Both the position numbers and the translations under genes were made by a program. DNA of 64,000 nt from Bacillus sp. P14.5 (GTDB taxonomy: Bacteria; Bacillota; Bacilli; Bacillales; Bacillaceae_B), in contig NZ_NIJF01000104.1 in assembly GCF_003316765.1 (NCBI RefSeq), positions 1 through 64,000 of the forward strand. The letters are read 5' to 3'. Under the pieces are notes generated by a model. It was not told where the DNA came from and did not search any database. It saw only the letters and a list, made by a program, of their open reading frames with translations. This document shows, one piece after another, positions 1-64,000 of this stretch (positions within the stretch are counted from its first letter, which is position 1; each line of letters begins with the position of its first letter).

Positions 1-545
1 TCCAGAAGGGTGAGTGGATACATGAGTGATCGTTTTCAGGAGAGATATGTATACAGAAGGGGTGAGTGGATACATGAGTGAACGTTTTTGGTGAGATATG
101 TATCCAGAAGGGAAGGGTGGGTGTATGAGTGATCTCTTTTTGAGGAGAGATATGTATCCAGAAGGGGAGGGTGGATACACGAGTGGTCGCTTTTTAGGTA
201 AGATATGTATCCAGAAGAAGAGAGTGGATACATGAGTGATCTCTTTTGAGTCGAGATATGTATCCAGAAGAAGAGAGTGGATACATGAGTGAACTCTTTT
301 GAGGAGGGATATGTATCTAGAAGGGGTGAGTGGATACATGAGTGAACGTTTGTAGGTGAGATATGTATCCAGAAGGGGAGAGTGGATACATTAGTGCTCG
401 TTTTTAGTTGAGATATGTATCCAGAAGGGTAGAGTGGATACACCAGTGATCTCTTTTGAAGCCGAATATCTTCCCAGAAATAGAGCCTGGGTACACAATT
501 GGCCTCTGTTGAGAAGAGACATGTACCCAGATATTAAAATTCCCA
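1..545. repeat. Tandem array A, about ten units of ~53 bp
   Basis: Degenerate head-to-tail repeats fill the start of the window. The shared word ATATGTAT (or a close variant) begins at about 45, 96, 150, 203, 256, 309, 361, 413, 466 and 519, so the unit is 51 to 54 bp with a mean near 52.7. Each well-preserved unit holds two inverted repeats: ATGTATCC with GGATACAT across a 13-base loop, and ATCTCT with AGAGAT. The last two units, after about 460, have decayed. The array may continue left of the window. Long open frames on the minus strand across it have no ribosome-binding site and follow from the repetition, so I do not call a gene here. Confidence 0.9.
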
Positions 546-553
546 ACTTCATT

Positions 554-688
554 CTAATGCAGATCATTCTTCTTCTGGTTTTTCTGTTCTTTAAGTGAAT
601 TTGTCTTTGGGTTTGCGGATAACGCTTTTTTGGCAGCAGTTGAGCCCAGATTATTATTGGGAGCAGCCTGCTCATTCCAGTCAGTCAT
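554..688 (-). CDS. Small hydrophilic protein, 44 aa, unknown function
   Basis: This short frame starts with ATG at 688 and ends with TAG at 554. The product is rich in asparagine, lysine and glutamine, with no membrane segment or cysteine. A weak Shine-Dalgarno (AAAGGA) lies about 11 bases before the ATG. It follows the 69-aa gene on the same strand after a 53-base gap, so the two could be co-transcribed. Its size and composition resemble minor small acid-soluble spore proteins, but I do not recognise a family. It could be a chance frame. Confidence 0.35.
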   Translation of the reverse strand: MTDWNEQAAPNNNLGSTAAKKALSANPKTNSLKEQKNQKKNDLH

Positions 689-741
689 GGAGTAACACAT
701 CCTTTCATTCGGTGAGGAAGGACAGCTCAAACATTATGTTG

Positions 742-951
742 TTATTCACCTTTTATCAAGGAATCCAGCTTTTTCATTTCCTTGTCTTCATTGAGGTGGA
801 CAGGCAAAGAATTTTCCGGACGTGCAAAATCTTGTTTTGTATCAATGGTTACACCCATTTGGGTACCGCTGCTGTCATTGATGACAGTTTCATTTTGGCC
901 GTCAAAGTGGGGAGTTGTTTGTGAATGTTGATTCTGATTTTCGTTTGGCAT
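742..951 (-). CDS. Small hydrophilic protein, 69 aa, unknown function
   Basis: The ATG at 951 is preceded by a good Shine-Dalgarno (AAAGGAG, about 6 bases away), which is the main reason to accept the gene. The product is polar and rich in Asn, Gln, Asp and Glu, with no signal peptide, membrane helix or cysteine. I do not recognise its family. Just upstream lies a sequence that could be a forespore-type promoter (see 972-1001), so a minor spore protein is a reasonable guess. It sits beside the 44-aa frame on the same strand. Confidence 0.6.
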   Translation of the reverse strand: MPNENQNQHSQTTPHFDGQNETVINDSSGTQMGVTIDTKQDFARPENSLPVHLNEDKEMKKLDSLIKGE

Positions 952-971
952 AGATTCATCTCCTTTCTGTC

Positions 972-1001
972 TAGGATTCGAATATAGCGAGATAGATATT
1001 C
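972..1001 (-). promoter_or_regulatory. Possible forespore (sigma-G/F-like) promoter
   Basis: Reading leftwards, GAATA (1001-997), an 18-base spacer and AATCCTA (978-972) loosely resemble the sigma-G consensus (GNATR, 17-18 bases, CATNNTA). The clearer example in this window, ahead of csgA, ends in CATCCTA. The match is imperfect at the -10 start, so this is tentative. Confidence 0.25.
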
Positions 1002-1219
1002 CTGAGTTTGATATTTGGTATAATGGGTAAACTGTTTCGTTATAATTTCCGCTTTTGTAAACTTTCCAAATTCCTAATTTTCCCCCGGGATATAAACTAC
1101 TCTCTTTTCATTCTTGCCAGGGGTGGTTCACGGTAATGAAGGGAACTTTATGAACACTGATATTAAAGAGCAGAAAAGTTTAAGAAAAAGGTATAGATGT
1201 GTTTTTGTCGAATTGATAA

Positions 1220-1233
1220 AGTAATCGCTTACA
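1220..1233 (+). promoter_or_regulatory. Possible cre (CcpA) site
   Basis: AGTAATCGCTTACA differs from the Bacillus cre consensus TGWAANCGNTNWCA only at the first base. It lies directly before the Shine-Dalgarno of the DUF962 gene, where CcpA binding would block transcription. A single site of this kind can occur by chance. Confidence 0.4.
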
Positions 1234-1252
1234 TTTAAGGGGGGAGTTTATA

Positions 1253-1591
1253 TTGGACTTTAAAAGTTATGAAGAGTTTTGGCCGTTTTACCTTTCACAG
1301 CACAGCAAACCGTCAACCCGGGCATGGCATTTTGTCGGTACTAGCTTTGTGTTCGTCTTTATCCTTTTAACTGTTTTCACCATGAATTTCTGGCTTCTTC
1401 TGCTGGCGCCGGTAACCGCGTACGCTTTTGCGTGGGTCAGCCACTTTTTCATAGAAGGAAACAAGCCGGCCACTTTTGGACATCCTGTCTGGTCACTGAG
1501 AGCGGACTTTCGCATGTACCGATTGATTCTATTTGGCCAGCTTCAAAAAGAGCTGGATAAGAACCCGGAACTGAGAACAAGTGCAAAATAG
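1253..1591 (+). CDS. DUF962/Mpo1-like membrane protein
   Basis: A 112-aa protein of the DUF962 (Mpo1/YGL010w) family. In yeast, Mpo1 is a membrane dioxygenase acting in alpha-oxidation of 2-hydroxy fatty acids; bacterial members are little studied. The family's conserved histidines are visible: H17 in SQHSKP, H27 in AWHFVGT, the SHFFIEGNKP stretch and GHPVWSL. Two hydrophobic helices span about residues 29-65. The start is TTG at 1253, chosen for the strong GGGGGAG site 6 bases before it. The length is normal for short bacterial members. The next gene overlaps its end by 11 bases, so the two are probably translated together. The exact substrate is unknown. Confidence 0.8.
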   Translation: MDFKSYEEFWPFYLSQHSKPSTRAWHFVGTSFVFVFILLTVFTMNFWLLLLAPVTAYAFAWVSHFFIEGNKPATFGHPVWSLRADFRMYRLILFGQLQKELDKNPELRTSAK

Positions 1592-1931
1592 TTCAATCTT
1601 GATCAAAGGACACAGGGTAAAAGGGACCGACGTGGATACTGAAACCAGATGCAGACACTATCATACCGATAAAGACATCATTGCCATAAAATTTAAATGC
1701 TGTAATACTTATTATCCGTGCCACTTATGTCACAAAGAAACAGCAGGTCATCCAGCGGAAGTTTGGGGAGTGGAGCAGAGAGGCGAGAAAGCCATCCTTT
1801 GCGGGTCGTGCGGGCATGAACTCACCATCGATGAGTATATGAACTGTGGATCAAGCTGTCCGGAATGCAGCGCTGTTTTCAATTCGGGCTGTTCTCTTCA
1901 TTATCATTTATATTTTGAAATACACGATTGA
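1581..1931 (+). CDS. CHY zinc-finger protein
   Basis: A 116-aa protein with a CHY-type zinc finger. The signature includes CRHYHTDKD, KFKCCNTYYPCHLCHKE, then CGSCG and CPEC, giving enough Cys and His for two to three zinc ions. Eukaryotic relatives include Hot13 and the N-terminus of Pirh2; short bacterial forms of this type occur in Bacillus. The likely start is GTG at 1581, inside the end of the DUF962 gene, with only a weak ribosome-binding site, so translational coupling is likely. It has no membrane segment. A role in metal or redox handling is inference only. Confidence 0.8.
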   Translation: MQNSSILIKGHRVKGTDVDTETRCRHYHTDKDIIAIKFKCCNTYYPCHLCHKETAGHPAEVWGVEQRGEKAILCGSCGHELTIDEYMNCGSSCPECSAVFNSGCSLHYHLYFEIHD

Positions 1932-2107
1932 GGCCGTGCCAGCAGGTCTCAGTCTTTTTTGTTTTAACGTTGAGTTACCTAATAATAGGGAGCTGAATTA
2001 ACAGTTGCAGCATTGTTGATTCATGTCGAATTTTGCAAAAATATGTAGCTCTATGAATAGGAAATCGCTATGAAAAAAGAGATAACTAAATAAGGGAGTT
2101 CTGGAAA

Positions 2108-3115
2108 ATGCATCAAGCCAAGCAATTGAAGATGATTTCAATCATTGCCGGAACCGTCTTTTTGATTTTTATACTTATTGTCGGTCTTAAAGCGAAAGCG
2201 ATTTTGAAAAGTACCATAGAACATTCCGAACATGCCAAGCCGGTGACAATCCTCACTTCTGATGTGGTCACGGATCAAAGTTGGGGAAGTCTTGCCTATA
2301 AAGGGAAATTGAAGGTGGAAGAACAGTTCCCTGTAAAGGTAAATTTAATCAGCGAACTGACGGAAGAAATTGAAACGAAGGCAGCGATTCAGGAAGCCGC
2401 GGAGAGCGGTGCAAAGCTCATCATCGGTCATGGCCGTGAATTTTCGGGGGTATTTGCCGTTATGGCGCCAAAATTTCCCGGTGTCCGTTTTGTTACGCTG
2501 CACGGAGAAGCTAAGGTGCCGAACCAGACGGTTTATACTTTTGATCAGGGTGAAGTTGAATATTTCGCTGCTTTGTCTGCTTCAATGATCACCAAATCAG
2601 GGAAGATTGGACTATTGGATCCTTATGAAGCTAGAAAGAGAAACCAAAGTTTTGAAATGGGGTTGAAGCACTATATGCCGGAGGCTGAATTTTTTTATGA
2701 GACAGTCGGCAGCCGGGATGATGGAGAAAAGGCAGTAAAGCAAGCTGGCATGATGGCCGAAAACGGGGTGGATGTCATTTATGCAAAAGGCAACTCCTAT
2801 AATCGCGATGTAATTCAGTACGCTAAAGAGAAGGGCATCTATGTGATTGGATACCTGGACGACCAGTCTTATATGGGCAGGAAAACAGTGCTCACATCTG
2901 TGCTGAATGATATTCCTCAAGCTTATACTGCTATCATCGATGACTTTCTCAGTAAAGAAGGGATCGCCTCTGGAACTGTAATGCTTGATGAGAGTGACGG
3001 CGTCTACAAGCTGGCTCCATTTGGCCCCATGTTTACAAACCGTGAAAAAGAATCTATAGAGACAGAAATGAAAAGATACAAAGATGGAGAATTTACATTT
3101 CAGAAATTGAAGTGA
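2108..3115 (+). CDS. BMP-family (Med/PnrA-like) membrane-anchored ligand-binding protein
   Basis: A 335-aa protein with one N-terminal membrane helix (about residues 9-28) and a periplasmic-binding-protein-like BMP domain. The BMP stretches LTSDVVTDQSWGS, AKLIIGHGREF and GVDVIYAKG are recognisable. In B. subtilis the BMP-family lipoprotein Med is required for kinase KinD to phosphorylate Spo0A. Here the gene lies 25 bases before a sporulation-type kinase on the same strand, which supports a similar sensory partnership. Unlike Med it has no lipobox cysteine, so it should be anchored by its helix. The GGGAG site before the ATG supports the start. The ligand is unknown, and no ABC transporter genes are adjacent. 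Confidence 0.75.
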   Translation: MHQAKQLKMISIIAGTVFLIFILIVGLKAKAILKSTIEHSEHAKPVTILTSDVVTDQSWGSLAYKGKLKVEEQFPVKVNLISELTEEIETKAAIQEAAESGAKLIIGHGREFSGVFAVMAPKFPGVRFVTLHGEAKVPNQTVYTFDQGEVEYFAALSASMITKSGKIGLLDPYEARKRNQSFEMGLKHYMPEAEFFYETVGSRDDGEKAVKQAGMMAENGVDVIYAKGNSYNRDVIQYAKEKGIYVIGYLDDQSYMGRKTVLTSVLNDIPQAYTAIIDDFLSKEGIASGTVMLDESDGVYKLAPFGPMFTNREKESIETEMKRYKDGEFTFQKLK

Positions 3116-3140
3116 AAAAGTTCATGCGGGAGGGAAATCG

Positions 3141-4928
3141 ATGAATAAGATGCTTGGAAAAATATCATTCCGGAACAAGATTACTTCCATTCTCCTTTTC
3201 ATCACCCTGCTGCTAAGCGGCTATTCACTTGTGCTTGTGGAATCGATCGATCAGGTGAATGAAATCGGTACGGCCATCAGATCGGAGAGTCTTCCGGAAG
3301 TGCTCTGGCTTACCCATTGGGAAAAGGAACTGGCTGTAAAAGAGCACTTGGCGGAAGGTTATTTGCTGGACAGTTTATGCTGCGGCTTCCTGGAATCTTA
3401 TGACCAAGTTCAGGAAAAGAGCGATCAGGAGCTGATTTCTCAATATGGAGATATTCCTGAAGAATTAACAGAACTCAGGAATGAGATCAGCCTGCTCGAT
3501 TTTAATGTGGAAAACAAGTTCAAGGGTCTCATCCTCTACAATAATGAAAGAGGGGCGGAAGATTTTATACGGCATGAACATCTTCCGCTTATCAGAGGGC
3601 TGCGTGCAGAAATCAGCAATGAGCAGACGATTATCCTGGCCTCGTTGAATGAACAATCAGAAAAAATTCCTGACATAATCAAAAAATCCTTATGGCTGCT
3701 CATCATTCTTACTTCAGCGGCCGTAACTATATCTTTCATGGCATCCTATAGAATCAGTGCAAGCCTGACGAATCCGTTAGAGAAATTGACGGACGGGGTG
3801 AGGCAGATCAAGCAAGGAAAGTATGGCCTTCTTTTAAAAGATAACAGCCAGCTGGAGCTTGAGGATTTGACCTCTTCCATAAATGAAATGTCAGTACAAT
3901 TGAAATCTTCCTTTCAAAAAATCATCAAGGATAAATCCTATCGGGAGCAAATTATGAATACTCTGCCTGTCGGAATCATCACGGTAGATGAAAGGAAGAA
4001 CAGCACTCTTAATGATTGGGCCCGGAAGTTGCTGCTGATTGATGAGGACGAGCTCAGTTCGCAAAGCAGGGGAATTGAAAATAGAGCATTTTGGTCTATC
4101 TTCCTTTCGGAACAAGAGTGCAGGAATAAGAAAGTCATATACACAAAGAATAATGCCGACTACACACTATTAGTATCACAGACAGCTTTCTTGAATAAAG
4201 AAGAGATTGAGGCCGGGCGGATCTTTTACTTCGTGGATATTACTGATACAGAAAAACTGGAAAAGCGAATCCATCAATCAGAAAAGCTTGCTGCAATTGG
4301 GGAGATTGCTGCGGGTGCAGCTCATGAAATTCGTAATCCTTTAACAGTCATACACGGATTTATATCTCTGATGGGAAGTTCCATTTCCAGCGATAAAAGA
4401 GAACAGTTTCGTATTCCTTTATTAATGAAGGAAATTGAAAGAATCAACTTTATCATTGAAGAAATGCTGATGCTTTCAAAACCGGGAGCACCCATTAGGC
4501 AAAAAGTGTTTCTCGAAGATATTCTCGGTGAAATTCTCCCTCTGATCAGGAAGCAGACAGAAGCAAGGGTTTCGTATGATATCCATATGGAAAAAGTTTC
4601 GATTGCGGCAGATGTTCACCAGGTTAAACAGGTGTTCCACAACTTGATACGAAATAGCGTGGAGGCAATGGAGGGCGAGGGGACCATCAGTATCACTTCC
4701 CAAGTAAAAGATAATCACTACGTCATTTACTTTAAAGATGATGGACCGGGAATACCAAAACAGGATTATAATTCTCTCTTCCAGCCCTTCTATAGTACAA
4801 AGGTCAATGGCACAGGCCTCGGGTTGACGATTGTCCAAAGAATCATTGAAAATCATGGAGGAACAATAGAAGCAGATCCAAGGGTTGAAAAAGGAACATT
4901 GTTCATCATTACATTGCCTGTTCTTTAA
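3141..4928 (+). CDS. Orphan sporulation-type sensor histidine kinase
   Basis: A 595-aa membrane kinase. Order: membrane helix (about 12-30), extracellular domain to about 180, second helix (about 182-203), HAMP (about 205-258), PAS (about 268-375), HisKA and HATPase_c. The phosphoacceptor is H395 in AHEIRNPLT, followed by the HGF motif typical of kinases feeding the Spo0F/Spo0A phosphorelay. The N box (HNLIRNSVEAM), G1 (DDGPGIP) and G2 (GTGLGL) are intact. No response regulator is adjacent, as expected for KinA-E. The extracellular domain contains a vicinal Cys pair (LCCGF). The start has a GGAGGG site. The BMP gene just upstream is the likely sensing partner. Confidence 0.85.
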   Translation: MNKMLGKISFRNKITSILLFITLLLSGYSLVLVESIDQVNEIGTAIRSESLPEVLWLTHWEKELAVKEHLAEGYLLDSLCCGFLESYDQVQEKSDQELISQYGDIPEELTELRNEISLLDFNVENKFKGLILYNNERGAEDFIRHEHLPLIRGLRAEISNEQTIILASLNEQSEKIPDIIKKSLWLLIILTSAAVTISFMASYRISASLTNPLEKLTDGVRQIKQGKYGLLLKDNSQLELEDLTSSINEMSVQLKSSFQKIIKDKSYREQIMNTLPVGIITVDERKNSTLNDWARKLLLIDEDELSSQSRGIENRAFWSIFLSEQECRNKKVIYTKNNADYTLLVSQTAFLNKEEIEAGRIFYFVDITDTEKLEKRIHQSEKLAAIGEIAAGAAHEIRNPLTVIHGFISLMGSSISSDKREQFRIPLLMKEIERINFIIEEMLMLSKPGAPIRQKVFLEDILGEILPLIRKQTEARVSYDIHMEKVSIAADVHQVKQVFHNLIRNSVEAMEGEGTISITSQVKDNHYVIYFKDDGPGIPKQDYNSLFQPFYSTKVNGTGLGLTIVQRIIENHGGTIEADPRVEKGTLFIITLPVL

Positions 4929-4979
4929 TAAGAGCAGGCTTTTGCGGTTTTGGTGGTTTGAAAGCCTGTTGAATGCATA

Positions 4980-5020
4980 TGAGCCAGGCTCAAATCGCAG
5001 GAAATAAGCCTGGCTCAAAT
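4980..5020 (+). terminator. Hairpin with TGAGCCAGGCTCA palindromes
   Basis: TGAGCCAGGCT at 4980-4990 pairs with AGCCTGGCTCA at 5007-5017 and is followed by a T-rich stretch. It lies about 50 bases after the kinase gene and may end its transcript. The same 13-bp palindrome TGAGCCAGGCTCA makes up the tandem array at 19344-19510, so this is also a dispersed repeat copy. Confidence 0.6.
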
Positions 5021-5109
5021 ATTTTGTCTTTCCATTGTGTTAAAATTGATAAAAGAAGTGCCGGAACTGTGATGAGGTTTCAGTGAATTTTGGCCATAGA
5101 GGTGAAATC

Positions 5110-5340
5110 ATGTATTTAACAGTGAAAGAATTGGCAGACTATCTGTCGCTTCCAGAGGTATACATCGAAGCGTTAATAGAGCAGAAAAAAATCAGAGCCG
5201 TTCATGATGGTGAGCAGTATCTTGTCAACAAAGACAATTTTCAAAATTATCATGAACAGCTGGAAACCTATAAAAAGCTTTTTGAACAGTGGCAGAATGA
5301 ACCGATTCCTGAGGACCCTGATATTAAAGATGAGGATTGA
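5110..5340 (+). CDS. Excisionase-family DNA-binding protein
   Basis: A 76-aa protein with an N-terminal MerR-like winged helix of the excisionase family: MYLTVKELADYLSLPEVYI, then a recognition helix and wing ending near QYLVNK. The acidic C-terminal tail has no known role. I chose ATG at 5110 because GAGGTG lies 5 bases before it; an upstream in-frame start at 5083 lacks a site. Chromosomal Bacillus proteins of this size are common and not tied to a phage, and no integrase is nearby. The target is unknown. Confidence 0.7.
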   Translation: MYLTVKELADYLSLPEVYIEALIEQKKIRAVHDGEQYLVNKDNFQNYHEQLETYKKLFEQWQNEPIPEDPDIKDED

Positions 5341-5444
5341 AGGCACCTAGGGACACGCCATCTCAAATATGATAAAATACTGACGTATGGTATAGTTTTA
5401 TTGGTAAATTTATTCCACCGCATAACAAAGTTAAAAGGAGAGTC

Positions 5445-6380
5445 ATGATGGAAAAAGTATTGATTTTTGGACATAAGAATCCTGATACAGATACAATCTG
5501 TTCTGCTTTGGTATACGCAGACTTGAAAACACAATTGGGTATGAAAGCTGAACCGGTCCGCCTTGGAGAAATCAACGGCGAAACGCAATATGCTCTTGAC
5601 CATTTCAAAGTCGAAGCTCCCCGTCTTGTTGAGAAAGTGGCAGCAGAAGCAAAGGAAGTTATCCTTGTTGACCATAATGAGCGCCAGCAAAGCGCTGATG
5701 ACATTGATGAGGTAAGGGTCCTTGAAGTAATCGATCACCACAGAATCGCAAACTTCGAAACAAGCGATCCATTATACTACCGTGCGGAGCCAGTTGGCTG
5801 TACGGCGACGATTTTGAATAAAATTTATAAAGAAAAAGGCTTGAGCATCAGCAAAGAAATGGCAGGTTTGATGCTGTCTGCCATTATTTCTGATTCCCTT
5901 TTGTTCAAATCTCCAACTTGCACAGACGAAGATGTGGAAGCAGCACGGGAGCTTGCTGAAATTGCAGGCGTGGATGCTGATGAGTACGGGCTTGAAATGC
6001 TTAAAGCAGGAGCGAGCTTAGGTGATAAGACGTCGGCAGACCTGATTTCCCTTGATGCGAAAGAGTTTCAAATGGGAAGCTATAAAGTTGAAGTGGCACA
6101 AGTAAATGCGGTTGACACAGATGAAGTCCTTCAACGCCAGGGCGAGCTGGAGGAAGCTATTTCCAAAACGATCTCTGATAAAGGCTTGGATCTTTTCCTG
6201 TTTGTGACAACGGATATCCTTAACAGCGATTCAGTTGCGCTGGCATTAGGAGAAAAAACCGAAGCGGTGGAAAAAGCTTATAATGTTCAGCTGAACAACA
6301 ACACTGCGGTACTAAAGGGCGTCGTTTCACGTAAGAAACAAATTGTTCCTGTACTGACAGACACATTGAAGAATATGTAA
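5445..6380 (+). CDS. ppaC: Manganese-dependent inorganic pyrophosphatase
   Basis: A 311-aa family II (DHH) pyrophosphatase that hydrolyses pyrophosphate to two phosphates in the cytoplasm, using Mn2+. Metal-binding motifs are clear: [10 protein letters not shown] near the N-terminus, VDHNE and DHHRI in the DHH domain. The C-terminal DHHA2 domain ends with SRKKQIVP, containing the basic substrate-binding residues. Length is normal. AAAGGAG precedes two consecutive ATG codons (5445 and 5448); either could be used. A strong terminator follows and the gene seems to be transcribed alone. Confidence 0.97.
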
Positions 6381-6384
6381 TACA

Positions 6385-6418
6385 AAAGAACCGGCAGAAG
6401 GAGTCTGCCGGTTCTTTT
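6385..6418 (+). terminator. Rho-independent terminator of ppaC
   Basis: AAGAACCGGCAGA and TCTGCCGGTTCTT form a 13-bp perfect stem with a 5-base loop, followed by a short T-rich run. Confidence 0.9.
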
Positions 6419-6539
6419 AATGCGTTTTTATCTAAAAAATGGTGAGAAAACTCCCTCTTCAAGCGTGTGAAGGGTATAGCCCAACGGTAAGGGGGAGATG
6501 AATCGCCTGCCTATGGTCTCTATTAAAAAAACTTTGGAA

Positions 6540-6553
6540 GAAACATATGTTCC
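6540..6553. promoter_or_regulatory. LexA (SOS-box)-like palindrome before tnpB
   Basis: The palindrome AACATATGTTC (6542-6552) matches the core of the Gram-positive LexA/DinR box CGAACATATGTTCG except at the outer positions. A TATAAT-like hexamer follows at 6574-6579, then GGAGGTG before the tnpB start. The position suits repression of the transposon gene by LexA. The outer mismatches keep this uncertain. Confidence 0.4.
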
Positions 6554-6605
6554 CAAGGTACCATCTTTCTTGGTATAATTACTACAAGGAGGTGAAACCA
6601 TTTGA

Positions 6606-7772
6606 ATGTTAAAAAACCTTTAAATTCAGGATCTATCCAAATCACGAACAGATTGAATTAATCAATAAAACGTTCGGTTGTTCCCGGTTCATCTACAACT
6701 ATTTTGTTGGGAAACAAAAGAAGAAAGACGCTTATTGGTCTATCGTAAATGAAATGGTACAGAATGGGCAGCTTTCACAGAACAATTGGAAAGGTGAATT
6801 TTTCAACAAGAACCAATCCATCAAAGCTGTTCGAGAGCTCAAGAAGACCTATTCATTCTTGAAAGAAGTCGATAGTATTGCCCTTCAGAAATCAGTTGAA
6901 ATCGTTCATGATTCCTACACACGGTATTACAAAAAACAAAATCGTTTACCTCGCTTCAAATCGAAGAAGACCCCCGTTCAATCCTATACCACAAAGTTTG
7001 TGAACGGGAATATACAAGTGAAAGATAAACACATCAAATTGCCAAAACTCGGCCTGGTTCGCATTGCCAAAAGTCGTGAGGTCGACGGGCGAATAATGAA
7101 CGCCACCATTAGACGAAACCCTTCAGGTAAGTTCTTCGTTTCGATATTGGCTGAATCAGAAGTTCAACCCTATAAGAAAACCGGCACCTCTGTCGGAATC
7201 GACGTAGGTTTGAAGGATTTCGCAACTCTTTCAGATGGCACAACTTATAAAAACCCCCGCTTTTTCCGTACACTAGAAAAGAAAATAATTAATGCCCAAC
7301 GCATTCTTTCAAGGAGGCAATTGGGTTCTTCGAATTGGACTAAACAAAAAAGAAAGTTGCCCGGCTGCACGAAAAAATCGCTAATGCAAGAAAAGATATG
7401 CTGGATAAAATCTCTACCGAAATAGTCAAAAACCACGACATTATCGGCATTGAAGATTTGTCCGTCAAAAAAATGTTAAAAAACCAAGACCTTTCAAAAG
7501 GAATCAGCGAAGTAAGCTGGGCCCAATTCAGGTCTATGTTGGAATACAAATCATTATGGTACGGCAAACAGGCGATAGCCGCAGCGAAAAATTTCCCTTC
7601 CAGCCAGCTATGTTCTGTATGTAATCATAAGTATAAAGCCGTTAAAGATCTTGCGTTGCGTGAATGGACGTGTCCAAACTGTAAAAGCAACCATCAAAGG
7701 GATTTTAACGCAAGTATAAATCTTCGCAATGAAGCTTTGCGATTAACCGCAGGGACTGCGGGGATAGCCTAA
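6606..7772 (+). pseudogene. Frameshifted tnpB (IS200/IS605-type RNA-guided nuclease gene)
   Basis: A tnpB gene broken by two single-base shifts. The first is in the A-run at about 6611-6616, just after the ATG at 6606. The second is in the A-run at about 7345-7350, after which the frame continues to the end. Rejoined, it encodes about 385 aa with an N-terminal FKFRIYPN segment, RuvC-I aspartate in GIDVGLKDFA, glutamate in IIGIEDLSV, zinc-finger cysteines CSVC and CPNC, and the RuvC-III aspartate in RDFNASINL. Catalytic residues are intact, so decay looks recent or the shifts are sequencing errors. There is no tnpA next to it. Intact TnpB uses a guide RNA from the right end of the element. Confidence 0.9.
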
Positions 7773-7852
7773 CCAAAAATGAACCAATAGGTTTGTGTTC
7801 TTAGGAATCCCCCGCTTCAAGCGACCTGTAAGGGCGGTAAGTGGTGGGTAGT

Positions 7853-8638
7853 TCAAGAGGTGGCACTTGAATATCTCCTGATGCCCATCTTCCATAGAAA
7901 ATTTGTGAATAGTAAAATACCCAGAGTCAGAATGATAAGCCCGGTGAACGGCATGATCGATAATCCATTGTATAAAACATAAGTGGGAACGGATGCGACT
8001 ACACCTACTGGCACTAATGTATAAAGGATCCATTTGATGAAGGGAGGATACATATCAACAGGATATTTTCCCATCGTCCAAATGCTCGTGAAAAGAACAA
8101 ATCCTCCTCCAGTTCTCCCCAGCCAAAAGCCCAGCGTGCCAATCCACATGCGGAAAGAGTAACTGAGTACCAATGAACACCCCATCAGGGTAAAAAACTG
8201 GACGATTTGAATGGCTGTAAATTGAATAAAGTTGAATAAGATAGATCCGCAGATGATGGTTAAACCCAGCAAAATATCATTTACCGCCCAAACGTTACAG
8301 CTCCCAAAACTTGATAAAAATTGTGTGTTTTCCGGCATGAGAATGGTTTCATCCAGGTTCCCGTCTACAATTTTATCCGGTAGTATCTGGACGTTTTCCA
8401 TGACAAAGAATCCTAGGATTCCGGCGACAAGCTGATAAACGCCTAACAACGTTACGATTTCAGAAAAGGTCCAGCCGGCGAGAGAGTCGGTATGGTTAAA
8501 CACAATACTAAGTCCAAGGAGGCCGCTTCCAAAGTAAAAAAGGGTGGAAACAGCTTGCGTGACAAAATTGATTCGATAAGGGAGCTGAGTCATTAAAGAT
8601 GTCTTGAAAAACAATAGTATTAATGCGATTTTTTTCAT
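7853..8638 (-). CDS. ABC-2 type exporter permease, subunit 2
   Basis: A 261-aa membrane protein with about six hydrophobic helices, like the DUF990-type ABC-2 permeases (COG3694). It is the third gene of a minus-strand operon of one ATPase and two permeases. It starts 2 bases after the preceding gene, with a GGAGGG site before the ATG. The substrate cannot be told from sequence; relatives are grouped with daunorubicin-type exporters. Its stop codon lies within the right end of the tnpB element, so the last residues could be insertion-derived. Confidence 0.85.
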   Translation of the reverse strand: MKKIALILLFFKTSLMTQLPYRINFVTQAVSTLFYFGSGLLGLSIVFNHTDSLAGWTFSEIVTLLGVYQLVAGILGFFVMENVQILPDKIVDGNLDETILMPENTQFLSSFGSCNVWAVNDILLGLTIICGSILFNFIQFTAIQIVQFFTLMGCSLVLSYSFRMWIGTLGFWLGRTGGGFVLFTSIWTMGKYPVDMYPPFIKWILYTLVPVGVVASVPTYVLYNGLSIMPFTGLIILTLGILLFTNFLWKMGIRRYSSATS

Positions 8639-8640
8639 GA

Positions 8641-9453
8641 TTACCCTCCGAGCGCAGAATATCTTTTAATTCCGTTTTTATAGACCCACGTACATAACAG
8701 TAAAAGGATGAACATCCATCCATATTGAAGTAATAAACCATGACTTAAGGAAACACCTTTAATTCCTATTAATGTTTCGGCAGGAAACCCTAACATCCCG
8801 TAAAACGGAAGGTAGTAAGCAATTTCCCCGAAAACACCGTTAATCAGGAATAGTGGAGCGACCTCGCCCCCGATTAAGAAAATCACCACTTCACCCGCAT
8901 TCACAAGGGAATGAGTCTTTTCTGTCCAGAAAGCAGTTAATGTCAGCAGGTACAGCCATAAGAACCGAAGAATCGAAGCATTGATAACCGTTAAGATAAA
9001 CAACATTATATTTGATAGAGAAGGCAGACTTGTTGGGGAGAAGCTTATCCAAAGCAGAATGATCAATGGAATCGAAACGGTATAGGAGACTATCTTGACG
9101 GCTAGATTCTCCCCTATTACGGAATACAAAAGATGGTGCGGTTTTAATAAGAGACTTGTGATTTCCCCGCTGTAAATATTCATCCCGAGCATGTGATGCT
9201 CATAAGACACCGTCAGCTGGCGAACCATAATAATGGCTAAATAATAGATTAAAAATTCAGCGGAACTCCAGTCATTCACTGTCTGTTCTTGGGCAGTAAC
9301 AGCTTGCCACACGAGTAAAGATACCAGAGGAGTGATAAGTTGCGAAAAGACCAATAGATACATGAAGGACCTCCAGCTGAAAACATCCATTGTTTTCCAA
9401 ACTGCGTATCCTTTTATCAATCGAAGTGAATTCAGTACCCCGCTGCTATTCAT
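8641..9453 (-). CDS. ABC-2 type exporter permease, subunit 1
   Basis: A 270-aa permease (COG4587-like) with six predicted membrane helices, the first around residues 25-50. I set the start at ATG 9453, four bases after the ATPase stop, because GGAGGTGG lies 9 bases before it inside the end of the ATPase gene. A longer frame to 9615 would overlap the ATPase gene and has no site. It should pair with the next permease as a heterodimeric channel. Confidence 0.85.
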   Translation of the reverse strand: MNSSGVLNSLRLIKGYAVWKTMDVFSWRSFMYLLVFSQLITPLVSLLVWQAVTAQEQTVNDWSSAEFLIYYLAIIMVRQLTVSYEHHMLGMNIYSGEITSLLLKPHHLLYSVIGENLAVKIVSYTVSIPLIILLWISFSPTSLPSLSNIMLFILTVINASILRFLWLYLLTLTAFWTEKTHSLVNAGEVVIFLIGGEVAPLFLINGVFGEIAYYLPFYGMLGFPAETLIGIKGVSLSHGLLLQYGWMFILLLLCTWVYKNGIKRYSALGG

Positions 9454-9457
9454 GAGT

Positions 9458-10435
9458 TTATACCACCTCCGATTTGTATAGTTGTTCAATCGTACTATCG
9501 AAGGATGGATTTTCAACGGTAAGGTCAAGGATGGAATGGTCGGAGAGCAATCTGGCTGTAATGGCAGGGACTCTCTCGCTGGGAACTCGTAAAGTGATCT
9601 TTCCATCGATTTCATTATCTAAGACACCATATAAATCCCAGGCAATCTCAGTGGAAACTTGCTCAGGAGTGAAGATGATAAGTTTGTAAGGGGTAAGACT
9701 TTCTATGAGATGGTTCATATTCCCATCAAATAACAATTTTCCCTCATCAATTACCATGATTTTTCCGCAAAGTTGTGTGACATCTTCCATGTAATGAGAG
9801 GTCAACATAATCGTGGCATTGGTTTCCCGGTTGTATTCTTTTAAAAAATGACGGATACGATTTTGTGCATTACTATCCAATCCAATTGTCGGCTCATCAA
9901 GGAATAAGACTTCCGGGTTGTAAACTAATGAACAGGCGAGTCCGCATCTCATCCGTTCCCCAAGAGACAGCGTTCGAAGAGGCTTCTTATAGTAAGGCTC
10001 AATTCCCAGCCAACTCACAATTTGATTGGAATTCTTCCTGAATTCACTGTAGTCCATATCATAAATGATGCGCTGCATTTCCAAAGCATCCAGGGCTGTA
10101 AGGTCTGCTGGAGAAAATAATGGTTTGCTGCCTCTTATTAAGGCGATCTTTTTTAAATAATCAGGCTGTCTCTTGTAAGGGGTATACCCTGACACCGAAA
10201 TCGTTCCCGAACTTGGATGCAGAATGCCGCTCAGCATTTTTAAAGTCGTACTTTTGCCAGCTCCGTTCGATCCTATAAATCCGGTCATTTCTCCTTTAGC
10301 AATTTCAAAGGAAATAGTTTTTACTGCTGAAATCTCTTTTTTCTGCCGTTTTAAAAAGCTGGACATCGCCCCCTTAAGTCCTGATTCTCTGACTGGAACG
10401 ACATAATTCTTTTTCGCATTATCCACATAAATCAT
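9458..10435 (-). CDS. ABC exporter ATP-binding protein (COG4586 type)
   Basis: A 325-aa ATPase with Walker A (GSNGAGKST), signature LSLGERMRCG, Walker B (VLFLDEPTIGLD) and a switch histidine (LTSHYMED). The N-terminus and the long C-terminal part beyond about residue 235 are typical of the COG4586 group, which always comes with two ABC-2 permeases, as here. GGAGGG before the ATG supports the start. It powers export by the two following permeases. The divergent MerR-type gene is the likely regulator. Confidence 0.92.
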   Translation of the reverse strand: MIYVDNAKKNYVVPVRESGLKGAMSSFLKRQKKEISAVKTISFEIAKGEMTGFIGSNGAGKSTTLKMLSGILHPSSGTISVSGYTPYKRQPDYLKKIALIRGSKPLFSPADLTALDALEMQRIIYDMDYSEFRKNSNQIVSWLGIEPYYKKPLRTLSLGERMRCGLACSLVYNPEVLFLDEPTIGLDSNAQNRIRHFLKEYNRETNATIMLTSHYMEDVTQLCGKIMVIDEGKLLFDGNMNHLIESLTPYKLIIFTPEQVSTEIAWDLYGVLDNEIDGKITLRVPSERVPAITARLLSDHSILDLTVENPSFDSTIEQLYKSEVV

Positions 10436-10624
10436 GGAATCCCTCCTAAAAATGTTTTTCTGACTATTCCAATTTATAACTTATATTTTTATGATAGCAC
10501 TCTAACGCAAGGTTCAAGGGTTCACTGCTTTTGGCCTATTCAAATCAAGATTTTATAGTTAGAATATTTAAAAAGGGTGGAACCAGACTTCAATGTCTAA
10601 AATTAATGTTAGGGGTTTTTGGGA
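10436..10624. promoter_or_regulatory. Divergent control region of ABC operon and MerR gene
   Basis: The leftward promoter may be TTGAAC (10517-10512) and TATCAT (10496-10491) with a spacer of only 15 bases. The words AACCCTTGAAC and CTTGCGTTAGAG lie in and before it. An off-length spacer suggests a promoter that needs help from an activator such as the divergent MerR-type protein, although classical MerR promoters have long rather than short spacers. The rightward start has AGGGG 9 bases before ATG 10625. Confidence 0.35.
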
Positions 10625-11362
10625 ATGAATTTCTATCGAGGAATTGATATTACACGGCCGTTTAAACTAAGCCCGGATTTATTGCGTAAATATGAATCGC
10701 TGGGGTTAATTCCACATGCAAGCCGTGGAAAAAACAACTACCGCCTGTACACTGAGACACATAAACGTTTTTTCGAAGCTTCAAGAAAAATGTTAATGGG
10801 ATTTGCTTGGTTAGAAGTTGCGAAGATGATGAATGGTTTGGTCAAAGGAGATTATGAGGGGGCAGCAGTGTCAGCAATTGAATTCCAAGCGGTTCTTGTA
10901 GAAAACTATAAAGAGAGTCAAAAAGTGATTTCTCGAATACGTGAAACCCTCGATAACCAGCAAGGAAGTGATCAATCCTACATAAAACGCATAGAACGTC
11001 CCATTACGATCAGTGAAGTATCTTCTATCATAAACATACCGGTATCAACACTCAGAGTATGGGAAGATAAACAGTTATTCAGTCCGATCAGAGGGGACAA
11101 TAATTACCGGTACTTCAATCAAAAACTTGTAAATCTTCTTTTTATCATTAAACTTCTCCGTCTATCAGGACTGGGATTTGAAAGATGTCAGGAGATTTTG
11201 AAAGAGATAGAAAAAAAGAATTATAAGGAAACCATCACTGTTCTTGAAAATAGGGCGGCTGAATTGAAAAGGGAAATAAACAGCGGGCTTAAAGCATTAG
11301 GCTATCTCAATGATCTCGTCCTTTTCCTTGAGGAAACTGAGTACCAGAATGAAAGCCATTAG
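10625..11362 (+). CDS. Regulator with two MerR-type DNA-binding domains
   Basis: A 245-aa protein with two winged-helix MerR domains. The first, about residues 8-65, has LSPDLLRKYESLGLI and the wing NNYRLY. The second, about residues 125-190, has ITISEVSSIINI, STLRVWEDKQLF and the wing NNYRYF. A coiled-coil-like C-terminus follows. Tandem MerR domains in one chain suggest binding to a long site or binding as a monomer. The gene is transcribed away from an ABC exporter operon and probably controls it. I prefer ATG 10625 over TTG 10619 because of Shine-Dalgarno spacing. No drug-binding domain is visible. Confidence 0.8.
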   Translation: MNFYRGIDITRPFKLSPDLLRKYESLGLIPHASRGKNNYRLYTETHKRFFEASRKMLMGFAWLEVAKMMNGLVKGDYEGAAVSAIEFQAVLVENYKESQKVISRIRETLDNQQGSDQSYIKRIERPITISEVSSIINIPVSTLRVWEDKQLFSPIRGDNNYRYFNQKLVNLLFIIKLLRLSGLGFERCQEILKEIEKKNYKETITVLENRAAELKREINSGLKALGYLNDLVLFLEETEYQNESH

Positions 11363-12200
11363 AATTTAAAAATGAAAGAGATGGAAGATTATTTTGCGTC
11401 AGAATTTTTCGATATATTTTTAGTGAACACTAGATAGATAATAGAGCTAATATAACGCTCTTTTCGCAAAAATTGTGGCTTTGAGAAGTAATGGATTTCC
11501 GCTCCAATCCTTTTACGTAAAGGGGAATGAAGGTGAAATCGAATTCTAAACCAATATTTCTATAGAGAAAAGCCTTTAAGTTAGTAACGGAATCTGTTTT
11601 CTAGTGCAAAACAAAAATCACACATTAAAAGGCGTGCCAAATCACATCGATTTTGACACCTCTCTTTTATTCACTTTATGGTATTTTTTTCCGATGAATC
11701 AGTTCAATTGGTAATACAAAAATGCACGCTAAACAACAAATGACAAACTTTTTGTTCTACAAAATTTGTGGGACCATTTCCTATACACTTTTATTAATAA
11801 TGTTAATGTAAATGAGATGCGGTTAACTATAAAGAAGCTAGCAATGATTTGATTGGAACGGAAGGTGCGTGATCTCTTGCGGGACTAGCGTGACAGGTGA
11901 GACCCCACAGGCGAAAGCCGAGGAGGCTCACCGCACGCCCCGCGGAGTCACGCACCTGGAGTGGAAATCATTTCACCTTCCTTTGAATCAGCCACAGACC
12001 GTTTTTAAACATGTTACCATTGTTTTTTGGCTGTAAACTAGCCAACCATTTCGGCTGCTAATTAGAAGTTTGTATTTCAAATTAATTGATGCTCTTTCGG
12101 AAATATCTCAATTTCTCCCCGAATACTCTTTTCTTCTTGCATACCAAAAATATTTCCTGTGGTTCATATAAAGTAGCAGCAAAATTTATGAAATGAGGCC
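11363..12200. other. Long intergenic region with one dispersed repeat
   Basis: About 840 bases contain no believable gene. Apart from the GC-rich hairpin repeat at 11845-11985 the sequence is AT-rich with no clear terminator or promoter. The stretch could hold a decayed gene that I cannot recognise. Confidence 0.6.
11845..11985. repeat. Bacillaceae-type GC-rich dispersed hairpin repeat
   Basis: A ~140-bp element much richer in G+C than its surroundings. GGTGCGTGA near the left pairs with TCACGCACC near the right, and the match extends outward (ATGATTT with AAATCAT). The middle holds CAGGTGAGACCCCACAGG and GAGGAGGCTCACCGCACG. Elements of this form are, from memory, widespread between genes in Bacillaceae. 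A weaker relative lies at about 50901-50985. Confidence 0.7.
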
Positions 12201-12235
12201 AAAAAAAAAGCGAATTCACTCAGAATTCGCTTTTT
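12201..12235 (-). terminator. Terminator overlapping the kinase stop codon
   Basis: On the minus strand GCGAATTC and GAATTCGC form a stem with a 5-base loop, followed by nine T. The left arm encodes the last residues of the kinase and the stop lies in the loop, so coding sequence and terminator share bases. Confidence 0.9.
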
Positions 12236-13490
12236 CGCCGTCCTCATGTAAGGGAAGGGAGATCCGGACTGTTGTCCCTTTTGCAAACTGGCTTTCGTAT
12301 TCAATTCTGCCGTGCATTTCACGGATGATTTTGTTTGTGACCATACTGCCAAGACCGGTCCCTTTAGATTTTGTTGTATAAAAAGGCAGGCCGATTTTGC
12401 TAAGTTCCTCCTGAGTCATGCCAATTCCATCGTCGGAAATGAGTATATCAATGGTATCGGATGTCATGCCGGAACGGATATCTATCGTTACTGTGCCCCG
12501 TTCATTTTCAGTAGATTCGATTCCGTTTTTGATGACATTCATTACGGCCTGCTTTAAATGATGCTCATCGCCAAGGATAAAGTATTCTTTTTCCATCTCA
12601 AATAAAATAGAAGTATTAGAGTAGGCGGCAAAAGGTCTGAGCAGGTCCACGCTTGTCTGGATGGCTCTAGTCAGGTTGATGGCTGACAAGTGGAATTTTT
12701 CCGGCTTGGTAATGTTCAGATAGTCAGTGATGATTTTGTTAGTCCGGTCCAGCTCATCAAGTATAAGCGGAGAAAACCTCTTGAATTGTTCATCTTTAGT
12801 ATCTTCGCTTAGGTGCTGGATGAACCCTCTGACAGTGGAGAGCGGATTTCTGATTTCGTGTGCTATGGAAGCAGCCATCTGCCCGACCATGTTCAGTTTA
12901 TCAAGATAGACCATTTCCTCAATCTGTGCATTCGTTTTGATCAGTCTCTCAATGATCATGACCAGGGAGAGGAAAGTAAAGTAGAATGTGCTGAAGTAAA
13001 TGATATAAAAAGGAAGCTCCAGCATAGTGATAGTAAAGTGAATAATAATAATATAAAGTGCAGAATAAACAGATAGTATCAAGGCGCTGACCAACAATTT
13101 ATGCTGCGACCTTAAGAGCATTTTTTGAAATGCCAGCGCGACGATGAAAGCGATAATTGAAACAGCCAGCCCGATGACGACAAAGGGTCCTCCGATAAGA
13201 TACCGTGTAAAGCACACGACCACAAGGACCATACTGCCCGAGAGCAGCCCTCCATAGATTGTCGTAATCATGATGGCGATCATCCGTAAATCAAAGTGGG
13301 TGGCCCCTAGGGTTTCAATTGGGTAGAACATACAAAACAAGGCACCCAAAGAACCGATGAAACCATATGAGATTTTCTGTTTCAGCTGCAGCTGCTGCAG
13401 TGGCTGAAAGGGAAAGAAGATATTTGCATTGAAGGTAAATGAAAATAGGATTGTTATGTTGACCAATAAAGTCTTAATTAGAATAATCAA
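12216..13490 (-). CDS. KinB-like sporulation sensor histidine kinase
   Basis: A 424-aa kinase with six or so membrane helices in its first 185 residues (5TMR-LYT-like, as in KinB), then HisKA and HATPase_c. The phosphoacceptor is H211 in SIAHEIRNPLSTVRGF, the form found in kinases that phosphorylate Spo0F. N box (NVIKNGIEST), DDGIGM and GTGLGSMV are intact. The start is TTG at 13490 with GGAGG 8 bases upstream. No response regulator is adjacent, so it probably feeds the sporulation phosphorelay. With its six-helix sensor it should sense a membrane-related signal. The kapB partner of B. subtilis kinB is not seen here. Confidence 0.85.
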   Translation of the reverse strand: MIILIKTLLVNITILFSFTFNANIFFPFQPLQQLQLKQKISYGFIGSLGALFCMFYPIETLGATHFDLRMIAIMITTIYGGLLSGSMVLVVVCFTRYLIGGPFVVIGLAVSIIAFIVALAFQKMLLRSQHKLLVSALILSVYSALYIIIIHFTITMLELPFYIIYFSTFYFTFLSLVMIIERLIKTNAQIEEMVYLDKLNMVGQMAASIAHEIRNPLSTVRGFIQHLSEDTKDEQFKRFSPLILDELDRTNKIITDYLNITKPEKFHLSAINLTRAIQTSVDLLRPFAAYSNTSILFEMEKEYFILGDEHHLKQAVMNVIKNGIESTENERGTVTIDIRSGMTSDTIDILISDDGIGMTQEELSKIGLPFYTTKSKGTGLGSMVTNKIIREMHGRIEYESQFAKGTTVRISLPLHEDGEKANSE

Positions 13491-13653
13491 GTACTATCCT
13501 CCACCTATAGAGATCCTTGCAGTTTGCTAAGCAAGCAGCAGCCGATAATGGGCGGCGGCCGCTTGAATCTATACTTGTTTGTTGTTTAGCATATCAATCA
13601 TTGAGGATTTGAACAATCATTTTTGTTTGCACTAGTACAAGATGAACAAATGC

Positions 13654-13688
13654 AAAAACGCCCAGGCTGATCAGCCCCGGGCGTTTCC
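13654..13688 (-). terminator. Terminator after the 118-aa gene
   Basis: AAACGCCC and GGGCGTTT form the stem around the inner palindrome GGCTGATCAGCC; a run of T follows on the minus strand. Confidence 0.85.
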
Positions 13689-14045
13689 TTATTTCAAATT
13701 TTCGATATCATCCCGCACATGCGGTTTGTGCTCATCAAGCACCCCGATTTTCTCGATATGCCGTTTTGTCTCAGTGTCGCCCAATTGATAGATCCTTGCA
13801 TAAACTTGCTGCAGGGACTTATCATAATTGGCGTCTTGGGGATCATCATGATATTGCTTGAATGGGATGTGGGAACGGAAGAAGGTAGAAACATCATCAT
13901 CGTAGTTGTCATCGAAGAATCTCTTTAAATCTTCCCTTTCTTCTGGTGTAGCCAGAATATGCAGGCCGGCACTTTCTTCAAAGGAAGGCTCCTCCAGGAT
14001 ATCCCCGCTTCTCATATCCACGTAATAAGATCTTTTAGCTTCCAT
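13689..14045 (-). CDS. Conserved hypothetical protein, 118 aa
   Basis: A soluble, acidic protein with no signal peptide or membrane helix. I set the start at ATG 14045 because GGAGG lies 8 bases upstream; an in-frame TTG at 14093 has none. The sequence contains YYVDMRSGDILEEP near the start and an aromatic, acidic middle (FFDDNYDDD, FRSHIPFKQYHDD). I do not recognise the family. It looks like a Bacillaceae-restricted single gene with its own terminator. Confidence 0.7.
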   Translation of the reverse strand: MEAKRSYYVDMRSGDILEEPSFEESAGLHILATPEEREDLKRFFDDNYDDDVSTFFRSHIPFKQYHDDPQDANYDKSLQQVYARIYQLGDTETKRHIEKIGVLDEHKPHVRDDIENLK

Positions 14046-14191
14046 TTTTTTTGCCTCCTCGAATTCATCTATTTTTGTATCTATTTCAAGCACTTTTTAG
14101 GGAAGGTAACCCAAATAGATTACTTATTATGTATAAATACCTCTTTTGCCTTAGGATTAAACAGAATCACCTGAACAACCCCCTCAGTCAA

Positions 14192-14227
14192 TAAAAATAA
14201 GAGTCCGCTCACAGGAGCGGGCTCTTG
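14192..14227 (-). terminator. Terminator after the beta-helix gene
   Basis: On the minus strand AAGAGCCCGCTC and GAGCGGACTCTT form the stem, followed by an AT-rich, T-rich tail. Confidence 0.85.
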
Positions 14228-14246
14228 TTTTTTTTGCCTGTTGAGA

Positions 14247-15652
14247 TTAAATATCTCCTTCAAATCTGCTCAATTCACTGTTTACAAGTCTGTGAGGGTC
14301 AACCAGCTGTCCATTGGCGTTCAGTCCCCATACAGAAATGAGGACCCTGTCATCTGATGGCAGGAACCTGAATTCAAATTCGTCGAAATTCGCGAAATAC
14401 GTTCTTGAGACTTTTGAACCCGGGGAACTTTCTGCAGCAAGGTTAATCTGCTCTAAAACATATAGATTTTGGGTATTGGTCAGATAATAACCTTGTATTT
14501 GGACTGACACCGCAGTATCATTAGGATTTTCAATTACCACATACAGCTGTCTTGTCGGACGTGCCGATGGCGGACGGTTGGCGATTGGCCCTGTTGTGAC
14601 AAAAGGTTGTCCGGGCGGCACCTGCAAGAATGGGGTAAAATCAACGGGTCCTACAATGTCCACTCCGGGAGTTGGCCCTGCAGCTGAACCCCAGAAGTTG
14701 TTCTCGGCATCTACTGCAACAGCAGAATTATTAACCATTGCTGTCCCATTTGCGATAAACGTGTTGTACCTGATTTGGGGAGGGACTACAACGGGACTTG
14801 CGATGGAGATTCCAACTGAATTCCCAATAATTCTGTTCCTTTCAACTGTTTGAGCTGCAGGGCTTGCCAGTCTCATTCCAAATTCTGCAGCGCCTCTGAC
14901 AGTATTCTCTGATATCTCGACCGGTCCTGTTACAGTCGAAAAGGTTCTGATACCGCGCTTAACTTAGCAGCTTGTTCATCAGGTGCTTCCACCCTGTTTC
15001 CGCGAACAAAGAAATCTTTTGTGTCACCGCCTACAGTAATTGCTTCGCTGACTGGTCCAGGTGTACGGATATCGTATACCCGGTTGTCCTCAATGGTTAC
15101 ATTTTCAGCGAGATTTAAAGCATCATTTCCATATACAAAAATTCCGATGGCCCAACCTGCAGGATCTATATGCCCAATATCAAAAATGCGGTTTCCTGAA
15201 AGTCTCAAATTATTTACCGGCCCTGCGTTGATGCCAAAGGAGCCAAAGTCCACATTCATCCGCTCGGGACTTCCAATTTCAGTGATGATATTTTCTCTTA
15301 CTGTAATGTTGGAAAAAGGGAAGTCTCCTGTTACGCTGGTGACAATTCCTGAGGCATCTGCACTGCCTATGAAATCGGGGTTTTTTATCGTGAAACCTTC
15401 CAGGGTCACATCACTGGATGCGATATCCACTGCATAATATCTTTCTTCTGCACTGGCTCCATTTAAAATTGTTACTTCAGGACCTTCACTGGACCGGACT
15501 GTCAACGGCTTATCAATTCTGATAAGTGACGGCCCTTGGACCTGAATGGGTTCGGTGTAAGTTCCAGGATTGACTAAGATTGTATCATTTGCATTGGCCT
15601 CGTCTATTGCAGCCTGGATGGAATCTCCAGGGTTTACTTCAATAACAGCCAT
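14247..15652 (-). pseudogene. Right-handed beta-helix protein gene with one frameshift
   Basis: Two frames, 15652-14930 and about 14970-14247, together encode one protein of about 467 aa. The N-terminal two thirds is a NosD/DUF1565-like parallel beta-helix. It begins MAVIEVNPGDSIQAAIDEA and continues with repeated turns such as NITVRENIITEIG and NVTIEDNRVYDI. The C-terminal 110 residues form a separate beta-rich domain (LYVVIENPNDTAVSVQI). The frame is lost near 14967 where one A seems missing in TTAAGCGC; adding it restores the helix turns across the break. No signal peptide is present, so a spore surface or cytosolic location is possible. GAAGGAG precedes the ATG. The shift could be an assembly error. 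Confidence 0.85.
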
Positions 15653-15823
15653 GATTAATCACACTCCTTCAATTTCAATATATGAAAATAGATAAAGGCT
15701 GCTTGGACTTTTGCTAGATTTCCCTTATCCTTTCTCTTATAAATGGAGGATTTACCATTAATCTCAGGTTTCCTGTAAAATGATAGTGAAAGTAAAAGAA
15801 GGCTATTACGGGGTGATTATTGA

Positions 15824-16306
15824 TTGGGATACATAGAAGAAATCAGGGCCTTGGTTGGCAAGGTACCGTTGATCTTAACTGGTTCAGTGGTGGTTATTTC
15901 AGATGAGGAAGGAAGGATATTGCTTCAGCAAAGAAGGCATCCGGAAGGCGCATGGGGGCTGCCGGGAGGACTAATGGAGCTGGGCGAATCCACAGAAGAA
16001 ACTGCCCGCCGTGAAGTCTTGGAAGAAACAGGGCTGGAGGTTGGAAATCTCGAACTGATAAATGTGTACTCCGGAAAAAAATATTTTATAGTAGCAGCAA
16101 ACGGCGACCAGTTCTATTCTGTGACCGCTGCTTACAATACTGCTGATGTTAGCGGGGACCTCAAGGTGGACGAGGCAGAATCGATTCAGTGTAAATATTT
16201 TCATAGTGATGAGTTCCCCGATTATATCGTAAAGAGCCATCGTGAAGTACTCGACGAATTTTTGCAGAAAAGAAATTCTCGATGCAGCTCGGAGACTAAT
16301 ATATGA
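15824..16306 (+). CDS. NUDIX hydrolase
   Basis: A 160-aa NUDIX protein. The box GLMELGESTEETARREVLEE followed by TGL matches G-x5-E-x7-RE-x2-EE-x-G-hydrophobic, so the Mg2+ site is complete. Such enzymes hydrolyse nucleoside diphosphates linked to another group; the substrate is not evident. The start is TTG at 15824 with GGGGTGA about 8 bases upstream. Its stop overlaps the ATG of the glycerate kinase gene by four bases (ATGA), so the two form an operon. Confidence 0.9.
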   Translation: MGYIEEIRALVGKVPLILTGSVVVISDEEGRILLQQRRHPEGAWGLPGGLMELGESTEETARREVLEETGLEVGNLELINVYSGKKYFIVAANGDQFYSVTAAYNTADVSGDLKVDEAESIQCKYFHSDEFPDYIVKSHREVLDEFLQKRNSRCSSETNI

Positions 16307-17439
16307 AAATAGTGGCGGCTCCTGATTCATTTAAAGAAAGCATGACAGCAATGGAAGTCTGTGATGCTATAGAAAAGGGTTTCCAGAAAATCTTTCCGGA
16401 AGCTTCTGTCCACAAAATGCCTATTGCGGATGGAGGGGAGGGGACCGTGCACTCCCTGATCAGAGCAACGAAAGGCGGGATAGTTGATCTGGAGGTTACA
16501 GGTCCGGCTGGAAAACCGGTAAATGCGTATTATGGAATTCTTGGAGATGGCAGGACGGCCGTTATTGAAATGGCGGCTGCTTCCGGTCTCCAGCATGTCC
16601 CCATTAAAGATAGAAACCCGCTTACTGCGACTTCTTTTGGAACAGGAGAATTGATAAGGGATGCCATTGCCAGAGGAGTGGATAAGATTATCCTCGGATT
16701 GGGTGGATCGGCTACCAATGATGGCGGAGCAGGAATGGCGGCAGCCCTGGGAGTGGATTTTTTCAATGATAATGGAGAAACATTCATTCCCGTCGGGGGG
16801 ACACTTGATAGAATAGCTTCAATATCGATGAGTTCCCTGCAATCATCCCTCAAAGGCATAAAGTTCGTAGTGGCATGTGATGTGGACAACCCTCTGACAG
16901 GTCCTCAAGGGGCTTCCCATGTATATGGACCGCAAAAAGGTGCCACTCCGGAAATAGCTGGTTTGCTCGATGCCAACTTGAGACATTTCGGGCAGAAGCT
17001 TAGTGAGGCAGCAAAAATAGATGCAGCCGCTTTCCCGGGAGCAGGTGCGGCTGGGGGAATGGGAGCCGGGGCAAAAGGTTTTCTGAAAGCACATTTCAGA
17101 CCTGGCGTTGAATTGGTGCTGGACACGGTCCAGTTTGAGGAGGCAGTGTCCGATGCAGATCTCGTCATAACTGGGGAGGGGAAAATCGACGGACAGAGCA
17201 TTCATGGAAAAGCTCCCATCGGTGTAGCACGCTGCGCCAAGAAATATAATAAACCGGTCATTGCCATAGCCGGGGAACTGGGAAAAGATTTTGAAAAGAT
17301 ATATGATCATGGAATAGACAGTGCATTCAGCATTATTACAGGTGTAATGAGTTTGGAAGACGCATTTAGGAAAGGACCTGAAAATGTTGAAAAAACAGCA
17401 GAAAATATTGCGAGGCTGCTAAACATTAAGAGGTTGTAG
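16303..17439 (+). CDS. glxK: Glycerate kinase (GlxK/GarK family)
   Basis: A 378-aa type-1 glycerate kinase that phosphorylates glycerate with ATP, usually to 2-phosphoglycerate, in glyoxylate and sugar-acid breakdown. Family signatures: APDSFKESM at the N-terminus, PIADGGEGT, the GLGGSATNDGGAGM loop, and VITGEGKIDGQS. The length is normal. It is translationally coupled to the NUDIX gene through ATGA. No other glycerate pathway gene is adjacent. A bidirectional terminator separates it from the facing panE. Confidence 0.95.
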   Translation: MKIVAAPDSFKESMTAMEVCDAIEKGFQKIFPEASVHKMPIADGGEGTVHSLIRATKGGIVDLEVTGPAGKPVNAYYGILGDGRTAVIEMAAASGLQHVPIKDRNPLTATSFGTGELIRDAIARGVDKIILGLGGSATNDGGAGMAAALGVDFFNDNGETFIPVGGTLDRIASISMSSLQSSLKGIKFVVACDVDNPLTGPQGASHVYGPQKGATPEIAGLLDANLRHFGQKLSEAAKIDAAAFPGAGAAGGMGAGAKGFLKAHFRPGVELVLDTVQFEEAVSDADLVITGEGKIDGQSIHGKAPIGVARCAKKYNKPVIAIAGELGKDFEKIYDHGIDSAFSIITGVMSLEDAFRKGPENVEKTAENIARLLNIKRL

Positions 17440-17510
17440 CGAGATATTCCCTGTAAAGTTTACTTTCAAAAATGAAAAAACAAAAAGAGCCTGAAGGATA
17501 AAATGTTAAA

Positions 17511-17555
17511 CAAAAATGAGCAGGGCAGCATATGCAGTGCCCCGCTCTTTCTTTT
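17511..17555. terminator. Bidirectional terminator between glxK and panE
   Basis: GAGCAGGGCA (17518-17527) and TGCCCCGCTC (17538-17547) form a stem with one mismatch. T-rich runs follow on the plus strand and, on the other side, on the minus strand, so it can serve both converging genes. Confidence 0.8.
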
Positions 17556-18462
17556 AGCGTTCATATATTTTCAGGTTTGCATAAATGAATTGCAAAGTCT
17601 CAGCAGGGATATCATACTTCTTAGCCTCGTTCAGCAGGAATCCATATAAATGATCCACTTCAATTGGGAGTTTCTTTTCCATGTCCCTTTGAAGGGAGGA
17701 TTTCATCTCAAAGCCCATGCTGTTCAGTTTTTCCAATTGTTTTGCTTCCACATCATCCGCAATAGGAGCACCTAGTTTCCTCATGATAGCCGAGGTTTCA
17801 CTCAGAGTGTTTTTAATAAAAGACAAACCAGTTTTGTTTTCTCGGATCGGACCAATCGGGGCACGGAAGAGCGAAGTAACCCCGGAAAGAGTCGTTATAA
17901 ACAAGTACTTATGCCACATGTCCTGAACAATAGATTCAGAGAGGGTGAAGTTAGCTTTCGTGCCGCTTAATGTCTCCTGCAGCTTTAAAATTCGTTCCGT
18001 TTTCCCGCCTGTTCGCTCACCAAAAACCACATCATGAATTGGGCTTGATTGAACAACACGCCCCTGAGAATCCAAAGTGGACTCCACAAAACAAAGCCCG
18101 CCAATAACACGCTGCTCACCGAACCTGCCAACCAGCTTATCTACATGCGACATCCCGTTCAACAGAGGCAGAATCATTGTCTCCCCGCCGACGTACGGTG
18201 CAATGCTGTCCATTGCACTTTCTAAATGGTAAGCCTTAACGGATAAAATAATTGCATCATAAGCAACGGGATCAGCACCGGATACAATTGTCTTCGGTTT
18301 CAAATCAGTATTCCCATGTACACTCTGAATACACAGCCCAGTCTGCTCAAGCTGACTCTTGCGTCTTTCACGTACAAGGAACGTCACATCTTCGCCCTTT
18401 TCTGCAAGACGTCCGCCGAAATAACCGCCGACCGCGCCGGCTCCTACTACTAATATTTTCAT
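17554..18462 (-). CDS. panE: 2-dehydropantoate 2-reductase
   Basis: A 302-aa ketopantoate reductase of the PanE/ApbA family. It reduces 2-dehydropantoate to pantoate with NADPH in pantothenate and CoA synthesis. The N-terminal Rossmann loop GAGAVGGYFGGRLA is followed by the cofactor region and the NGMSHVDKL stretch. The C-terminal helical domain starts near residue 175 and carries MWHKYLF with the catalytic lysine. Many Bacillus genomes have several paralogues, so this copy could act on another 2-keto acid. The gene is alone between terminators. Confidence 0.9.
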   Translation of the reverse strand: MKILVVGAGAVGGYFGGRLAEKGEDVTFLVRERRKSQLEQTGLCIQSVHGNTDLKPKTIVSGADPVAYDAIILSVKAYHLESAMDSIAPYVGGETMILPLLNGMSHVDKLVGRFGEQRVIGGLCFVESTLDSQGRVVQSSPIHDVVFGERTGGKTERILKLQETLSGTKANFTLSESIVQDMWHKYLFITTLSGVTSLFRAPIGPIRENKTGLSFIKNTLSETSAIMRKLGAPIADDVEAKQLEKLNSMGFEMKSSLQRDMEKKLPIEVDHLYGFLLNEAKKYDIPAETLQFIYANLKIYER

Positions 18463-18574
18463 AATTTCAGTCTCCTTTTTATAAGATCCAGGTTACGATC
18501 CAAATAAATTCAAAAGCAGGATTGCTGCTCTTTTTATAGAATAGTTAATAGATTAAAATTGAGAGGATGATCCA

Positions 18575-19337
18575 ATGCCAAGAAGAAAGAGAATATGGTT
18601 TCCAGGAGCAATGTATCACATAACATCACGCGGGAACCGAAAAGATACTATCTTTCATGAGAAAGATGACTACATTTATTATCTCCATCTGCTTGAAAAA
18701 GCTCAAAAACGTTTTCCTTTTAAACTCCACTCTTATTGCCTCATGCCTAACCATATCCACTTATTGATAGAAGGCTGTTTGCGCATAAATTGTTGCTTTT
18801 CGGAAAAATCCCAAGTGCCGGATTTTTCCCCTGGATACTAGGTTCTCTCTCTGAACAGGAAGAGAAGCTCTTTTCTTATATACTAACCAGGATTTTTCTG
18901 GTGAAAGAGGACGTTTTTTTTTGGAATTCATATTGAATAGCAACAAAGTTTACGAAAAGAGCCTAATAGAAACGGAAAAACATTCACCCTCAATAATTAT
19001 CCATTACATCCACTCCCTTTATGCCAGGTATTTTAATAACATATATAAATATATTGGACATCTGTTCCAAAACCGCTTTGACGATAAAATCATTAAAGAT
19101 TGGAAGCACATGATGGATACAAGCAGGTATATCCACTTAAACCCAGTGAAAGCGGGAATGGTAAAAAATCCAGAGAAATATCCTTGGAGCAGTTATAAAA
19201 CTTTCATAGCAAACTATGAAGAGCCAATAATAAACAGTAATAAAATCATTGAGAATCTTTGCGGTGGATCTAAAAAAACTTACAAGAGTTATGTGGAACT
19301 AAATTTAAGTAAAGGCAGCTTTTATAACAAGTTGTAA
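18575..19337 (+). pseudogene. REP-associated tyrosine transposase (RAYT), split by a MITE
   Basis: The N-terminal half (18575 onward) has the Y1/HUH transposase start PGAMYHITSRGNRKD and the HUH motif MPNHIHLLIE. The C-terminal half resumes at about 18963 with LIETEKHS and includes SLYARYFNN, GHLFQNRFD and SRYIHLNPVKAG. Between them lies a foreign ~190-bp element (18773-18963). Leu-Ile-Glu is encoded on both sides, as expected from a target duplication. Removing the element and one copy gives a normal RAYT of about 190 aa. The two pieces are unlikely to make an active enzyme. RAYTs are single-copy domesticated relatives of IS200 transposases linked to palindromic REP sequences; such repeats begin 7 bases after the stop. 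Confidence 0.9.
18773..18963 (+). mobile_element. MITE copy A, inserted in the RAYT gene
   Basis: A non-coding element of about 190 bp. Its ends are imperfect inverted repeats: GGCTGTTTGCGCATAAATTG at the left, and GGCTCTTTTCGTAAACTTTG read inward from the right, both followed by TTGC. An internal hairpin has arms GGAAAAATCC and GGATTTTTCC. TTGATAGAA on the left and CTAATAGAA on the right flank it and look like a 7-9 bp target duplication with two changes. Related copies lie at 49447-49602, 50500-50583 and 30540-30620. It needs a transposase from elsewhere. Confidence 0.85.
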
Positions 19338-19343
19338 TTGTGC

Positions 19344-19510
19344 TGAGCCAGGCTCAAAAGGGTGGAACTGAGCCAGGCTCAAAAAGGTGGATCTGAGCCA
19401 GGCTCAAAAAGGTGAATCTGAGCCAGGCTCAAAAAGGTGGATCTGAGCCAGGCTCAAAAGGATAAATCTGAGCCAGGCTCAAAAAGGTGGATTTGACCCT
19501 GGCTCAAAAA
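19344..19510 (+). repeat. Seven 25-bp tandem repeats with TGAGCCAGGCTCA palindrome
   Basis: Units begin at 19344, 19369, 19394, 19419, 19444, 19469 and 19494, an exact 25-bp period. Each of the first six has the perfect palindrome TGAGCC-A-GGCTCA followed by AAAAGG and a short variable part; the last is degenerate. The array starts 7 bases after the RAYT stop codon. Another copy of the palindrome is at 4980. There are no unique spacers, so this is not CRISPR. It looks like the REP partner of the RAYT. Confidence 0.95.
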
Positions 19511-19568
19511 CTCATAACCTATCCCAGGCACCAAAAATCAACCCCAAACAAACCCAACCAAACACAAA

Positions 19569-19597
19569 ACCCCGGGAAAAACAGCTCCCGGGGTTTG
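19569..19597 (+). terminator. Hairpin terminator
   Basis: ACCCCGGGA and TCCCGGGGT form a 9-bp perfect stem followed by TTT, downstream of the palindrome array. An A-rich run on the other side could let it work in both directions. Confidence 0.65.
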
Positions 19598-19660
19598 CTT
19601 GGTTAAATCAATATAATAAAAATCAGGGAAACTGCAGCAGCTGCTATCAATAGTATTTTC

Positions 19661-19695
19661 AATGAGAAAGGGAGCGTATCGCTCCCTTTCTCATT
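19661..19695. terminator. Long perfect hairpin after cstA
   Basis: A 16-bp perfect inverted repeat (AATGAGAAAGGGAGCG and its complement) with a 3-base loop, about 55 bases after the cstA stop. The T tract is weak on both strands, so it may be a terminator or an mRNA-stabilising structure. Confidence 0.65.
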
Positions 19696-19751
19696 AATTC
19701 TTTCTTCTTCCTCGTTCACTGTTTTACGATAATTGGGACTGCAGCAGCCCA

Positions 19752-21203
19752 TCAGGCAGCCGGCTTCCAATTGGATACGTCTTCCTCAAGAGGGATGTTG
19801 TTAGCCCTTGCCTTCTTGGCTGATACGAAGAAGATGGCTGTCAGGATGATAGATATGACTGCAGCTCCGATATAAGAAGTGCTGAGTGCCATGCCGAATC
19901 CGATAGGAGCATTCAAGATGTACGTTGTAGTAGCCATCAGCATGAAGATTCCAGGAACCAACGGAATCCAGAAGTTCTTCTTGGCCACATAGAGATACAT
20001 TGCACCAACGAACAAGGCGATGACGGCCGTTGACTGGTTTGCCCAAGAGAAGTAACGCCATAGAAGCGTGAAATCAATTCTTGTCAGAGCAAAGGAAATC
20101 GCGAATAATGGAAGAGCGATCCATAGACGGCTTGAGACTTTCTTTTGAGAAAAATTGAAGTAGTCTGCGATGATCATACGCGCACTTCTGAATGCTGTAT
20201 CACCTGAAGTGATTGGCAGAATGATTACTCCCAGGACAGCAAGTGTTCCTCCAACCGCTCCAAGCATAAGAGTGGAAGCTTCACTAACAATTCCAGCAGG
20301 TCCTCCATTTGCCAGAATATCATTTAAACCTGAGTAACCATCGAACAAGCTCATTGCAGCTGCTGCCCATATCATGGCAATGATACCTTCTGCAATCATC
20401 ATGCCATAGAAAATCTTGCGTCCATTCTTCTCGTTTTGCGTTGTACGGGAGATAATTGGAGTCTGTGTGGCATGAAATCCAGATAACGCTCCGCAAGAGA
20501 TAGTCAAGAATAGTAATGGGAAGATTGGTGCATTGTCAGGGTGAAAATTCGAAAGGGACAATTCAGGAATAGGAGCTCCTGTGAAAATAAGCATACCGCC
20601 GACTCCCAAAGCACTGATCAGCAGAAGAGCACCGAAAATTGGATAAAAACGGCCAATGATCTTATCAATTGGAAGAAGGGTAGCCAGGATATAGTAAATA
20701 AAGATGGCACCCAAGATCAATCCCATTGCAGCCCAGCCGTCCATTAGATTGAACAGTAAATCAGCTGGTGCTGAAACGAAAACGGTACCGACTAATAATA
20801 AAAGTAAGACAGCAAATGCGTTCACCACGTGCTTCATGAACTTGCCCAGGAATTTACCCGCAAGCTCAGGAAGGTGAGCGCCCCGGTTGCGAATGGAAAT
20901 CATTCCGGTAAGGTAGTCATGGACAGCACCAGCAAAGATGCATCCAATGACAATCCAGATGAAAGCAACCGGTCCGTAAAGTGCTCCCATGATCGGACCA
21001 AAGATAGGTCCCACACCAGCGATATTCAAGAGCTGGATCAAAGAGTTTTTAGGTGTGTTCATTGGGAGATAATCGACACTATCCTGATGCGTGTAGGCAG
21101 GTGTCGTTCTGCCCTCGTTAACGCCGAAAACTTTTTCGACGAACTTGCCGTACGTGAAATAACCAACAATCAATAAGGCAATCCCCGCTAAAAATGTATA
21201 CAT
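19752..21203 (-). CDS. cstA: CstA-family pyruvate/peptide transporter
   Basis: A 483-aa integral membrane protein of the CstA/BtsT family with about 13-15 helices. Recognisable segments are NTPKNSLIQLLNIAGVGPIFGPI, HDYLTGMISIRNRGAHLPEL and SGFHATQTPIISRTT, read here as family landmarks. E. coli CstA and BtsT take up pyruvate and were first linked to starvation. The upstream region has three LytTR-type repeats, a TATAAT and a cre-like site, and a LytS/LytT pair lies just upstream. Pyruvate uptake under two-component activation and catabolite repression is therefore likely. The length is that of the short Gram-positive form. Confidence 0.93.
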   Translation of the reverse strand: MYTFLAGIALLIVGYFTYGKFVEKVFGVNEGRTTPAYTHQDSVDYLPMNTPKNSLIQLLNIAGVGPIFGPIMGALYGPVAFIWIVIGCIFAGAVHDYLTGMISIRNRGAHLPELAGKFLGKFMKHVVNAFAVLLLLLVGTVFVSAPADLLFNLMDGWAAMGLILGAIFIYYILATLLPIDKIIGRFYPIFGALLLISALGVGGMLIFTGAPIPELSLSNFHPDNAPIFPLLFLTISCGALSGFHATQTPIISRTTQNEKNGRKIFYGMMIAEGIIAMIWAAAAMSLFDGYSGLNDILANGGPAGIVSEASTLMLGAVGGTLAVLGVIILPITSGDTAFRSARMIIADYFNFSQKKVSSRLWIALPLFAISFALTRIDFTLLWRYFSWANQSTAVIALFVGAMYLYVAKKNFWIPLVPGIFMLMATTTYILNAPIGFGMALSTSYIGAAVISIILTAIFFVSAKKARANNIPLEEDVSNWKPAA

Positions 21204-21227
21204 AATAAATCCTCCTTAAGAGTGTTA

Positions 21228-21241
21228 TGAATGCGTTTACA
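21228..21241 (-). promoter_or_regulatory. cre-like site at the cstA transcription start
   Basis: Read on the minus strand, TGTAAACGCATTCA differs from the cre consensus TGWAANCGNTNWCA at one position; the other strand also has one mismatch. It lies just downstream of the -10 hexamer, where bound CcpA would repress initiation. Confidence 0.6.
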
Positions 21242-21244
21242 TAG

Positions 21245-21250
21245 ATTATA
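21245..21250 (-). promoter_or_regulatory. cstA -10 hexamer
   Basis: A perfect TATAAT on the minus strand. The hexamer expected 17 bases upstream (about 21273-21268) reads CACCAT, a poor -35, as expected for an activator-dependent promoter. Confidence 0.6.
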
Positions 21251-21281
21251 AGATTGATTGTGGCAGAATGGTGAATTTTTA

Positions 21282-21335
21282 GAGCAAGATGCAAAAAAGG
21301 AGGATTAAGATGTATTTAGGAAGGATTAAGATGCA
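21282..21335 (-). promoter_or_regulatory. Triple LytTR-type operator upstream of cstA
   Basis: Three direct repeats read TGCATCTTAATCC (21335-21323), TACATCTTAATCC (21314-21302) and TGCATCTTGCTC (21293-21282) on the minus strand. Their starts are exactly 21 bp apart, two DNA turns. E. coli YpdB, also a LytTR regulator, binds GGCATTTCAT repeats with an 11-bp gap, which is the same geometry and a similar word. The LytT encoded next door is the likely binder. Confidence 0.75.
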
Positions 21336-21353
21336 GAACTTTGGGAGCCTTTA

Positions 21354-21560
21354 CATAAAAAGCGGAAGCGCCCCGATAAGCCCCGACAGGTAAATGTTCC
21401 CCGGAGAAAAAAAGGAGGTCTATCCCTTTATTCTTCGGGGGTTATTTGACCCCGAGGGGCTGGGAGCTGGAGCTGGATTGCATAAAAAGCGGAAGCGGCC
21501 CGAAAAAAAAGCCGGTCTATCCTTTTATTCCTTCGGGGTTATTTGACCGAAAAAAGGGAT
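21354..21560. repeat. Two direct copies of a dispersed intergenic element
   Basis: Both copies begin CATAAAAAGCGGAAGCG (21354 and 21481) and share GGTCTATCC, TTTATTC, TTCGGGG and TTATTTGACC. The first, about 127 bp, ends with GAGGGGCTGGGAGCTGGAGC; the second is shorter and degenerate and runs toward the end of lytT. Similar elements occur between genes in other Bacillaceae as far as I recall. It separates the cstA control region from lytT. Confidence 0.7.
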
Positions 21561-21584
21561 GCATAAGGTGCAACCCTGTAGATA

Positions 21585-22322
21585 TTAGAGCTCCAGCTTT
21601 TGGCGGAGTGCTTTCACATAATTTCTGCTGACGGAGAGTTTTTCTTTGGCCCCCATGATTTCAAGCTGATAAGCGCCGTTGAACCAGGGGGTTAGCTTCG
21701 AGACATAATCCAGGTTGACGATATAGCTTTTATGGATACGGAAAAAAGAATAGGCTCCAAGACGGCTTTCGAGATCCTTTAAAGGTGTTTTGACTTCGTA
21801 TTGGGCTGTTTTTGTAATGATTTTGGATACTTTCTCTTCTCTGTACATATAGAGTATATGGGACGGGTCAAGGTACAGGATTTCACCTTCCCCTTCCACC
21901 GCAAGTTTGCCTGGCTGCCGTGAAGTGTCAAAATCTGAGGAAGAGGACGGAAGAAGCAGCTTCTCAATCCTCGAGACTGTTTGAGCCAATTGTTCTTCAT
22001 CATAAGGTTTCAACAGGTAATCCACAGCCTCGTAACGAAATGCTTCCGCGGCGAATTGAGGATAGGCAGTGGCAAAAACGATCAGCGGCGGCTTTTTTAG
22101 CTCCATAAGAGATTTTGCAGCTTCCATACCATTCAATTTTGGCATTTCGACATCAAGGAATACAACATCAGGAGAGTGCTGGATGGATTGCAGGATAGCA
22201 CTTTCACCCGAGTCCGCTTCTCCCGAAATTTCGATGGAGGAATACTCGCCCAGCAGATGCTTTAGTTCATCCCTGCTGTACCGCTCATCATCAACGACTA
22301 ATGCTTTTATTGTTTTTTTCAT
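21585..22322 (-). CDS. lytT: LytR/AlgR-family response regulator
   Basis: A 245-aa regulator. The receiver domain has the phosphorylation site D57 in VVFLDVEMPKL and the conserved lysine in LLKPYDEEQL. A LytTR DNA-binding domain follows from about residue 140 (YMYREEKVSKII, FFRIHKSYIVNLDYVSKL, LSVSRNYVKALRQKL). Such domains bind direct repeats spaced by two DNA turns. It overlaps the kinase gene upstream by four bases. The repeats upstream of cstA are its probable target. The symbol follows B. subtilis usage, where a LytS/LytT pair controls pyruvate transport genes. Confidence 0.92.
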   Translation of the reverse strand: MKKTIKALVVDDERYSRDELKHLLGEYSSIEISGEADSGESAILQSIQHSPDVVFLDVEMPKLNGMEAAKSLMELKKPPLIVFATAYPQFAAEAFRYEAVDYLLKPYDEEQLAQTVSRIEKLLLPSSSSDFDTSRQPGKLAVEGEGEILYLDPSHILYMYREEKVSKIITKTAQYEVKTPLKDLESRLGAYSFFRIHKSYIVNLDYVSKLTPWFNGAYQLEIMGAKEKLSVSRNYVKALRQKLEL

Positions 22323-24058
22323 TGCGATTCCTCCATTTCAGGGATGAAGAAGGAGATTTTTGTTCCTTCACCATATTCGCTGTTGATTTTTAATGCAGCT
22401 TTGCGGCCGAACATCATGGTCAACCTGCGATTGATATTATATAAGGCGAACCCGGTTCCTGTCTCTGAATCGAGACTGTTTTCCCCGAGCAGTGCCAGCC
22501 GGTCTTCAGGAATTCCCTGGCCATTATCCTCAACAGTAATCGTCACACCTGACTCTTGATGGGCGACAGTGATTTTTACCACGCAGTTTTCATTCTTATC
22601 TTTAATTCCATGCTTAATGGCATTTTCGACAATTGGCTGAAGGGTGAGGGGCGGAATCATTCGAGATAATGATTGTTCTTCAATGTCGTACTCTACCTTC
22701 AACTTATCAACAAAGCGCGCTTCTTCAATGGCTAGATAGGCTTTCACATGTTTCAGTTCTTGTTCTAAAGATGTGATCTCCGCTGTGGTCCCCGTAAGGT
22801 TTTGTCTTAAAAAATTGGAAAGGGATATCAGCAGTTTCCGTGCCTGGGCAGGATCAATACGTATCAAGGAACCGATGACATTCATGGAATTGAATAAAAA
22901 ATGCGGGCTGATTTGCGCCTGAAGTGCCTTGATTTCAGCTTCCTTTGCGTACTGCAGGGCTTTATCCGCTTCAGCAATCTCAAGCTGGTTGCTGAGAAGG
23001 ACACTCAGACCGGAAATCAATTCGAGAATGACATTGGTTATCTCTTTTTCAGAAGAAAAATAAAATTTCAATGTGCCGATGGTTTCCCCTCGATGCTTTA
23101 ATGGCGCTATGACAGCTGCGCCAAGCGGGCAATCCTTGTTCACACAGTGGATCGTTTCATCATTTGCGACCACCAGTTTACCGTGTTTGATAACATCCTT
23201 GGTAATGTGGGTCTGAAGCGGACTGCCTGCCCGGTGATGATCATCTCCTCTTCCTGTATGGGCAAGAATGCTGGTCTTATTGGTCATCGCAACGGCAGAA
23301 GGATTGATTTCTTTAAAAAGGATTTCACAGACTGCCTTGGCAGAGTCGGTATTCATCCCTTTTCTTAGGTAGGCCAGTGTCTGGTCAGCAATTCTCAGTG
23401 TCTTTTGTGCCTGCAGGGCACCGGCTTTTTCTTCTTCATTCACCACATTTTTAATGATTAACAGAAACAATGCGCAGCCGACACCATTAGCAAGAATCAT
23501 CGGAACACCGATCATTTCGACAAGTGTCAGGGCTTTTTCAAACGGCTTGGCCACCATGAGGATGATGATCATTTGAATCGTTTCGGCCAGTGCTCCTATA
23601 AGGAAAGCTACCGGCAGCTTCACATGCTTGTTCCGCTGATGGAAAATACCAGAAATAATCCCGGCTGCAATGGCGGCGATTCCACAGGCAATATCCGTGA
23701 ATCCCCCAAGCGTGAAACGGTGAATCCCGGCAATCAATCCTGCCCCGATTCCAACCCGGTACCCGCCGAGAAGGCCGGCAAGAACTACCCCGATCACCCG
23801 TGAATTTGCAATTGCCTCATCAGATCCCAGGTTCATGGCCCAGCGGTTAAAATCAAGTGTTTCCGTGTTGAAGGACAAGCCTGAATAAGTTCCAATGATG
23901 CCAAAAAAACCAAAGAAAAGGATGGCGACCATCTGCTGCCGGCCGCGTAATTTATCCTGATAAATCATGCTTTGGAAGAATCGGAATCTTGTTAAGATAA
24001 AGGCAATCGTCACTATGATTCCGAGTCTTTCAAGCATGGTGAAAAGTAAGTCGAACAT
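22319..24058 (-). CDS. lytS: LytS-type sensor histidine kinase
   Basis: A 579-aa membrane kinase. The first ~190 residues form a 5TMR-LYT sensor with about six helices. A GAF domain follows (about 225-355), with CVNKDCPLGAAVIAPL, then a His_kinase domain with SPHFLFNSMNVI containing the phosphoacceptor histidine, and HATPase_c (IVENAIKHGI, DNGQGIP, GTGFALYN). The start is ATG 24058, with AAAGGAG 8 bases upstream; a longer frame to 24082 lacks a site. It overlaps lytT by four bases. In E. coli (BtsS) and Bacillus (LytS) close relatives sense extracellular pyruvate, and cstA lies just beyond lytT. Confidence 0.93.
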   Translation of the reverse strand: MFDLLFTMLERLGIIVTIAFILTRFRFFQSMIYQDKLRGRQQMVAILFFGFFGIIGTYSGLSFNTETLDFNRWAMNLGSDEAIANSRVIGVVLAGLLGGYRVGIGAGLIAGIHRFTLGGFTDIACGIAAIAAGIISGIFHQRNKHVKLPVAFLIGALAETIQMIIILMVAKPFEKALTLVEMIGVPMILANGVGCALFLLIIKNVVNEEEKAGALQAQKTLRIADQTLAYLRKGMNTDSAKAVCEILFKEINPSAVAMTNKTSILAHTGRGDDHHRAGSPLQTHITKDVIKHGKLVVANDETIHCVNKDCPLGAAVIAPLKHRGETIGTLKFYFSSEKEITNVILELISGLSVLLSNQLEIAEADKALQYAKEAEIKALQAQISPHFLFNSMNVIGSLIRIDPAQARKLLISLSNFLRQNLTGTTAEITSLEQELKHVKAYLAIEEARFVDKLKVEYDIEEQSLSRMIPPLTLQPIVENAIKHGIKDKNENCVVKITVAHQESGVTITVEDNGQGIPEDRLALLGENSLDSETGTGFALYNINRRLTMMFGRKAALKINSEYGEGTKISFFIPEMEESQ

Positions 24059-24424
24059 GGCTGAGGCTCCTTTAAGAGGCAATAGTTCTTCTATTATATC
24101 AAAAGGGGAAAATGATTAGCAGGGGAGTTTAAATGGGAAGCTCTGGGCGCAGGGCATGGGATGACCCACAAGAACTCACGAAAACGGAATTTTCTGTCCG
24201 GTGCTGCAGCAAAGGAAACACCAGTTCAATGATTGGTGATTAGGAGAGAGAACAGAATAGTCGGAGTGCTGAGCAGTCTAAGATGAAGCTCTTATTTAAA
24301 AGTAATCATGTAGAGACAGGTATGAAATCAATAGGATGACGGCTCTTCGTCACTGAGATTGATTCTGAAATATCCATTGATTCGGCGGATTCTGTTATCC
24401 ACCCAAGCTTTTCTGAAGGAACTT
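24059..24424. other. Intergenic region, nothing recognised
   Basis: About 365 bases upstream of lytS and downstream of the DUF421 gene. I see no gene, hairpin terminator or repeat. It must hold the lytS promoter, near the AT-rich stretch at 24085-24120. Confidence 0.5.
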
Positions 24425-25150
24425 TTAATGATACAAATAAGGAAGGTTCCGAGGATTTTCGTTCTTTAAGGAAATATGCAGCTCAAGATTTTTATTAATG
24501 GAAGCATAAAAAATCTCATTTGTGTCATGAATTCCCTTCCTCAACAGCTCCTGTTTCAGCCATTGATCATCGAGGTCGTACTGCTGAAGGACGTTGGGGT
24601 ACACCGTCCCTTCCATAATGACTGGTACGGATATACCGGGGGAAGAGTGGAGTATCCCAAGGTCTCCTGCAGTCGCAGTCTGCTTCTGTGCCCTTTTGTA
24701 GACACTTAGAGCTCCACTTGATTCAATTATGGCGGTTTCGATATCGTCGATAGAAAAGACATCCTTTTCTCTCAGCATTTGAAGAACATTATCCACAGAG
24801 TAATTAATCTTTTTGATATTTCTTCTCAAAAGTTTTCCGTTCTGAATGACAACAGTCGGTTCAAAGGTCAAAAGCCTCCCAATGAATCTATTCGCGATTT
24901 TCAGCTTGGATACTACTTTCTGAAGAATTCCGATGGCAATAATAGCAATCCCTGTCTGAAGGTGCTGGACTTCCGGGTCGGCGATATCGGCACCGACAAC
25001 TGAGCCCAATACCAAGATGATCAGAAAATCAAAAACAGGCAGTTCGCCGATTGCCCGTTTTCCCATATAAATGGTGATAAATAAAAGCAAAGGCAAAATG
25101 GTGACAATCCTGCCAAGGACAATCAGTGTTTCTTTTATTGTTTCAATCAT
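24425..25150 (-). CDS. DUF421 membrane protein (YetF/YdfS-like)
   Basis: A 241-aa protein with three N-terminal membrane helices (about residues 8-28, 38-58 and 62-82) followed by the cytosolic DUF421 domain. Family marks are GKRAIGELPVFDFLI, TFEPTVVIQNGKLLRRNIKK and DIETAIIE. Bacillus has several paralogues, some made in sporulation, but the biochemical role is unknown. The start is ATG at 25150 with a GGAGGAAAAG site. It is a single gene between LytS and the deaminase gene. Confidence 0.88.
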   Translation of the reverse strand: MIETIKETLIVLGRIVTILPLLLFITIYMGKRAIGELPVFDFLIILVLGSVVGADIADPEVQHLQTGIAIIAIGILQKVVSKLKIANRFIGRLLTFEPTVVIQNGKLLRRNIKKINYSVDNVLQMLREKDVFSIDDIETAIIESSGALSVYKRAQKQTATAGDLGILHSSPGISVPVIMEGTVYPNVLQQYDLDDQWLKQELLRKGIHDTNEIFYASINKNLELHISLKNENPRNLPYLYH

Positions 25151-25230
25151 TTCTTTTCCTCCTGCACTATATCTCCAGTTAGTGATAATCTTTCCTGCAG
25201 GAAAGGATTTATGCAGGGAGGAGAAGAGGA

Positions 25231-25881
25231 TTAAATTTTCAAGGTTCTTCTGGCTTCTTTCTTTATGTCCTCAAAAATTTCTCCGAAAGGTTTGCCATCC
25301 TGTTTGGCTGTCTGAAGTGTTCCATTGCTGAACCATCTTTCCCCGAGTTCGACACCAATGGGGCAGTCCATTCTCCATGGAGTGATAATCCTTTCCACAT
25401 CATGCCCTCTTCTCAAGACAAAATCGGTTTTTAAAACCAGTTGAGCAATTTCGAGTTCTTTATGAGGACCATGTACCGAGATGGATTTCCCAGTGATATA
25501 GTCATTCCCGTTTACAAGGTTTGTGGCACCGGCAAGTCCGTCTCCCGCAGCATAGTGTATATTTTTTATGCTCGACATGACGATGGCACCGAAGCATAAG
25601 GCGCAGGGTTCCATTGTAGAATAGATGCTGTATCTCTTTCTGTTTTGGTTTGTTTCCAGATTATCGATTTTCAGGATGGCATTGATTTCAGCATGAGCAA
25701 TCTTATTGTTGCAGACCTGTCCGTTTTCTTGTGATTTTTCATACACCTTATTCCTGCCTGCCGAAATCACCCTGCCATTCTCATCCGTAATCGCTGCACC
25801 GATCGGAAAGGAACCGTTGCAATACGAAATCCAAGCCTGCTCAAAACATTCCTTCCATGCATGCGATAAATTGACCCACAT
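25231..25881 (-). CDS. Cytidine/deoxycytidylate deaminase-family protein
   Basis: A 216-aa zinc deaminase-fold protein. The zinc and catalytic motifs are HAEINAIL (H and catalytic E) and EPCALCFG (PCxxC). The domain covers about residues 5-140. The C-terminal ~75 residues, which include RRGHDVERIITPWRMDCP, are an extension absent from short tRNA deaminases such as TadA. The substrate could be a nucleoside or base such as guanine, but is not determined. A GGAGCG site precedes the ATG. Confidence 0.85.
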   Translation of the reverse strand: MWVNLSHAWKECFEQAWISYCNGSFPIGAAITDENGRVISAGRNKVYEKSQENGQVCNNKIAHAEINAILKIDNLETNQNRKRYSIYSTMEPCALCFGAIVMSSIKNIHYAAGDGLAGATNLVNGNDYITGKSISVHGPHKELEIAQLVLKTDFVLRRGHDVERIITPWRMDCPIGVELGERWFSNGTLQTAKQDGKPFGEIFEDIKKEARRTLKI

Positions 25882-25934
25882 ATTTTAATCGCTCCTATTC
25901 CTGGTTGAATTTTTCTTCTATTATACTCTCTTCC

Positions 25935-25963
25935 GTGACAGTCACGCCCCGACATTTGTCGAA
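25935..25963 (+). repeat. Dispersed motif copy 1 (GTGACAGTCAC type)
   Basis: The palindrome GTGACAGTCAC is followed after a short gap by CCCGACATTTGTCGAA. The same two-part word recurs at 26463-26491 (opposite strand) and 57026-57054. All three lie between genes. Confidence 0.7.
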
Positions 25964-25992
25964 ATTCACATATTTATTCAAATTGGGAGTCC

Positions 25993-26021
25993 GCATAATT
26001 CTGTCATTATTACTCATCCTA
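25993..26021 (+). promoter_or_regulatory. Sigma-G-type promoter of csgA
   Basis: GCATA (25993-25997), a 17-base spacer and CATCCTA (26015-26021) fit the forespore sigma-G consensus GNATR / CATNNTA. It lies 36 bases before the csgA start, and B. subtilis csgA is sigma-G dependent. Confidence 0.7.
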
Positions 26022-26056
26022 ATTCTATAAGCAGTGAAGTAAAAGGAGGTTAGGTA

Positions 26057-26308
26057 ATGGATCAGAATTTAGCGTATTTGCGGGAAGTGCTATCCAACTA
26101 CACAGATGAGAATGATCTGATGAGTGAAATCAACCGGAAAATCGAGAATGGTCAATATGCATCCGAGGGGGCTTTCGTAAGGGATCTCAGTGAGGAAGAA
26201 ATCCGTTCGCTTGAAAGCATCCTTGACAATGAAATCCACCATGCGAACGAAGCTGGTGACCTGGAGCGGGGTTATCAGCTAAATGAAGTATTTGAATTAT
26301 TATTCTGA
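26057..26308 (+). CDS. csgA: CsgA-like sporulation-specific protein
   Basis: An 83-aa acidic protein matching the B. subtilis sigma-G-controlled spore protein CsgA. The N-terminus (MDQNLAYLREVLSNY), the middle YASEGAFVRDLSEEE and the C-terminus LNEVFELLF follow the family pattern from memory. It has no membrane helix and is probably helical. AAAGGAGG precedes the ATG, and a sigma-G-type promoter lies upstream, so expression in the forespore is expected. Its molecular role is not known. It forms its own transcription unit. Confidence 0.85.
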   Translation: MDQNLAYLREVLSNYTDENDLMSEINRKIENGQYASEGAFVRDLSEEEIRSLESILDNEIHHANEAGDLERGYQLNEVFELLF

Positions 26309-26462
26309 CAGATAGCGTATCTGCACGAAGAAAAGATATTTTCACTTGGAACTTGGAAAAATTAAAAGTAAGGGATGGCGGGCTTAAAGATCTTGTTCTA
26401 GCTTTGGCCATCCCTCTTTGTGAATGAGATAAGACCATTCTCAGCAGGGATGGACACCTCGA

Positions 26463-26491
26463 TTCGACAAATTCCGGGTGGTGACTGTCAC
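26463..26491 (-). repeat. Dispersed motif copy 2 (GTGACAGTCAC type)
   Basis: On the minus strand GTGACAGTCAC is followed by CCCGGAATTTGTCGAA, almost identical to the copy at 57026-57054. It lies before the ABC transporter operon at 26552. Confidence 0.75.
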
Positions 26492-26551
26492 GCATAGGAA
26501 CATTTTCCCTGCCCAATATGTTACAATTAACCCAAAAAAGAGGGTGACGTT

Positions 26552-27343
26552 TTGGGAGTTCAGGGAGAGACGGTTCTGTTGATAAGGGAACTTCAAAAGA
26601 GTTTTGGTACGAAGCATGTCCTGAAAGGAATCGATTTAGAGGTTCAAAAGGGACAGATCATTGGATACATAGGTCCGAATGGTGCAGGAAAAAGCACGAC
26701 GGTCAAGATCCTTCTGGGATTGGAGGAGGCAGATAGTGGAGAGATTGAAGTGTTTGGCGAAAAAGTTTCTGATAGTAACATAGATTATAAGAGAAAGATT
26801 GGCTATGTTCCGGAGATTGCTGAGATATATGAAAATCTGACTGCAAATGAATATATGACCTTCATTGGAGAGCTATATGGAATGACCGCTGAGGAAGCCG
26901 GGGATAAAGCATTCAAGCTGATGAATATCTTTGGACTGAAGGGTGTTTTTCACTCTAAGATATCTTCTTATTCAAAAGGGATGAAACAAAAAGTGCTGAT
27001 CATTTCCAGCCTTCTTCATGATCCCGAGCTGTTGTTCTTTGATGAGCCAATCAATGGTCTGGATGCAAATAGTGTCATGGTGTTCAAAGAAATTCTTGCG
27101 AAGCTTGCAGCGGAAGGGAAGACCATCTTTTATTCTTCTCATATCATGGATGTGGTTGAAAAAATCAGCAGCCGGATCATACTGCTTCATGATGGGCGGA
27201 TTGTTGCCGATGGTACTTTTGCGGAACTAAAGGGGCAGAACATGGATGGTACCCTTGAACAAATTTTCAATGAACTTACTGGATTCAATGAGCATGGAGA
27301 GATCGCCGAGCGGTTTGTTGAGATTGTCAGAGGCGGGGTGTAA
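26552..27343 (+). CDS. ABC transporter ATP-binding protein (YthP-like)
   Basis: A 263-aa ATPase with Walker A (GPNGAGKST), signature SSYSKGMKQK, Walker B (LLFFDEPINGLD) and switch histidine (YSSHIMD). The signature reads YSKGM rather than LSGGQ, as is common in ABC-2 exporters. The start is TTG at 26552 with GAGGGTGA upstream. It is followed after 2 bases by a large permease, so the pair is one system. The pairing with a ~545-aa permease resembles B. subtilis YthP/YthQ; the substrate is unknown. Confidence 0.88.
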   Translation: MGVQGETVLLIRELQKSFGTKHVLKGIDLEVQKGQIIGYIGPNGAGKSTTVKILLGLEEADSGEIEVFGEKVSDSNIDYKRKIGYVPEIAEIYENLTANEYMTFIGELYGMTAEEAGDKAFKLMNIFGLKGVFHSKISSYSKGMKQKVLIISSLLHDPELLFFDEPINGLDANSVMVFKEILAKLAAEGKTIFYSSHIMDVVEKISSRIILLHDGRIVADGTFAELKGQNMDGTLEQIFNELTGFNEHGEIAERFVEIVRGGV

Positions 27344-27345
27344 GG

Positions 27346-28983
27346 ATGAAGGACTTTCCTACACTTCGGTTTTTAGATTATTTCCGCTGGTTTTTCACAA
27401 AGCAGGGTATTGATTACAAGCTGCTCCGTAAAATCCTGCAAGTCAAATTGACTATGGACGGCAGAAGGGTGCCGACGATATTCAATCAGTCGAATAAGAA
27501 ACAAAAGGATGATAACAACCGATTCATCAAGTCATTGTGGATTTACGCTTTGTATGGATTATTTCTTGTGCCATTTATGCTTATGGGAGACAATTATCTA
27601 TTTCAAATGAGCATCACATTCGGAGTTCTGATGTTCATTGTCATGACCTCTATGATTTCTGATTTTTCCTCGGTTCTGCTTGATATTCGGGATCGAAATA
27701 TATTACATACGAAGCCTGTGGATAAGAGGACCATCAGTCTTGCTAAAACACTGCATGTCTGTATCTATCTATTTTTCCTGACAGCAGCAATCGCGGCGAT
27801 TCCCCTTGTGGTCAGCCTTTTTACTCATGGACCGTTATTTTTCCTGCTGTTTTTAGTGGAAATTATTTTGATGGATTTCCTGATTGTTGTGATTACAGCG
27901 ATTTTGTATTTTACTATTCTCCGCTTTTTTGATGGAGAAAAACTGAAGGATATCATCAACTATGTCCAAATTGGTCTTTCCATTGGATTGGCTGTCGGTT
28001 ATCAGTTTGTCGCCAGATCTTTTGAACTTGTTGAATTTGGGGTTGAATTTTCTCCGGCATGGTGGCAATTCCTTATTCCCCCGGTCTGGTTTGCGGGCCC
28101 GTTTCAGTTATTTCTACAAGGAGAAGGCGGCACCTATATCATAGCATTTACTGTATTGACGTTTGTTGTCCCGGTTATAGCGCTTCTTATCTACTCTAAA
28201 ATGATGCCTTCGTTTGAGAGGAATCTCCAGAAGCTGTCCAGTCACAGCGGGAAAGAGAAAAAAGGGATGCAGAGCTACTTTAATTGGGAAGCTAAATTTT
28301 TCTGCCGGAATAAAGAAGAGCGGGCATTTTTCCGTTTTGCCAGATCGATGATCAAAACGGAAAGGGATTTTAAGCTTAAGGTTTATCCTTCGCTTGGATT
28401 TTCTCTGATATTTCCGTTCATTTTTATCTTCAATCAGCTGCAGATGGATTCCTTTGGTAATATTAGGGACAGTAAGTGGTATTTATCCCTGTATTTCACC
28501 ATGCTGATGATTCCGAATGTGTTGATGATGCTGAAATATTCAGGAAAACATAAGGCGTCCTGGATCTATAGGACTGCTCCTGTTGGAAAACTCAGAAATA
28601 TTTATACAGGAACCATTAAGGCGGTAATGGTGAAGCTTTTCCTGCCTGTATATCTGGTTATCAGCCTCATCTTTGTTTTTCTGTTTGGACTGCGGATTAT
28701 TGATGATGTGGTGATCATCTTACTGAGCAGCATTGTCTACGTCATTTTCGGATTCATCGTGATAAAAGGGACATTGCCATTTTCACGTTCATTCGAAGCG
28801 GCCCAGGACAGCGATGGGTGGAAGCTGATCCCTTATTTTCTGTTAATCGGTGTGTTTGTGGGAATTCACTTCCTTGCCCTTGGAATTGATTATGGAAGCT
28901 ATTTATATTTGGGGATCCTGCTGATTTTGGCTCCTGTTTTGTGGAGGCTTTCATTCAGGACGGATTGGGAAGACTTACGATAA
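27346..28983 (+). CDS. Large ABC exporter permease (YthQ-like)
   Basis: A 545-aa membrane protein with roughly 11-12 hydrophobic helices in two groups, about residues 60-290 and 350-535, separated by a charged loop near residue 310. A basic N-terminal segment (about 1-55) precedes the first helix. This layout fits large permeases that pair with a single-domain ATPase, such as YthQ of B. subtilis. It begins 2 bases after the ATPase gene. The substrate is unknown. Confidence 0.8.
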   Translation: MKDFPTLRFLDYFRWFFTKQGIDYKLLRKILQVKLTMDGRRVPTIFNQSNKKQKDDNNRFIKSLWIYALYGLFLVPFMLMGDNYLFQMSITFGVLMFIVMTSMISDFSSVLLDIRDRNILHTKPVDKRTISLAKTLHVCIYLFFLTAAIAAIPLVVSLFTHGPLFFLLFLVEIILMDFLIVVITAILYFTILRFFDGEKLKDIINYVQIGLSIGLAVGYQFVARSFELVEFGVEFSPAWWQFLIPPVWFAGPFQLFLQGEGGTYIIAFTVLTFVVPVIALLIYSKMMPSFERNLQKLSSHSGKEKKGMQSYFNWEAKFFCRNKEERAFFRFARSMIKTERDFKLKVYPSLGFSLIFPFIFIFNQLQMDSFGNIRDSKWYLSLYFTMLMIPNVLMMLKYSGKHKASWIYRTAPVGKLRNIYTGTIKAVMVKLFLPVYLVISLIFVFLFGLRIIDDVVIILLSSIVYVIFGFIVIKGTLPFSRSFEAAQDSDGWKLIPYFLLIGVFVGIHFLALGIDYGSYLYLGILLILAPVLWRLSFRTDWEDLR

Positions 28984-28995
28984 ATAAGGAAAGAG

Positions 28996-29036
28996 GGAGG
29001 CTTTTGCCAGTTTTTACAGGCAAAGGCTTCTTTTTT
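28996..29036 (+). terminator. Terminator of the YthPQ-like operon
   Basis: AGGCTTTTGCC and GGCAAAGGCTTC form a stem with a 10-base loop, followed by six T. Confidence 0.85.
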
Positions 29037-29261
29037 ATCATTCCATTTTCAATAAACATGTGCTATTATTTAGTAATCCGAAATATTATTTAAATGAATA
29101 AATAATCTTCCTCTGTGAAGGTTGTTTTTATTTTGGCTGTTTTTGAAAGCATTGTTGTTTGTCGTTTTCTTTTCACTTCACAACAGGCGCCTTTCGGAAA
29201 ACTGCCTTTATTTTTGTGGAAAACAGGCCTGAAATCATAGGCCGTTACAGGAGGAATTCAA

Positions 29262-30455
29262 GTGAAAGAAACACTCTGGACCAAATCATTCATCATGCTC
29301 ATGGTGGGGAATTTGTTTGTTTTCATGTCCTTTCAAATGCTGATCCCTACATTGCCTCCTTATATTAAATCCCTTGGAGCTTCTGGATTGGAGATAGGGC
29401 TTGTCACCACTTTATTTTCTATAGGTGCTGTATTGAGCAGGCCTTTTATCGGCTTTATGCTGGAATATAAAACGAGGAAGCCGCTCGTTTTAATCGGAGC
29501 ACTTTCCCTGCTTTTGATTACTATCATCTATCCGCTGTCGCAAATCGTCGTGATTTTCCTGGTGTTCCGTTTTGTTCACGGGCTTGCATGGGGCTGGTCG
29601 ACAACAGTTAACGGAACCGCGGCCGTGGATGTTGTGCCAAACTCCAGACTTGGTGAAGGAATGGGGTATTATGGATTATCGATAACAATAGGAATGATCG
29701 TCGCACCAAGCTTGGGAATCTACTTGTTCCAAGTGACTTCATTCAGCAATCTCATATATATCTCCACTGGCCTGGGAATCATTGCGCTCATTCTTCTTTC
29801 AACTGTGCATTACCATACTCCACAGGCTGTAAAAGAGACGCAGAAAGAGCAATTGAAGTTTTCCTATATGGGTTCTCTCATTGAAAAATCGAGTATTTAT
29901 CCAGCGATCATTACGATGATTGCTACTTTCGGCTATGGCTCCATCGTGACTTTTATCGTGATTTTCGGAGAGGAGCGGGGGATCGATCAGATTTTCCTTT
30001 TCTATTTGTTCAATGCCATTATGGCGTCTCTTTCCCGTCCTATTGCTGGAAAGTGGTTTGACGAAAAAGGGCCGATTGGATTGATATTATTCTGTACAGG
30101 AGTAACCTTTATCGGTATGTGGGTGTTGTCATTCGCTCATTCAAACCTGCCGATCATCATTGCCGGTGTCCTGTTCGGGGTAGGATTCGGTTCTTTGATT
30201 CCAACGCTGCAATCGTGGGTGCTTTCCAAAACGCCTGCAAACCGAAGAGGGGTTGCTAACGGGATGTTCTTCTCGTCAATTGACCTTGGAATAGGCTTAA
30301 GCGGCCTGGTCTTTGGGATCCTTGCTCAATTTGTTGGAACAGGAACACTCTTCCAGATATCAAGTGCGTTCCTCTTGATTGCGATGGTCCTGACCATCAA
30401 AGAAGCAAGAGGAAAGAAAATGCAGCAGCAAACACAAATATCACCATCAGCATAA
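29262..30455 (+). CDS. Major facilitator superfamily transporter
   Basis: A 397-aa, 12-helix MFS protein. The helix 2-3 loop motif appears as SRPFIGFMLEYKTRKP, and its repeat at the second half as SRPIAGKWFDEKGP. The likely start is GTG at 29262 with GGAGG 7 bases upstream. This is a drug- or metabolite-efflux type of MFS (similar to YfkF or YwoG in B. subtilis), but the substrate is not evident. The gene stands alone. Confidence 0.9.
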   Translation: MKETLWTKSFIMLMVGNLFVFMSFQMLIPTLPPYIKSLGASGLEIGLVTTLFSIGAVLSRPFIGFMLEYKTRKPLVLIGALSLLLITIIYPLSQIVVIFLVFRFVHGLAWGWSTTVNGTAAVDVVPNSRLGEGMGYYGLSITIGMIVAPSLGIYLFQVTSFSNLIYISTGLGIIALILLSTVHYHTPQAVKETQKEQLKFSYMGSLIEKSSIYPAIITMIATFGYGSIVTFIVIFGEERGIDQIFLFYLFNAIMASLSRPIAGKWFDEKGPIGLILFCTGVTFIGMWVLSFAHSNLPIIIAGVLFGVGFGSLIPTLQSWVLSKTPANRRGVANGMFFSSIDLGIGLSGLVFGILAQFVGTGTLFQISSAFLLIAMVLTIKEARGKKMQQQTQISPSA

Positions 30456-30497
30456 TGATGATCAATGGGGGCAGTTCTACACCGCTTTACGCGCTGT

Positions 30498-30512
30498 AAG
30501 GGACTGTCCCTT
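30498..30512. repeat. Short palindrome AAGGGAC-TGTCCCTT
   Basis: A 15-bp near-perfect palindrome in the region after the MFS gene, directly before MITE copy D. Palindromes of this type recur between genes in Bacillaceae. It may also act as a weak terminator because TTT follows. Confidence 0.5.
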
Positions 30513-30539
30513 TTAGCACTTTAAAGCATCGAAAGGGAA

Positions 30540-30620
30540 CCGAGAGGGAATTCTTAGTATCCGATGAAAAATCCGGCTCTTGGGATTTTTCCGAAAGCAC
30601 CAATATATGTGAAAACAGCC
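30540..30620 (-). mobile_element. MITE copy D, truncated
   Basis: On the minus strand the element starts GGCTGTTTTCACATATATTG and includes the hairpin GGAAAAATCC / GGATTTTTC and CGGATACTAAG, matching copies A and B. Its distal half and right inverted repeat are missing. Confidence 0.75.
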
Positions 30621-30676
30621 TTCTCAAAAGATAAGAGTTATAATGAAAAGGATTAACGCGAAATGGAGGAACAGAC

Positions 30677-31906
30677 ATGGACTTTGAACGAAATTTGGAT
30701 AAATATGCTGAACTTGCTGTAAAGGCCGGCGTCAATATACAAAAAGGGCAGTATCTTTGGGTTTCTGCTCCCATGGGGACTGAACGCCTTGTGAGGAAAA
30801 TCGTCAAGCAGGCTTATCTTGCCGGAGCATGTGAAGTGCATGTTCAATGGTATGACGAAGAGGTGAAAAGGACACATTACGAACTTGCTCCTGATAGTAC
30901 ATTTGAGCAGTTCCCTGAATGGATGGCTTCAGCATTTGACTCTATCGCCGAAAAAGGCGGTGCTTTCCTGCAGGTTGAGGCAGATGACCCTGACTTGTTG
31001 AAAGGAATTCCTCCTGAAAGATTGTTATCTTTTGAAAAGGCGAGGGGCAATGCCCTTGAAAGCTTCTATGAAGCCATTGAAACCGACCGGATCAGCTGGT
31101 CCATCATCGCGATGCCTTCACAAAAATGGGCAGATAAGGTATTCCCGGGTCTCCCTGAAAGTGAAAGAGTGCCTGCTCTGTGGGATAAAATATTTGATGC
31201 TGTCAGGATTAATAAGGAGCATCCTGTTGATGAATGGCGCAGTCACATCGAGACGCTGCAAGCAAAAGCTTCTCAACTGAATAAGAAAAGCTTTTGGAAG
31301 CTTCATTATACTGCCCCGGGAACGGACCTGACGATTGAACTTCCCGAGAAGCATTTGTGGCTGACTGGAAGCTCCACCAATATAGAAGGAACCACATTCA
31401 TTGCAAATATGCCAACAGAAGAAGTGTACACTGTACCGTTAAAAATTGGGGTGAACGGATTTGTTACAAGCACAAAGCCGCTCGCATACCAGGGGAATGT
31501 AATCGAGGATTTCAAGCTGACCTTCGAGGATGGGAAAATCATCAAAGCAGAAGCAAAGACCGGACAGGAACTGCTTGAGAAAATGATGGATACAGATGAA
31601 GGGGCAAGATACTTGGGAGAGGTTGCGTTGGTGCCGCACAAATCGCCCATTTCCGAAACCGGAATCCTGTTTTTTAACACACTGTTTGATGAAAATGCAT
31701 CCAACCATTTAGCAATCGGCTCTTCCTATCCAACCTGTTATGAAGGAGGAGAGTCACTATCCGAGGATGAGAGAAAAGCCGCTGGTTTGAATGACAGCAT
31801 CGTTCACGAGGACTTTATGATCGGTTCCGAACAGATGGATATAGCCGGTATACATAAAGACGGTTCAACTGAACCCCTCTTCAGAAAAGGGAATTGGGCG
31901 TTTTAA
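30677..31906 (+). CDS. ampS: M29-family aminopeptidase
   Basis: A 409-aa metallo-aminopeptidase of family M29 (AmpS, aminopeptidase T). It removes N-terminal residues from peptides in the cytosol, using two metal ions. Metal and catalytic regions are visible: ANMPTEEVYT, LGEVALVPHKSPI, NHLAIGSSYPTCYEGG and IVHEDFMIGS. The length is typical. A good GGAGG site precedes the ATG. A strong terminator follows. Confidence 0.95.
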   Translation: MDFERNLDKYAELAVKAGVNIQKGQYLWVSAPMGTERLVRKIVKQAYLAGACEVHVQWYDEEVKRTHYELAPDSTFEQFPEWMASAFDSIAEKGGAFLQVEADDPDLLKGIPPERLLSFEKARGNALESFYEAIETDRISWSIIAMPSQKWADKVFPGLPESERVPALWDKIFDAVRINKEHPVDEWRSHIETLQAKASQLNKKSFWKLHYTAPGTDLTIELPEKHLWLTGSSTNIEGTTFIANMPTEEVYTVPLKIGVNGFVTSTKPLAYQGNVIEDFKLTFEDGKIIKAEAKTGQELLEKMMDTDEGARYLGEVALVPHKSPISETGILFFNTLFDENASNHLAIGSSYPTCYEGGESLSEDERKAAGLNDSIVHEDFMIGSEQMDIAGIHKDGSTEPLFRKGNWAF

Positions 31907-31945
31907 GGGCTGTTAAAACGCCGGAGCCAATAATTAATTGATTAT

Positions 31946-31984
31946 GAGCCAAAGGGGTTATCTATTACCCCTTGGCTTTTTTTG
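31946..31984 (+). terminator. Terminator of ampS
   Basis: AGCCAAAGGGG and CCCCTTGGCT form a stem with a 10-base loop followed by seven T. Confidence 0.92.
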
Positions 31985-32153
31985 TGCGACTGAATTAGTG
32001 TTTTGTTGATATGCTTCCCTTGATGTCCGAATGGTCATTTCTTTTACAGCAGTCCTTACAAAAGATGAAGACCTACACGCGGGACTACATAACTGGCCGG
32101 TGTGGTCAAACTAAATATTCCTTCCATAAAATTGGGTCTCTATAGAAATCCAC
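31985..32153. other. Remainder of the ampS-to-stress-gene gap
   Basis: Apart from the ampS terminator and the sigma-B-type promoter, this 309-base gap holds no visible gene or repeat. Confidence 0.5.
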
Positions 32154-32178
32154 GTTTAACAGCTTTAAATAAGGGAAT
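32154..32178 (+). promoter_or_regulatory. Sigma-B-type promoter
   Basis: GTTTAA (32154-32159), 13 bases, GGGAAT (32173-32178) fits the general-stress sigma-B consensus GTTTaa-N13-15-GGGwAw. It lies 38 bases before the stress-protein start. Confidence 0.75.
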
Positions 32179-32215
32179 TACTCCTTATGTAGAAATCTTT
32201 TGAGGAGGGATATGA

Positions 32216-32791
32216 ATGAAAAAGTCTATAATCGGTGGAGTTTTCAGAAACAAAGATGAAGCTGTTCGCGCGATTGAAGCTCTTCATGACATGGGTTATA
32301 CCAAAGAAGATATCTCGATTTTTGCAAAAGATAATGACGATGTTAAAGGGATCCAACATGAAACGGACAGTAAAGTGACTGAAAAAGACAGTGGACGCGG
32401 CAAGAATGCAGGAAAAGGTTTCGGTATTGGTGCCGGAACGGGCGGTGTACTCGGCGGTATCGCTGGTATTATTGCGGAGGTCGGTTTGCTGACCATTCCT
32501 GGTGTTGGTGTTCTGGCTGCAGCAGGGCCGTTAGCAACAGCGTTGAGCGGTGCGGCAATTGGGGCCGGCGGCGGCGGACTTGTTGGTGCTTTAACAGGAG
32601 CGGGTATTCCGGAAGAACATGCCAAGGAATATGAAAATTATTTAAATAAGGGTAATATCGTTGTTCTGGTTGAAGCGGATGAAGACCGTGAAGATAAAGT
32701 ATATGGTCATTTCTCCAATAACAATGCAATGAATACCCACACATATCCTGAAAGGGTACGTGTAAATAACGGAAGCAATACCAACCTATAA
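32216..32791 (+). CDS. YflT-family general stress protein
   Basis: A 191-aa protein with an N-terminal YflT domain (SIIGGVFRNKDEAVRAIEAL, GYTKEDISIFAKD; about residues 1-50). A glycine- and alanine-rich hydrophobic stretch (about 65-125) follows, similar to those in heat-induced stress proteins that may contact membranes, then a C-terminal domain with VVLVEAD. The length matches GsiB-unrelated YflT relatives. AGGAGG precedes the ATG and a sigma-B-type promoter lies upstream. A related N-terminal domain occurs in the protein at 60975. Confidence 0.88.
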   Translation: MKKSIIGGVFRNKDEAVRAIEALHDMGYTKEDISIFAKDNDDVKGIQHETDSKVTEKDSGRGKNAGKGFGIGAGTGGVLGGIAGIIAEVGLLTIPGVGVLAAAGPLATALSGAAIGAGGGGLVGALTGAGIPEEHAKEYENYLNKGNIVVLVEADEDREDKVYGHFSNNNAMNTHTYPERVRVNNGSNTNL

Positions 32792-32805
32792 TATGGTGAT
32801 TGAAG

Positions 32806-32839
32806 AACCCCGTCGGAAATTTTCCGCCGGGGTTTTTTT
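32806..32839 (+). terminator. Terminator of the YflT-family gene
   Basis: AACCCCGTCGGAAA and TTTCCGCCGGGGTT form the stem, with one mismatch, followed by seven T. Confidence 0.92.
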
Positions 32840-32886
32840 AGCTTGTTAAAGGGGCAGCCATTTTCTTTCAGGCTGCAGCCCTTAGA

Positions 32887-33684
32887 TTACTTAATAAACA
32901 TCTGTGTCCAATAAATCCCCATCCCGCCGTCTTCAGCATAGCCGACTCCGATATGGGTCACTTGATTGTTCATAATGTTTTTACGGTGTCCAGGGCTTTC
33001 CATCCATGCTTGAACAACTTCTTTTGGTGAGTTCTGGCCAGCAGCAATATTTTCAGCTGCAGTGCTGTACTCTATCCCGAAGTTCTCCATCATTTCGAAT
33101 GGAGATCCATAAGTAGGAGACGTGTGGGAGAAGTAATTCTTATCCACCATGTCCTCAGATTTGATGCGGGCGACATTAGATAATTCTCCATGTGGTTTTA
33201 ATGCCGGCAAACCATTCTTTTTACGTTCGTCATTAGTTAAGTCGATGACCTGCTGAACATATTCATCCATGTTCCCGCTTTGTGCTTCTTCATTCTGGCC
33301 ATTCTTTTCTGCAGGCTGCTGCGGAGTTTCTGGTTCTTGAGCAGCTTGCTGCCCGTCTCCACGGTTACCCTGATTGCCCTGGCCATTTTCTTGTGTAAAC
33401 CTCTGTCCGCCATTACGTGGATCCATTGGAATCAGGTAACGCTGTGTGAAAAGGTTGCGTCCCTGACGCTGAACTGCAGGGTCTCCAGGATCACGGTCGG
33501 TAAGTGCGTTTCCATTGCCATTTTCATTCATATTCGGATTTTCACCATTGAAGCTTACCGGATCATAATTCACATCCTGTGGTTCCGCCAATTCATTATT
33601 TCCATTCCCGTTCCCATTACAAGCAGTCAGTATCAACAAGGGAGCGATTGCGCATATAAGAAAAGATTTGAGTTTAATCTTCAT
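32887..33684 (-). CDS. CAP-domain (YkwD-like) lipoprotein
   Basis: A 265-aa secreted protein. The N-terminal signal has the lipobox LILTAC, with C24 as the expected lipid site, then a low-complexity linker rich in Asn, Gln and Gly (about 25-140). The CAP/SCP domain (about 145-265) starts VQQVIDLTNDERKKNGLPAL and has SHTSPTYGSPFEMM, AENIAAGQ and GHRKNIMN. ATG 33684 was chosen over 33690 and 33711 for spacing to GGAGGT. Bacillus relatives are secreted or spore-associated, of unknown activity. The polar linker suggests it spans the cell wall. Confidence 0.92.
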   Translation of the reverse strand: MKIKLKSFLICAIAPLLILTACNGNGNGNNELAEPQDVNYDPVSFNGENPNMNENGNGNALTDRDPGDPAVQRQGRNLFTQRYLIPMDPRNGGQRFTQENGQGNQGNRGDGQQAAQEPETPQQPAEKNGQNEEAQSGNMDEYVQQVIDLTNDERKKNGLPALKPHGELSNVARIKSEDMVDKNYFSHTSPTYGSPFEMMENFGIEYSTAAENIAAGQNSPKEVVQAWMESPGHRKNIMNNQVTHIGVGYAEDGGMGIYWTQMFIK

Positions 33685-33876
33685 TGTCATTACCTCCTTT
33701 TTTAGGTCCATTGACCATTATTTAATATGTGCAATAGACCTGTTTTTAAAAGAGGTAAAAACTGCAATATGACCTTTTTTTAATGGTGAGTGGGTGGAGG
33801 CAGGATTTATATATAGAAAAACGGCTTTTGGGAGCGCGTGAATGCCGCTTCAGCAAGTTCTCACAGGACTTCCCGT

Positions 33877-33918
33877 CAAAAAAAGAGCCATACGGATGCG
33901 CACCGCAGGGCTCTTTAA
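33877..33918 (-). terminator. Terminator of the phosphoesterase gene
   Basis: On the minus strand AAAGAGCC and GGCTCTTT flank a GC-rich loop region, followed by a run of T. Confidence 0.8.
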
Positions 33919-33924
33919 CAATTG

Positions 33925-34758
33925 CTATTTGGAAAGAAGCGTCGCTTCAATAATTTCTGGTCTGTTAAAAAGTCTCTGCGGGATGATGCTGTTGCCCAAT
34001 CCGCGGTTCACGATCATTACAGAGCCGCCCGAATGGAATCTGCCGGCATCATACTTCGGCAGGAATCCCTGGTCAGGTGCAATCATTCCGCCGAAAAAGG
34101 GAAGCCTGAATTGGCCGCCATGGGCGTGGCCCGAGAAAATCAAGTCGAACTGCTTCTCCTGATAAAGCTGAAAATGCTCTGGGCGGTGAGCGAGAAGGAT
34201 TTGAAAACCACTCGAACCTTCCAATGGTACATAATCCAAACTTTCTTCAGTGGACATTCCAGCCGCTGGATCATCGATGCCATATATTATGATTTTGGTA
34301 TCATCTTTTTCAATTACGGTAAAATCATTCCTGAGCACTGTAACTCCCAGGCCCGCAAGTTTTTTCTCCAGTTCCTGAAAGTTCCCTGACCACCACTCAT
34401 GGTTACCGGTCACAAATAACACAGGAGCTGCTTTTACTAAACCTTCCATTAGTGTAAGGCTTGATTCTTCATCATAGTTCTTTCCGTCCACTAAATCTCC
34501 TGTGAAAACAATCAGGTCAGGCTGGGTGTGCTGCACTTTTTCAATTATCCTTTGTTGATTCTCCCCAAAGAATTTGCTGTGGAGATCAGATAGCTGAATG
34601 ATTTTATATCCATCAAATTCAGCAGGGACTTCATTAGAGGAGATATTCATTTCAGTCGTGACTATAGAATTGTTCTGCCAATATAAAAATAAGATCAACA
34701 AAATAATTGCAGCAAAGGCTGAAAGCCATTTTCGCAAAATCTTTCCTCCATCCTTCAT
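33925..34758 (-). CDS. Membrane-anchored metallophosphoesterase
   Basis: A 277-aa calcineurin-like phosphoesterase with one N-terminal membrane helix (about residues 9-27). The metal-binding motifs appear in order: LSDLHS, FTGDLVDG, VTGNHEWW, LAHRPE and GHAHGGQ. This fits the YkuE/YpbG group of membrane-anchored enzymes acting outside the cell; some relatives cleave UDP-sugar lipids or other phosphodiesters. The substrate is unknown. It is a single gene with a terminator on its downstream side and the tandem array on its upstream side. Confidence 0.92.
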   Translation of the reverse strand: MKDGGKILRKWLSAFAAIILLILFLYWQNNSIVTTEMNISSNEVPAEFDGYKIIQLSDLHSKFFGENQQRIIEKVQHTQPDLIVFTGDLVDGKNYDEESSLTLMEGLVKAAPVLFVTGNHEWWSGNFQELEKKLAGLGVTVLRNDFTVIEKDDTKIIIYGIDDPAAGMSTEESLDYVPLEGSSGFQILLAHRPEHFQLYQEKQFDLIFSGHAHGGQFRLPFFGGMIAPDQGFLPKYDAGRFHSGGSVMIVNRGLGNSIIPQRLFNRPEIIEATLLSK

Positions 34759-34782
34759 ACAATTTCGGGGCTGTTTTGTTCA

Positions 34783-34990
34783 CCAAAAGTAAAACTCACT
34801 GTCCCTTAAGTTGCTCTTCCAGTCCGTTATCCTGCCAAAAAGTGAGTCTCACTGGCCCGTAACTCCATTATGCGGTCCGTAATCCTGCCAAAAAGTGAAT
34901 CTAATTGGCCCGTAACTCCCTATTTCGGTCCGCTATCCTGCACGAAAAATAAACTCACTGGCCCGTAAACCAGTTTTCCGGGTTCTTATT
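34783..34990. repeat. Tandem array B, four ~53-bp units
   Basis: Units start at 34783, 34835, 34888 and 34941, with lengths of 52, 53 and 53. Well-preserved units read CCAAAAAGTGA...CTCACTGGCCCGTAACTCC...GGTCCG.AATCCTG. AGTGAG and CTCACT form a small palindrome in the second unit. The repeat lies between the phosphoesterase and the RsbR-like gene. It shares no clear sequence with arrays A and C, only the unit length. The rest of this 323-base gap (34991-35081) holds no recognised element. Confidence 0.85.
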
Positions 34991-35081
34991 AGAGGCTTTC
35001 CGACCTTTTCCTAAGCCGGCCGCGCAGGAAGGATAACTAAATAGGGTGCGATCCCGATGACCGCACCTCCAATTAAAGAAT

Positions 35082-35945
35082 CTAGATGTTCAAATGTTTA
35101 TCAAGTTGCTTAGCTAAATTCAATATGACTCGCTGCAGGGAGCTTTCTGTTTTCACATCAGAAAAGTCAATTCCCAACTGAACAGCTGTCATTGCGACTT
35201 CCGGACGAATGCCTGTCAGAGCTGTTTCCACCCCAATCAGGTTAAGTGATTCTATAAGCTGGAAAATTTGATGAGCGACCATTGTATCGACCATGACTAC
35301 ACCGGATAAATCAATGATCAAATACGAAATTCCGGAATCAACGCTCTGCTGCAGAGTAGTCTCCAGGATACTCTTGGCTCTTGTTGTATCGATATCCCCG
35401 ATGATAGGCAGAAGACCGATGTCTTCAGTAAGAGTGATGACTGGAGCACTCAGTTCATTGATCAACATGGATTGAGAAGAGAGTCTGTCCAAAAGGATGC
35501 TCAGAAAATTATCGGTGAAAGTTTCCATGACGTAGTCAAAGGTTGTGTTAATTTTTTTGACCCAGTGAAATACATCCTTGATGTTCACGTCGAGTTCTGT
35601 CTGGGTGGCGAATTTCTCGACATAATCAATGAGGATGGAGCGGAAGCACCCCCCGTTTCTCGTTACTTCCGTCAAAGAGGTATCAGAATTCGCTCTGTCT
35701 GATGCTGTTTGGAAGGTCCAATCCGAAATGCTCTTTTTCATTTCCTCCTCTTCCTGGAACAGGGAATCAGCAACTAGTTTCACATACTTGCCGTTTTGCA
35801 CTTTGATTTTTTCCATTACTTCTGGAGGTGCATCTGGCGAGTAATGCGAACCGGTTTTTACATTCTGGAATTTCAACCAGTCTTCAGTGAAGGAAGAAAT
35901 ATTGTCTATCAGGAATTTATATAGTGCTTCGGTTTTTGTTTTCAT
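35082..35945 (-). CDS. RsbR-family STAS-domain protein
   Basis: A 287-aa protein with an N-terminal helical sensor region (RsbRD_N-like, about residues 1-160) and a C-terminal STAS domain (about 170-280). The STAS core reads LPIIGDIDTTRAKSILETTL, YLIIDLSGVVMVDT, then VETALTGIRPEVAMTAVQLG. RsbR paralogues form the stressosome, which releases RsbT and so activates sigma-B. The threonines expected as RsbT targets can be placed in IDTT/VDT-like positions. No rsbS or rsbT lies nearby, so this is an isolated paralogue. AAGGAG precedes the ATG. Confidence 0.85.
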   Translation of the reverse strand: MKTKTEALYKFLIDNISSFTEDWLKFQNVKTGSHYSPDAPPEVMEKIKVQNGKYVKLVADSLFQEEEEMKKSISDWTFQTASDRANSDTSLTEVTRNGGCFRSILIDYVEKFATQTELDVNIKDVFHWVKKINTTFDYVMETFTDNFLSILLDRLSSQSMLINELSAPVITLTEDIGLLPIIGDIDTTRAKSILETTLQQSVDSGISYLIIDLSGVVMVDTMVAHQIFQLIESLNLIGVETALTGIRPEVAMTAVQLGIDFSDVKTESSLQRVILNLAKQLDKHLNI

Positions 35946-36283
35946 AAGTACTCCTTATATAAATAGGTATATACTCATTTTCATGAAAAGAGGAATCAAA
36001 GTCAATGAATACATGTTAGAAAAGTTTAGTGGGAATTTGTGTAAAATAATGCAGCAGTAAGTCAAATTTTTTGTTTGGTCGATGTGCTTTCCTAGCTTGA
36101 TGCAAAGCGCTTCTCTGCTAGCTGATAGAAATGCATATTTAGACATCAATTGACAATGTCAGAACATTTTTCGAATTTTTTTGTAGATAAATGTTTAAGA
36201 AGAAGAAGAAGCGGGGTAGAAGAAGAAGCAGAAGTAATTTGTAAGTTTTTTGTAATATTTATGATGTTTAGGGGGAGTAACAA
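35946..36283. other. Intergenic region before the sugar importer
   Basis: About 340 bases without a gene between divergent units. AAAGCGCTT at about 36104-36112 is the core of a cre site but the flanks do not fit, so CcpA control of the importer is only possible. A purine-rich run (36198-36240) precedes the ribosome-binding site GGGGGAG. Confidence 0.45.
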
Positions 36284-37582
36284 ATGAAGAAAAGAAGTTT
36301 AGCTATGCTTCTTTCTCTTGTTCTGCTGATTTCTGGCTTTTTAGCCGGCTGCGGTAACGATGAGGGAGCAACTGCAAATGTCACGGAAGACGGTAAAAAA
36401 GTAGTGGATTTCTGGACATTCTGGGGATCAGAAACAAGAAAGCCTATGATAGAGAAGATTATTAAGGACTTTAATGAATCTCAAGACGAGATCGTAGTGA
36501 AACATACATATCTGCCTTGGGGAGATATTTGGACTAAAAACCTTGCCTCTATCGCTGCGGGTGATCCTGCTGATGTTGTCATCAACGATATCAACTCGGT
36601 TGCCCAGAGAGCTGAAAATGACCAGGTCGAAGATTTAAGCGAATACCTTGGAGAGGATATCAAGGATCAATACTATCCTCACCTGTGGGATACGGTTGAA
36701 TATGAAGGCAAGCCATATGCAGTGCCATTCAATACGGACACACGCATGCTTTTCTACAATAAGGAAGCTTTCAAGGAAGCCGGACTGGATCCTGAACAGC
36801 CTCCTAAAACGTGGAAAGAGCTTGAGGAATATGCAGAGAAATTGGATATCAAAGACGGCGACCGCTATGAACGGGTCGGATTCTACCCGCTCTGGGGAAG
36901 CATCGGACCGAATTCATGGATGGTCAACGCCGATGAAGGCCAAAAGTTAGTTGCAGACGGAGAAGTAAATATCAACACGCCTAGGAAAGTAGAGGCCATT
37001 GAATGGATTAAGAGCTGGAAAGACAGAATCGGTGATAAAACAGTTCAAAGCTATCAGGCTGAATTTGGAAGCCAGCAGTCTAATCCTTTCATCAGCGGTA
37101 AAGTGGCGATGTGGGTCAATGTAGGTAACTTCTATACCGAGATCAAGGAATTTGGTCAGGATATGGATTTTGGTGTAGCACCTGTACCTGCTTTTGATGA
37201 AGGCAGTAAGCCATGGAGTGACGGCGGCGGATTTGTTGCTGAAATCCCTAAGGGGGCTGACAATCCGGAAGCTGCAGCAGAATTCATTAAATATTTAACA
37301 GGCGAAGAAGCTCAGAAGTATTGGGCAATGCAGAATTTTGATAATGTAGCAAATATTGCAGCTGCCGAACAAGCAGCTGAAGAGTTAGAAGGAAAAGATA
37401 AAGAAGTTTACCAGGCGACCATCGATAATCTGGAGTTCACTCAACTGCATCCAATGCCGGTTGAATACCCTGATTATCAAAATCTCCTGAATCCAAAGAT
37501 CGACGAGTTCATGATGGGCTCTCTTGAGGCAGAAGAAGCACTGAACTCTGCTCAGGAATCCGTTGAGAAAATGAAAAGGTAA
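36284..37582 (+). CDS. Sugar ABC importer, substrate-binding lipoprotein
   Basis: A 432-aa extracellular solute-binding protein (family 1, CUT1 importers). The signal peptide ends in the lipobox LAGC, with C23 as the lipid site. The mature part begins with an acidic linker, then VVDFWTFWGSE, typical of sugar-binding proteins. AAAEFIKYLTGEEAQKYW marks the C-terminal lobe. It delivers sugar to the two permeases that follow. The sugar is not evident; oligosaccharides are typical for CUT1. Confidence 0.93.
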   Translation: MKKRSLAMLLSLVLLISGFLAGCGNDEGATANVTEDGKKVVDFWTFWGSETRKPMIEKIIKDFNESQDEIVVKHTYLPWGDIWTKNLASIAAGDPADVVINDINSVAQRAENDQVEDLSEYLGEDIKDQYYPHLWDTVEYEGKPYAVPFNTDTRMLFYNKEAFKEAGLDPEQPPKTWKELEEYAEKLDIKDGDRYERVGFYPLWGSIGPNSWMVNADEGQKLVADGEVNINTPRKVEAIEWIKSWKDRIGDKTVQSYQAEFGSQQSNPFISGKVAMWVNVGNFYTEIKEFGQDMDFGVAPVPAFDEGSKPWSDGGGFVAEIPKGADNPEAAAEFIKYLTGEEAQKYWAMQNFDNVANIAAAEQAAEELEGKDKEVYQATIDNLEFTQLHPMPVEYPDYQNLLNPKIDEFMMGSLEAEEALNSAQESVEKMKR

Positions 37583-37690
37583 TTAACCATCCAGAGAGAA
37601 GGTTTTCCTTCTCTCTTTTGGTCAATGAAAAATTATTTTCATTTTTTATAATGCTCCAGCACTCGGGTTAATAAAAAGGGGGGTATTCCT

Positions 37691-38737
37691 ATGAAGGGGT
37701 CCAACGCAGAAGCAGTATCAGACTCAGCTGAATCAGGCAAACCGACCGGCCTGCACTCCGGCAATGTCAAATTAAAGAGGAAGAATGAATGGGCCGGCAT
37801 CATCAGGGCAGCCGATAAGCCGGTAAAGAAAAAAATCATGTCCAAAAAAACGAAGGATAATCTTTTTGGTTATTTATTCATCAGTCCATGGCTGCTGGGA
37901 TTCTTTGGGTTGACACTGGGGCCGATGTTATTTTCCCTGGCGGCAAGCTTTACCGATTATAATATCACCTCAAAAATGAATTTTATCGGATTTGATAACT
38001 ATAAAAAGATGTTCACAATCGATGAAATGTTTATGACGTCGCTGTGGAACACACTTTATTTTGTTCTCTTTTCTGTCCCGGCAACAACGGCGGGAGCCAT
38101 TCTCCTCGCAGTACTGCTGAATCAGAAGGTCAGGGGGATGAAATTTTTCAGGACGATTTTTTATCTGCCGTCCATTCTTTCGGGAGTAGCTGTGTATTTC
38201 CTATGGATGCAGCTTCTGAGTCCAAGCACTGGAATGATCAATACGTTCCTTGCCTGGTTTGGCATAGATGGACCGGCATGGCTGTTTGATCCTGAATGGA
38301 CCAAGCCTTCCCTGATCATTATGAAGCTTTGGAGTGTAGGAGGAGGAATGCTCCTTTATCTGGCGGTGCTTCAAGGGGTATCTAAAGAAATGTATGAAGC
38401 GGCAGAACTAGATGGAGCTAATATTTTTCATAAGTTTTTATATATAACATTGCCGATGATTACGCCAATCATTTTCTTTGATATTGTGACAAGTACAATC
38501 GGTTCGTTCCAGATTTTCCAGGAAGCTTATGTCATGACGGATAACGGCAGCGGCGGCCCGGCTAATTCATTGTTATTCTATAATCTTCATATGTGGAACA
38601 ATGCATTTGAAATTTTCGATATGGGCTATGCAACAGCCATGGCATGGTTCCTATTTGTTATCGTCCTATTCTTGACCTTCATCAATCTGAAACTTGGGAA
38701 GAAGTGGGTTTATTATGAAGGAGGGGACAGGAAGTAA
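37691..38737 (+). CDS. Sugar ABC importer permease (MalF-type)
   Basis: A 348-aa permease of CUT1 importers with six membrane helices from about residue 60. The EAA loop that contacts the ATPase reads EAAELDGANIFHKF. The polar N-terminal ~55 residues are unusually long for this family. I kept ATG 37691 because GGGGGG lies 7 bases upstream, while the internal ATG near 37838 has no site. It follows the binding protein after about 110 bases. Confidence 0.9.
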   Translation: MKGSNAEAVSDSAESGKPTGLHSGNVKLKRKNEWAGIIRAADKPVKKKIMSKKTKDNLFGYLFISPWLLGFFGLTLGPMLFSLAASFTDYNITSKMNFIGFDNYKKMFTIDEMFMTSLWNTLYFVLFSVPATTAGAILLAVLLNQKVRGMKFFRTIFYLPSILSGVAVYFLWMQLLSPSTGMINTFLAWFGIDGPAWLFDPEWTKPSLIIMKLWSVGGGMLLYLAVLQGVSKEMYEAAELDGANIFHKFLYITLPMITPIIFFDIVTSTIGSFQIFQEAYVMTDNGSGGPANSLLFYNLHMWNNAFEIFDMGYATAMAWFLFVIVLFLTFINLKLGKKWVYYEGGDRK

Positions 38738-39603
38738 TGGAAAATACAGAAAAGCTGAAATTTCATCAATCCAAAAAATTCAGGGAAAAAGCGCATAAAT
38801 TGTTCATTCTTTTCATTTTGATAGCGGGGAGCGTTGTCATTCTTTCTCCACTGTGGTGGATGATTTCAACCTCACTGAAGACACCTCAGGAAATTGCCCA
38901 GTATCCGCCGACATTCATGCCGGAAACCTTCCAGTTTTCCAACTATGTGAAAGCCTGGCAGACTGCTCCATTTACCAGGTGGACGCTTAATACATTGATG
39001 GTCGCTGCCATAGGAACGGTTGGAAGTGTATTCATTAACTCACTGGTCGCTTATGCATTTGCCAAGATTCCATTCAAAGGCAGGAATACATTATTCGTGC
39101 TGGTTTTAACCACGATGCTTATTCCTGGATTTGTTACTATGGTGCCGCAGTATATCCTGTTTTCAAAGCTTGGCTGGATCAATTCCTATCTTCCATTGAT
39201 TGTGCCTTCTTTCTTGGGAAGTGCGTTTTTCATCTTTCTGCTGAGGCAGTTTTCACTTACCATTCCCAATGAGCTCCTTGACGCAGCCGTTTTGGATGGA
39301 GCCAACCACTTGCAAATCTGGTGGCATATCATGGTGCCGCTGACGAAGCCGGCATTGATAACCGTCGCGATTTTCTCCTTCAATGGAGCGTGGAATGACC
39401 TGCTCGGGCCGCTGTTGTACCTAAACGATGAAAGCTTGTACACCCTGCAGATAGGGCTGCAGACTTTCAAAGGGCAGATGCAGACACAGTGGCACTATTT
39501 GATGTCCATGTCTGTCATGGTTCTGGCACCGGTAGTATTGTTATTCTTCTTCTTCCAAAAGCACTTTATTGAAGGATCCAATATATCTGGTGGAATCAAA
39601 TAA
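38737..39603 (+). CDS. Sugar ABC importer permease (MalG-type)
   Basis: A 288-aa permease with six helices, partner of the preceding permease. Its EAA loop is DAAVLDGANHLQIWWHI. The ATG shares one base with the stop of the previous gene, so they are coupled. No ATPase gene lies in the operon. In Bacillus such importers use a shared ATPase (MsmX), which must be encoded elsewhere. A terminator follows. Confidence 0.93.
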   Translation: MENTEKLKFHQSKKFREKAHKLFILFILIAGSVVILSPLWWMISTSLKTPQEIAQYPPTFMPETFQFSNYVKAWQTAPFTRWTLNTLMVAAIGTVGSVFINSLVAYAFAKIPFKGRNTLFVLVLTTMLIPGFVTMVPQYILFSKLGWINSYLPLIVPSFLGSAFFIFLLRQFSLTIPNELLDAAVLDGANHLQIWWHIMVPLTKPALITVAIFSFNGAWNDLLGPLLYLNDESLYTLQIGLQTFKGQMQTQWHYLMSMSVMVLAPVVLLFFFFQKHFIEGSNISGGIK

Positions 39604-39612
39604 TAATAGAAC

Positions 39613-39649
39613 AGAAAGAAGAAGCTGCCACGCCAGCTTCTTCTTTTTG
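39613..39649 (+). terminator. Terminator of the sugar importer operon
   Basis: GAAGAAGCTG and CAGCTTCTTC form a stem with a 6-base loop, followed by five T. Confidence 0.9.
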
Positions 39650-39756
39650 TATTCTGACTTTAACACTTTAAAGCGTGAAGTATTGCTTAGACAACACTTT
39701 TTCCTATAGAATTGTAGCTACATAACTTTAAGGTGTTTATTGGAGAGAGTGAATGC

Positions 39757-40518
39757 ATGGAAAAACAAATGGAGATTAAATATGACATCATGGAGGTTTG
39801 CCTTCTTGCCGGGAAGATCATGCTGCAGAGCGGGGCGGAAACCTACAGGGTGGAAGATACAATGATGAGGATTGCAGCCTCTTTCGGTATTAGGGAGTCC
39901 CACAGCTATGTTACCCCGACAGGAATCATCTTTTCTATTGAAACATCAGAGCCAACGAAAACAAAACTGATCCGGATTTCAGAGAGAACGACAGACTTGA
40001 AGAAAGTTACGGTGGTGAACAGTATATCGAGAAGGATCAGCAGCGGAGACCTGTCTGTTGATCAAGCGTATGAACTCCTGGAAGAGGCTGACGCTGCTAC
40101 CATGCCGTTTCCATTTTATATTCAGATTCTGGCGGCTGCCATTGCCAGCGGCTGTTTTCTGATTATGTTCCAAGGAAGCTGGCATGATTTCCTTCCGGCT
40201 GTCGTTACAGGGGGAGTTGGATTTCTGAGCTTGATTTACTTTCATAAAGTAGTGCCGATTAAGTTCTTCGCTGAGTTTCTGGCATCTTTCACAATTGGGG
40301 TGCTGTCATTCGGATTTATTTGGAGCGGTATCGGATTTGAACTGGATAAAATCATAATCGGATCCGTCATGCCGCTTGTTCCAGGCCTTCTCATTACAAA
40401 TGCAGTAAGGGATCTAATGGCGGGACACCTGGTTTCCGGGTTATCCAAGGGGGCTGAAGCCTTTTTGACGGCTTTTGCAATAGGATCTGGGATTGCGATT
40501 GTTTTTACTTTTGTGTGA
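39757..40518 (+). CDS. Threonine/serine exporter, ThrE N-terminal-type subunit
   Basis: A 254-aa protein of the ThrE (DUF1212) family: a cytosolic N-terminal part with AGKIMLQSGAETYRVEDTM, then five membrane helices from about residue 115. Family members export threonine or serine. Many Firmicutes, as here, split ThrE into a large and a small protein; the small one follows. I chose ATG 39757 because GGAGAG lies 9 bases upstream; an earlier in-frame GTG at 39733 has no site. Confidence 0.9.
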   Translation: MEKQMEIKYDIMEVCLLAGKIMLQSGAETYRVEDTMMRIAASFGIRESHSYVTPTGIIFSIETSEPTKTKLIRISERTTDLKKVTVVNSISRRISSGDLSVDQAYELLEEADAATMPFPFYIQILAAAIASGCFLIMFQGSWHDFLPAVVTGGVGFLSLIYFHKVVPIKFFAEFLASFTIGVLSFGFIWSGIGFELDKIIIGSVMPLVPGLLITNAVRDLMAGHLVSGLSKGAEAFLTAFAIGSGIAIVFTFV

Positions 40519-40639
40519 GCATGTCTCAAGGGCGGAAATTAACAGTACCATTATCTAAGTTACATGAGCAAGGTACCTGTATCAAGCAAGAACACTGAGC
40601 CATTGGGAAGTATATTAGCAAAAGGAGATGGTCGGCAAA

Positions 40640-41086
40640 GTGTATATTATAGAACAAGTTATCACGAGCTTTATTGCTTCTGCGGCATTTGGCATCATTT
40701 TTAATGCGCCGCGGGAATCTTTGATTAAGTGCGGAAGCGTCGGGATGTTCGGCTGGATCATTTATATAGTGATGACAATGAACGATATGGATATCGTCCT
40801 GGCAACTGTTACAGCATCATTTCTTGTGGCGGTCCTGAGCCAGATTTACTCAAAAATTTACCGCACCCCCATTATCATTTTTAGTGTAGCCGGCATCATT
40901 CCCCTTGTTCCGGGAGGGATGGCTTATGACGCGATGAGAAATTTTGTGCAGAATGACTACAATTCGGCTATCAATTTAGCCGCCAAAGCCTTTATGATTT
41001 CAGGGTCTATTGCTATTGGGCTTGTCTTTTCAGAAGTGATCAACCAGGTCATTAGGAAACGAAAATTAAGCACTTTAAAGAGCTGA
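40640..41086 (+). CDS. Threonine/serine exporter, ThrE C-terminal-type subunit
   Basis: A 148-aa membrane protein (ThrE_2/DUF3815 type) with four or five helices and the conserved IIPLVPGGMAYDAM stretch. It completes the split exporter with the preceding gene. Two starts are possible. ATG 40628 lies directly against the AAAGGAG site, which is too close, so I prefer GTG at 40640; its product begins MYIIEQVITSF. It ends 20 bases before the NUDIX gene. Confidence 0.85.
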   Translation: MYIIEQVITSFIASAAFGIIFNAPRESLIKCGSVGMFGWIIYIVMTMNDMDIVLATVTASFLVAVLSQIYSKIYRTPIIIFSVAGIIPLVPGGMAYDAMRNFVQNDYNSAINLAAKAFMISGSIAIGLVFSEVINQVIRKRKLSTLKS

Positions 41087-41105
41087 AGCAAGAGGAGGAA
41101 AGCGA

Positions 41106-41732
41106 ATGGATCAAGAAACTCTAACCGTATTTAATGATGAAGGAGTTCCCGTCGGGGCTGCCCCCCGTGATGAGGTTCACCGGAAGGGTTACTGGCATGA
41201 AACTTTTCATTGCTGGTTTATTCAAAGAAAAGAAAGTATCAATTATCTCTACTTTCAACTTCGAAGCTCCAGCAAGAAAGATTACCCCAATCTGCTGGAT
41301 ATCACAGCAGCCGGCCATATACTCTCTCATGAAACCATTGAGGAAGGAATCAGGGAAGTGAAAGAAGAGACAGGCATAGAAATTTCTTTTGAAAATTTAG
41401 TTCCCATCGGAATTATTCCTTATGAAATTATTACAGAGAACTTTATTGATAGAGAAAGGGCTCACCTTTTCCTATTTGACTTCACGGGAAACATGGAGGA
41501 CTTCTTACTTCAACAAGATGAGGTATCCGGCATATTACGGGCAGAATTTAACCAGTTTGAAAAGTTGATCGAAGGCACGGCAGATTTCGTTAATTTAGAA
41601 GGCTTCCAGATTGCATCAGACGGAAAGAAAGAAATGACAGCCATAATAGCTGAAAAGAAAGACTTTGTGCCACATGAGGATTCATACTACCAGGGAGTTC
41701 TGGAAAGCATACACAGCTACTTGGACAGATAG
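41106..41732 (+). CDS. NUDIX hydrolase (IPP-isomerase-like subgroup)
   Basis: A 208-aa NUDIX protein beginning ETLTVFNDEGVPVGAAPRDEVHRKGYWH, the layout shared with isopentenyl-diphosphate isomerase and YfcD-like enzymes. The NUDIX box runs GHILSHETIEEGIREVKEE and continues TGIEI. The C-terminal 60 residues carry the extra region of the subgroup. The substrate is unknown. AGGAGG precedes the ATG. Short spacing after the ThrE genes suggests one transcript. Confidence 0.88.
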   Translation: MDQETLTVFNDEGVPVGAAPRDEVHRKGYWHETFHCWFIQRKESINYLYFQLRSSSKKDYPNLLDITAAGHILSHETIEEGIREVKEETGIEISFENLVPIGIIPYEIITENFIDRERAHLFLFDFTGNMEDFLLQQDEVSGILRAEFNQFEKLIEGTADFVNLEGFQIASDGKKEMTAIIAEKKDFVPHEDSYYQGVLESIHSYLDR

Positions 41733-41744
41733 AAACATGTTAAG

Positions 41745-41774
41745 TACCGCCAATCACTTGGCGGTGCTTTTTTG
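41745..41774 (+). terminator. Terminator after the NUDIX gene
   Basis: ACCGCC and GGCGGT form the stem with an 8-base loop, followed by six T. Confidence 0.88.
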
Positions 41775-42106
41775 TGCAGAAAAAATTAAACTCTGTTGAA
41801 AACAATTACCTATGTTATCTGCGCCAAGCGTAAAGGGGTTCAAATAACCTAGGGCTGACCACCTGCGCCTTGCTTTAATCTTAACCGGCTGTGCGTTCCC
41901 AGCAAGAGAGCCCAGTGGGTTTGAAATCATACGTTTGATTAACACCTCTTCATTAAAACTTCCCAGCCTGTACATAGATTGTTAATAATTTCGTAATAAT
42001 TTCCCTTTAAGATGAAATCAAGCATCAAGAGACAGCAGATTAACTAACATAAACTTTTACAAATCAGCAGATAAAATAGCTTGAACAATATAGAGGAGGA
42101 AATAGA
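41775..42106. other. Intergenic region before htrA
   Basis: About 330 bases with no supported gene. The central part, 41818-41930, is richer in G+C than its surroundings. On the minus strand it contains an open frame with a striking RRRWSALGYLNPF stretch but no ribosome-binding site. It may be a repeat or gene relic. The AT-rich part (41970-42010) probably carries the htrA promoter. Confidence 0.45.
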
Positions 42107-43384
42107 ATGTTTGAACAAAACAATCAAAATAATGAAGAAGTACAGCACACTGTATCACCACAATCCGAAACCGAAGACCCCGTCAAAGAAGAAAGACAAA
42201 GATCCGAGAAACAGAATAAGAGATCTAAAGGAAGAGGATTTCTATCCACTGTTGGTGCCGGGGTCATAGGTTCTGTCCTGACACTGACGGTTCTGCCGCA
42301 AACGGACTATTATCAAAATCTCGCTGAGGAGAGTATCCAGAATGCAGCTATAACTCAGCAGGCGGAAACTTCACAAACAGCTGGAATTAATGCGAGCAAT
42401 GTCTCTACAGGAGGAGATATTGCCAACATCGTAGAGGGCGCTTCAAAGGCAATAGTAGGCATTGTAAACTATCAGGAGCAAAATAGCCGTTACAATGGAG
42501 TGTCCCAGGAAGCCCAAGCCGGAACAGGATCAGGTGTCATTTTCAAGAAAGAGGGTGACCATGCCTATATCATCACCAATAATCATGTTATTGAAGGTGC
42601 TTCAAACGTAGAGGTGTCCCTCCATGACGGTGAAAAGACAAAGGCAGAGCTGATCGGGGCCGATTCGTTGACAGATCTTGCGGTGCTGAAGATTGATAGT
42701 AAATATGCAGACAACCTGCTGGAGGTCGGAGATTCCAATGGACTGCGTGCCGGTGAGCAAGTCATCGCAATCGGAAATCCGCTTGGTCTTGATTTATCGA
42801 GAACCGTAACACAAGGAATTGTAAGTGCTGTGGATCGTACGATTTCGGTTCCGACATCTGCGGGCGAATCCGAACTGAATGTCATACAGACGGATGCAGC
42901 CATCAATCCAGGTAATAGCGGCGGTGCTTTAATCAACAGCAAGGGCGAATTGGTCGGAATCAACAGCTTGAAGATAAAAACTTCAGGGGTAGAAGGGCTT
43001 GGATTTGCGATCCCAAGTAAAGAATTCCTTCCGATTGTCAACGAAATCATCGATACCGGAAAAGTGGAGAGGCCTTATATCGGGATTGGAATGACAAGTC
43101 TTGCGGATGTCCCCCGGAATTATTTAGAAGAGCTTCCGAATGGAGTTAAAGCTGGAGTCATTGTCGCTAATATCGACGAAACATCTGCGGCAGCAGAAGC
43201 CGGCATCAAAGCAGGGGATGTTATCACAGAATTAAATGGACAATCAGTTGAAACACCGGCAGATTTAAGGAGGCAGTTATATTCTGACCTTAAAGTGGGA
43301 GATGAGGCAGACATGACAATTTACCGCGGTTCTGAAAAACTGTCCATCAGTTTGACTCTTACAAGCAATAGCATGATCAACTAA
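42107..43384 (+). CDS. htrA: HtrA-like membrane-anchored serine protease
   Basis: A 425-aa S1C protease. The acidic, polar N-terminus (about 1-44) is cytosolic, followed by one membrane helix (about 47-65), a trypsin-like domain outside the cell, and a PDZ domain (about 320-410). The triad is visible: H in ITNNHVIEG, D in LTDLAVL and S in NPGNSGGALIN. It degrades or refolds misfolded exported proteins. Bacillus has up to three paralogues (HtrA, HtrB, HtrC/YyxA), so the letter is not certain. A PrsA-like foldase follows, and a two-component system lies nearby. Confidence 0.93.
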   Translation: MFEQNNQNNEEVQHTVSPQSETEDPVKEERQRSEKQNKRSKGRGFLSTVGAGVIGSVLTLTVLPQTDYYQNLAEESIQNAAITQQAETSQTAGINASNVSTGGDIANIVEGASKAIVGIVNYQEQNSRYNGVSQEAQAGTGSGVIFKKEGDHAYIITNNHVIEGASNVEVSLHDGEKTKAELIGADSLTDLAVLKIDSKYADNLLEVGDSNGLRAGEQVIAIGNPLGLDLSRTVTQGIVSAVDRTISVPTSAGESELNVIQTDAAINPGNSGGALINSKGELVGINSLKIKTSGVEGLGFAIPSKEFLPIVNEIIDTGKVERPYIGIGMTSLADVPRNYLEELPNGVKAGVIVANIDETSAAAEAGIKAGDVITELNGQSVETPADLRRQLYSDLKVGDEADMTIYRGSEKLSISLTLTSNSMIN

Positions 43385-43447
43385 TTAAATTTTTCAGGTG
43401 CTTTGACTAATCACAACAGACACCATTTATTAAAGGAGAGCGATAAC

Positions 43448-44332
43448 GTGAATAAAAAGAAGAATCTGGGCAAATTACTAGGTTTAATAGGAAGTGTTGC
43501 CGTTGTCAGTCTGATCATAACCGGCTTTGTTTTTTCAAAAGAGGAAGTAGTGGCAAAGGTGGGCAGCAATTCAATAAGCAAGGACGAATTATACACCATG
43601 ATGGTGGATCAATACGGAGAAGCTGCATTGGATACTTTGATTGCCGATAAAATTGTTGAACTTGAAAGCGGCAAACGAGACGTAGCAGTGGAAGAGAGTG
43701 AAATCCAAGAAGAATTAGAGAAAATTAGAAGCTCATACGAGGATGAAGAGGCGTTCAACGAAGCCTTGGCCTCCAGCGGAGCGAGTTTGGACAGCGTAAA
43801 GGAGAATATCAAATCCTATCTTTTAACGGAAAAATTGCTGAAGGACAGGGTCACCATTACAGATGAACAAATCAAAGAATACTTTGAAACTAACAAAGAG
43901 ACTTTTGCACAACAGGAGCAGGTACAGGCAAGCCACATCCTGGTGGAAGATGAAGCCGCAGCAAAAGAAGTGAAGGAAAAGCTGGACAATGGCGGAGACT
44001 TCGCCCAACTGGCTAAAGAATACTCCACCGATACTTCCAATGCTGAATCCGGCGGGGAACTTGGTTTCTTTAGCAAAGGCGACATGGTTGCAGAGTTTGA
44101 AGAGAAGGCGTTTGCCATGAAGACCGATGAAATAAGTGATCCAGTTAAAACCGAGTTCGGCTACCATATCATTCAAGTAACGGATAAGAAAAATGCGAAG
44201 GAAGCTGTCCTTGAGGACCATAAGGAGGAAGTGAAGGAAATCCTCTTTGACCAGGCACTTCAAACAGAATATCCCGCTTGGCTACAGGAAAAAAAGGAAG
44301 ATTATAAAATCGAGAATCTCTTGAAAAATTAA
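43448..44332 (+). CDS. PrsA-like peptidyl-prolyl isomerase foldase
   Basis: A 294-aa extracellular foldase. One N-terminal helix (about residues 8-27) is followed by a SurA_N-like chaperone region and a parvulin domain at about 155-250 (QASHILVEDEAAAKEV, GGELGFFSKGDMV, FGYHIIQVTD). The true start is GTG 43448, with AAAGGAG 8 bases upstream. Unlike PrsA of B. subtilis it has no lipobox cysteine, so it is either secreted or held by its helix. It follows htrA by 63 bases, suggesting a joint role in exported protein quality. Confidence 0.9.
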   Translation: MNKKKNLGKLLGLIGSVAVVSLIITGFVFSKEEVVAKVGSNSISKDELYTMMVDQYGEAALDTLIADKIVELESGKRDVAVEESEIQEELEKIRSSYEDEEAFNEALASSGASLDSVKENIKSYLLTEKLLKDRVTITDEQIKEYFETNKETFAQQEQVQASHILVEDEAAAKEVKEKLDNGGDFAQLAKEYSTDTSNAESGGELGFFSKGDMVAEFEEKAFAMKTDEISDPVKTEFGYHIIQVTDKKNAKEAVLEDHKEEVKEILFDQALQTEYPAWLQEKKEDYKIENLLKN

Positions 44333-44382
44333 CGAACCGGCAACGGATTGTTCATAAATTGGCAATAACTCTTGGAGATACT

Positions 44383-44419
44383 AACACTGCATAGCGGCTG
44401 AATCCCATTGTGCAGTGTT
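44383..44419 (+). terminator. Hairpin after the PrsA-like gene
   Basis: AACACTGCA and TGCAGTGTT are perfect 9-bp arms around a 19-base loop, followed by only a short T run. It could be a weak terminator. Confidence 0.5.
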
Positions 44420-44468
44420 TCTACCTATCAGGATTCAAGCGTATAGCAAAGATAAAAGGAGGAAAAAA

Positions 44469-45341
44469 ATGATTAAGAAGAGAGCACTCACCTACGTAAT
44501 GACCGGGGTACTGACAGTCGGGATCCTCGGAGCTATTCCAGCGTTCGCAGCTGAGGAAGAAGCTCAATCCCACCCGGAATCCCCCTTCACTGAGACGGTA
44601 TTAGGAGGACATCATGGAGAGGGCCATGGCAAATTCCACTTTAATGAAGATCAAGTAAAGGAAAAAGCGAAAGAACTAGACATCGATACGGAAGGTAAGG
44701 AAATACGTGAACTAGCCAAAGAAATCATGAAAGCAGAATTAGAAAAAAAAGCAAAAGAATCAGGAATTGACACAGAGGGCAAGAATCACCGGGAGATCAT
44801 GAAAGAAATCCATAGAGTCCAGTTGGAAGCAAAAGCAAAGGAACTTGGGATTGCAATTGAAGGAAAAGAGCAGGATGAACTAGCGCGAGAAGTCAGGGAA
44901 ACCTTAGTTAAAAAAGAGGCAGAAAAGTTAGGAATCGAAACGGAAGGGAAGGAACTGAAAGAACTTGCGTATGAGGTCAGAGAAGCCGCTTTACTGAATG
45001 AAGCGAAAAAGCTGGGAATCGAGACTGAAGGAAAAAGCCACCATGAATTAAAACATGAAGTAATCGACGCTTCAATCTTGAAAGCAGCGAAAGAACTCGG
45101 CATCAGTACTGACGGGAAATCCACAAAAGAGATCATGAAAGAAATCATGACTGATCATGCAGAGGAAGCAAAGGAGTTGGATATCTTCCCTTTCAATAAG
45201 AAGGAAGGCTTCCTATTCCATGGAGGTAAAAAAGGCCGTCACGGACACTGGCATGGAAAAGGCCATCACAGAGAACATCTAGAACAGGACGCTGAACAGA
45301 ACAACGAGGAACCGGGTCAATTTGAAGATAATGCATTGTAA
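44469..45341 (+). CDS. Secreted histidine-rich helical-repeat protein
   Basis: A 290-aa secreted protein of unknown function. The signal peptide ends near AIPAFAAEEE (cleavage about residue 26). The mature part begins with a His-rich stretch (GGHHGEGHGKFH). Six to seven charged repeats of about 33 residues follow (about 58-235), each with A-K-x-L-G-I-x-T-E-G-K then EL and a helix. The C-terminus is again His- and Gly-rich (GRHGHWHGKGHHREH), then acidic. The start is ATG 44469 with AAAGGAGG before it. Clustered His could bind zinc, nickel or copper. Its place between a foldase and a two-component system suggests an envelope role. Confidence 0.8.
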   Translation: MIKKRALTYVMTGVLTVGILGAIPAFAAEEEAQSHPESPFTETVLGGHHGEGHGKFHFNEDQVKEKAKELDIDTEGKEIRELAKEIMKAELEKKAKESGIDTEGKNHREIMKEIHRVQLEAKAKELGIAIEGKEQDELAREVRETLVKKEAEKLGIETEGKELKELAYEVREAALLNEAKKLGIETEGKSHHELKHEVIDASILKAAKELGISTDGKSTKEIMKEIMTDHAEEAKELDIFPFNKKEGFLFHGGKKGRHGHWHGKGHHREHLEQDAEQNNEEPGQFEDNAL

Positions 45342-45355
45342 TGGATGGAAATGCA

Positions 45356-45384
45356 AAACCCCGCAGATTTTGCGGGGTTTTTGC
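45356..45384 (+). terminator. Terminator of the repeat-protein gene
   Basis: AAACCCCGC and GCGGGGTTT form a perfect stem with a 7-base loop, followed by a T run. Confidence 0.92.
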
Positions 45385-45478
45385 TATTATTCTAGGGGAA
45401 AATGAATAGAAGAAACGGTAAAAAAGACTATAATTTAGATACAAAACTAGAGCTTGAATAGGGAAAGGAACGATAGTG

Positions 45479-46183
45479 ATGAAGGTTCTGGTAGTAGAAG
45501 ACAATGAGAGTGTCACCTCTATGCTGGAGATGTTCTTTATAAAAGAAGGCATCCAAGGGGAATTTGTTCATGATGGTGTACAAGGCTACGAAAAGTACCA
45601 GGAAGGCAGCTGGGACCTTGTCATATTGGACTGGATGCTTCCCGGTATGGACGGTGTGGCCATTTGCCGGAAAATCAGGGAAGGCGGAGGAAAGGTTCCG
45701 ATTATCATGCTGACGGCGAAGGACAGTGAATCGGATCAAGTCCTTGGATTGGAACTAGGTGCGGATGACTATGTTACAAAGCCTTTTTCACCGCTTGCAC
45801 TGATGGCCAGGATCAGGGCGGTAACAAGGAGGTACGGAAGCGGCAAAAACAACTCTCCTGCTAATAAGGACATCTCAACAGCAGACTTTCAAATCAGCAA
45901 AGAAACCCGTGAAGTTCTTCTTAATGGCGTTCCCCTTACAAACCTGACTCCGAAAGAGTTTGATTTACTCTATTATCTTTCCCGGCATCCCCGGCAGGTG
46001 TTTTCCAGAGAACAGCTGCTCGAACGAGTCTGGGGCTACGACTTCTATGGAGATGAACGAACAGTGGATGTCCATATCAAGCGGCTTCGCAACAAAATTG
46101 GCAGCAAGGAACAACCCTACCTTCATACGGTCTGGGGAGTAGGCTACAAATTTGATGAAACGGCGGCGCCTGATGAAAATTAG
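45479..46183 (+). CDS. OmpR-family response regulator
   Basis: A 234-aa regulator with a receiver domain (D51 in VILDWMLPG, K in VTKPFSP) and a winged-helix DNA-binding domain (about 130-225, with LTPKEFDLLYYLSRHPRQVF and RTVDVHIKRLRNKI). ATG 45479 fits the AAGGA site better than the adjacent GTG. It overlaps the kinase gene by about 29 bases. The trigger and targets are unknown; by position the htrA, foldase and repeat-protein genes are candidates, in the way CssRS controls htrA in B. subtilis. The protein is not obviously CssR. Confidence 0.92.
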   Translation: MKVLVVEDNESVTSMLEMFFIKEGIQGEFVHDGVQGYEKYQEGSWDLVILDWMLPGMDGVAICRKIREGGGKVPIIMLTAKDSESDQVLGLELGADDYVTKPFSPLALMARIRAVTRRYGSGKNNSPANKDISTADFQISKETREVLLNGVPLTNLTPKEFDLLYYLSRHPRQVFSREQLLERVWGYDFYGDERTVDVHIKRLRNKIGSKEQPYLHTVWGVGYKFDETAAPDEN

Positions 46184-47591
46184 ATATCTTTATCAATTGC
46201 TTCTGTCCCATACGAGTGTTCTGATCATTGCCTTCTTGATTTTGGGAACATTATTTTCTCATTATGTGGAAGACCTGGTGTATGAAAACAAAGTGGAGGA
46301 ACTGAGCTCCTATGGAGAAAACATTTTATCTGATCTGGAAAGGCCAAGTCCGCGAAGGCCGCGCTACCTGGAGGAGTACAGCAACTTGCTTCAGGCCAGG
46401 AATATAGATTTGATTACATTCAACCAGGAGGGAGTTGTATCCTTTTCACGGGGAGACATCTATCCCCGGATTGAGTTAAGCGAGGAAGAATGGAGGATGA
46501 TTGAACGGGGAGAGACCGTGCCTTTGAAAAAGGATTTCGGCCGGTTTGATCAGGCGGTATCGCTGGTCATCATGCCCAGAATCGTCAATGATCGTCTGAC
46601 TGGCGGCTTGATCCTTATATCGCCGATCAGCGGAACGAGGGAAATGCTGAGCGAAATCAACAAATACTTGCTGTATATTGTCCTCATTTCACTAGCGATT
46701 ACGGTTTTGCTCAGTTTATTTTTATCAAAGCTTCATGTAAAAAGAATACAGCGGATCAGGGATGCAACTTCCCTTGTTTCATCTGGGAACTATGATGTTC
46801 ACGTTCCTAGTTCGAATTTTGATGAAATCGGTGACCTGGCGGATGACTTCAATAGCATGGTTACGAAATTGAGGGCATCGAAGGAAGAAATCGACAGTCT
46901 GGAGAAAAGAAGAAGGCAGTTCATGGCAGATGTCTCCCACGAACTCAGAACCCCGCTCACAACCATCCGTGGTGTGATGGAAGGAATCCGGAACGACATG
47001 ATACCGGAAGAACAAAAAGAAAAAAGCTTCGGTCTTGTCAGTCAGGAAACACGCAGGCTGATCAGGCTAGTTAATGAAAATCTGGATTACGAAAAAATCC
47101 GCTCCAACCAAATCAGCATCAATAAAGTAACGCTTCCGCTGCTGGATGTATTTGAAGTGATCAAAGATCAGCTGGATTTACAAGCGGAAGAAAAACAGAA
47201 TGAAATCATAATAGAGGTCGAGCAGGATACCTATGTGCAGGCAGACTATGACCGTTTCATTCAAATCCTGATAAATATCACAAAAAACAGTATTCAATTT
47301 ACGAATGGCGGATCCATTTGGCTAAGAGGCTCTTCATCACCTGAAGAAACGATTATTGAAATTGAAGATACAGGGATGGGAATGGACCCTGAAGAAATCG
47401 AGTCGATTTGGCGGAGATTCTATAAGGCGGATCTATCACGCACCAACAATCCTTACGGTGAGTTCGGGCTTGGGCTTTCCATAGTAAAACAGCTGGTGCT
47501 TATGCACCAAGGCACCATTGAAGTGTTCAGCGAAAAAGGCAAGGGAACTAAGTTTGTCATTCGTATGCCGAAAGAAAAAGAAGAAGGCTGA
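46155..47591 (+). CDS. Membrane sensor histidine kinase
   Basis: A 478-aa kinase paired with the preceding regulator. Two membrane helices (about residues 17-37 and 175-195) enclose an extracellular domain of about 135 residues. HAMP, HisKA (H262 in DVSHELRTPLTTIRG) and HATPase_c (ITKNSIQF, DTGMGMD, GLGLSIV) follow. It starts inside the regulator gene; ATG 46155 and ATG 46173 are both possible. The extracellular domain includes a Pro/Arg-rich start (RPSPRRPRY). The signal is unknown. Confidence 0.92.
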   Translation: MKRRRLMKIRYLYQLLLSHTSVLIIAFLILGTLFSHYVEDLVYENKVEELSSYGENILSDLERPSPRRPRYLEEYSNLLQARNIDLITFNQEGVVSFSRGDIYPRIELSEEEWRMIERGETVPLKKDFGRFDQAVSLVIMPRIVNDRLTGGLILISPISGTREMLSEINKYLLYIVLISLAITVLLSLFLSKLHVKRIQRIRDATSLVSSGNYDVHVPSSNFDEIGDLADDFNSMVTKLRASKEEIDSLEKRRRQFMADVSHELRTPLTTIRGVMEGIRNDMIPEEQKEKSFGLVSQETRRLIRLVNENLDYEKIRSNQISINKVTLPLLDVFEVIKDQLDLQAEEKQNEIIIEVEQDTYVQADYDRFIQILINITKNSIQFTNGGSIWLRGSSSPEETIIEIEDTGMGMDPEEIESIWRRFYKADLSRTNNPYGEFGLGLSIVKQLVLMHQGTIEVFSEKGKGTKFVIRMPKEKEEG

Positions 47592-47613
47592 TCAGGAGGT
47601 GATCAGCCTTCTT
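47581..47613 (+). terminator. Terminator overlapping the kinase stop codon
   Basis: AAGAAGGCTGATCA and TGATCAGCCTTCTT are perfect 14-bp arms with a 5-base loop. The left arm contains the last codons and stop of the kinase. The facing gene ends 22 bases further on, so it may serve both strands. Confidence 0.85.
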
Positions 47614-47634
47614 TCCTGTTGACAGGTGTATCTT

Positions 47635-48897
47635 TTATAACCTGACTTCGCTGGAATCGAGCGGCTGAAGGGCATTGGTTTCATCTATATAGATGAACGC
47701 GTCGTATCTTTCGGACATGATAGAGGGAACGTAATTGCCGTATTGCTCGTACTGCGCCCGGTATACCACACCGATTGCTCTGTGGCCAAGAGGTGTATGG
47801 AACAGCTTCCTATTTTCATCATTGAAAAGAAGTATTTGATTGTAATTTCCAGCATTGTGCATGGCATCTTCCCAACTGCCTCTTCTTGCAGGGGGAACCT
47901 CCATTTTTTCGAGATTCACTCCCCATTCTTCTGAGGCGATGACTGTCCCGCGATGTGTTCCGAAGCCCACAATGTAGACCTCTTCTTTGGGGTTCTGTTC
48001 ACGGAGGATCTGCCCGACATTGGTCATCCCGGCTTCCATCATATCAGTCGCCCTGGCATCTCCAACATGTGTATTATGTTCCCAAACAATCACTTTTGCA
48101 TTTTCACCGTAAAATTTTATGACGGCGTTCAATGCTTCCACCATATGTTCATCCCTGATATTCCAGGACTTTTCATCATTTGATACCATTGCCCTGTAAT
48201 AATGCTCGGCATTTGCCGCAACCATTGCATTCACTTCAAGATTCAGTTCCTGTTCGTGGCTGCCTGCATAATGTTCCTTGTCAGCTCTGATAGTGGAGAG
48301 GAGCCCCGTTATTTCCTCTGTGCAATTTTCACCGAGATATCCGGCGGATACAGCATACTCCTGAGGTTCTTTATTAAAAGGTTCAAAGCAGGAGAAAGCT
48401 TTCTTGGCTTTTTCCAAATGTGGTGAGTTTGTTTTTTCAAGGAATTGAATGACCTCTTCCATTGATTCCCAGAGGCTGTAAACGTCGATCCCATAAAAAC
48501 CTGCTTTCTGTTTTGAAGCGGTCCTGGCATTGTACTCTTTCAGCCAGGATATTAAATCGACTACCTCTTCATTCGCCCACATCCATGCCGGCCAGCGTTT
48601 GAAGGACTGCAGGACATCTCGCGGATTAACCGTTTCCTCAAATCCTTTTATATACTTGTTCACACTTTGTGAAGCTGGCCAGTCTCCTTCCACTGCAATG
48701 ATATTGAACCCTTTTTCCTCAATCAGTCTTTTTGAAATCTCTGTCCTGATTTTATAATATTCCGATGTCCCGTGAGAAGCTTCCCCCAGAAGGACGATCC
48801 GTGAATCGCCAATGTCGTCGATTATCTTGTCGAGGTCCTGCTCGGACTTATATGCCGTTGAATGTTTCTGTATTGATTGAATAACAGACTCGTTCAT
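47635..48897 (-). CDS. Erythromycin-esterase-family protein
   Basis: A 420-aa protein of the Ere/succinoglycan-biosynthesis esterase fold. Conserved active-site regions are present: LLGEASHGTSEYY, AVEGDWP, WEHNTHVGDARA and YIVGFGTHRG. Known B. cereus relatives of this type do not hydrolyse erythromycin, so macrolide resistance should not be assumed. The natural substrate is unknown. The following gene lies 17 bases upstream on the same strand, so they are probably one operon. Confidence 0.9.
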   Translation of the reverse strand: MNESVIQSIQKHSTAYKSEQDLDKIIDDIGDSRIVLLGEASHGTSEYYKIRTEISKRLIEEKGFNIIAVEGDWPASQSVNKYIKGFEETVNPRDVLQSFKRWPAWMWANEEVVDLISWLKEYNARTASKQKAGFYGIDVYSLWESMEEVIQFLEKTNSPHLEKAKKAFSCFEPFNKEPQEYAVSAGYLGENCTEEITGLLSTIRADKEHYAGSHEQELNLEVNAMVAANAEHYYRAMVSNDEKSWNIRDEHMVEALNAVIKFYGENAKVIVWEHNTHVGDARATDMMEAGMTNVGQILREQNPKEEVYIVGFGTHRGTVIASEEWGVNLEKMEVPPARRGSWEDAMHNAGNYNQILLFNDENRKLFHTPLGHRAIGVVYRAQYEQYGNYVPSIMSERYDAFIYIDETNALQPLDSSEVRL

Positions 48898-48914
48898 TTT
48901 AAAACCTCCAAGAC

Positions 48915-49289
48915 TTAATTGTATTTCGCATCATAGCTATTATCCCCTGCATGCATCGAAAGAAGAGCAGCCGCATAACCGACCAGCCTGTTCACGAGTT
49001 CATCTCCGATCGCATACACGAGATGGTGCAGTTCCTGTTTGTGCAATTTAGGATCATCTAAAATGATCGTAGTATTTACAAAGACGTCCTTGTTTCCGAG
49101 TAGATCATAATGGACAATCACCTTTCCAGCAGCTCCGCCCGTCCGGGGATCCTGAAAATCCGGGAGGAACACGTACCATTCCTCCGCACTGGGGGAACGG
49201 AAGTTTTTCGTGAATGTCATTCGCTCGAGCTGCCTGTCAATATCTGCTCGTTCGTCTTCACTTAATAAATCATACCTGGGGTTCTCCAT
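48915..49289 (-). CDS. Conserved hypothetical protein, 124 aa
   Basis: A soluble protein without signal or membrane helix, first gene of a two-gene unit with the Ere-family gene. I chose ATG 49289, with AGGTG about 9 bases upstream, over GTG 49301. It contains EEWYVFLPDFQDPRTGGAAGK and a helical, His-rich C-terminal half (HKQELHHLVYAIGDELV). I do not recognise the family. Confidence 0.7.
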   Translation of the reverse strand: MENPRYDLLSEDERADIDRQLERMTFTKNFRSPSAEEWYVFLPDFQDPRTGGAAGKVIVHYDLLGNKDVFVNTTIILDDPKLHKQELHHLVYAIGDELVNRLVGYAAALLSMHAGDNSYDAKYN

Positions 49290-49690
49290 TTTGTTTTTCA
49301 CACCTTTAATGATATCGATACTTCTATATTGCCCTAAGATAAAAAGTCTATAGTATGTAAATAGGCTAAATTCAGCAAAGGTAAACGGGGTAATTGTGGA
49401 AAGGAGGAGAGAGGAGACGAAGGAAGAAATTCAACTATTATCATTAGGTTGTTTTCGCATATATTGATGCTTTCGAAAACTCCCAAGAGCCGGATTTTTC
49501 CCGGATACTAAGGTTTTACTCTCTTAACAGAGGGAGCAGCCCTTTTCCTTCTTGCTTACCAGTGTAATTTCGGGATAGCAACAAAAGTTTACGAAAAGAG
49601 GCTTTCATAAAGATTTATGAATAGTCAGCACTCCTTTATGGTTACTCTTCTGTGAGAAAGGGAAAACACTGCTCAAAAGGAGGTCACTCT
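49290..49690. other. Intergenic region containing MITE copy B
   Basis: Four hundred bases between divergent genes hold the MITE at 49447-49602 and otherwise no gene. A ribosome-binding-like GGAGG run at 49403-49415 is not followed by a believable frame. Confidence 0.55.
49447..49602 (+). mobile_element. MITE copy B
   Basis: About 156 bp with ends GGTTGTTTTCGCATATATTG and, read inward from the right, GCCTCTTTTCGTAAACTTTT. It has the core CCCAAGAGCCGGATTTTTCCC and GGATACTAAGG shared with copies A and D, and the GCTTACCAG shared with copy C. No clear target duplication is visible. Confidence 0.8.
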
Positions 49691-50416
49691 ATGGATTGGA
49701 CGTCACTGGGGCTGGCGGTCTTCCTTGCGCTGGTCCATGTTTCGGCAAGGAGAATGGAGTTTTTGGAGTCGATTCCAAGAAGCAAGTTTCTTTCGATAGC
49801 GGGCGGGGTGTCCGTGGCATACGTTTTTATTCATATCCTACCTGAGTTAAAGGAACACCAGGAATCGATAGCGGGGACGGCTGAAGTGCTTGCGTTCTTG
49901 GAGCACCACGCATATTTGATAGCGATGCTGGGACTCGTTGTATTTTATGGGTTGGAAAAGGCGGTGCAGGATTCCAGAAAGCTGAATACTGAGGAAAAAG
50001 ATAAGCCGGCACGATCAGCGTTTTGGGTTCATATAAGTTCCTTCTTCATTTACAACGGTTTGATTGGATATCTTCTGGTCCATCGGGAGGAAGAAGGACT
50101 GGTCAACCTGTTTTTATACGGTGCTGCGATGGCGCTTCACTTTATTGTCGTTGATTTTGGCTTGCGGGAGCATCACAGGGACCGGTATGACAGAGAGGGG
50201 CGCTGGGTCCTTGCTGCCGCCATCGTGATCGGCTGGGCTATCGGGATTCTTACAGAAATCCCGGAAGCTTTGCTGGCACTGTTGTTTGCTTTCCTGTCGG
50301 GAAGTATTATCCTGAACGTGTTGAAAGAGGAGATCCCGGAGGAGCGCCAAAGCAGTTTTTGGGCATTCACGGCAGGCGGGATTGCCTATGTTATCTTGCT
50401 ATTGGGAATAGGTTAA
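49691..50416 (+). CDS. Integral membrane protein, possibly ZIP-like
   Basis: A 241-aa protein with about seven membrane helices. It has VFIHILPELKEHQ in the second helix region, HFIVVDFGLREHH in the middle, and a last part (LTEIPEALLALLFAFLSGSI) loosely like the helices of ZIP metal transporters. The His and Glu in membrane segments would suit metal transport, but the canonical ZIP motif HNxxD is absent. I chose ATG 49691 with AAAGGAGG upstream. I cannot name a function. Confidence 0.7.
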   Translation: MDWTSLGLAVFLALVHVSARRMEFLESIPRSKFLSIAGGVSVAYVFIHILPELKEHQESIAGTAEVLAFLEHHAYLIAMLGLVVFYGLEKAVQDSRKLNTEEKDKPARSAFWVHISSFFIYNGLIGYLLVHREEEGLVNLFLYGAAMALHFIVVDFGLREHHRDRYDREGRWVLAAAIVIGWAIGILTEIPEALLALLFAFLSGSIILNVLKEEIPEERQSSFWAFTAGGIAYVILLLGIG

Positions 50417-50421
50417 AACTT

Positions 50422-50448
50422 AGGCAGCTTTAAGGCTGCTTTTTTTAT
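50422..50448 (+). terminator. Terminator
   Basis: GGCAGC and GCTGC form a short stem around TTTAAG, followed by seven T, directly after the membrane protein gene. Confidence 0.8.
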
Positions 50449-50499
50449 TGTATTATAAATTATTCTTCTGTGGATAACTTAAAGCTATGATATCCTCGT

Positions 50500-50583
50500 C
50501 TACTGGTAAGCAAGAAAGAAAAGAGTACTCACTCTAAGGCGGAGGGAAATCCGGCTCTTGAGATTTTTTCGAACGCAAACAGC
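50500..50583 (-). mobile_element. MITE copy C, truncated
   Basis: On the minus strand it starts GGCTGTTTGCGTTCG and includes TCTCAAGAGCCGGATTTCCC and TTTCTTGCTTACCAG. The right inverted repeat is missing. It lies about 900 bases from copy B, in the opposite orientation. Confidence 0.7.
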
Positions 50584-50694
50584 CATTTATTAAAATGCAT
50601 AGAACCTTGCTGATAAGTGCCTCTGATTACGTTCCTTATATTTAGGCTCTTACCAAATTTATATTTTAAAAAATTTTTCGTAGAGAGCCTAATA

Positions 50695-50895
50695 AATAGA
50701 GGGAAAAATTCCCCTTATTTACTGAAAAGCACTGAAAATAGCTTAAATAGAGGGAAAATCTCCCCTTATTTGAATTAAAATACTAGAAAATAGGTTCTTT
50801 TTTTCATATAAGGGGAAAAACTCCCCCTATTTAGTCCAATATGAGCTGAAATTTGCAATTAGAGGGAAAAACTCCCCTTATTTTACTGGGAATAT
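50695..50895. repeat. Four spaced near-palindromes (GGGAAAAA / TTCCCC)
   Basis: Near-palindromic words of about 26 bp recur with AGGGAAAA at about 50700, 50751, 50812 and 50873, so the spacing is 51, 61 and 61 bp. Each reads AATAGAGGGA, A-rich centre, TCCCCTTATT. The sequence between them is AT-rich and varies. This is a looser array than A, B and C. Confidence 0.75.
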
Positions 50896-50900
50896 TAATC

Positions 50901-50985
50901 AAGGAGGCTTCCGCTGTAAAGCCCACTCCATCGTACGCCATCCCAGCGGAGTCGCACACCTTGAACTGAAATCAATACTCTTTTT
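50901..50985. repeat. Degenerate copy of the GC-rich dispersed repeat
   Basis: CAAGGAGGCTTCCGCTG, CAGCGGAGTCGCACACCTTG and ACTGAAATCAA resemble parts of the element at 11845-11985. The hairpin is eroded. The other parts of the 767-base gap (50417-51183) hold the terminator, MITE copy C and the palindrome array, and I see no gene. Confidence 0.5.
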
Positions 50986-51247
50986 TGGACCTGAAGGGAA
51001 AAAGAATCGCTCTTTGAAGTGAGGGATTCCGCTTTTAAAATTATTTTTGGACTTTGTCAGTGCCCTTTTTTTCTCTGAGGAACATTAGCCTGTCGGGGCT
51101 GTGCAAGGTGCTTCCGCTCTTGTTCAGCTTTAAAGCGTTAAAAAGATTCAAACTATTTTTAAAAATAGTGAAAACCCTATATAATGAATAGAATAAAATA
51201 CGGATTCCGAAATAAAAGAGCGCATCCAGGATTATGGGGGAACACAG

Positions 51248-52989
51248 ATGAAGAAAATGTTTTCTTTTTGAAGAATTACCGTCTGGCAATGGGGATTGCC
51301 TGGACATTGATGCTGATAGAACTGGCGGTGGAGCTTCTGCTGCCATTGTTCATGGCGAGGATTATTGATGAAGGAATACTGCAAAAGGATATATCGGCTG
51401 TCTGGTATTGGGGCGGAATCATGTCTGCACTGGCACTGGCTGCTTTTGCCGCAGGGGTGACAAATTCCTTTTTTGCCTCTCATGTAAGCCAGGGGGCCGG
51501 CTATGATATCAGGAAAAGCGTCTACGAGAAAATCCAGAACTTCTCCTTTGCGAACTTCAGCAAGTTTCCGTCTTCATCACTGATCACAAGGCTGACCAAT
51601 GATGTGACACAGCTGCAAAATTCAATTTTTACCGCCCTAAGAATCATGATGAGAGCGCCGCTTCTTGTCATCGGGGGAACCATCATGGCACTTATTGTGG
51701 ATGTGAAGCTGGGAATCATCCTGCTGCTTGTCATCCCATTTATCGTGTTCTTCCTCTTATGGGTGCTGAACAGCGGATGGACAATGTTCAAATTTGTTCA
51801 GCAGAAGCTTGACTCCGTGAATGATGTCATCCAGGAGAACCTTAGAGGAATGCGGATCATCAAGGCCCTCCTCAGGGGAAATCACGAGAACAACCGATTC
51901 ATACAAGCAAACAAAACACTGATGAAAAAAACTGTGAATGCCTTGAGGTTGATGGAAACCATCATGCCTGTACTGTTCATCGTGATGAACGGAAGCATCC
52001 TTTTCATTTTGTGGATGGGGAATATCGAGGTGGCAAACGGTGATGCCGCAGTCGGTGATGTCGTGGCGATTGTTAACTATGCCACTAGAATCACAGGGGC
52101 TTTCTCTGTGTTTTCCTTCATTATCATGAGTTTCTCAAGGGCAAGGGCTTCTGCAGGCAGGATTGAAGAAGTGCTGGAGACTGACATTGACCTGGTTGAT
52201 TCAGAAGACAGTGATCCCAAGCTTGCTGTTAAAAATGGAAAAATCGAGTTTAAGGATGTTTCCTTTCATTACCCGGGAACAAAGACTGATGTGCTAGATG
52301 AAATCAATATGAAAATCGAACCGAGAGAGATCATTTCAATTTTAGGTGCGACAGGATCGGGGAAAACATCGCTGTTTCAGCTGATTCCCAGGTTGTATGA
52401 GGCAACAGGAGGTAGAATCTTGATTGATAATGTTGAGATCGAGAAATACAAATTGGCAAACCTGAGGAAGAGTATAGGTTTCGTTCCCCAGGAAGCACTG
52501 CTGTTCTCAGGAAGCATAAAAGAAAATATTGCGTGGGGCAAGGAAGAAGCGACAATGGAGGAAATCGTCGAGGCGGCCAAGTCAGCACAAATCCATGATC
52601 TAATTGAAGGCCTTCCGAGCGGTTATGATACTGTACTCGGTCAAAAAGGTGTCAATCTTTCAGGAGGCCAGAAACAGCGGCTTTCGATTGCGCGTGCCCT
52701 GGTTAGAAAACCCAAAATCCTGATTCTTGATGACAGCACGAGCGCGCTGGATTTAAAAACGGAATCCAAGTTGATCCAGGCAATAGGCGCTTATTCCTGC
52801 ACCATTTTAATTGTGACGCAGAAGATCAGTACGGCCATCCAGTCTGATAAAATTTTTCTGATTGAAGATGGAAAGGTCATTGTCGAAGGAAGTCATGAGA
52901 AATTACTAAATGAGTCCCCGCTTTACGGCAAGATCTTTCAATCTCAATTTGGAGAGGAGAACCTCGAACATGCCAAGGCATTACAGTAA
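51248..52989 (+). CDS. Heterodimeric ABC exporter, subunit 1 (start frameshifted)
   Basis: A ~580-aa half-transporter: six membrane helices (about 1-315), then an ATPase with GATGSGKTS, LSGGQKQR, ILILDDSTSALD and LIVTQKIST. The usual Walker B glutamate is Asp and the switch His is Gln, as in the degenerate half of heterodimeric exporters such as BmrC. The natural start is ATG 51248 (GGGGGAA 7 bases upstream, product MKKMFSF...). From it the frame hits a stop after 7 codons; one extra T in TTTTTG at about 51265-51269 restores it. The main frame is open from 51184 without a good start site. The lost T may be an assembly error. Confidence 0.85.
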
Positions 52990-54751
52990 AGAACATAAAA
53001 GCAAGCCGAAGATCAAGAATTGGAAAAGTACAGTGGGACGGATCTGGCGCTATCTCTCCAAAGAGAAGGGGCTCTTGGGGCTTGTCATTCTGATGGTGGT
53101 CCTCAGTTCTTTCTTGGGACTCCTTGGACCGTTCCTGGTCGGGATGGCAATCGACGACTTTATTGTAACGCGTGACTCAAGCGGGCTGATGCAGCTCATT
53201 CTTGGATTGATCGTCGTCTATATCGTATATTCTGCCGCGATGTGGCTGCAGGCCTACTGGATGATCGGGATTGCACAGAACACAGTGTATCGAATGAGAA
53301 CCGAGCTTTTTCAGCAATTGCACAAGCTGCCGATCCCATTCTTTGACCGCAGACAGCATGGAGAACTGATGAGCAGGGTCACGAATGATATGGAAAATGT
53401 AAGCTCCACGCTCAACAGCTCAGTGATCCAGATATTTTCCAGTATATTGACTCTGATAGGAACCGTCGGTGTCATGCTGTGGCTGAGCCCGTTATTGACG
53501 CTTATCACCATGCTGATCATTCCGGCCATGTTCCTTGGCCTTAAATGGATCACAAAGAGGACCGGAAAGCTTTTCAAAGAAACACAGAAAAATCTTGGAG
53601 ATCTCAATGGGTATATTGAGGAGACGGTTTCCGGCCAGCGGATCGTCAAGACATTTTCCCAGGAAGAGAAAGTCATGGATGATTTTCTAATGAAAAGCGA
53701 CAGGTTAAGGGTTTCAGCCTATTGGGCTTCCACTTATTCAGGCTTCATTCCTAAACTGATGAACATGCTGAATAACCTAAGCTTTGCAGTCATTGCAGGG
53801 GTAGGAGGCATATTGGCGGTCCAGGGTATCATCACCATCGGGGTCATCGTCATCTTCACAGAATACGCCCGCCAGTTCACACGGCCTCTGAACGACTTGG
53901 CGAACCAATTTAATACTCTTCTATCGGCTGTTGCCGGTGCAGAGAGGGTATTCGAAATACTTGATGAAGAAAAAGAAGAGAAGGATGAAGGAGCGGCAGT
54001 TGCTGTTGAAGGAATCAATGGTGGAATCGAGTTTTCCCATGTCACCTTCTCCTATGATAAAAAAACAAAAACAGTCGAAGATATTTCCTTTAAAGCGGAA
54101 CCGGGACAGACGATTGCGCTCGTCGGACCGACGGGTGCCGGGAAAACGACCATCACCAATATCCTGTCAAGGTTCTATGATCATGACGAAGGCACCATCA
54201 CTATAGATGGGAAGGATCTCCTCGATATCAAAAGGGAAAGCCTGCGGAAAAATATGGGGTTCGTGCTGCAGGATTCATTTCTTTTCCAGGGAACCATCAG
54301 GGAAAATATCCGATACGGAAAATTGGAAGCCAGTGACCTTGAAGTGGAAAGAGCAGCAAGGGAAGCGAATGCCCATTCCTTTATCATGAAACTGCCTGAA
54401 CAATACGATACGGTCCTCTCTCAAGATGGTGGCGGGATAAGCCAGGGGCAAAAACAATTGCTGTCCATTGCCAGGGCCATTCTGTCAGACCCGTCCCTTC
54501 TGATTCTGGACGAAGCCACCAGCAGTATCGATACTGTGACCGAAGTGAAAATACAGGAGGCGCTTCAGCGGTTGATGGAAGGCAGAACAAGCATCGTCAT
54601 CGCCCACCGGCTTAACACCATCCAGTCGGCCGACCAGATTCTCGTGCTGCAGAGCGGCAGAATCACGGAAAGAGGTTCACATGTTGAATTGCTGCAGCAA
54701 AAAGGTTTTTATTATGAACTGTACAACAGCCAGCTGAGGGAAATCAGCTGA
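52970..54751 (+). CDS. Heterodimeric ABC exporter, subunit 2
   Basis: A 593-aa half-transporter with six helices (about 35-340) and an ATPase with GPTGAGKTT, ISQGQKQ, LLILDEATSSID and VIAHRLNTI. It supplies the intact Walker B glutamate and switch His, while its signature ISQGQ is degenerate. Together with subunit 1 this gives one normal and one degenerate ATP site, the known pattern of BmrCD and TM287/288. ATG 52970 overlaps the previous gene by 20 bases; GAGGAG lies 10 bases upstream. These exporters extrude drugs or lipids; the substrate is unknown. Confidence 0.93.
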   Translation: MPRHYSKEHKSKPKIKNWKSTVGRIWRYLSKEKGLLGLVILMVVLSSFLGLLGPFLVGMAIDDFIVTRDSSGLMQLILGLIVVYIVYSAAMWLQAYWMIGIAQNTVYRMRTELFQQLHKLPIPFFDRRQHGELMSRVTNDMENVSSTLNSSVIQIFSSILTLIGTVGVMLWLSPLLTLITMLIIPAMFLGLKWITKRTGKLFKETQKNLGDLNGYIEETVSGQRIVKTFSQEEKVMDDFLMKSDRLRVSAYWASTYSGFIPKLMNMLNNLSFAVIAGVGGILAVQGIITIGVIVIFTEYARQFTRPLNDLANQFNTLLSAVAGAERVFEILDEEKEEKDEGAAVAVEGINGGIEFSHVTFSYDKKTKTVEDISFKAEPGQTIALVGPTGAGKTTITNILSRFYDHDEGTITIDGKDLLDIKRESLRKNMGFVLQDSFLFQGTIRENIRYGKLEASDLEVERAAREANAHSFIMKLPEQYDTVLSQDGGGISQGQKQLLSIARAILSDPSLLILDEATSSIDTVTEVKIQEALQRLMEGRTSIVIAHRLNTIQSADQILVLQSGRITERGSHVELLQQKGFYYELYNSQLREIS

Positions 54752-54756
54752 AAATG

Positions 54757-54797
54757 AAAACAGGATGTCCAGCAAGTGCTGGACATCCTGTTTTTTC
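54757..54797 (+). terminator. Terminator of the ABC exporter operon
   Basis: AAACAGGATGTCCAGC and GCTGGACATCCTGTTT form a long perfect stem with a short loop, followed by T. Confidence 0.95.
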
Positions 54798-54909
54798 AGA
54801 TTGGGGAGAAACCGAGCGAGGGGATCTGATGGATTGCAAAGACGAAAAACCTAATTGCAGTGATCTTCAAAATGTGTTTTAGGACCGATTGGGTTGGGAT
54901 ATTTGGGTT

Positions 54910-55480
54910 TAAGAGTTCTTCAGAATCCGTGTAAAGGCCACTACGGTTGAAAAATACAGGTGAAGTGTTCCATAGAATCCCGTCTAAAGACCAGTTGGGC
55001 CGAAAAATACAGGAGAAGTGTTCCTTAGTATCTCTGTAAAGACCACTTGAGTAGAAAAACTCAGGAGAAGTGTTCCATAGAATCCATGTAAAGACCACTT
55101 GAGCAGAAAAACTCAGGTGAAGTGTCCCATAGAATCCCGGCTAAAGACCAGTTGGGCCGAAAAATCCCGGTGAAGTGTCCCTTAGAACCCGTGTAAAGAC
55201 CACTTGAGCAGAAAAACTCAGGTGAAGTGTTCCATAGAATCTGTGTAAAGACCACTACGGCCGAAAAATCCCGGTGAAGTGTCCCATAGAATCCATGTAA
55301 AGACCACTTGAGCAGAAAAACTCAGGTGAAGTGTCCCATAGAATCCCGTCTAAAGACCAGTTGGGCCGAAAAATCCCGGTGAAGTGTTCCTTAGAATCCG
55401 TGTAACGAACACTTGGAACTCAAATCCGAGCCGATGTGTTCTATAAGCCCCGCCTAAAGGCACCATGGGCAGAAGCCCTG
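54910..55480. repeat. Tandem array C, about ten ~52-bp units
   Basis: The word GAAGTGT (or GATGTGT) begins at 54962, 55015, 55067, 55119, 55172, 55224, 55276, 55328, 55381 and 55433, so units are 52 or 53 bp, mean 52.3. Units alternate between two types after GACCA: GTTGGGCCGAAAAATCCCGG and CTTGAGCAGAAAAACTCAGG. In both a small stem can form around GAAAAA, with A-T replaced by G-C at one pair. The flanks to the previous terminator and the next gene (54798-54909, 55481-55622) hold no gene. Confidence 0.92.
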
Positions 55481-55622
55481 ATAATCTAAAAATCCATCCA
55501 TCAAAGGCTCCCCGAAAAAACCAAACTCAGCAGCCTTAAAATGCTCTTTTCACACAACAAGAACCTGTCTCATCTCAAAAAGCCCCGCGCATCCATACTT
55601 GAACTACCATAAACCACACTCC

Positions 55623-56957
55623 TCACTTTTCCTGTCTTTTATAAACAAACAGGAGGATAAGGGAAACGGCCATTGCACCAATCAAAGCAAGGTATGCCCG
55701 CTGAAAATCTCCAGATGTGAAAACATCTCCATTCCATTCCAGCAGGATTGCGCCTGCCACGGAACCGGAAGCACTTCCTACAAAATGAGTTAATTGCTTC
55801 ATTCCAATCCCCGATCCTACATATTCTTTAGAGAGGATGCGGGAAGCTTCATTCGTCGAACTGGAGGAAAGGCTTGAAAACCCGAAACTGGTAAACATAT
55901 AGCCGGCCATGATCCAATACTCACTCAATGGAGACAGGAAAAAGAAGATGACGGTCGAAATCAAAAGCAGTCCATGTGCGCCTAAAAGCACTGTGTAATT
56001 TCCGTAACGATCGATCAGCCTGCCGACATAAATGGCGGCCACCGCAGAGAACATAGCTCCTGGAAAGATAATGAAGCCGATTGCGGAAGGATTTTTTGAA
56101 AAAATATCTCCGAGCATCAAAGGCATGAGCAGGAGGATTGCGAAATGTGTCAAGAATCCAAGGAAGCTGATATACAGGAGCAGGCGGTACCTCTTATCTT
56201 TTACAAGGTCCGGCTGTATGAATGGAAGTTCTGCCTTGTTGATTCGTAACCAAAGTAAGAAAAGCATAAGGATTCCAGCGGCAAAGAAAATCCAGTGAAA
56301 GGTAGACAGAAACAACAGGAAAGCAGTAACAGAAGAGCCAGTCAGTACAGCCCCGATAAAGTCAAATTTTCCTTTCTGCACTTCTTCTTTAGGCAGGATA
56401 CGCAGCAGGACTGGGACCAGCAGGATGACCAAAAGCGTCACAACAAACAGGTAATTCCATGCCAGGTGCTCGGTGATCACACCGCCGACAACCGGACCCA
56501 GGCCAAAACCGAGGGACGAGGCTGAGGCAATCATTGCCATTGCCCGTCCTCTATTGGAAAGCGGGATGAACCTGCTGGCAAATACCATTGATAACCCGGG
56601 AATTGCTGCAGCGCCAGTGGCTTGAAGCAAGCGTGCCAAAAGCAGCAAACTGTAGCTCTCTGCAAAAAAGCCGAGGATGGATGAAAAGCCAAACAGCATG
56701 ATCCCGATGGCAATCAGCCTCCGGATTGGCAGATAGTCAGAGAGTCTTGTATAGGTAATGGTGCAGATTGCGAGAACAATAGAATAGCCGGAAACAACCC
56801 AAGCACCTTCTGAAGCAGTTATAGAAAAGTCACGTAAGATATTCGGAAGCGCTACATTGAACATGGTTGTATTCATGACGACCAGCCAGATTGCCAGACT
56901 CAAAATCATAACCGTTTTAAAATAACTTCCGCTTTGCAACTCTGACGGCTTATCCAT
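55623..56957 (-). CDS. DHA2-type MFS multidrug transporter
   Basis: A 444-aa MFS protein of the DHA2 (EmrB/QacA, TetA(L)-like) type with up to 14 helices. It has WVVSGYSIVLAI in helix 2, LSDYLPIRRL as motif A, LLLARLLQATGAAA as motif B and LGFGLGPVVGG as motif C, typical of proton-driven drug antiporters. GGAGGTG precedes the ATG. A palindromic dispersed motif (57026-57054) lies upstream. The substrate is unknown. Confidence 0.92.
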   Translation of the reverse strand: MDKPSELQSGSYFKTVMILSLAIWLVVMNTTMFNVALPNILRDFSITASEGAWVVSGYSIVLAICTITYTRLSDYLPIRRLIAIGIMLFGFSSILGFFAESYSLLLLARLLQATGAAAIPGLSMVFASRFIPLSNRGRAMAMIASASSLGFGLGPVVGGVITEHLAWNYLFVVTLLVILLVPVLLRILPKEEVQKGKFDFIGAVLTGSSVTAFLLFLSTFHWIFFAAGILMLFLLWLRINKAELPFIQPDLVKDKRYRLLLYISFLGFLTHFAILLLMPLMLGDIFSKNPSAIGFIIFPGAMFSAVAAIYVGRLIDRYGNYTVLLGAHGLLLISTVIFFFLSPLSEYWIMAGYMFTSFGFSSLSSSSTNEASRILSKEYVGSGIGMKQLTHFVGSASGSVAGAILLEWNGDVFTSGDFQRAYLALIGAMAVSLILLFVYKRQEK

Positions 56958-57025
56958 AGAGACACCTCCATCTCACTATTTAATATTTAGTCACTCGAAA
57001 TACTATATCACAAACCCTCTGCTGA

Positions 57026-57054
57026 GTGACAGTCACGACCCGGAATTTGTCGAA
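57026..57054 (+). repeat. Dispersed motif copy 3 (GTGACAGTCAC type)
   Basis: GTGACAGTCAC followed by CCCGGAATTTGTCGAA, nearly identical to the copies at 26463 and 25935. It lies upstream of the DHA2 transporter gene. Confidence 0.75.
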
Positions 57055-57233
57055 CAAGTTTCAAAAGAAGCCACACAAATAGTTGAGGCACTCCTGACAG
57101 TAAAAGACAGCAAAACCAGGGAAAGGGGCTCTCACCAACTAGATATCCCAAACAGAAAAGTAAAACCTGCCCGCTGCCCTTCCACACAGCAAGCGGATGC
57201 ACCATACCAAACACAATGAGGAGGGAAGACATC

Positions 57234-57824
57234 ATGATTTTAAAAGGTGAAAGGATTTACCTGCGGCCTTTTGAGGAAGGAGATGCAGAGACACTAGTTA
57301 GACTGGTTAATCGCAATAGGACCTTTTGGGGTGAAACGGAACCCGATTGGCAGGAGGGTTACTATACATTGGAAGGCCAGCTTCAAAACATTCGTTATTT
57401 CCATACAGGAATTCAAAGTGGACAGTTTTACACATTCGGCATTTTTACTAAAAGAAATCATATCCTTACAGGAATTATCAATCTTTATGACATTAAAAGG
57501 GGGCCATTTCAATCGGGGGTCATCGGGTACTGCCTTGACCAAAGCCAGAATGGAAAAGGGCTGGGGACGGAGAGCGTAAGGCTCATTCTGTCATTTGCAT
57601 TAGAGTCCTTGCAGCTGAACAGGATATCAGCAGAGGTTATGCCAAGAAATTATCCTTCTATCAGGGTGCTCGAGAAAGCAGGATTCCAGAAGGAGGGCTT
57701 CAAGAGGGACAATATTATGATCAAGGGTGCATGGGAAAGCCATCTTCAGTATGGGGTCCTGAAAAAAGACTGGCAGGACCTCAAGAAAAGAGTTGCTATA
57801 ACTAATGGTATTAGTTATCATTAA
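57234..57824 (+). CDS. GNAT N-acetyltransferase (RimJ/RimL type)
   Basis: A 196-aa acetyltransferase of the RimJ/RimL group, which transfers acetyl from acetyl-CoA to an amino group. The start MILKGERIYLRPFEEGDAE is typical, and the acetyl-CoA loop is QSQNGKGLGTESV. NYPSIRVLEKAGFQKEG marks the end of the domain. ATG 57234 was chosen because GAGGAGGG lies before it and after the alternative ATG 57216. Its 3' end overlaps the operator and promoter of the next gene. Confidence 0.93.
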   Translation: MILKGERIYLRPFEEGDAETLVRLVNRNRTFWGETEPDWQEGYYTLEGQLQNIRYFHTGIQSGQFYTFGIFTKRNHILTGIINLYDIKRGPFQSGVIGYCLDQSQNGKGLGTESVRLILSFALESLQLNRISAEVMPRNYPSIRVLEKAGFQKEGFKRDNIMIKGAWESHLQYGVLKKDWQDLKKRVAITNGISYH

Positions 57825-57842
57825 AACTAATACTATTAGTTT
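57793..57842 (+). promoter_or_regulatory. Promoter with two palindromic (TetR-type) operators
   Basis: TTGCTA (57793-57798) and TATCAT (57816-57821) are 17 bases apart. The spacer is filled by TAACTAAT-N3-ATTAGTTA (57799-57817), a perfect 8-bp inverted repeat. A second one, AAACTAAT-N3-ATTAGTTT, lies at 57824-57842, with centres 25 bp apart. This fits autorepression by the TetR-family protein encoded two genes on. The promoter overlaps the last codons of the acetyltransferase gene. Confidence 0.8.
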
Positions 57843-57863
57843 TATGCGAGGGAGAGCTGATGC

Positions 57864-58565
57864 ATGAAGATAACGAAACGGAACAGCCTTTATCAGTTGG
57901 GATTTATGCCTGATTTTTTTCCAGTGAACTGTTACCTGGTCGAAGAAGAAGACAGCTTGACGTTGATAGATGCAGCTTTGCCTTATAGTGCCAATTCTAT
58001 ATTGGAGGCTGCCGGCAAGATAGGGAAACCGATTAAGCGAATCCTGCTGACCCATATGCACAATGACCATATAGGTGCGCTCAGTAAGATAAAATCGTCC
58101 GATCCGGCAATAGAATTATGGGTTCCAAAGAGGGAAGAGCGGATTATGAAGGGAGACAGGAGCCTGGAACCGGGTGAATCACAAAAGCCCATTAAAGGGG
58201 GCCTGCCAAAGAATATGAATTTAAAAGCAGACGCTTTGATAAAAGAAGGTGATCGAATCGGTTCTCTTATTGCCATTGAAACACCGGGGCATACTCCGGG
58301 TTCAATGTCTTATTTGGATACAAGGGACCAGTCCCTCATTACGGGGGATGCCTTTCAAACCAGGGGGCGGACAGTAGTTTCAGGACAGCTGGTGCTCTCT
58401 TTCCCATTCCCCGCCATGGCTACCTGGTGCAAAGAAACGGCGTTGATCAGCGCTGAAAAAATCAAAAGCCGTAATCCTTCCCTGCTGGCTGCAGGACATG
58501 GTAAAATGCTTGAAAACCCAGCGAAGGAAATTCAAAAGGCAATTATGTCTGCAAGAAAAAATTAA
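57864..58565 (+). CDS. Metallo-beta-lactamase-fold hydrolase
   Basis: A 233-aa MBL-fold protein with the metal motif THMHNDHIG (HxHxDH), the histidine in ETPGHTPGS, the aspartate in ITGDAFQ and the C-terminal histidine in AAGHGK. The zinc site is therefore complete. The fold covers thiolesterases, lactonases and related enzymes; the substrate is unknown. It is the first gene of a two-gene operon with a TetR-type regulator, behind a promoter with two palindromes. GAGGGAG precedes the ATG. Confidence 0.9.
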   Translation: MKITKRNSLYQLGFMPDFFPVNCYLVEEEDSLTLIDAALPYSANSILEAAGKIGKPIKRILLTHMHNDHIGALSKIKSSDPAIELWVPKREERIMKGDRSLEPGESQKPIKGGLPKNMNLKADALIKEGDRIGSLIAIETPGHTPGSMSYLDTRDQSLITGDAFQTRGRTVVSGQLVLSFPFPAMATWCKETALISAEKIKSRNPSLLAAGHGKMLENPAKEIQKAIMSARKN

Positions 58566-58594
58566 GGTAAACACGTGAGGAAGGATGAAACTTC

Positions 58595-59152
58595 ATGTCA
58601 CCGAGAATGGGATTGACAAAAGATAAAATAATGAAGACAGCAGCAGAGATGGCAGATGTTGAAGGGATAGAATCTGTGACAATCGCCAACCTCGCGAAAA
58701 AGCTGAAAATCCAGCCGCCTTCTTTATATAATCACATTAGAGGTTTGAATGAGCTGAGGACAGTTATGGCTGTACAAGGGTTAAACAAGCTTCATTTCGA
58801 AATGAAAGAGGCTTTGAAGGGGAAGGAAGGTGATGAAGCAGTTCATGCTCTGGGAGCGTCTTATCTGGCTTTCTCCCGTAATCACCCGGGGCTGTACGAA
58901 GCAGGACTGCTTGCTCCCGACCCTGAAAATTCCGATGTTCAAACAGCAGGAAATCAAATCGTTGAACTGGCTCTTGAGACACTCTCTTACCTGAACCTTT
59001 CACCAAAAGAGGCCCTGCATGCCGTCAGGGGGTTGAGAAGTGTATTTCACGGCTTTGCTTCTTTAGAGCGAAAGGGCGGGTTTGGAATGGACCTGAGTGT
59101 CGATGAAAGCTTTCAGCGGATGATTGAAACATTCCTGAGAGGAATAAGATAG
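58595..59152 (+). CDS. TetR-family transcriptional regulator
   Basis: A 185-aa regulator. The N-terminal HTH (about residues 8-55) reads KIMKTAAEMADVEGIESVTI, then LAKKLKIQPPSLYNHI. The C-terminal half resembles the WHG (TetR_C_33) ligand domain, ending RGLRSVFHGFASLERKGGF. It follows the MBL gene by 29 bases. It probably represses its own operon through the palindromes at 57799-57842. The ligand could be a substrate of the MBL enzyme. Confidence 0.92.
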   Translation: MSPRMGLTKDKIMKTAAEMADVEGIESVTIANLAKKLKIQPPSLYNHIRGLNELRTVMAVQGLNKLHFEMKEALKGKEGDEAVHALGASYLAFSRNHPGLYEAGLLAPDPENSDVQTAGNQIVELALETLSYLNLSPKEALHAVRGLRSVFHGFASLERKGGFGMDLSVDESFQRMIETFLRGIR

Positions 59153-59235
59153 AGGAAATTCAGTAAGAGGTATCACTCCGTGGTTTGGGGTTTTTTTAGC
59201 CTAGTCATGGCCCCCTGCTTATAAAAACCTGACAA

Positions 59236-59283
59236 AAAGAACGTTAAGTGAGATTCCAAGGGAACTTTCTTAACGTTCTTTTT
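59236..59283. terminator. Bidirectional terminator
   Basis: AAAGAACGTTAAG and CTTAACGTTCTTT are perfect arms with a 20-base loop, flanked by A-rich and T-rich tracts, between the converging TetR and membrane protein genes. Confidence 0.88.
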
Positions 59284-59746
59284 ATTTAGCCGTTTTTCTT
59301 CTGCTGATAAAGTAGTGATGAAATCCATACATCAAAACTGATTTTGTAAGAAATAGCATTAACAGCTGAGGTTGAGTCATTTTGATGAGCCGCCAAACAC
59401 CGAGTTTCTTAAACCAGCTGTAAAATGGATAAACAAAAAAGGTATCCACAGCAAGGTTAAGAAGGAAAAATAAGAAAAATCGTCCGTAGGTAAACTTAAG
59501 AATGAAGATACTTCCGGTGAAAAACGGACCAATCGCAAAGGGAACCATTCCTCTGATCTTTCTTGAAAGGGAGGGATATATCACCCACCAATTCAGCTTT
59601 TCTGCTATAAGATCTTCAATTACAAGAAAGACACACATAAACATGGATGCCGGAAAAAATCTTTTGATGGAGCGCCATCCAGCAAGTGGAAGCATTAACC
59701 AGGAGAATGCCAATAAAAGTAGTATTAAAATTCGTGAAAGCTTCAT
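59282..59746 (-). CDS. Conserved membrane protein, unknown function
   Basis: A 154-aa protein with four predicted helices (about residues 5-22, 30-48, 78-105 and 128-148) and basic loops (WRSIKRFFP, SRKIRG). GGAGGAGG precedes two consecutive ATG codons; I used 59746. The family looks Bacillaceae-restricted; I cannot assign a role. It ends at the bidirectional terminator. Confidence 0.75.
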   Translation of the reverse strand: MKLSRILILLLLAFSWLMLPLAGWRSIKRFFPASMFMCVFLVIEDLIAEKLNWWVIYPSLSRKIRGMVPFAIGPFFTGSIFILKFTYGRFFLFFLLNLAVDTFFVYPFYSWFKKLGVWRLIKMTQPQLLMLFLTKSVLMYGFHHYFISRRKTAK

Positions 59747-60060
59747 CATTCCTCCTCCTTACACTTAATTTGGCTTATTTGGGAAGGAATATACATGACG
59801 GAGAGTTTCAGATTCTGGCGGCAGATATTCCATTTCCATATAAAAAACCAGCGCAAAGGCTGGTTCCATTGAGAAAAAGAACTAATTTACACTAATATTC
59901 CAAACCGGGTTCAGTTACCGCTTCCTCTGGTTCCATGGTTACCGTTTTGAGGTACTTGAATGAACAGTCAAAGGCAGCAGGACATAGAGAATTATAGCCA
60001 GGAGAATAGAAAAGCCCGGTGAATACAATGAGTATCACCAGGCTGCACAGAACTTAATGA
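59747..60060. other. Intergenic region
   Basis: About 310 bases without a supported gene. It holds a small hairpin (AACCAGC / GCTGGTT at about 59848-59867) and the terminator at 60015-60050. Confidence 0.5.
60015..60050 (-). terminator. Terminator of the yqcI-like gene
   Basis: On the minus strand AGCCTGGTGATAC and GTATTCACCGGGCT form the stem with mismatches, followed by TTTTC. Confidence 0.7.
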
Positions 60061-60789
60061 TCATTTATGATGAAACGGGCATTTTCCTTCAATAGGTTTC
60101 ACATCATCCCCAATAAAATATTGTTTCCATTCACGATGCTCAGGGTCGCCATAATGGCTGATGTTCGGGTGTTTTGGAAGGTTATCCCATTTTTCAACCC
60201 TCTCCCTGACTTTTTCTCGTGACATGAATCCGCCCTTTGATGTGCCTTCCAATCCTTCGAATATTCTTCTTGGCTGAAAGCCCAGGACCAGAGAGTTGCC
60301 GAGATCCCGTGTCTTTCTTTGTTTATAGGCAGGAGTATTTCCAAAAACAAAGTAAGGTTCTTCTGCAAAAGAGAAAGCCCATAGATGGTGATCGGGATCT
60401 TGTGGATAATCCTTCGGCCATGGCTTTTCATCATGATCATGAAGATACTGAAGGATCTTCCAGAAATATTCACGGTAATAAGGGATGTCTTTTTCTTCTT
60501 TTTCAGGTTCCACAAATAGAAACAGCCCGTGGCGAATCAGTTTTGGGCTATTGAATAAAGCATTGAACTGTTCCAGTGTATGGGGAAGCGTGGACCAGTC
60601 CTCGTGAGTTATGTAAGAATACCGCAGTTCCCCTTTTTTCTCTCCCGCCATCCCGAAATAGCATGGAAATGTTTTGTCTGTGACAGTGTCCCGGAAGGTT
60701 TTATATTCTTCAATAAGCCACTGTGGCACTTTTTCAGGATCAGTCATATCTTCCTTGGTCAGTAAACGGTGTTCAATCGCAGTCGTCAT
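60061..60789 (-). CDS. yqcI: YqcI/YcgG-family protein
   Basis: A 242-aa soluble protein of the YqcI/YcgG family. Conserved stretches are FPCYFGMAGEKKGELRYSY, FVEPEKEEKDIPYYREYFW and AFSFAEEPYFVFGNTPAYK. The C-terminus CPFHHK is also typical. The function is unknown; aromatic and His residues suggest a heme- or metal-dependent enzyme, but that is a guess. A single gene with its own terminator. B. subtilis has two paralogues, so the name marks the family rather than a proven orthologue. Confidence 0.85.
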   Translation of the reverse strand: MTTAIEHRLLTKEDMTDPEKVPQWLIEEYKTFRDTVTDKTFPCYFGMAGEKKGELRYSYITHEDWSTLPHTLEQFNALFNSPKLIRHGLFLFVEPEKEEKDIPYYREYFWKILQYLHDHDEKPWPKDYPQDPDHHLWAFSFAEEPYFVFGNTPAYKQRKTRDLGNSLVLGFQPRRIFEGLEGTSKGGFMSREKVRERVEKWDNLPKHPNISHYGDPEHREWKQYFIGDDVKPIEGKCPFHHK

Positions 60790-60895
60790 AGTATCTCCTC
60801 TTTTTCATAGAATGTGTATCCTCCTTCTACCCGTGCACTGTAAAATTGAAACGTTACAACCGCCCTTGATGAACTGGGACCTGACAGCCGGAATG

Positions 60896-60921
60896 GTTTA
60901 GCCTTTTTTAAAAATGGGTAA
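60896..60921 (+). promoter_or_regulatory. Sigma-B-type promoter
   Basis: GTTTAG (60896-60901), 14 bases, GGGTAA (60916-60921) matches the sigma-B consensus well and lies 53 bases before a YflT-domain gene. Confidence 0.75.
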
Positions 60922-60974
60922 ATTCCTTGTAGAACGAAATCCAAGCTGAGACAGCTTTCTAGGAGGAAAAATAC

Positions 60975-61745
60975 ATGGAAAAAAGTATAGTAGGTGCCTA
61001 TGATTCAACAGCTGAAGTAATGGATGTAATAAATAATCTAACAAAAGACGGATATACAGAGGATGACATCCTCGTTATTTCAAACAGGGAAGACATTAGT
61101 TCATTGGATAATACATCCGGCCTGCACGTTGAGCATCCGAGCGGAGATCATGAAGAGTCGCGCAGCATGTGGGAGAAAATAAAAGATTCCTTCAGAGTAA
61201 GTGAGCAACATGATAATGAGAATCGGGATCTTTCGCAGTATAACATTCCGCTCAATCAAGTAGGGACTTATCAAAGCAAACTTGAGGATGGAAAAATTCT
61301 CGTTGCCGTCACGGCAAAAGACAAATATGCTTTGAGCCATGGTGGAGAGATTGTCGATTCCGGAGCCAATATCAAACCTGCCTCTCCTGAAGCGGAAGTT
61401 TTAGAAGATGATGAAATGAGAAGTGTTAACCAAACGAGGAATCAAACTTCTACAGAAAACTACCGAACTTCGTCTACAACTGGAAAGAGTGTTGGCAACC
61501 ATGGTGCAGAACCTGAAGACCTTCGTTCAGGTAATGTCGATACTACAGAAGATACCATTGGAGGAAATGTCGGCAACACCCTTGGAGGGAAGCTTGGAAC
61601 ATCCGAAAGGAACTCCACGGGTCAGGAAGGATTGGATGATAGTCCAGCCGATCAGACTGAAAAAGAACATCGTGATGAAAAGAACACTGAAAATATAGAT
61701 CAAAAAGAGCGCTTTAAAGCGAATGATTATAGAGGCGACTTTTAA
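60975..61745 (+). CDS. YflT-domain stress protein with polar tail
   Basis: A 256-aa protein. Residues 1-120 form a YflT domain (KSIVGAYDSTAEVMDVINNL, GYTEDDILVISN, KILVAVTAKDKY). The rest is hydrophilic and probably disordered, rich in Ser, Thr, Asn and Glu, and ends TENIDQKERFKANDYRGDF. The tail closely resembles the end of the next frame (FKGNDYRGHM), so the two share a module. YsnF-type relatives carry a DUF2382 domain after YflT; here it is missing. A sigma-B-type promoter and AGGAGG precede it, and a terminator follows. Confidence 0.85.
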   Translation: MEKSIVGAYDSTAEVMDVINNLTKDGYTEDDILVISNREDISSLDNTSGLHVEHPSGDHEESRSMWEKIKDSFRVSEQHDNENRDLSQYNIPLNQVGTYQSKLEDGKILVAVTAKDKYALSHGGEIVDSGANIKPASPEAEVLEDDEMRSVNQTRNQTSTENYRTSSTTGKSVGNHGAEPEDLRSGNVDTTEDTIGGNVGNTLGGKLGTSERNSTGQEGLDDSPADQTEKEHRDEKNTENIDQKERFKANDYRGDF

Positions 61746-61755
61746 AGACTTTAAA

Positions 61756-61784
61756 CCCGCTGGCTGCAGCGGGTTTTTTTTGTT
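61756..61784 (+). terminator. Terminator after the YflT-domain gene
   Basis: CCCGCTG and CAGCGGG form the stem, followed by eight T. Confidence 0.9.
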
Positions 61785-61806
61785 CTAAATTCTTTGTTGC
61801 TTTAAT

Positions 61807-62352
61807 GTGCGAAGAGGAACTCCCTCTAAATACTTTAAAACTGGTGAGATCTCCGTCGGAAAAGATGTAGTGGAAGAAGAAAGAAGTGTGGATGTCCCAG
61901 TAAGGCATGAGGAAGTTTATGTGGAGAAAAGACATGTGGCGGATGGTGAAACAAGGAATGCCACTGCGGACTTTGGAGATGAAGAGGAAATAAGAATACC
62001 AGTAGTGGAAGAAAAAGTAGAGGTCAAGAAAAAGCCGGTTGTTACAGATGAGGTAGTCATTGGAAAACACGCAACGGAAGAAACCGAGCATATTCATGAT
62101 ACTGTGAAAAAAGAAGAAGTACACTTAGATAAAGAAGGTTCCTCCCGAATTCAGGGAGAAGAGAGACTGAACGAAACAAGCAGCAGCGGGTCACCTGCCG
62201 GAACGTCGAGCGAGGATACCTTCGTGACTGGTCAGGAAGGTATAACAGACACGGCTGGCATCCGTTCCGAAAAAGAGAGAAGAGACCACAAGAATACTTC
62301 AAATCTGAACGATAATAAGTTCAAAGGAAATGACTACCGCGGCCATATGTAA
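61807..62352 (+). pseudogene. DUF2382 (YsnF-like) gene remnant
   Basis: The frame encodes a DUF2382 domain with the alternating strands of the family: ISVGKDVVEEERSVDVPVRH, EEVYVEKRHV, IRIPVVEEKVEVKKKPVV. A polar tail ending FKGNDYRGHM follows. The start is missing: the only start codon is a GTG without ribosome-binding site, right after a terminator. In another frame at 61806-61832 one reads CEEELPLNTLK, the usual lead-in to TGEISVGK, so a single-base shift also lies there. It is best seen as the truncated end of a stress gene, perhaps once fused to a YflT domain. Confidence 0.7.
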
Positions 62353-62699
62353 TCCTAACTAACACTTTGCCGTCAGTGGTAATCTTGGCAGTAGTGCCGT
62401 AAAAGCCAAGCAGCATGCGCGTACCTTTCACAAACAGGTGAGCGCATATTTTTTTAGAATGGACAAAAAAAGCAAAGCAAATAAGAGGTGGAGATGCTCA
62501 GCCCATCCGCTGGAATGGGCACTTGTAAGTGAGAACTGCTGCTTTCACACACAATCTTTACATAATCTGCCTATCTCAATAGTAAAATACTTTTTATACT
62601 ACTGTAGTAATCTATTGCATTTCAATCGATTGTTGTACATAATAGGTATATAATAGTAGTACAAAAGTTATACAAATAAAATACAGAGGTGAAACAACA
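62353..62699. other. Intergenic region before hemAT
   Basis: About 350 bases with no supported gene. A GC-rich part (62360-62450) contains GAGCGCATATTTTTTT, perhaps a weak terminator. TATAAT lies in the AT-rich stretch at about 62649-62654, probably the hemAT promoter, without a clear -35. Confidence 0.45.
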
Positions 62700-64000
62700 A
62701 TGTTGTTTGTTAAGCGCAAAGCAAAAGTTGTCCAATTTCAGCCGGAAATGAAGTTTCCTGATTCATCAGATAAAGTTTCCACTCCTTATCCCCACTTGTC
62801 AGAACGCCTCGAATACATGGGGTTTTCCAATAATCATCTAACTATTTTACAAGAGTTGAGTCCGACCATTACACCGCTGCTGGAGGATCTTCTTAATAAA
62901 GTGCTGGATCAATTGTTCGAGGTGCCGGCGCTTGCAGGAATTGTGAAAGCATCATCCAATAGAGACAGGCTGCGCGCGGTTTTCATCCGCTACTTTGAAA
63001 GTTTGCTGAGCGGAAGGCTTGATGAAGAATTTTTTGAAATGAGAAAAAGAATCGGAAGAACGCATAATGGCGCAGGACTTCCGGTTGAATGGTTCATCAG
63101 TACTTATTCCGCAATCAATACCTTGTTGATTCCTCAGCTGGTATCGCATCTTCAAACAAGTCCGGAGAAGCTCTCAGAAGCATTGCTGGCTGTAACCCAC
63201 GTGACCAACCTTGATTCCCAGCTTGTCGTCGAGAATTACATAAACTCCAGAATAACAGAGCTTAATGAACTGAATGAATACAACCGCATGCTCCAAACAG
63301 AGCTAACCGGCATCAGCCAGGAAGTCGCAGCCTCCGTGCAGCAGACAGAAGCTTCCATGTCTGAAACCACTGGTAAAGCTGAGCAGATCTTAAAAGAGAC
63401 GGAGCAAACTGAAAAAAGCAGCAAGAACTTGGTAAGCTTAACTGATTTAAATGAAGCTCAAATGACGGAACTGATTGCAGCCTTTGAGAAGGTCGCCAAT
63501 AATGTCAAACATTCTCTTGAGGGAATTTCCTTATTGAAGGAGATTTCAAATTCAATTACCGAAATGACAAAAGGAATTGAAGCCATTGCTGATCAAACAA
63601 ATCTTCTTGCCCTGAATGCTTCAATTGAAGCCGCAAGAGCAGGGGAAGGCGGAAAAGGTTTTGCCGTTGTAGCGACGGAAGTGAGAAAGCTTGCCGAAAA
63701 CTCCAAGGAAATGAGCAGCCGCATTAATGCACTTATCAGCCAAAGCAACAAACAGGTGAACGACCTGGACAGCCGGATGAGTTCCATGAGTCAGTCTGCC
63801 CAGGAGTCGCAAACGAAAGTACAGCACGTAAAAGGCGGGCTTATCACCGTCAAGATGGAAATGGAACAATATATCCAAATGTTCAAGCGGAATAAGGCAG
63901 ATCTCGACAGCATTGTGCAATCAATCAAAGAAGTAAACCTCACGACCGAAGCACTTGCGCTTCTTTCCAATACTCTGCTGGAAAAAGCCGAGGCTGGGCG
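62700..64000 (+). CDS. hemAT: Heme-based aerotaxis transducer HemAT, 3' end outside window
   Basis: The first 433 residues of a globin-coupled chemotaxis receptor; the frame is still open at the window end. The N-terminal ~185 residues are a sensor globin, with the proximal heme ligand H122 in [18 protein letters not shown]. The methyl-accepting signalling domain follows, with the hairpin tip [20 protein letters not shown] and [18 protein letters not shown]. There are no membrane helices, so it is cytosolic, senses oxygen and signals to CheA. ATG at 62700 has GAGGTG 9 bases upstream. About 430 residues is the usual length, so only a few codons should be missing. Confidence 0.95.

Follow-up and report, generated by a model that had tools for sequence, protein, structure and literature searches.

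The tandem arrays of this genome, a Rossellomorea near R. vietnamensis, mostly keep a unit length of 52–53 bp over many sequence types, and the evidence lends partial support to one mechanism that would be tied to five helical turns and, given half-sites that vary independently, to a putative bound protein. Periods were surveyed with TRF (score of at least 100) in 800 kb of the genome, made up of forty 20-kb stretches from 7 contigs, i.e. about one-sixth of the whole. Arrays with a 52- or 53-bp unit amounted to 28 of 36: the period was 52 bp in 15, 53 bp in 13, 51 bp in one and 54 bp in another one, while the remaining six had periods of 21, 25, 33, 36, 101 and 126 bp. No array with a period of 45–49 or 55–60 bp occurred in the 800 kb. 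The contigs were drawn from the list of matches to the array named A below, so A-type arrays are over-represented; when these were removed (10 arrays, every one of 53 bp), the 52–53 bp class made up 18 of 26. The sharp peak anticipated by the first-pass annotation was thus found over many sequence types in the sixth of the genome covered, and chance can be discarded as the cause of the common period.

Among 1339 internal units, 889 were of 53 bp and 332 of 52 bp, 1221 in both lengths together; the 54-bp array L139, which looked coding, was excluded from the unit counts, and the same array was entered twice (L046:14750 and L149:10). A further 60 stretches comprised 51 chosen for A matches and nine others (four of G034, three of G008 and two of G018). 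Off-mode units numbered 197 of 1284 and the indel rate within arrays was 0.029 per substitution, with drift predicting a standard deviation of 1.6–2.2 bp in period after 26–52 substitutions per unit. The observed value was 0.56 for 30 types preselected at 50–54 bp. So, unit length is tighter than the indels within arrays predict, with the reservation that the preselection narrows the observed spread. Coding repeats were discarded as the source of the arrays, since a period of 52–53 is not a multiple of 3; six arrays of the own genome overlap predicted ORFs, according to crude longest-ORF calls, and among them the 54-bp one (L024) looks coding.

Three arrays lie in the window, i.e. the whole stretch of 64,000 nucleotides that was analyzed. 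Array A (1..545, plus strand) has a 53-bp unit, with degenerate copies after position 459. TRF placed it at 1–459, with period 53 and 8.7 copies, and its degenerate tail was placed up to about 532 because homologous arrays align that far. The unit consists of a T-run, about 9 bp, ATGTAYCCA, 11 bp, TGGRTACAT and about 10 bp, and the anchor-to-anchor spacing is 51–54 (mean 52.56). As an example read directly from the sequence, the dyad at 205..233 is formed by the half-site ATGTATCCA as left arm (205..213, minus strand), a variable 11-bp loop (214..224) and the half-site TGGATACAT as right arm (225..233, plus strand), the arms being conserved within A-type arrays. Array B (34783..34990, minus strand) has a 53-bp unit in 2.8 clear copies (TRF: 34822–34968, period 53, 2.8 copies; spacings 53 and 53), and a similar unit was found in L158; its half-sites GTTACGGGCC and GCGGTCCGT make a weak dyad, and B is the least sure member. 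Array C (54910..55480, minus strand) has about 10 copies of a 52-bp unit (TRF: 54922–55416, period 52, 9.5 copies, and up to 55474 with a 157-bp row), with spacings of 52–53 and means of 52.30 and 52.38 for two anchors. Its arms AAGTGGTCTT and GGGACACTT are imperfectly inverted, and a drifted array occupies its position in R. vietnamensis (L056 and L059). The unit lengths of about 52–53 bp initially assigned to the three arrays stood when spacings were measured again, all falling within 51–54. Their location between genes was confirmed for B and C, which lie between long ORFs, while the left flank of A is beyond the contig start, as the window begins at base 1.

The arrays had also been considered unrelated in sequence. 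This holds in so far as A, B and C, compared in pairs, show no evident similarity, but not for the arrays as a whole, which share a layout and a core and belong to dispersed families. A, B and C all fit one weak common dyad layout. Homologues of array A were found in at least 38 places of the own genome (80 matches, grouped; 40 of 55 candidates scored) and also in G050 and G051; weak homologues were found for array C (three) and array B (two). A degenerate half-site core, set at a constant distance from the dyad, is common to 19 types, with 3.55 bits versus 1.35 ± 0.31 for a null of equal symmetry (none of 5000 as high); these types, at most 50% identical, had been selected for arms of at least 8 pairs. 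Layout, core and dispersed families make common ancestry part of the answer, and the uniformity is owed in part to common descent plus in-register recombination.

Concerning the dyad itself, an inverted repeat beyond chance was present in the units of 17 of 30 dissimilar types. For the remaining 13 of the 30, any inverted repeat was within what chance would give, which makes the period a wider property than the dyad. Dyad axes were picked by arm score plus a T-run bonus. Within arrays, loops were two to three times as variable as half-sites: heterozygosities of arms, loop and outer spacer were 0.07, 0.20 and 0.15 in the A-type (64 arrays) and 0.08, 0.15 and 0.15 in other types (37 arrays). In A-type arms, 14 of 18 positions gave 0.01–0.09, the loop averaging 0.20, and the T-run zone was as variable as the spacers (0.18 and 0.15). 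Half-sites both constrained and varying independently were observed in the A-type and, in fewer units, in the G034 genus; other types had too few variable arms for the independence test. No covariation of the A-type arms was detected among 784 distinct units, with one coding of the test leaning to pairing (z 1.67). At position ±9 the A-type has T/C on the left and A/G on the right, in independent combination (375/175/146/80 of 784 distinct units, Fisher p 0.36), so that the halves look separately read. In the G034 genus, A-A or T-T stands beside the core in 13 of 18 distinct loops. A dyads were found 188 times inside arrays and never outside them in 1.25 Mb, A half-sites outside arrays numbered 13 versus 23 expected by composition, and no edge decay was seen among internal units.

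We tentatively interpret these arrays, at a little under even chances and from sequence comparison, as satellite-like, their repeated element being a phased pseudo-dyad site for a putative protein and the arrays themselves being resized and retyped in place. The site would be a pair of inverted half-sites of about 9–12 bp, separated by a loop of about 11 bp and recurring every 52–53 bp. One subunit of a putative dimeric DNA-binding protein would read each half-site, the five-turn spacing would set successive dimers on one face of the helix, and dimers on the same face may bind cooperatively to give a nucleoprotein array. Copy number would go up and down by slippage or unequal exchange, and the half-site type would follow the specificity of the putative protein or small protein family. 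The likeliest role of such arrays is structural, in anchoring or organizing chromosome segments, and not ordinary gene control.

Arrays with 52-bp units, of like build and other sequence, also occur in the G034 genus, which belongs to another family of the order. The earlier proposal that one mechanism makes or uses the arrays gains from this unit length, from the 52–53 bp peak and from the tightness of the period, and is weakened by the ancestry that the arrays share in part. At intergenic positions shared between species, copy number and type differ, and orthologous sites that are empty or hold one or two units in one species carry many in another. For 20 of the 26 pairs compared, an array of the own genome was nearer than the orthologue, which indicates that units are shaped by within-genome exchange and not by local constraint alone, and diminishes confidence in the protein-site reading. 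Contig ends hold 13 of the 38 A-type places (counted by eye), so the arrays account for some assembly breaks. A plasmid or phage origin was discarded, as A had no match in plasmids and phages and C had none in plasmids. In G065, 14 of 18 loci lay in the origin half (p 0.015, length rounded to 4.9 Mb); being from one genome and one sequence type, this origin-proximal bias is only a lead.

A selfish satellite would share several of these traits. In it, an enzyme cutting or copying at half-sites would amplify the units, its reach would set the 52–53 bp step and, as it needs half-sites, only units with intact ones would multiply. The dispersal of the A and G034 types (at least 38 places for A, 32 for G034), the range of orthologous sites from few or no units to many, the mutual nearness of own-genome arrays and the confinement of A dyads to arrays all agree with it. 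We consider it unlikely, since no linked enzyme gene was seen: of 97 flank ORFs listed four were excluded, and in the 93 flanking proteins no Pfam family exceeded 3 members among the 25 of 154 families listed. Serine recombinases were rejected as partner, with the domain in 36 of 36 genomes of the genus and resolvase genes in 2 copies in the own genome and 1–10 in relatives. Y1_Tnp occurred in 11 of 11 genomes at 1–6 copies, and Y1 transposase genes were no commoner in array-rich genomes, with 1–4 genes in five of these versus 2–6 in six congeners without A-type.

Common descent might act alone, an ancient family having spread and turned over in sequence while in-register recombination kept the period, with no present use. 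The common core and the drift and replacement of types at orthologous sites agree with this, and in-register homogenization by itself would tend to hold the period. It seems nonetheless improbable, since the measured indels predict a wider spread of period than was observed (in types preselected at 50–54 bp), loops vary two to three times as much as half-sites, and two families of the order agree in unit length and differ in sequence.

In the arms, G.T mismatches outnumbered A.C (225 versus 169 array-by-column events, p 0.006; 66 versus 41 arrays), a weak hint at pairing; both arms change together between types, and hairpins would give the same; and convergent gene pairs are somewhat over-represented around arrays (17 of 58 versus 112 of 670 gaps, p 0.03). 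That the arms pair in RNA or single-stranded DNA, as terminators, stabilizers or transposase sites, is nevertheless very improbable in spite of these observations and of the inverted repeats that 17 of the 30 types have, for the A-type lacks compensatory change, the bases beside the core are mostly non-complementary in the G034 genus, T-runs stand about 10 nt from the arms, there is no strand bias (T-runs on the same strand as co-directional genes in 14 cases and on the opposite one in 19), and the arrays gave no Rfam match in the window or in six loci. Known structured RNAs were discarded, with 0 Rfam matches in the window and 2 in the six loci, both outside arrays.

Concerning known systems, helically phased dyad repeats bound by a dimer occur in iteron and partition-site arrays and in the res sites of serine recombinases, where subsites I and II are about five turns apart. 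Each of those is confined to a single locus and a single cognate protein, unlike the dozens of loci and many types found here. No description of arrays of this kind was found in the literature covered, mostly openly available papers; among known kinds, STAR, BOX and REP repeats come closest, with no fit shown for any of them. STAR of Staphylococcus, in the part of its description available, has a 14-bp GC-rich motif with 40–44 bp spacers (54–58 bp in total) and one consensus (PMC3532100). It resembles the present arrays in being a Bacillales intergenic direct repeat with many loci, variable copy number and locus-specific sequence, but these have units of 52–53 bp (1221 of 1339 internal units, and not a 54–58 bp period), many sequence types, inverted half-sites in many units and some positions common to several species, which that part reports as not found for STAR (PMC3532100). 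The 13–14 bp TNTGTTGNGGCCC-type repeat, as given there, was absent from 125 arrays of period 50–54 at 0 or 1 mismatch and was present in 5 of the 125, array C included, at 2 mismatches (PMC3532100). BOX of Streptococcus pneumoniae, with boxA and boxC around boxB and a predicted RNA fold, is similar in its interspersed arrays of a tandem module varying in copy number by locus, from the sections available (PMC3049150). In the few array flanks that were read here, nothing like boxA or boxC was noticed. In REPs a 5–13 bp stem is flanked by a GTAG or CGTC tag, with no Firmicutes among those listed in the accessible portion of the source; like the present arrays, REP, BIME and REPIN with RAYT have many intergenic copies, inverted units, species-differing families and tandem clusters (PMC3733652). 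The A unit, in contrast, has no tag, a strict period and arms that do not covary. The absence of GTAG and CGTC refers to the A-type consensus, from 28 own arrays.

Judged from sequence, it is possible, if somewhat doubtful, that Bacillales have in these chromosomal arrays an equivalent of satellite DNA, whose five-turn-spaced dyads would be bound by a family of dimeric proteins of changing specificity, with the helical phase conserved while the sequence turns over. If the period does persist through changes of sequence, the arrays would report a rule of DNA geometry that is missed by repeat searches grouping by sequence, and would offer a natural system for how fast-changing bacterial repeats and their putative binding proteins track each other.

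The three tandem-repeat arrays of the window, A (1–545), B (34783–34990) and C (54910–55480), were recovered by TRF, and the unit lengths given for them in the first-pass annotation matched the anchor-to-anchor spacings measured here. The draft assembly comprises 4.87 Mb in 121 contigs, and the window starts at base 1 of contig 28; named relatives of a protein adjacent to array C assign it to Rossellomorea, the nearest being R. vietnamensis (95%). The arrays homologous to A (A-type) break the assembly, since by a by-eye count 13 of 38 A-type places are at contig ends (position 1 of the window, and contigs 1, 2, 7, 14, 20, 23, 25, 33, 36, 39, 52 and 78 of the same genome, G000). Contigs 25 and 28 may be joined within a single array.

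The same annotation had read the common unit of about 52.5 bp as a sign of one mechanism and had proposed examining the period distribution. This was done in forty 20-kb stretches (800 kb) of seven contigs of the own genome, chosen from the list of A matches, at a TRF score of at least 100. A peak at 52–53 bp was obtained (28 of 36 arrays; 50–54 bp in 30), the other six having periods of 21, 25, 33, 36, 101 and 126 bp, and no array at 45–49 or 55–60 bp was found in these 800 kb. Ten of the 36 were A-type, every one with period 53, and the peak was also present among the non-A arrays (18 of 26). Beyond the own genome arrays were sparser: 4 of 17, one of them coding-like, had periods of 50–54 bp in 36 stretches of other genomes of the genus and order (about 561 kb), 0 of 2 in stretches of genomes G050 and G051 not chosen for A (79 kb), and 0 of 1 in stretches taken later from G008, G018 and G034 (180 kb). 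In 120 arrays, many chosen through A-type matches, internal units were mostly of 53 bp (889 of 1339), followed by 52 bp (332), with a mean of 52.75. Among 30 types (dissimilar unit sequences), the unit length was 52 bp in 20, 53 in seven and 51 in three. Within arrays, 197 of 1284 units were off-modal, and the rate was 0.029 length changes for each substitution. At this rate, drift predicts a standard deviation of 1.6–2.2 bp after 26–52 substitutions per unit versus the 0.56 observed, a comparison that is indicative only, because the 30 types were preselected at 50–54 bp.

Concerning other repeats, the window holds, at 18608–18772 and 19343–19510, a short segment resembling a Y1 transposase (92-aa frame) and, downstream of it, a 25-bp array (6.7 copies, palindrome GAGCC-A-GGCTC), and the two may be a remnant REP/RAYT pair; a similar array occurs at locus L034 (5839–6140). 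Arrays of about 20–21 or 40–42 bp (two or four helical turns), of different sequence style, were seen in other Bacillales (L108 700–778, L112 5253–5354, L115 12271–12368, L075 118–431, L057 6112–6220). A 124–126 bp element occurs in tandem in several genomes of the genus (L047 5909–6139, L107 7321–7582, L108 15730–16005, L117 15164–15577, L122 14403–14789, L140 2354–2601), several copies carrying a CAGCTCC(A/G)G-like core. An ordinary SAM riboswitch and ribosomal protein L13 leader lie outside arrays (L046 7567–7722 and L155 6310–6364). The closest known kinds of repeat are STAR, REP and BOX elements; the arrays studied here miss the motif and period of STAR elements, the A-type is without the REP tag, and literature searches listed no description of these arrays.

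When 121 unit consensuses were aligned on their best dyad axis, a layout recurred, in which a T-run is followed after about 9 bp by an arm, a loop of about 11 bp, the inverted arm and a further stretch of about 10 bp. The T-run position is descriptive only, because the axis was picked by arm score plus a bonus for a T-run opposite. By shuffling (p ≤ 0.05), the inverted repeat exceeded chance in 17 of 30 non-A types (1.5 expected), and no such excess was found in the other 13. The 26 types with arms of at least 8 pairs have a common half-site core, whose distance from the dyad is constant. With A-like types dropped and identity limited to 50%, 19 types still gave 3.55 bits versus a null of 1.35 ± 0.31 (null maximum 3.21; 0 of 5000 as high). 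The description of the three arrays as unrelated thus needs amending: given this core, A, C and, less surely, B (2.8 copies, weak dyad) are probably types of one superfamily and not independent inventions.

A-type and C-type arrays were present in the same three of 36 genomes of the genus; the exact A dyad occurred 113 times in the own genome and not once in 40 others searched, a set without G050 and G051. Where both flanks were found in relatives, a 52–53 bp array lay between them in 26 of 35 array-by-stretch rows, which overstates sharing because the stretches had been chosen for A-type arrays; some orthologous sites held two units, about one, or none. Unit consensus identity in 26 orthologous pairs was 77–92% in 13, 60–74% in nine (array C pairs, 60–62%) and 42–48% in four, the last being a replaced type. 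Another own-genome array was nearer than the orthologue in 20 of 26 pairs, the own-genome value being the best of about 70. Around relatives of the C-adjacent gene, 51–52 bp arrays occurred at 5 of 31 loci: two in R. vietnamensis, in the position corresponding to C, and three, of differing sequence, in Bacillus sp. SG-1, B. salacetis and Cytobacillus kochii. G034 and G065, two congeners from a different family of the order, had arrays whose half-site is GACAAT (matches, 70 and 44; exact dyads, 145 and 98; places by our grouping, 32 and 18). Six of the 16 genomes of their genus gave matches, and the unit was 52 bp in all eight distinct arrays read. It is somewhat unlikely that the arrays are a selfish satellite, and doubtful that they are explained by inertia from a common ancestor; both readings overlap in part with that of phased protein sites.

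As to surroundings, 58 of 72 own-genome arrays had both neighbours called, their gaps being 35 co-directional, 17 convergent and 6 divergent versus 433, 112 and 125 of 670 gaps (convergent excess, p = 0.03; divergent deficit, p = 0.15). The T-run strand relative to gene direction was divided 14 versus 19, and no neighbour family recurred in more than 3 of 93 flanking proteins. On contig 1 of G065, which begins at dnaA, 14 of 18 matched 52-bp array loci were in the origin half (p = 0.015).

Within arrays, variation was lowest in the arms: 0.07 in the A-type, where the loop gave 0.20 and the outer positions 0.15, and 0.08 in other types, where loop and outer positions both gave 0.15. The T-run zone varied as spacers do (0.18 and 0.15). 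If pairing caused the arm constraint, matched changes would be expected in the opposite arm. G.T mismatches did exceed A.C in the arms (225 versus 169, p = 0.006), and both arms change together between types. However, the most variable A-type arm position (T-A 375, T-G 175, C-A 146, C-G 80) showed no covariation across the dyad (784 distinct units, p = 0.36; within-array stratified z of 1.67 under one coding and −0.3 under another), the left arm of array C varies (ACTGG or AGTGG) with the right arm constant, and A-A or T-T stands beside the core in 13 of 18 distinct loops of the G034 genus, so a hairpin function is quite improbable. In 1.25 Mb, all 188 A-type dyads were within arrays, none was found elsewhere even when each arm was allowed one mismatch, and lone half-sites outside arrays were fewer than expected (13 versus 23), which rules out scattered operators of a regulator. 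The reading that we favour, tentatively, is that of satellite-like arrays of phased, putative pseudo-dyad protein sites.
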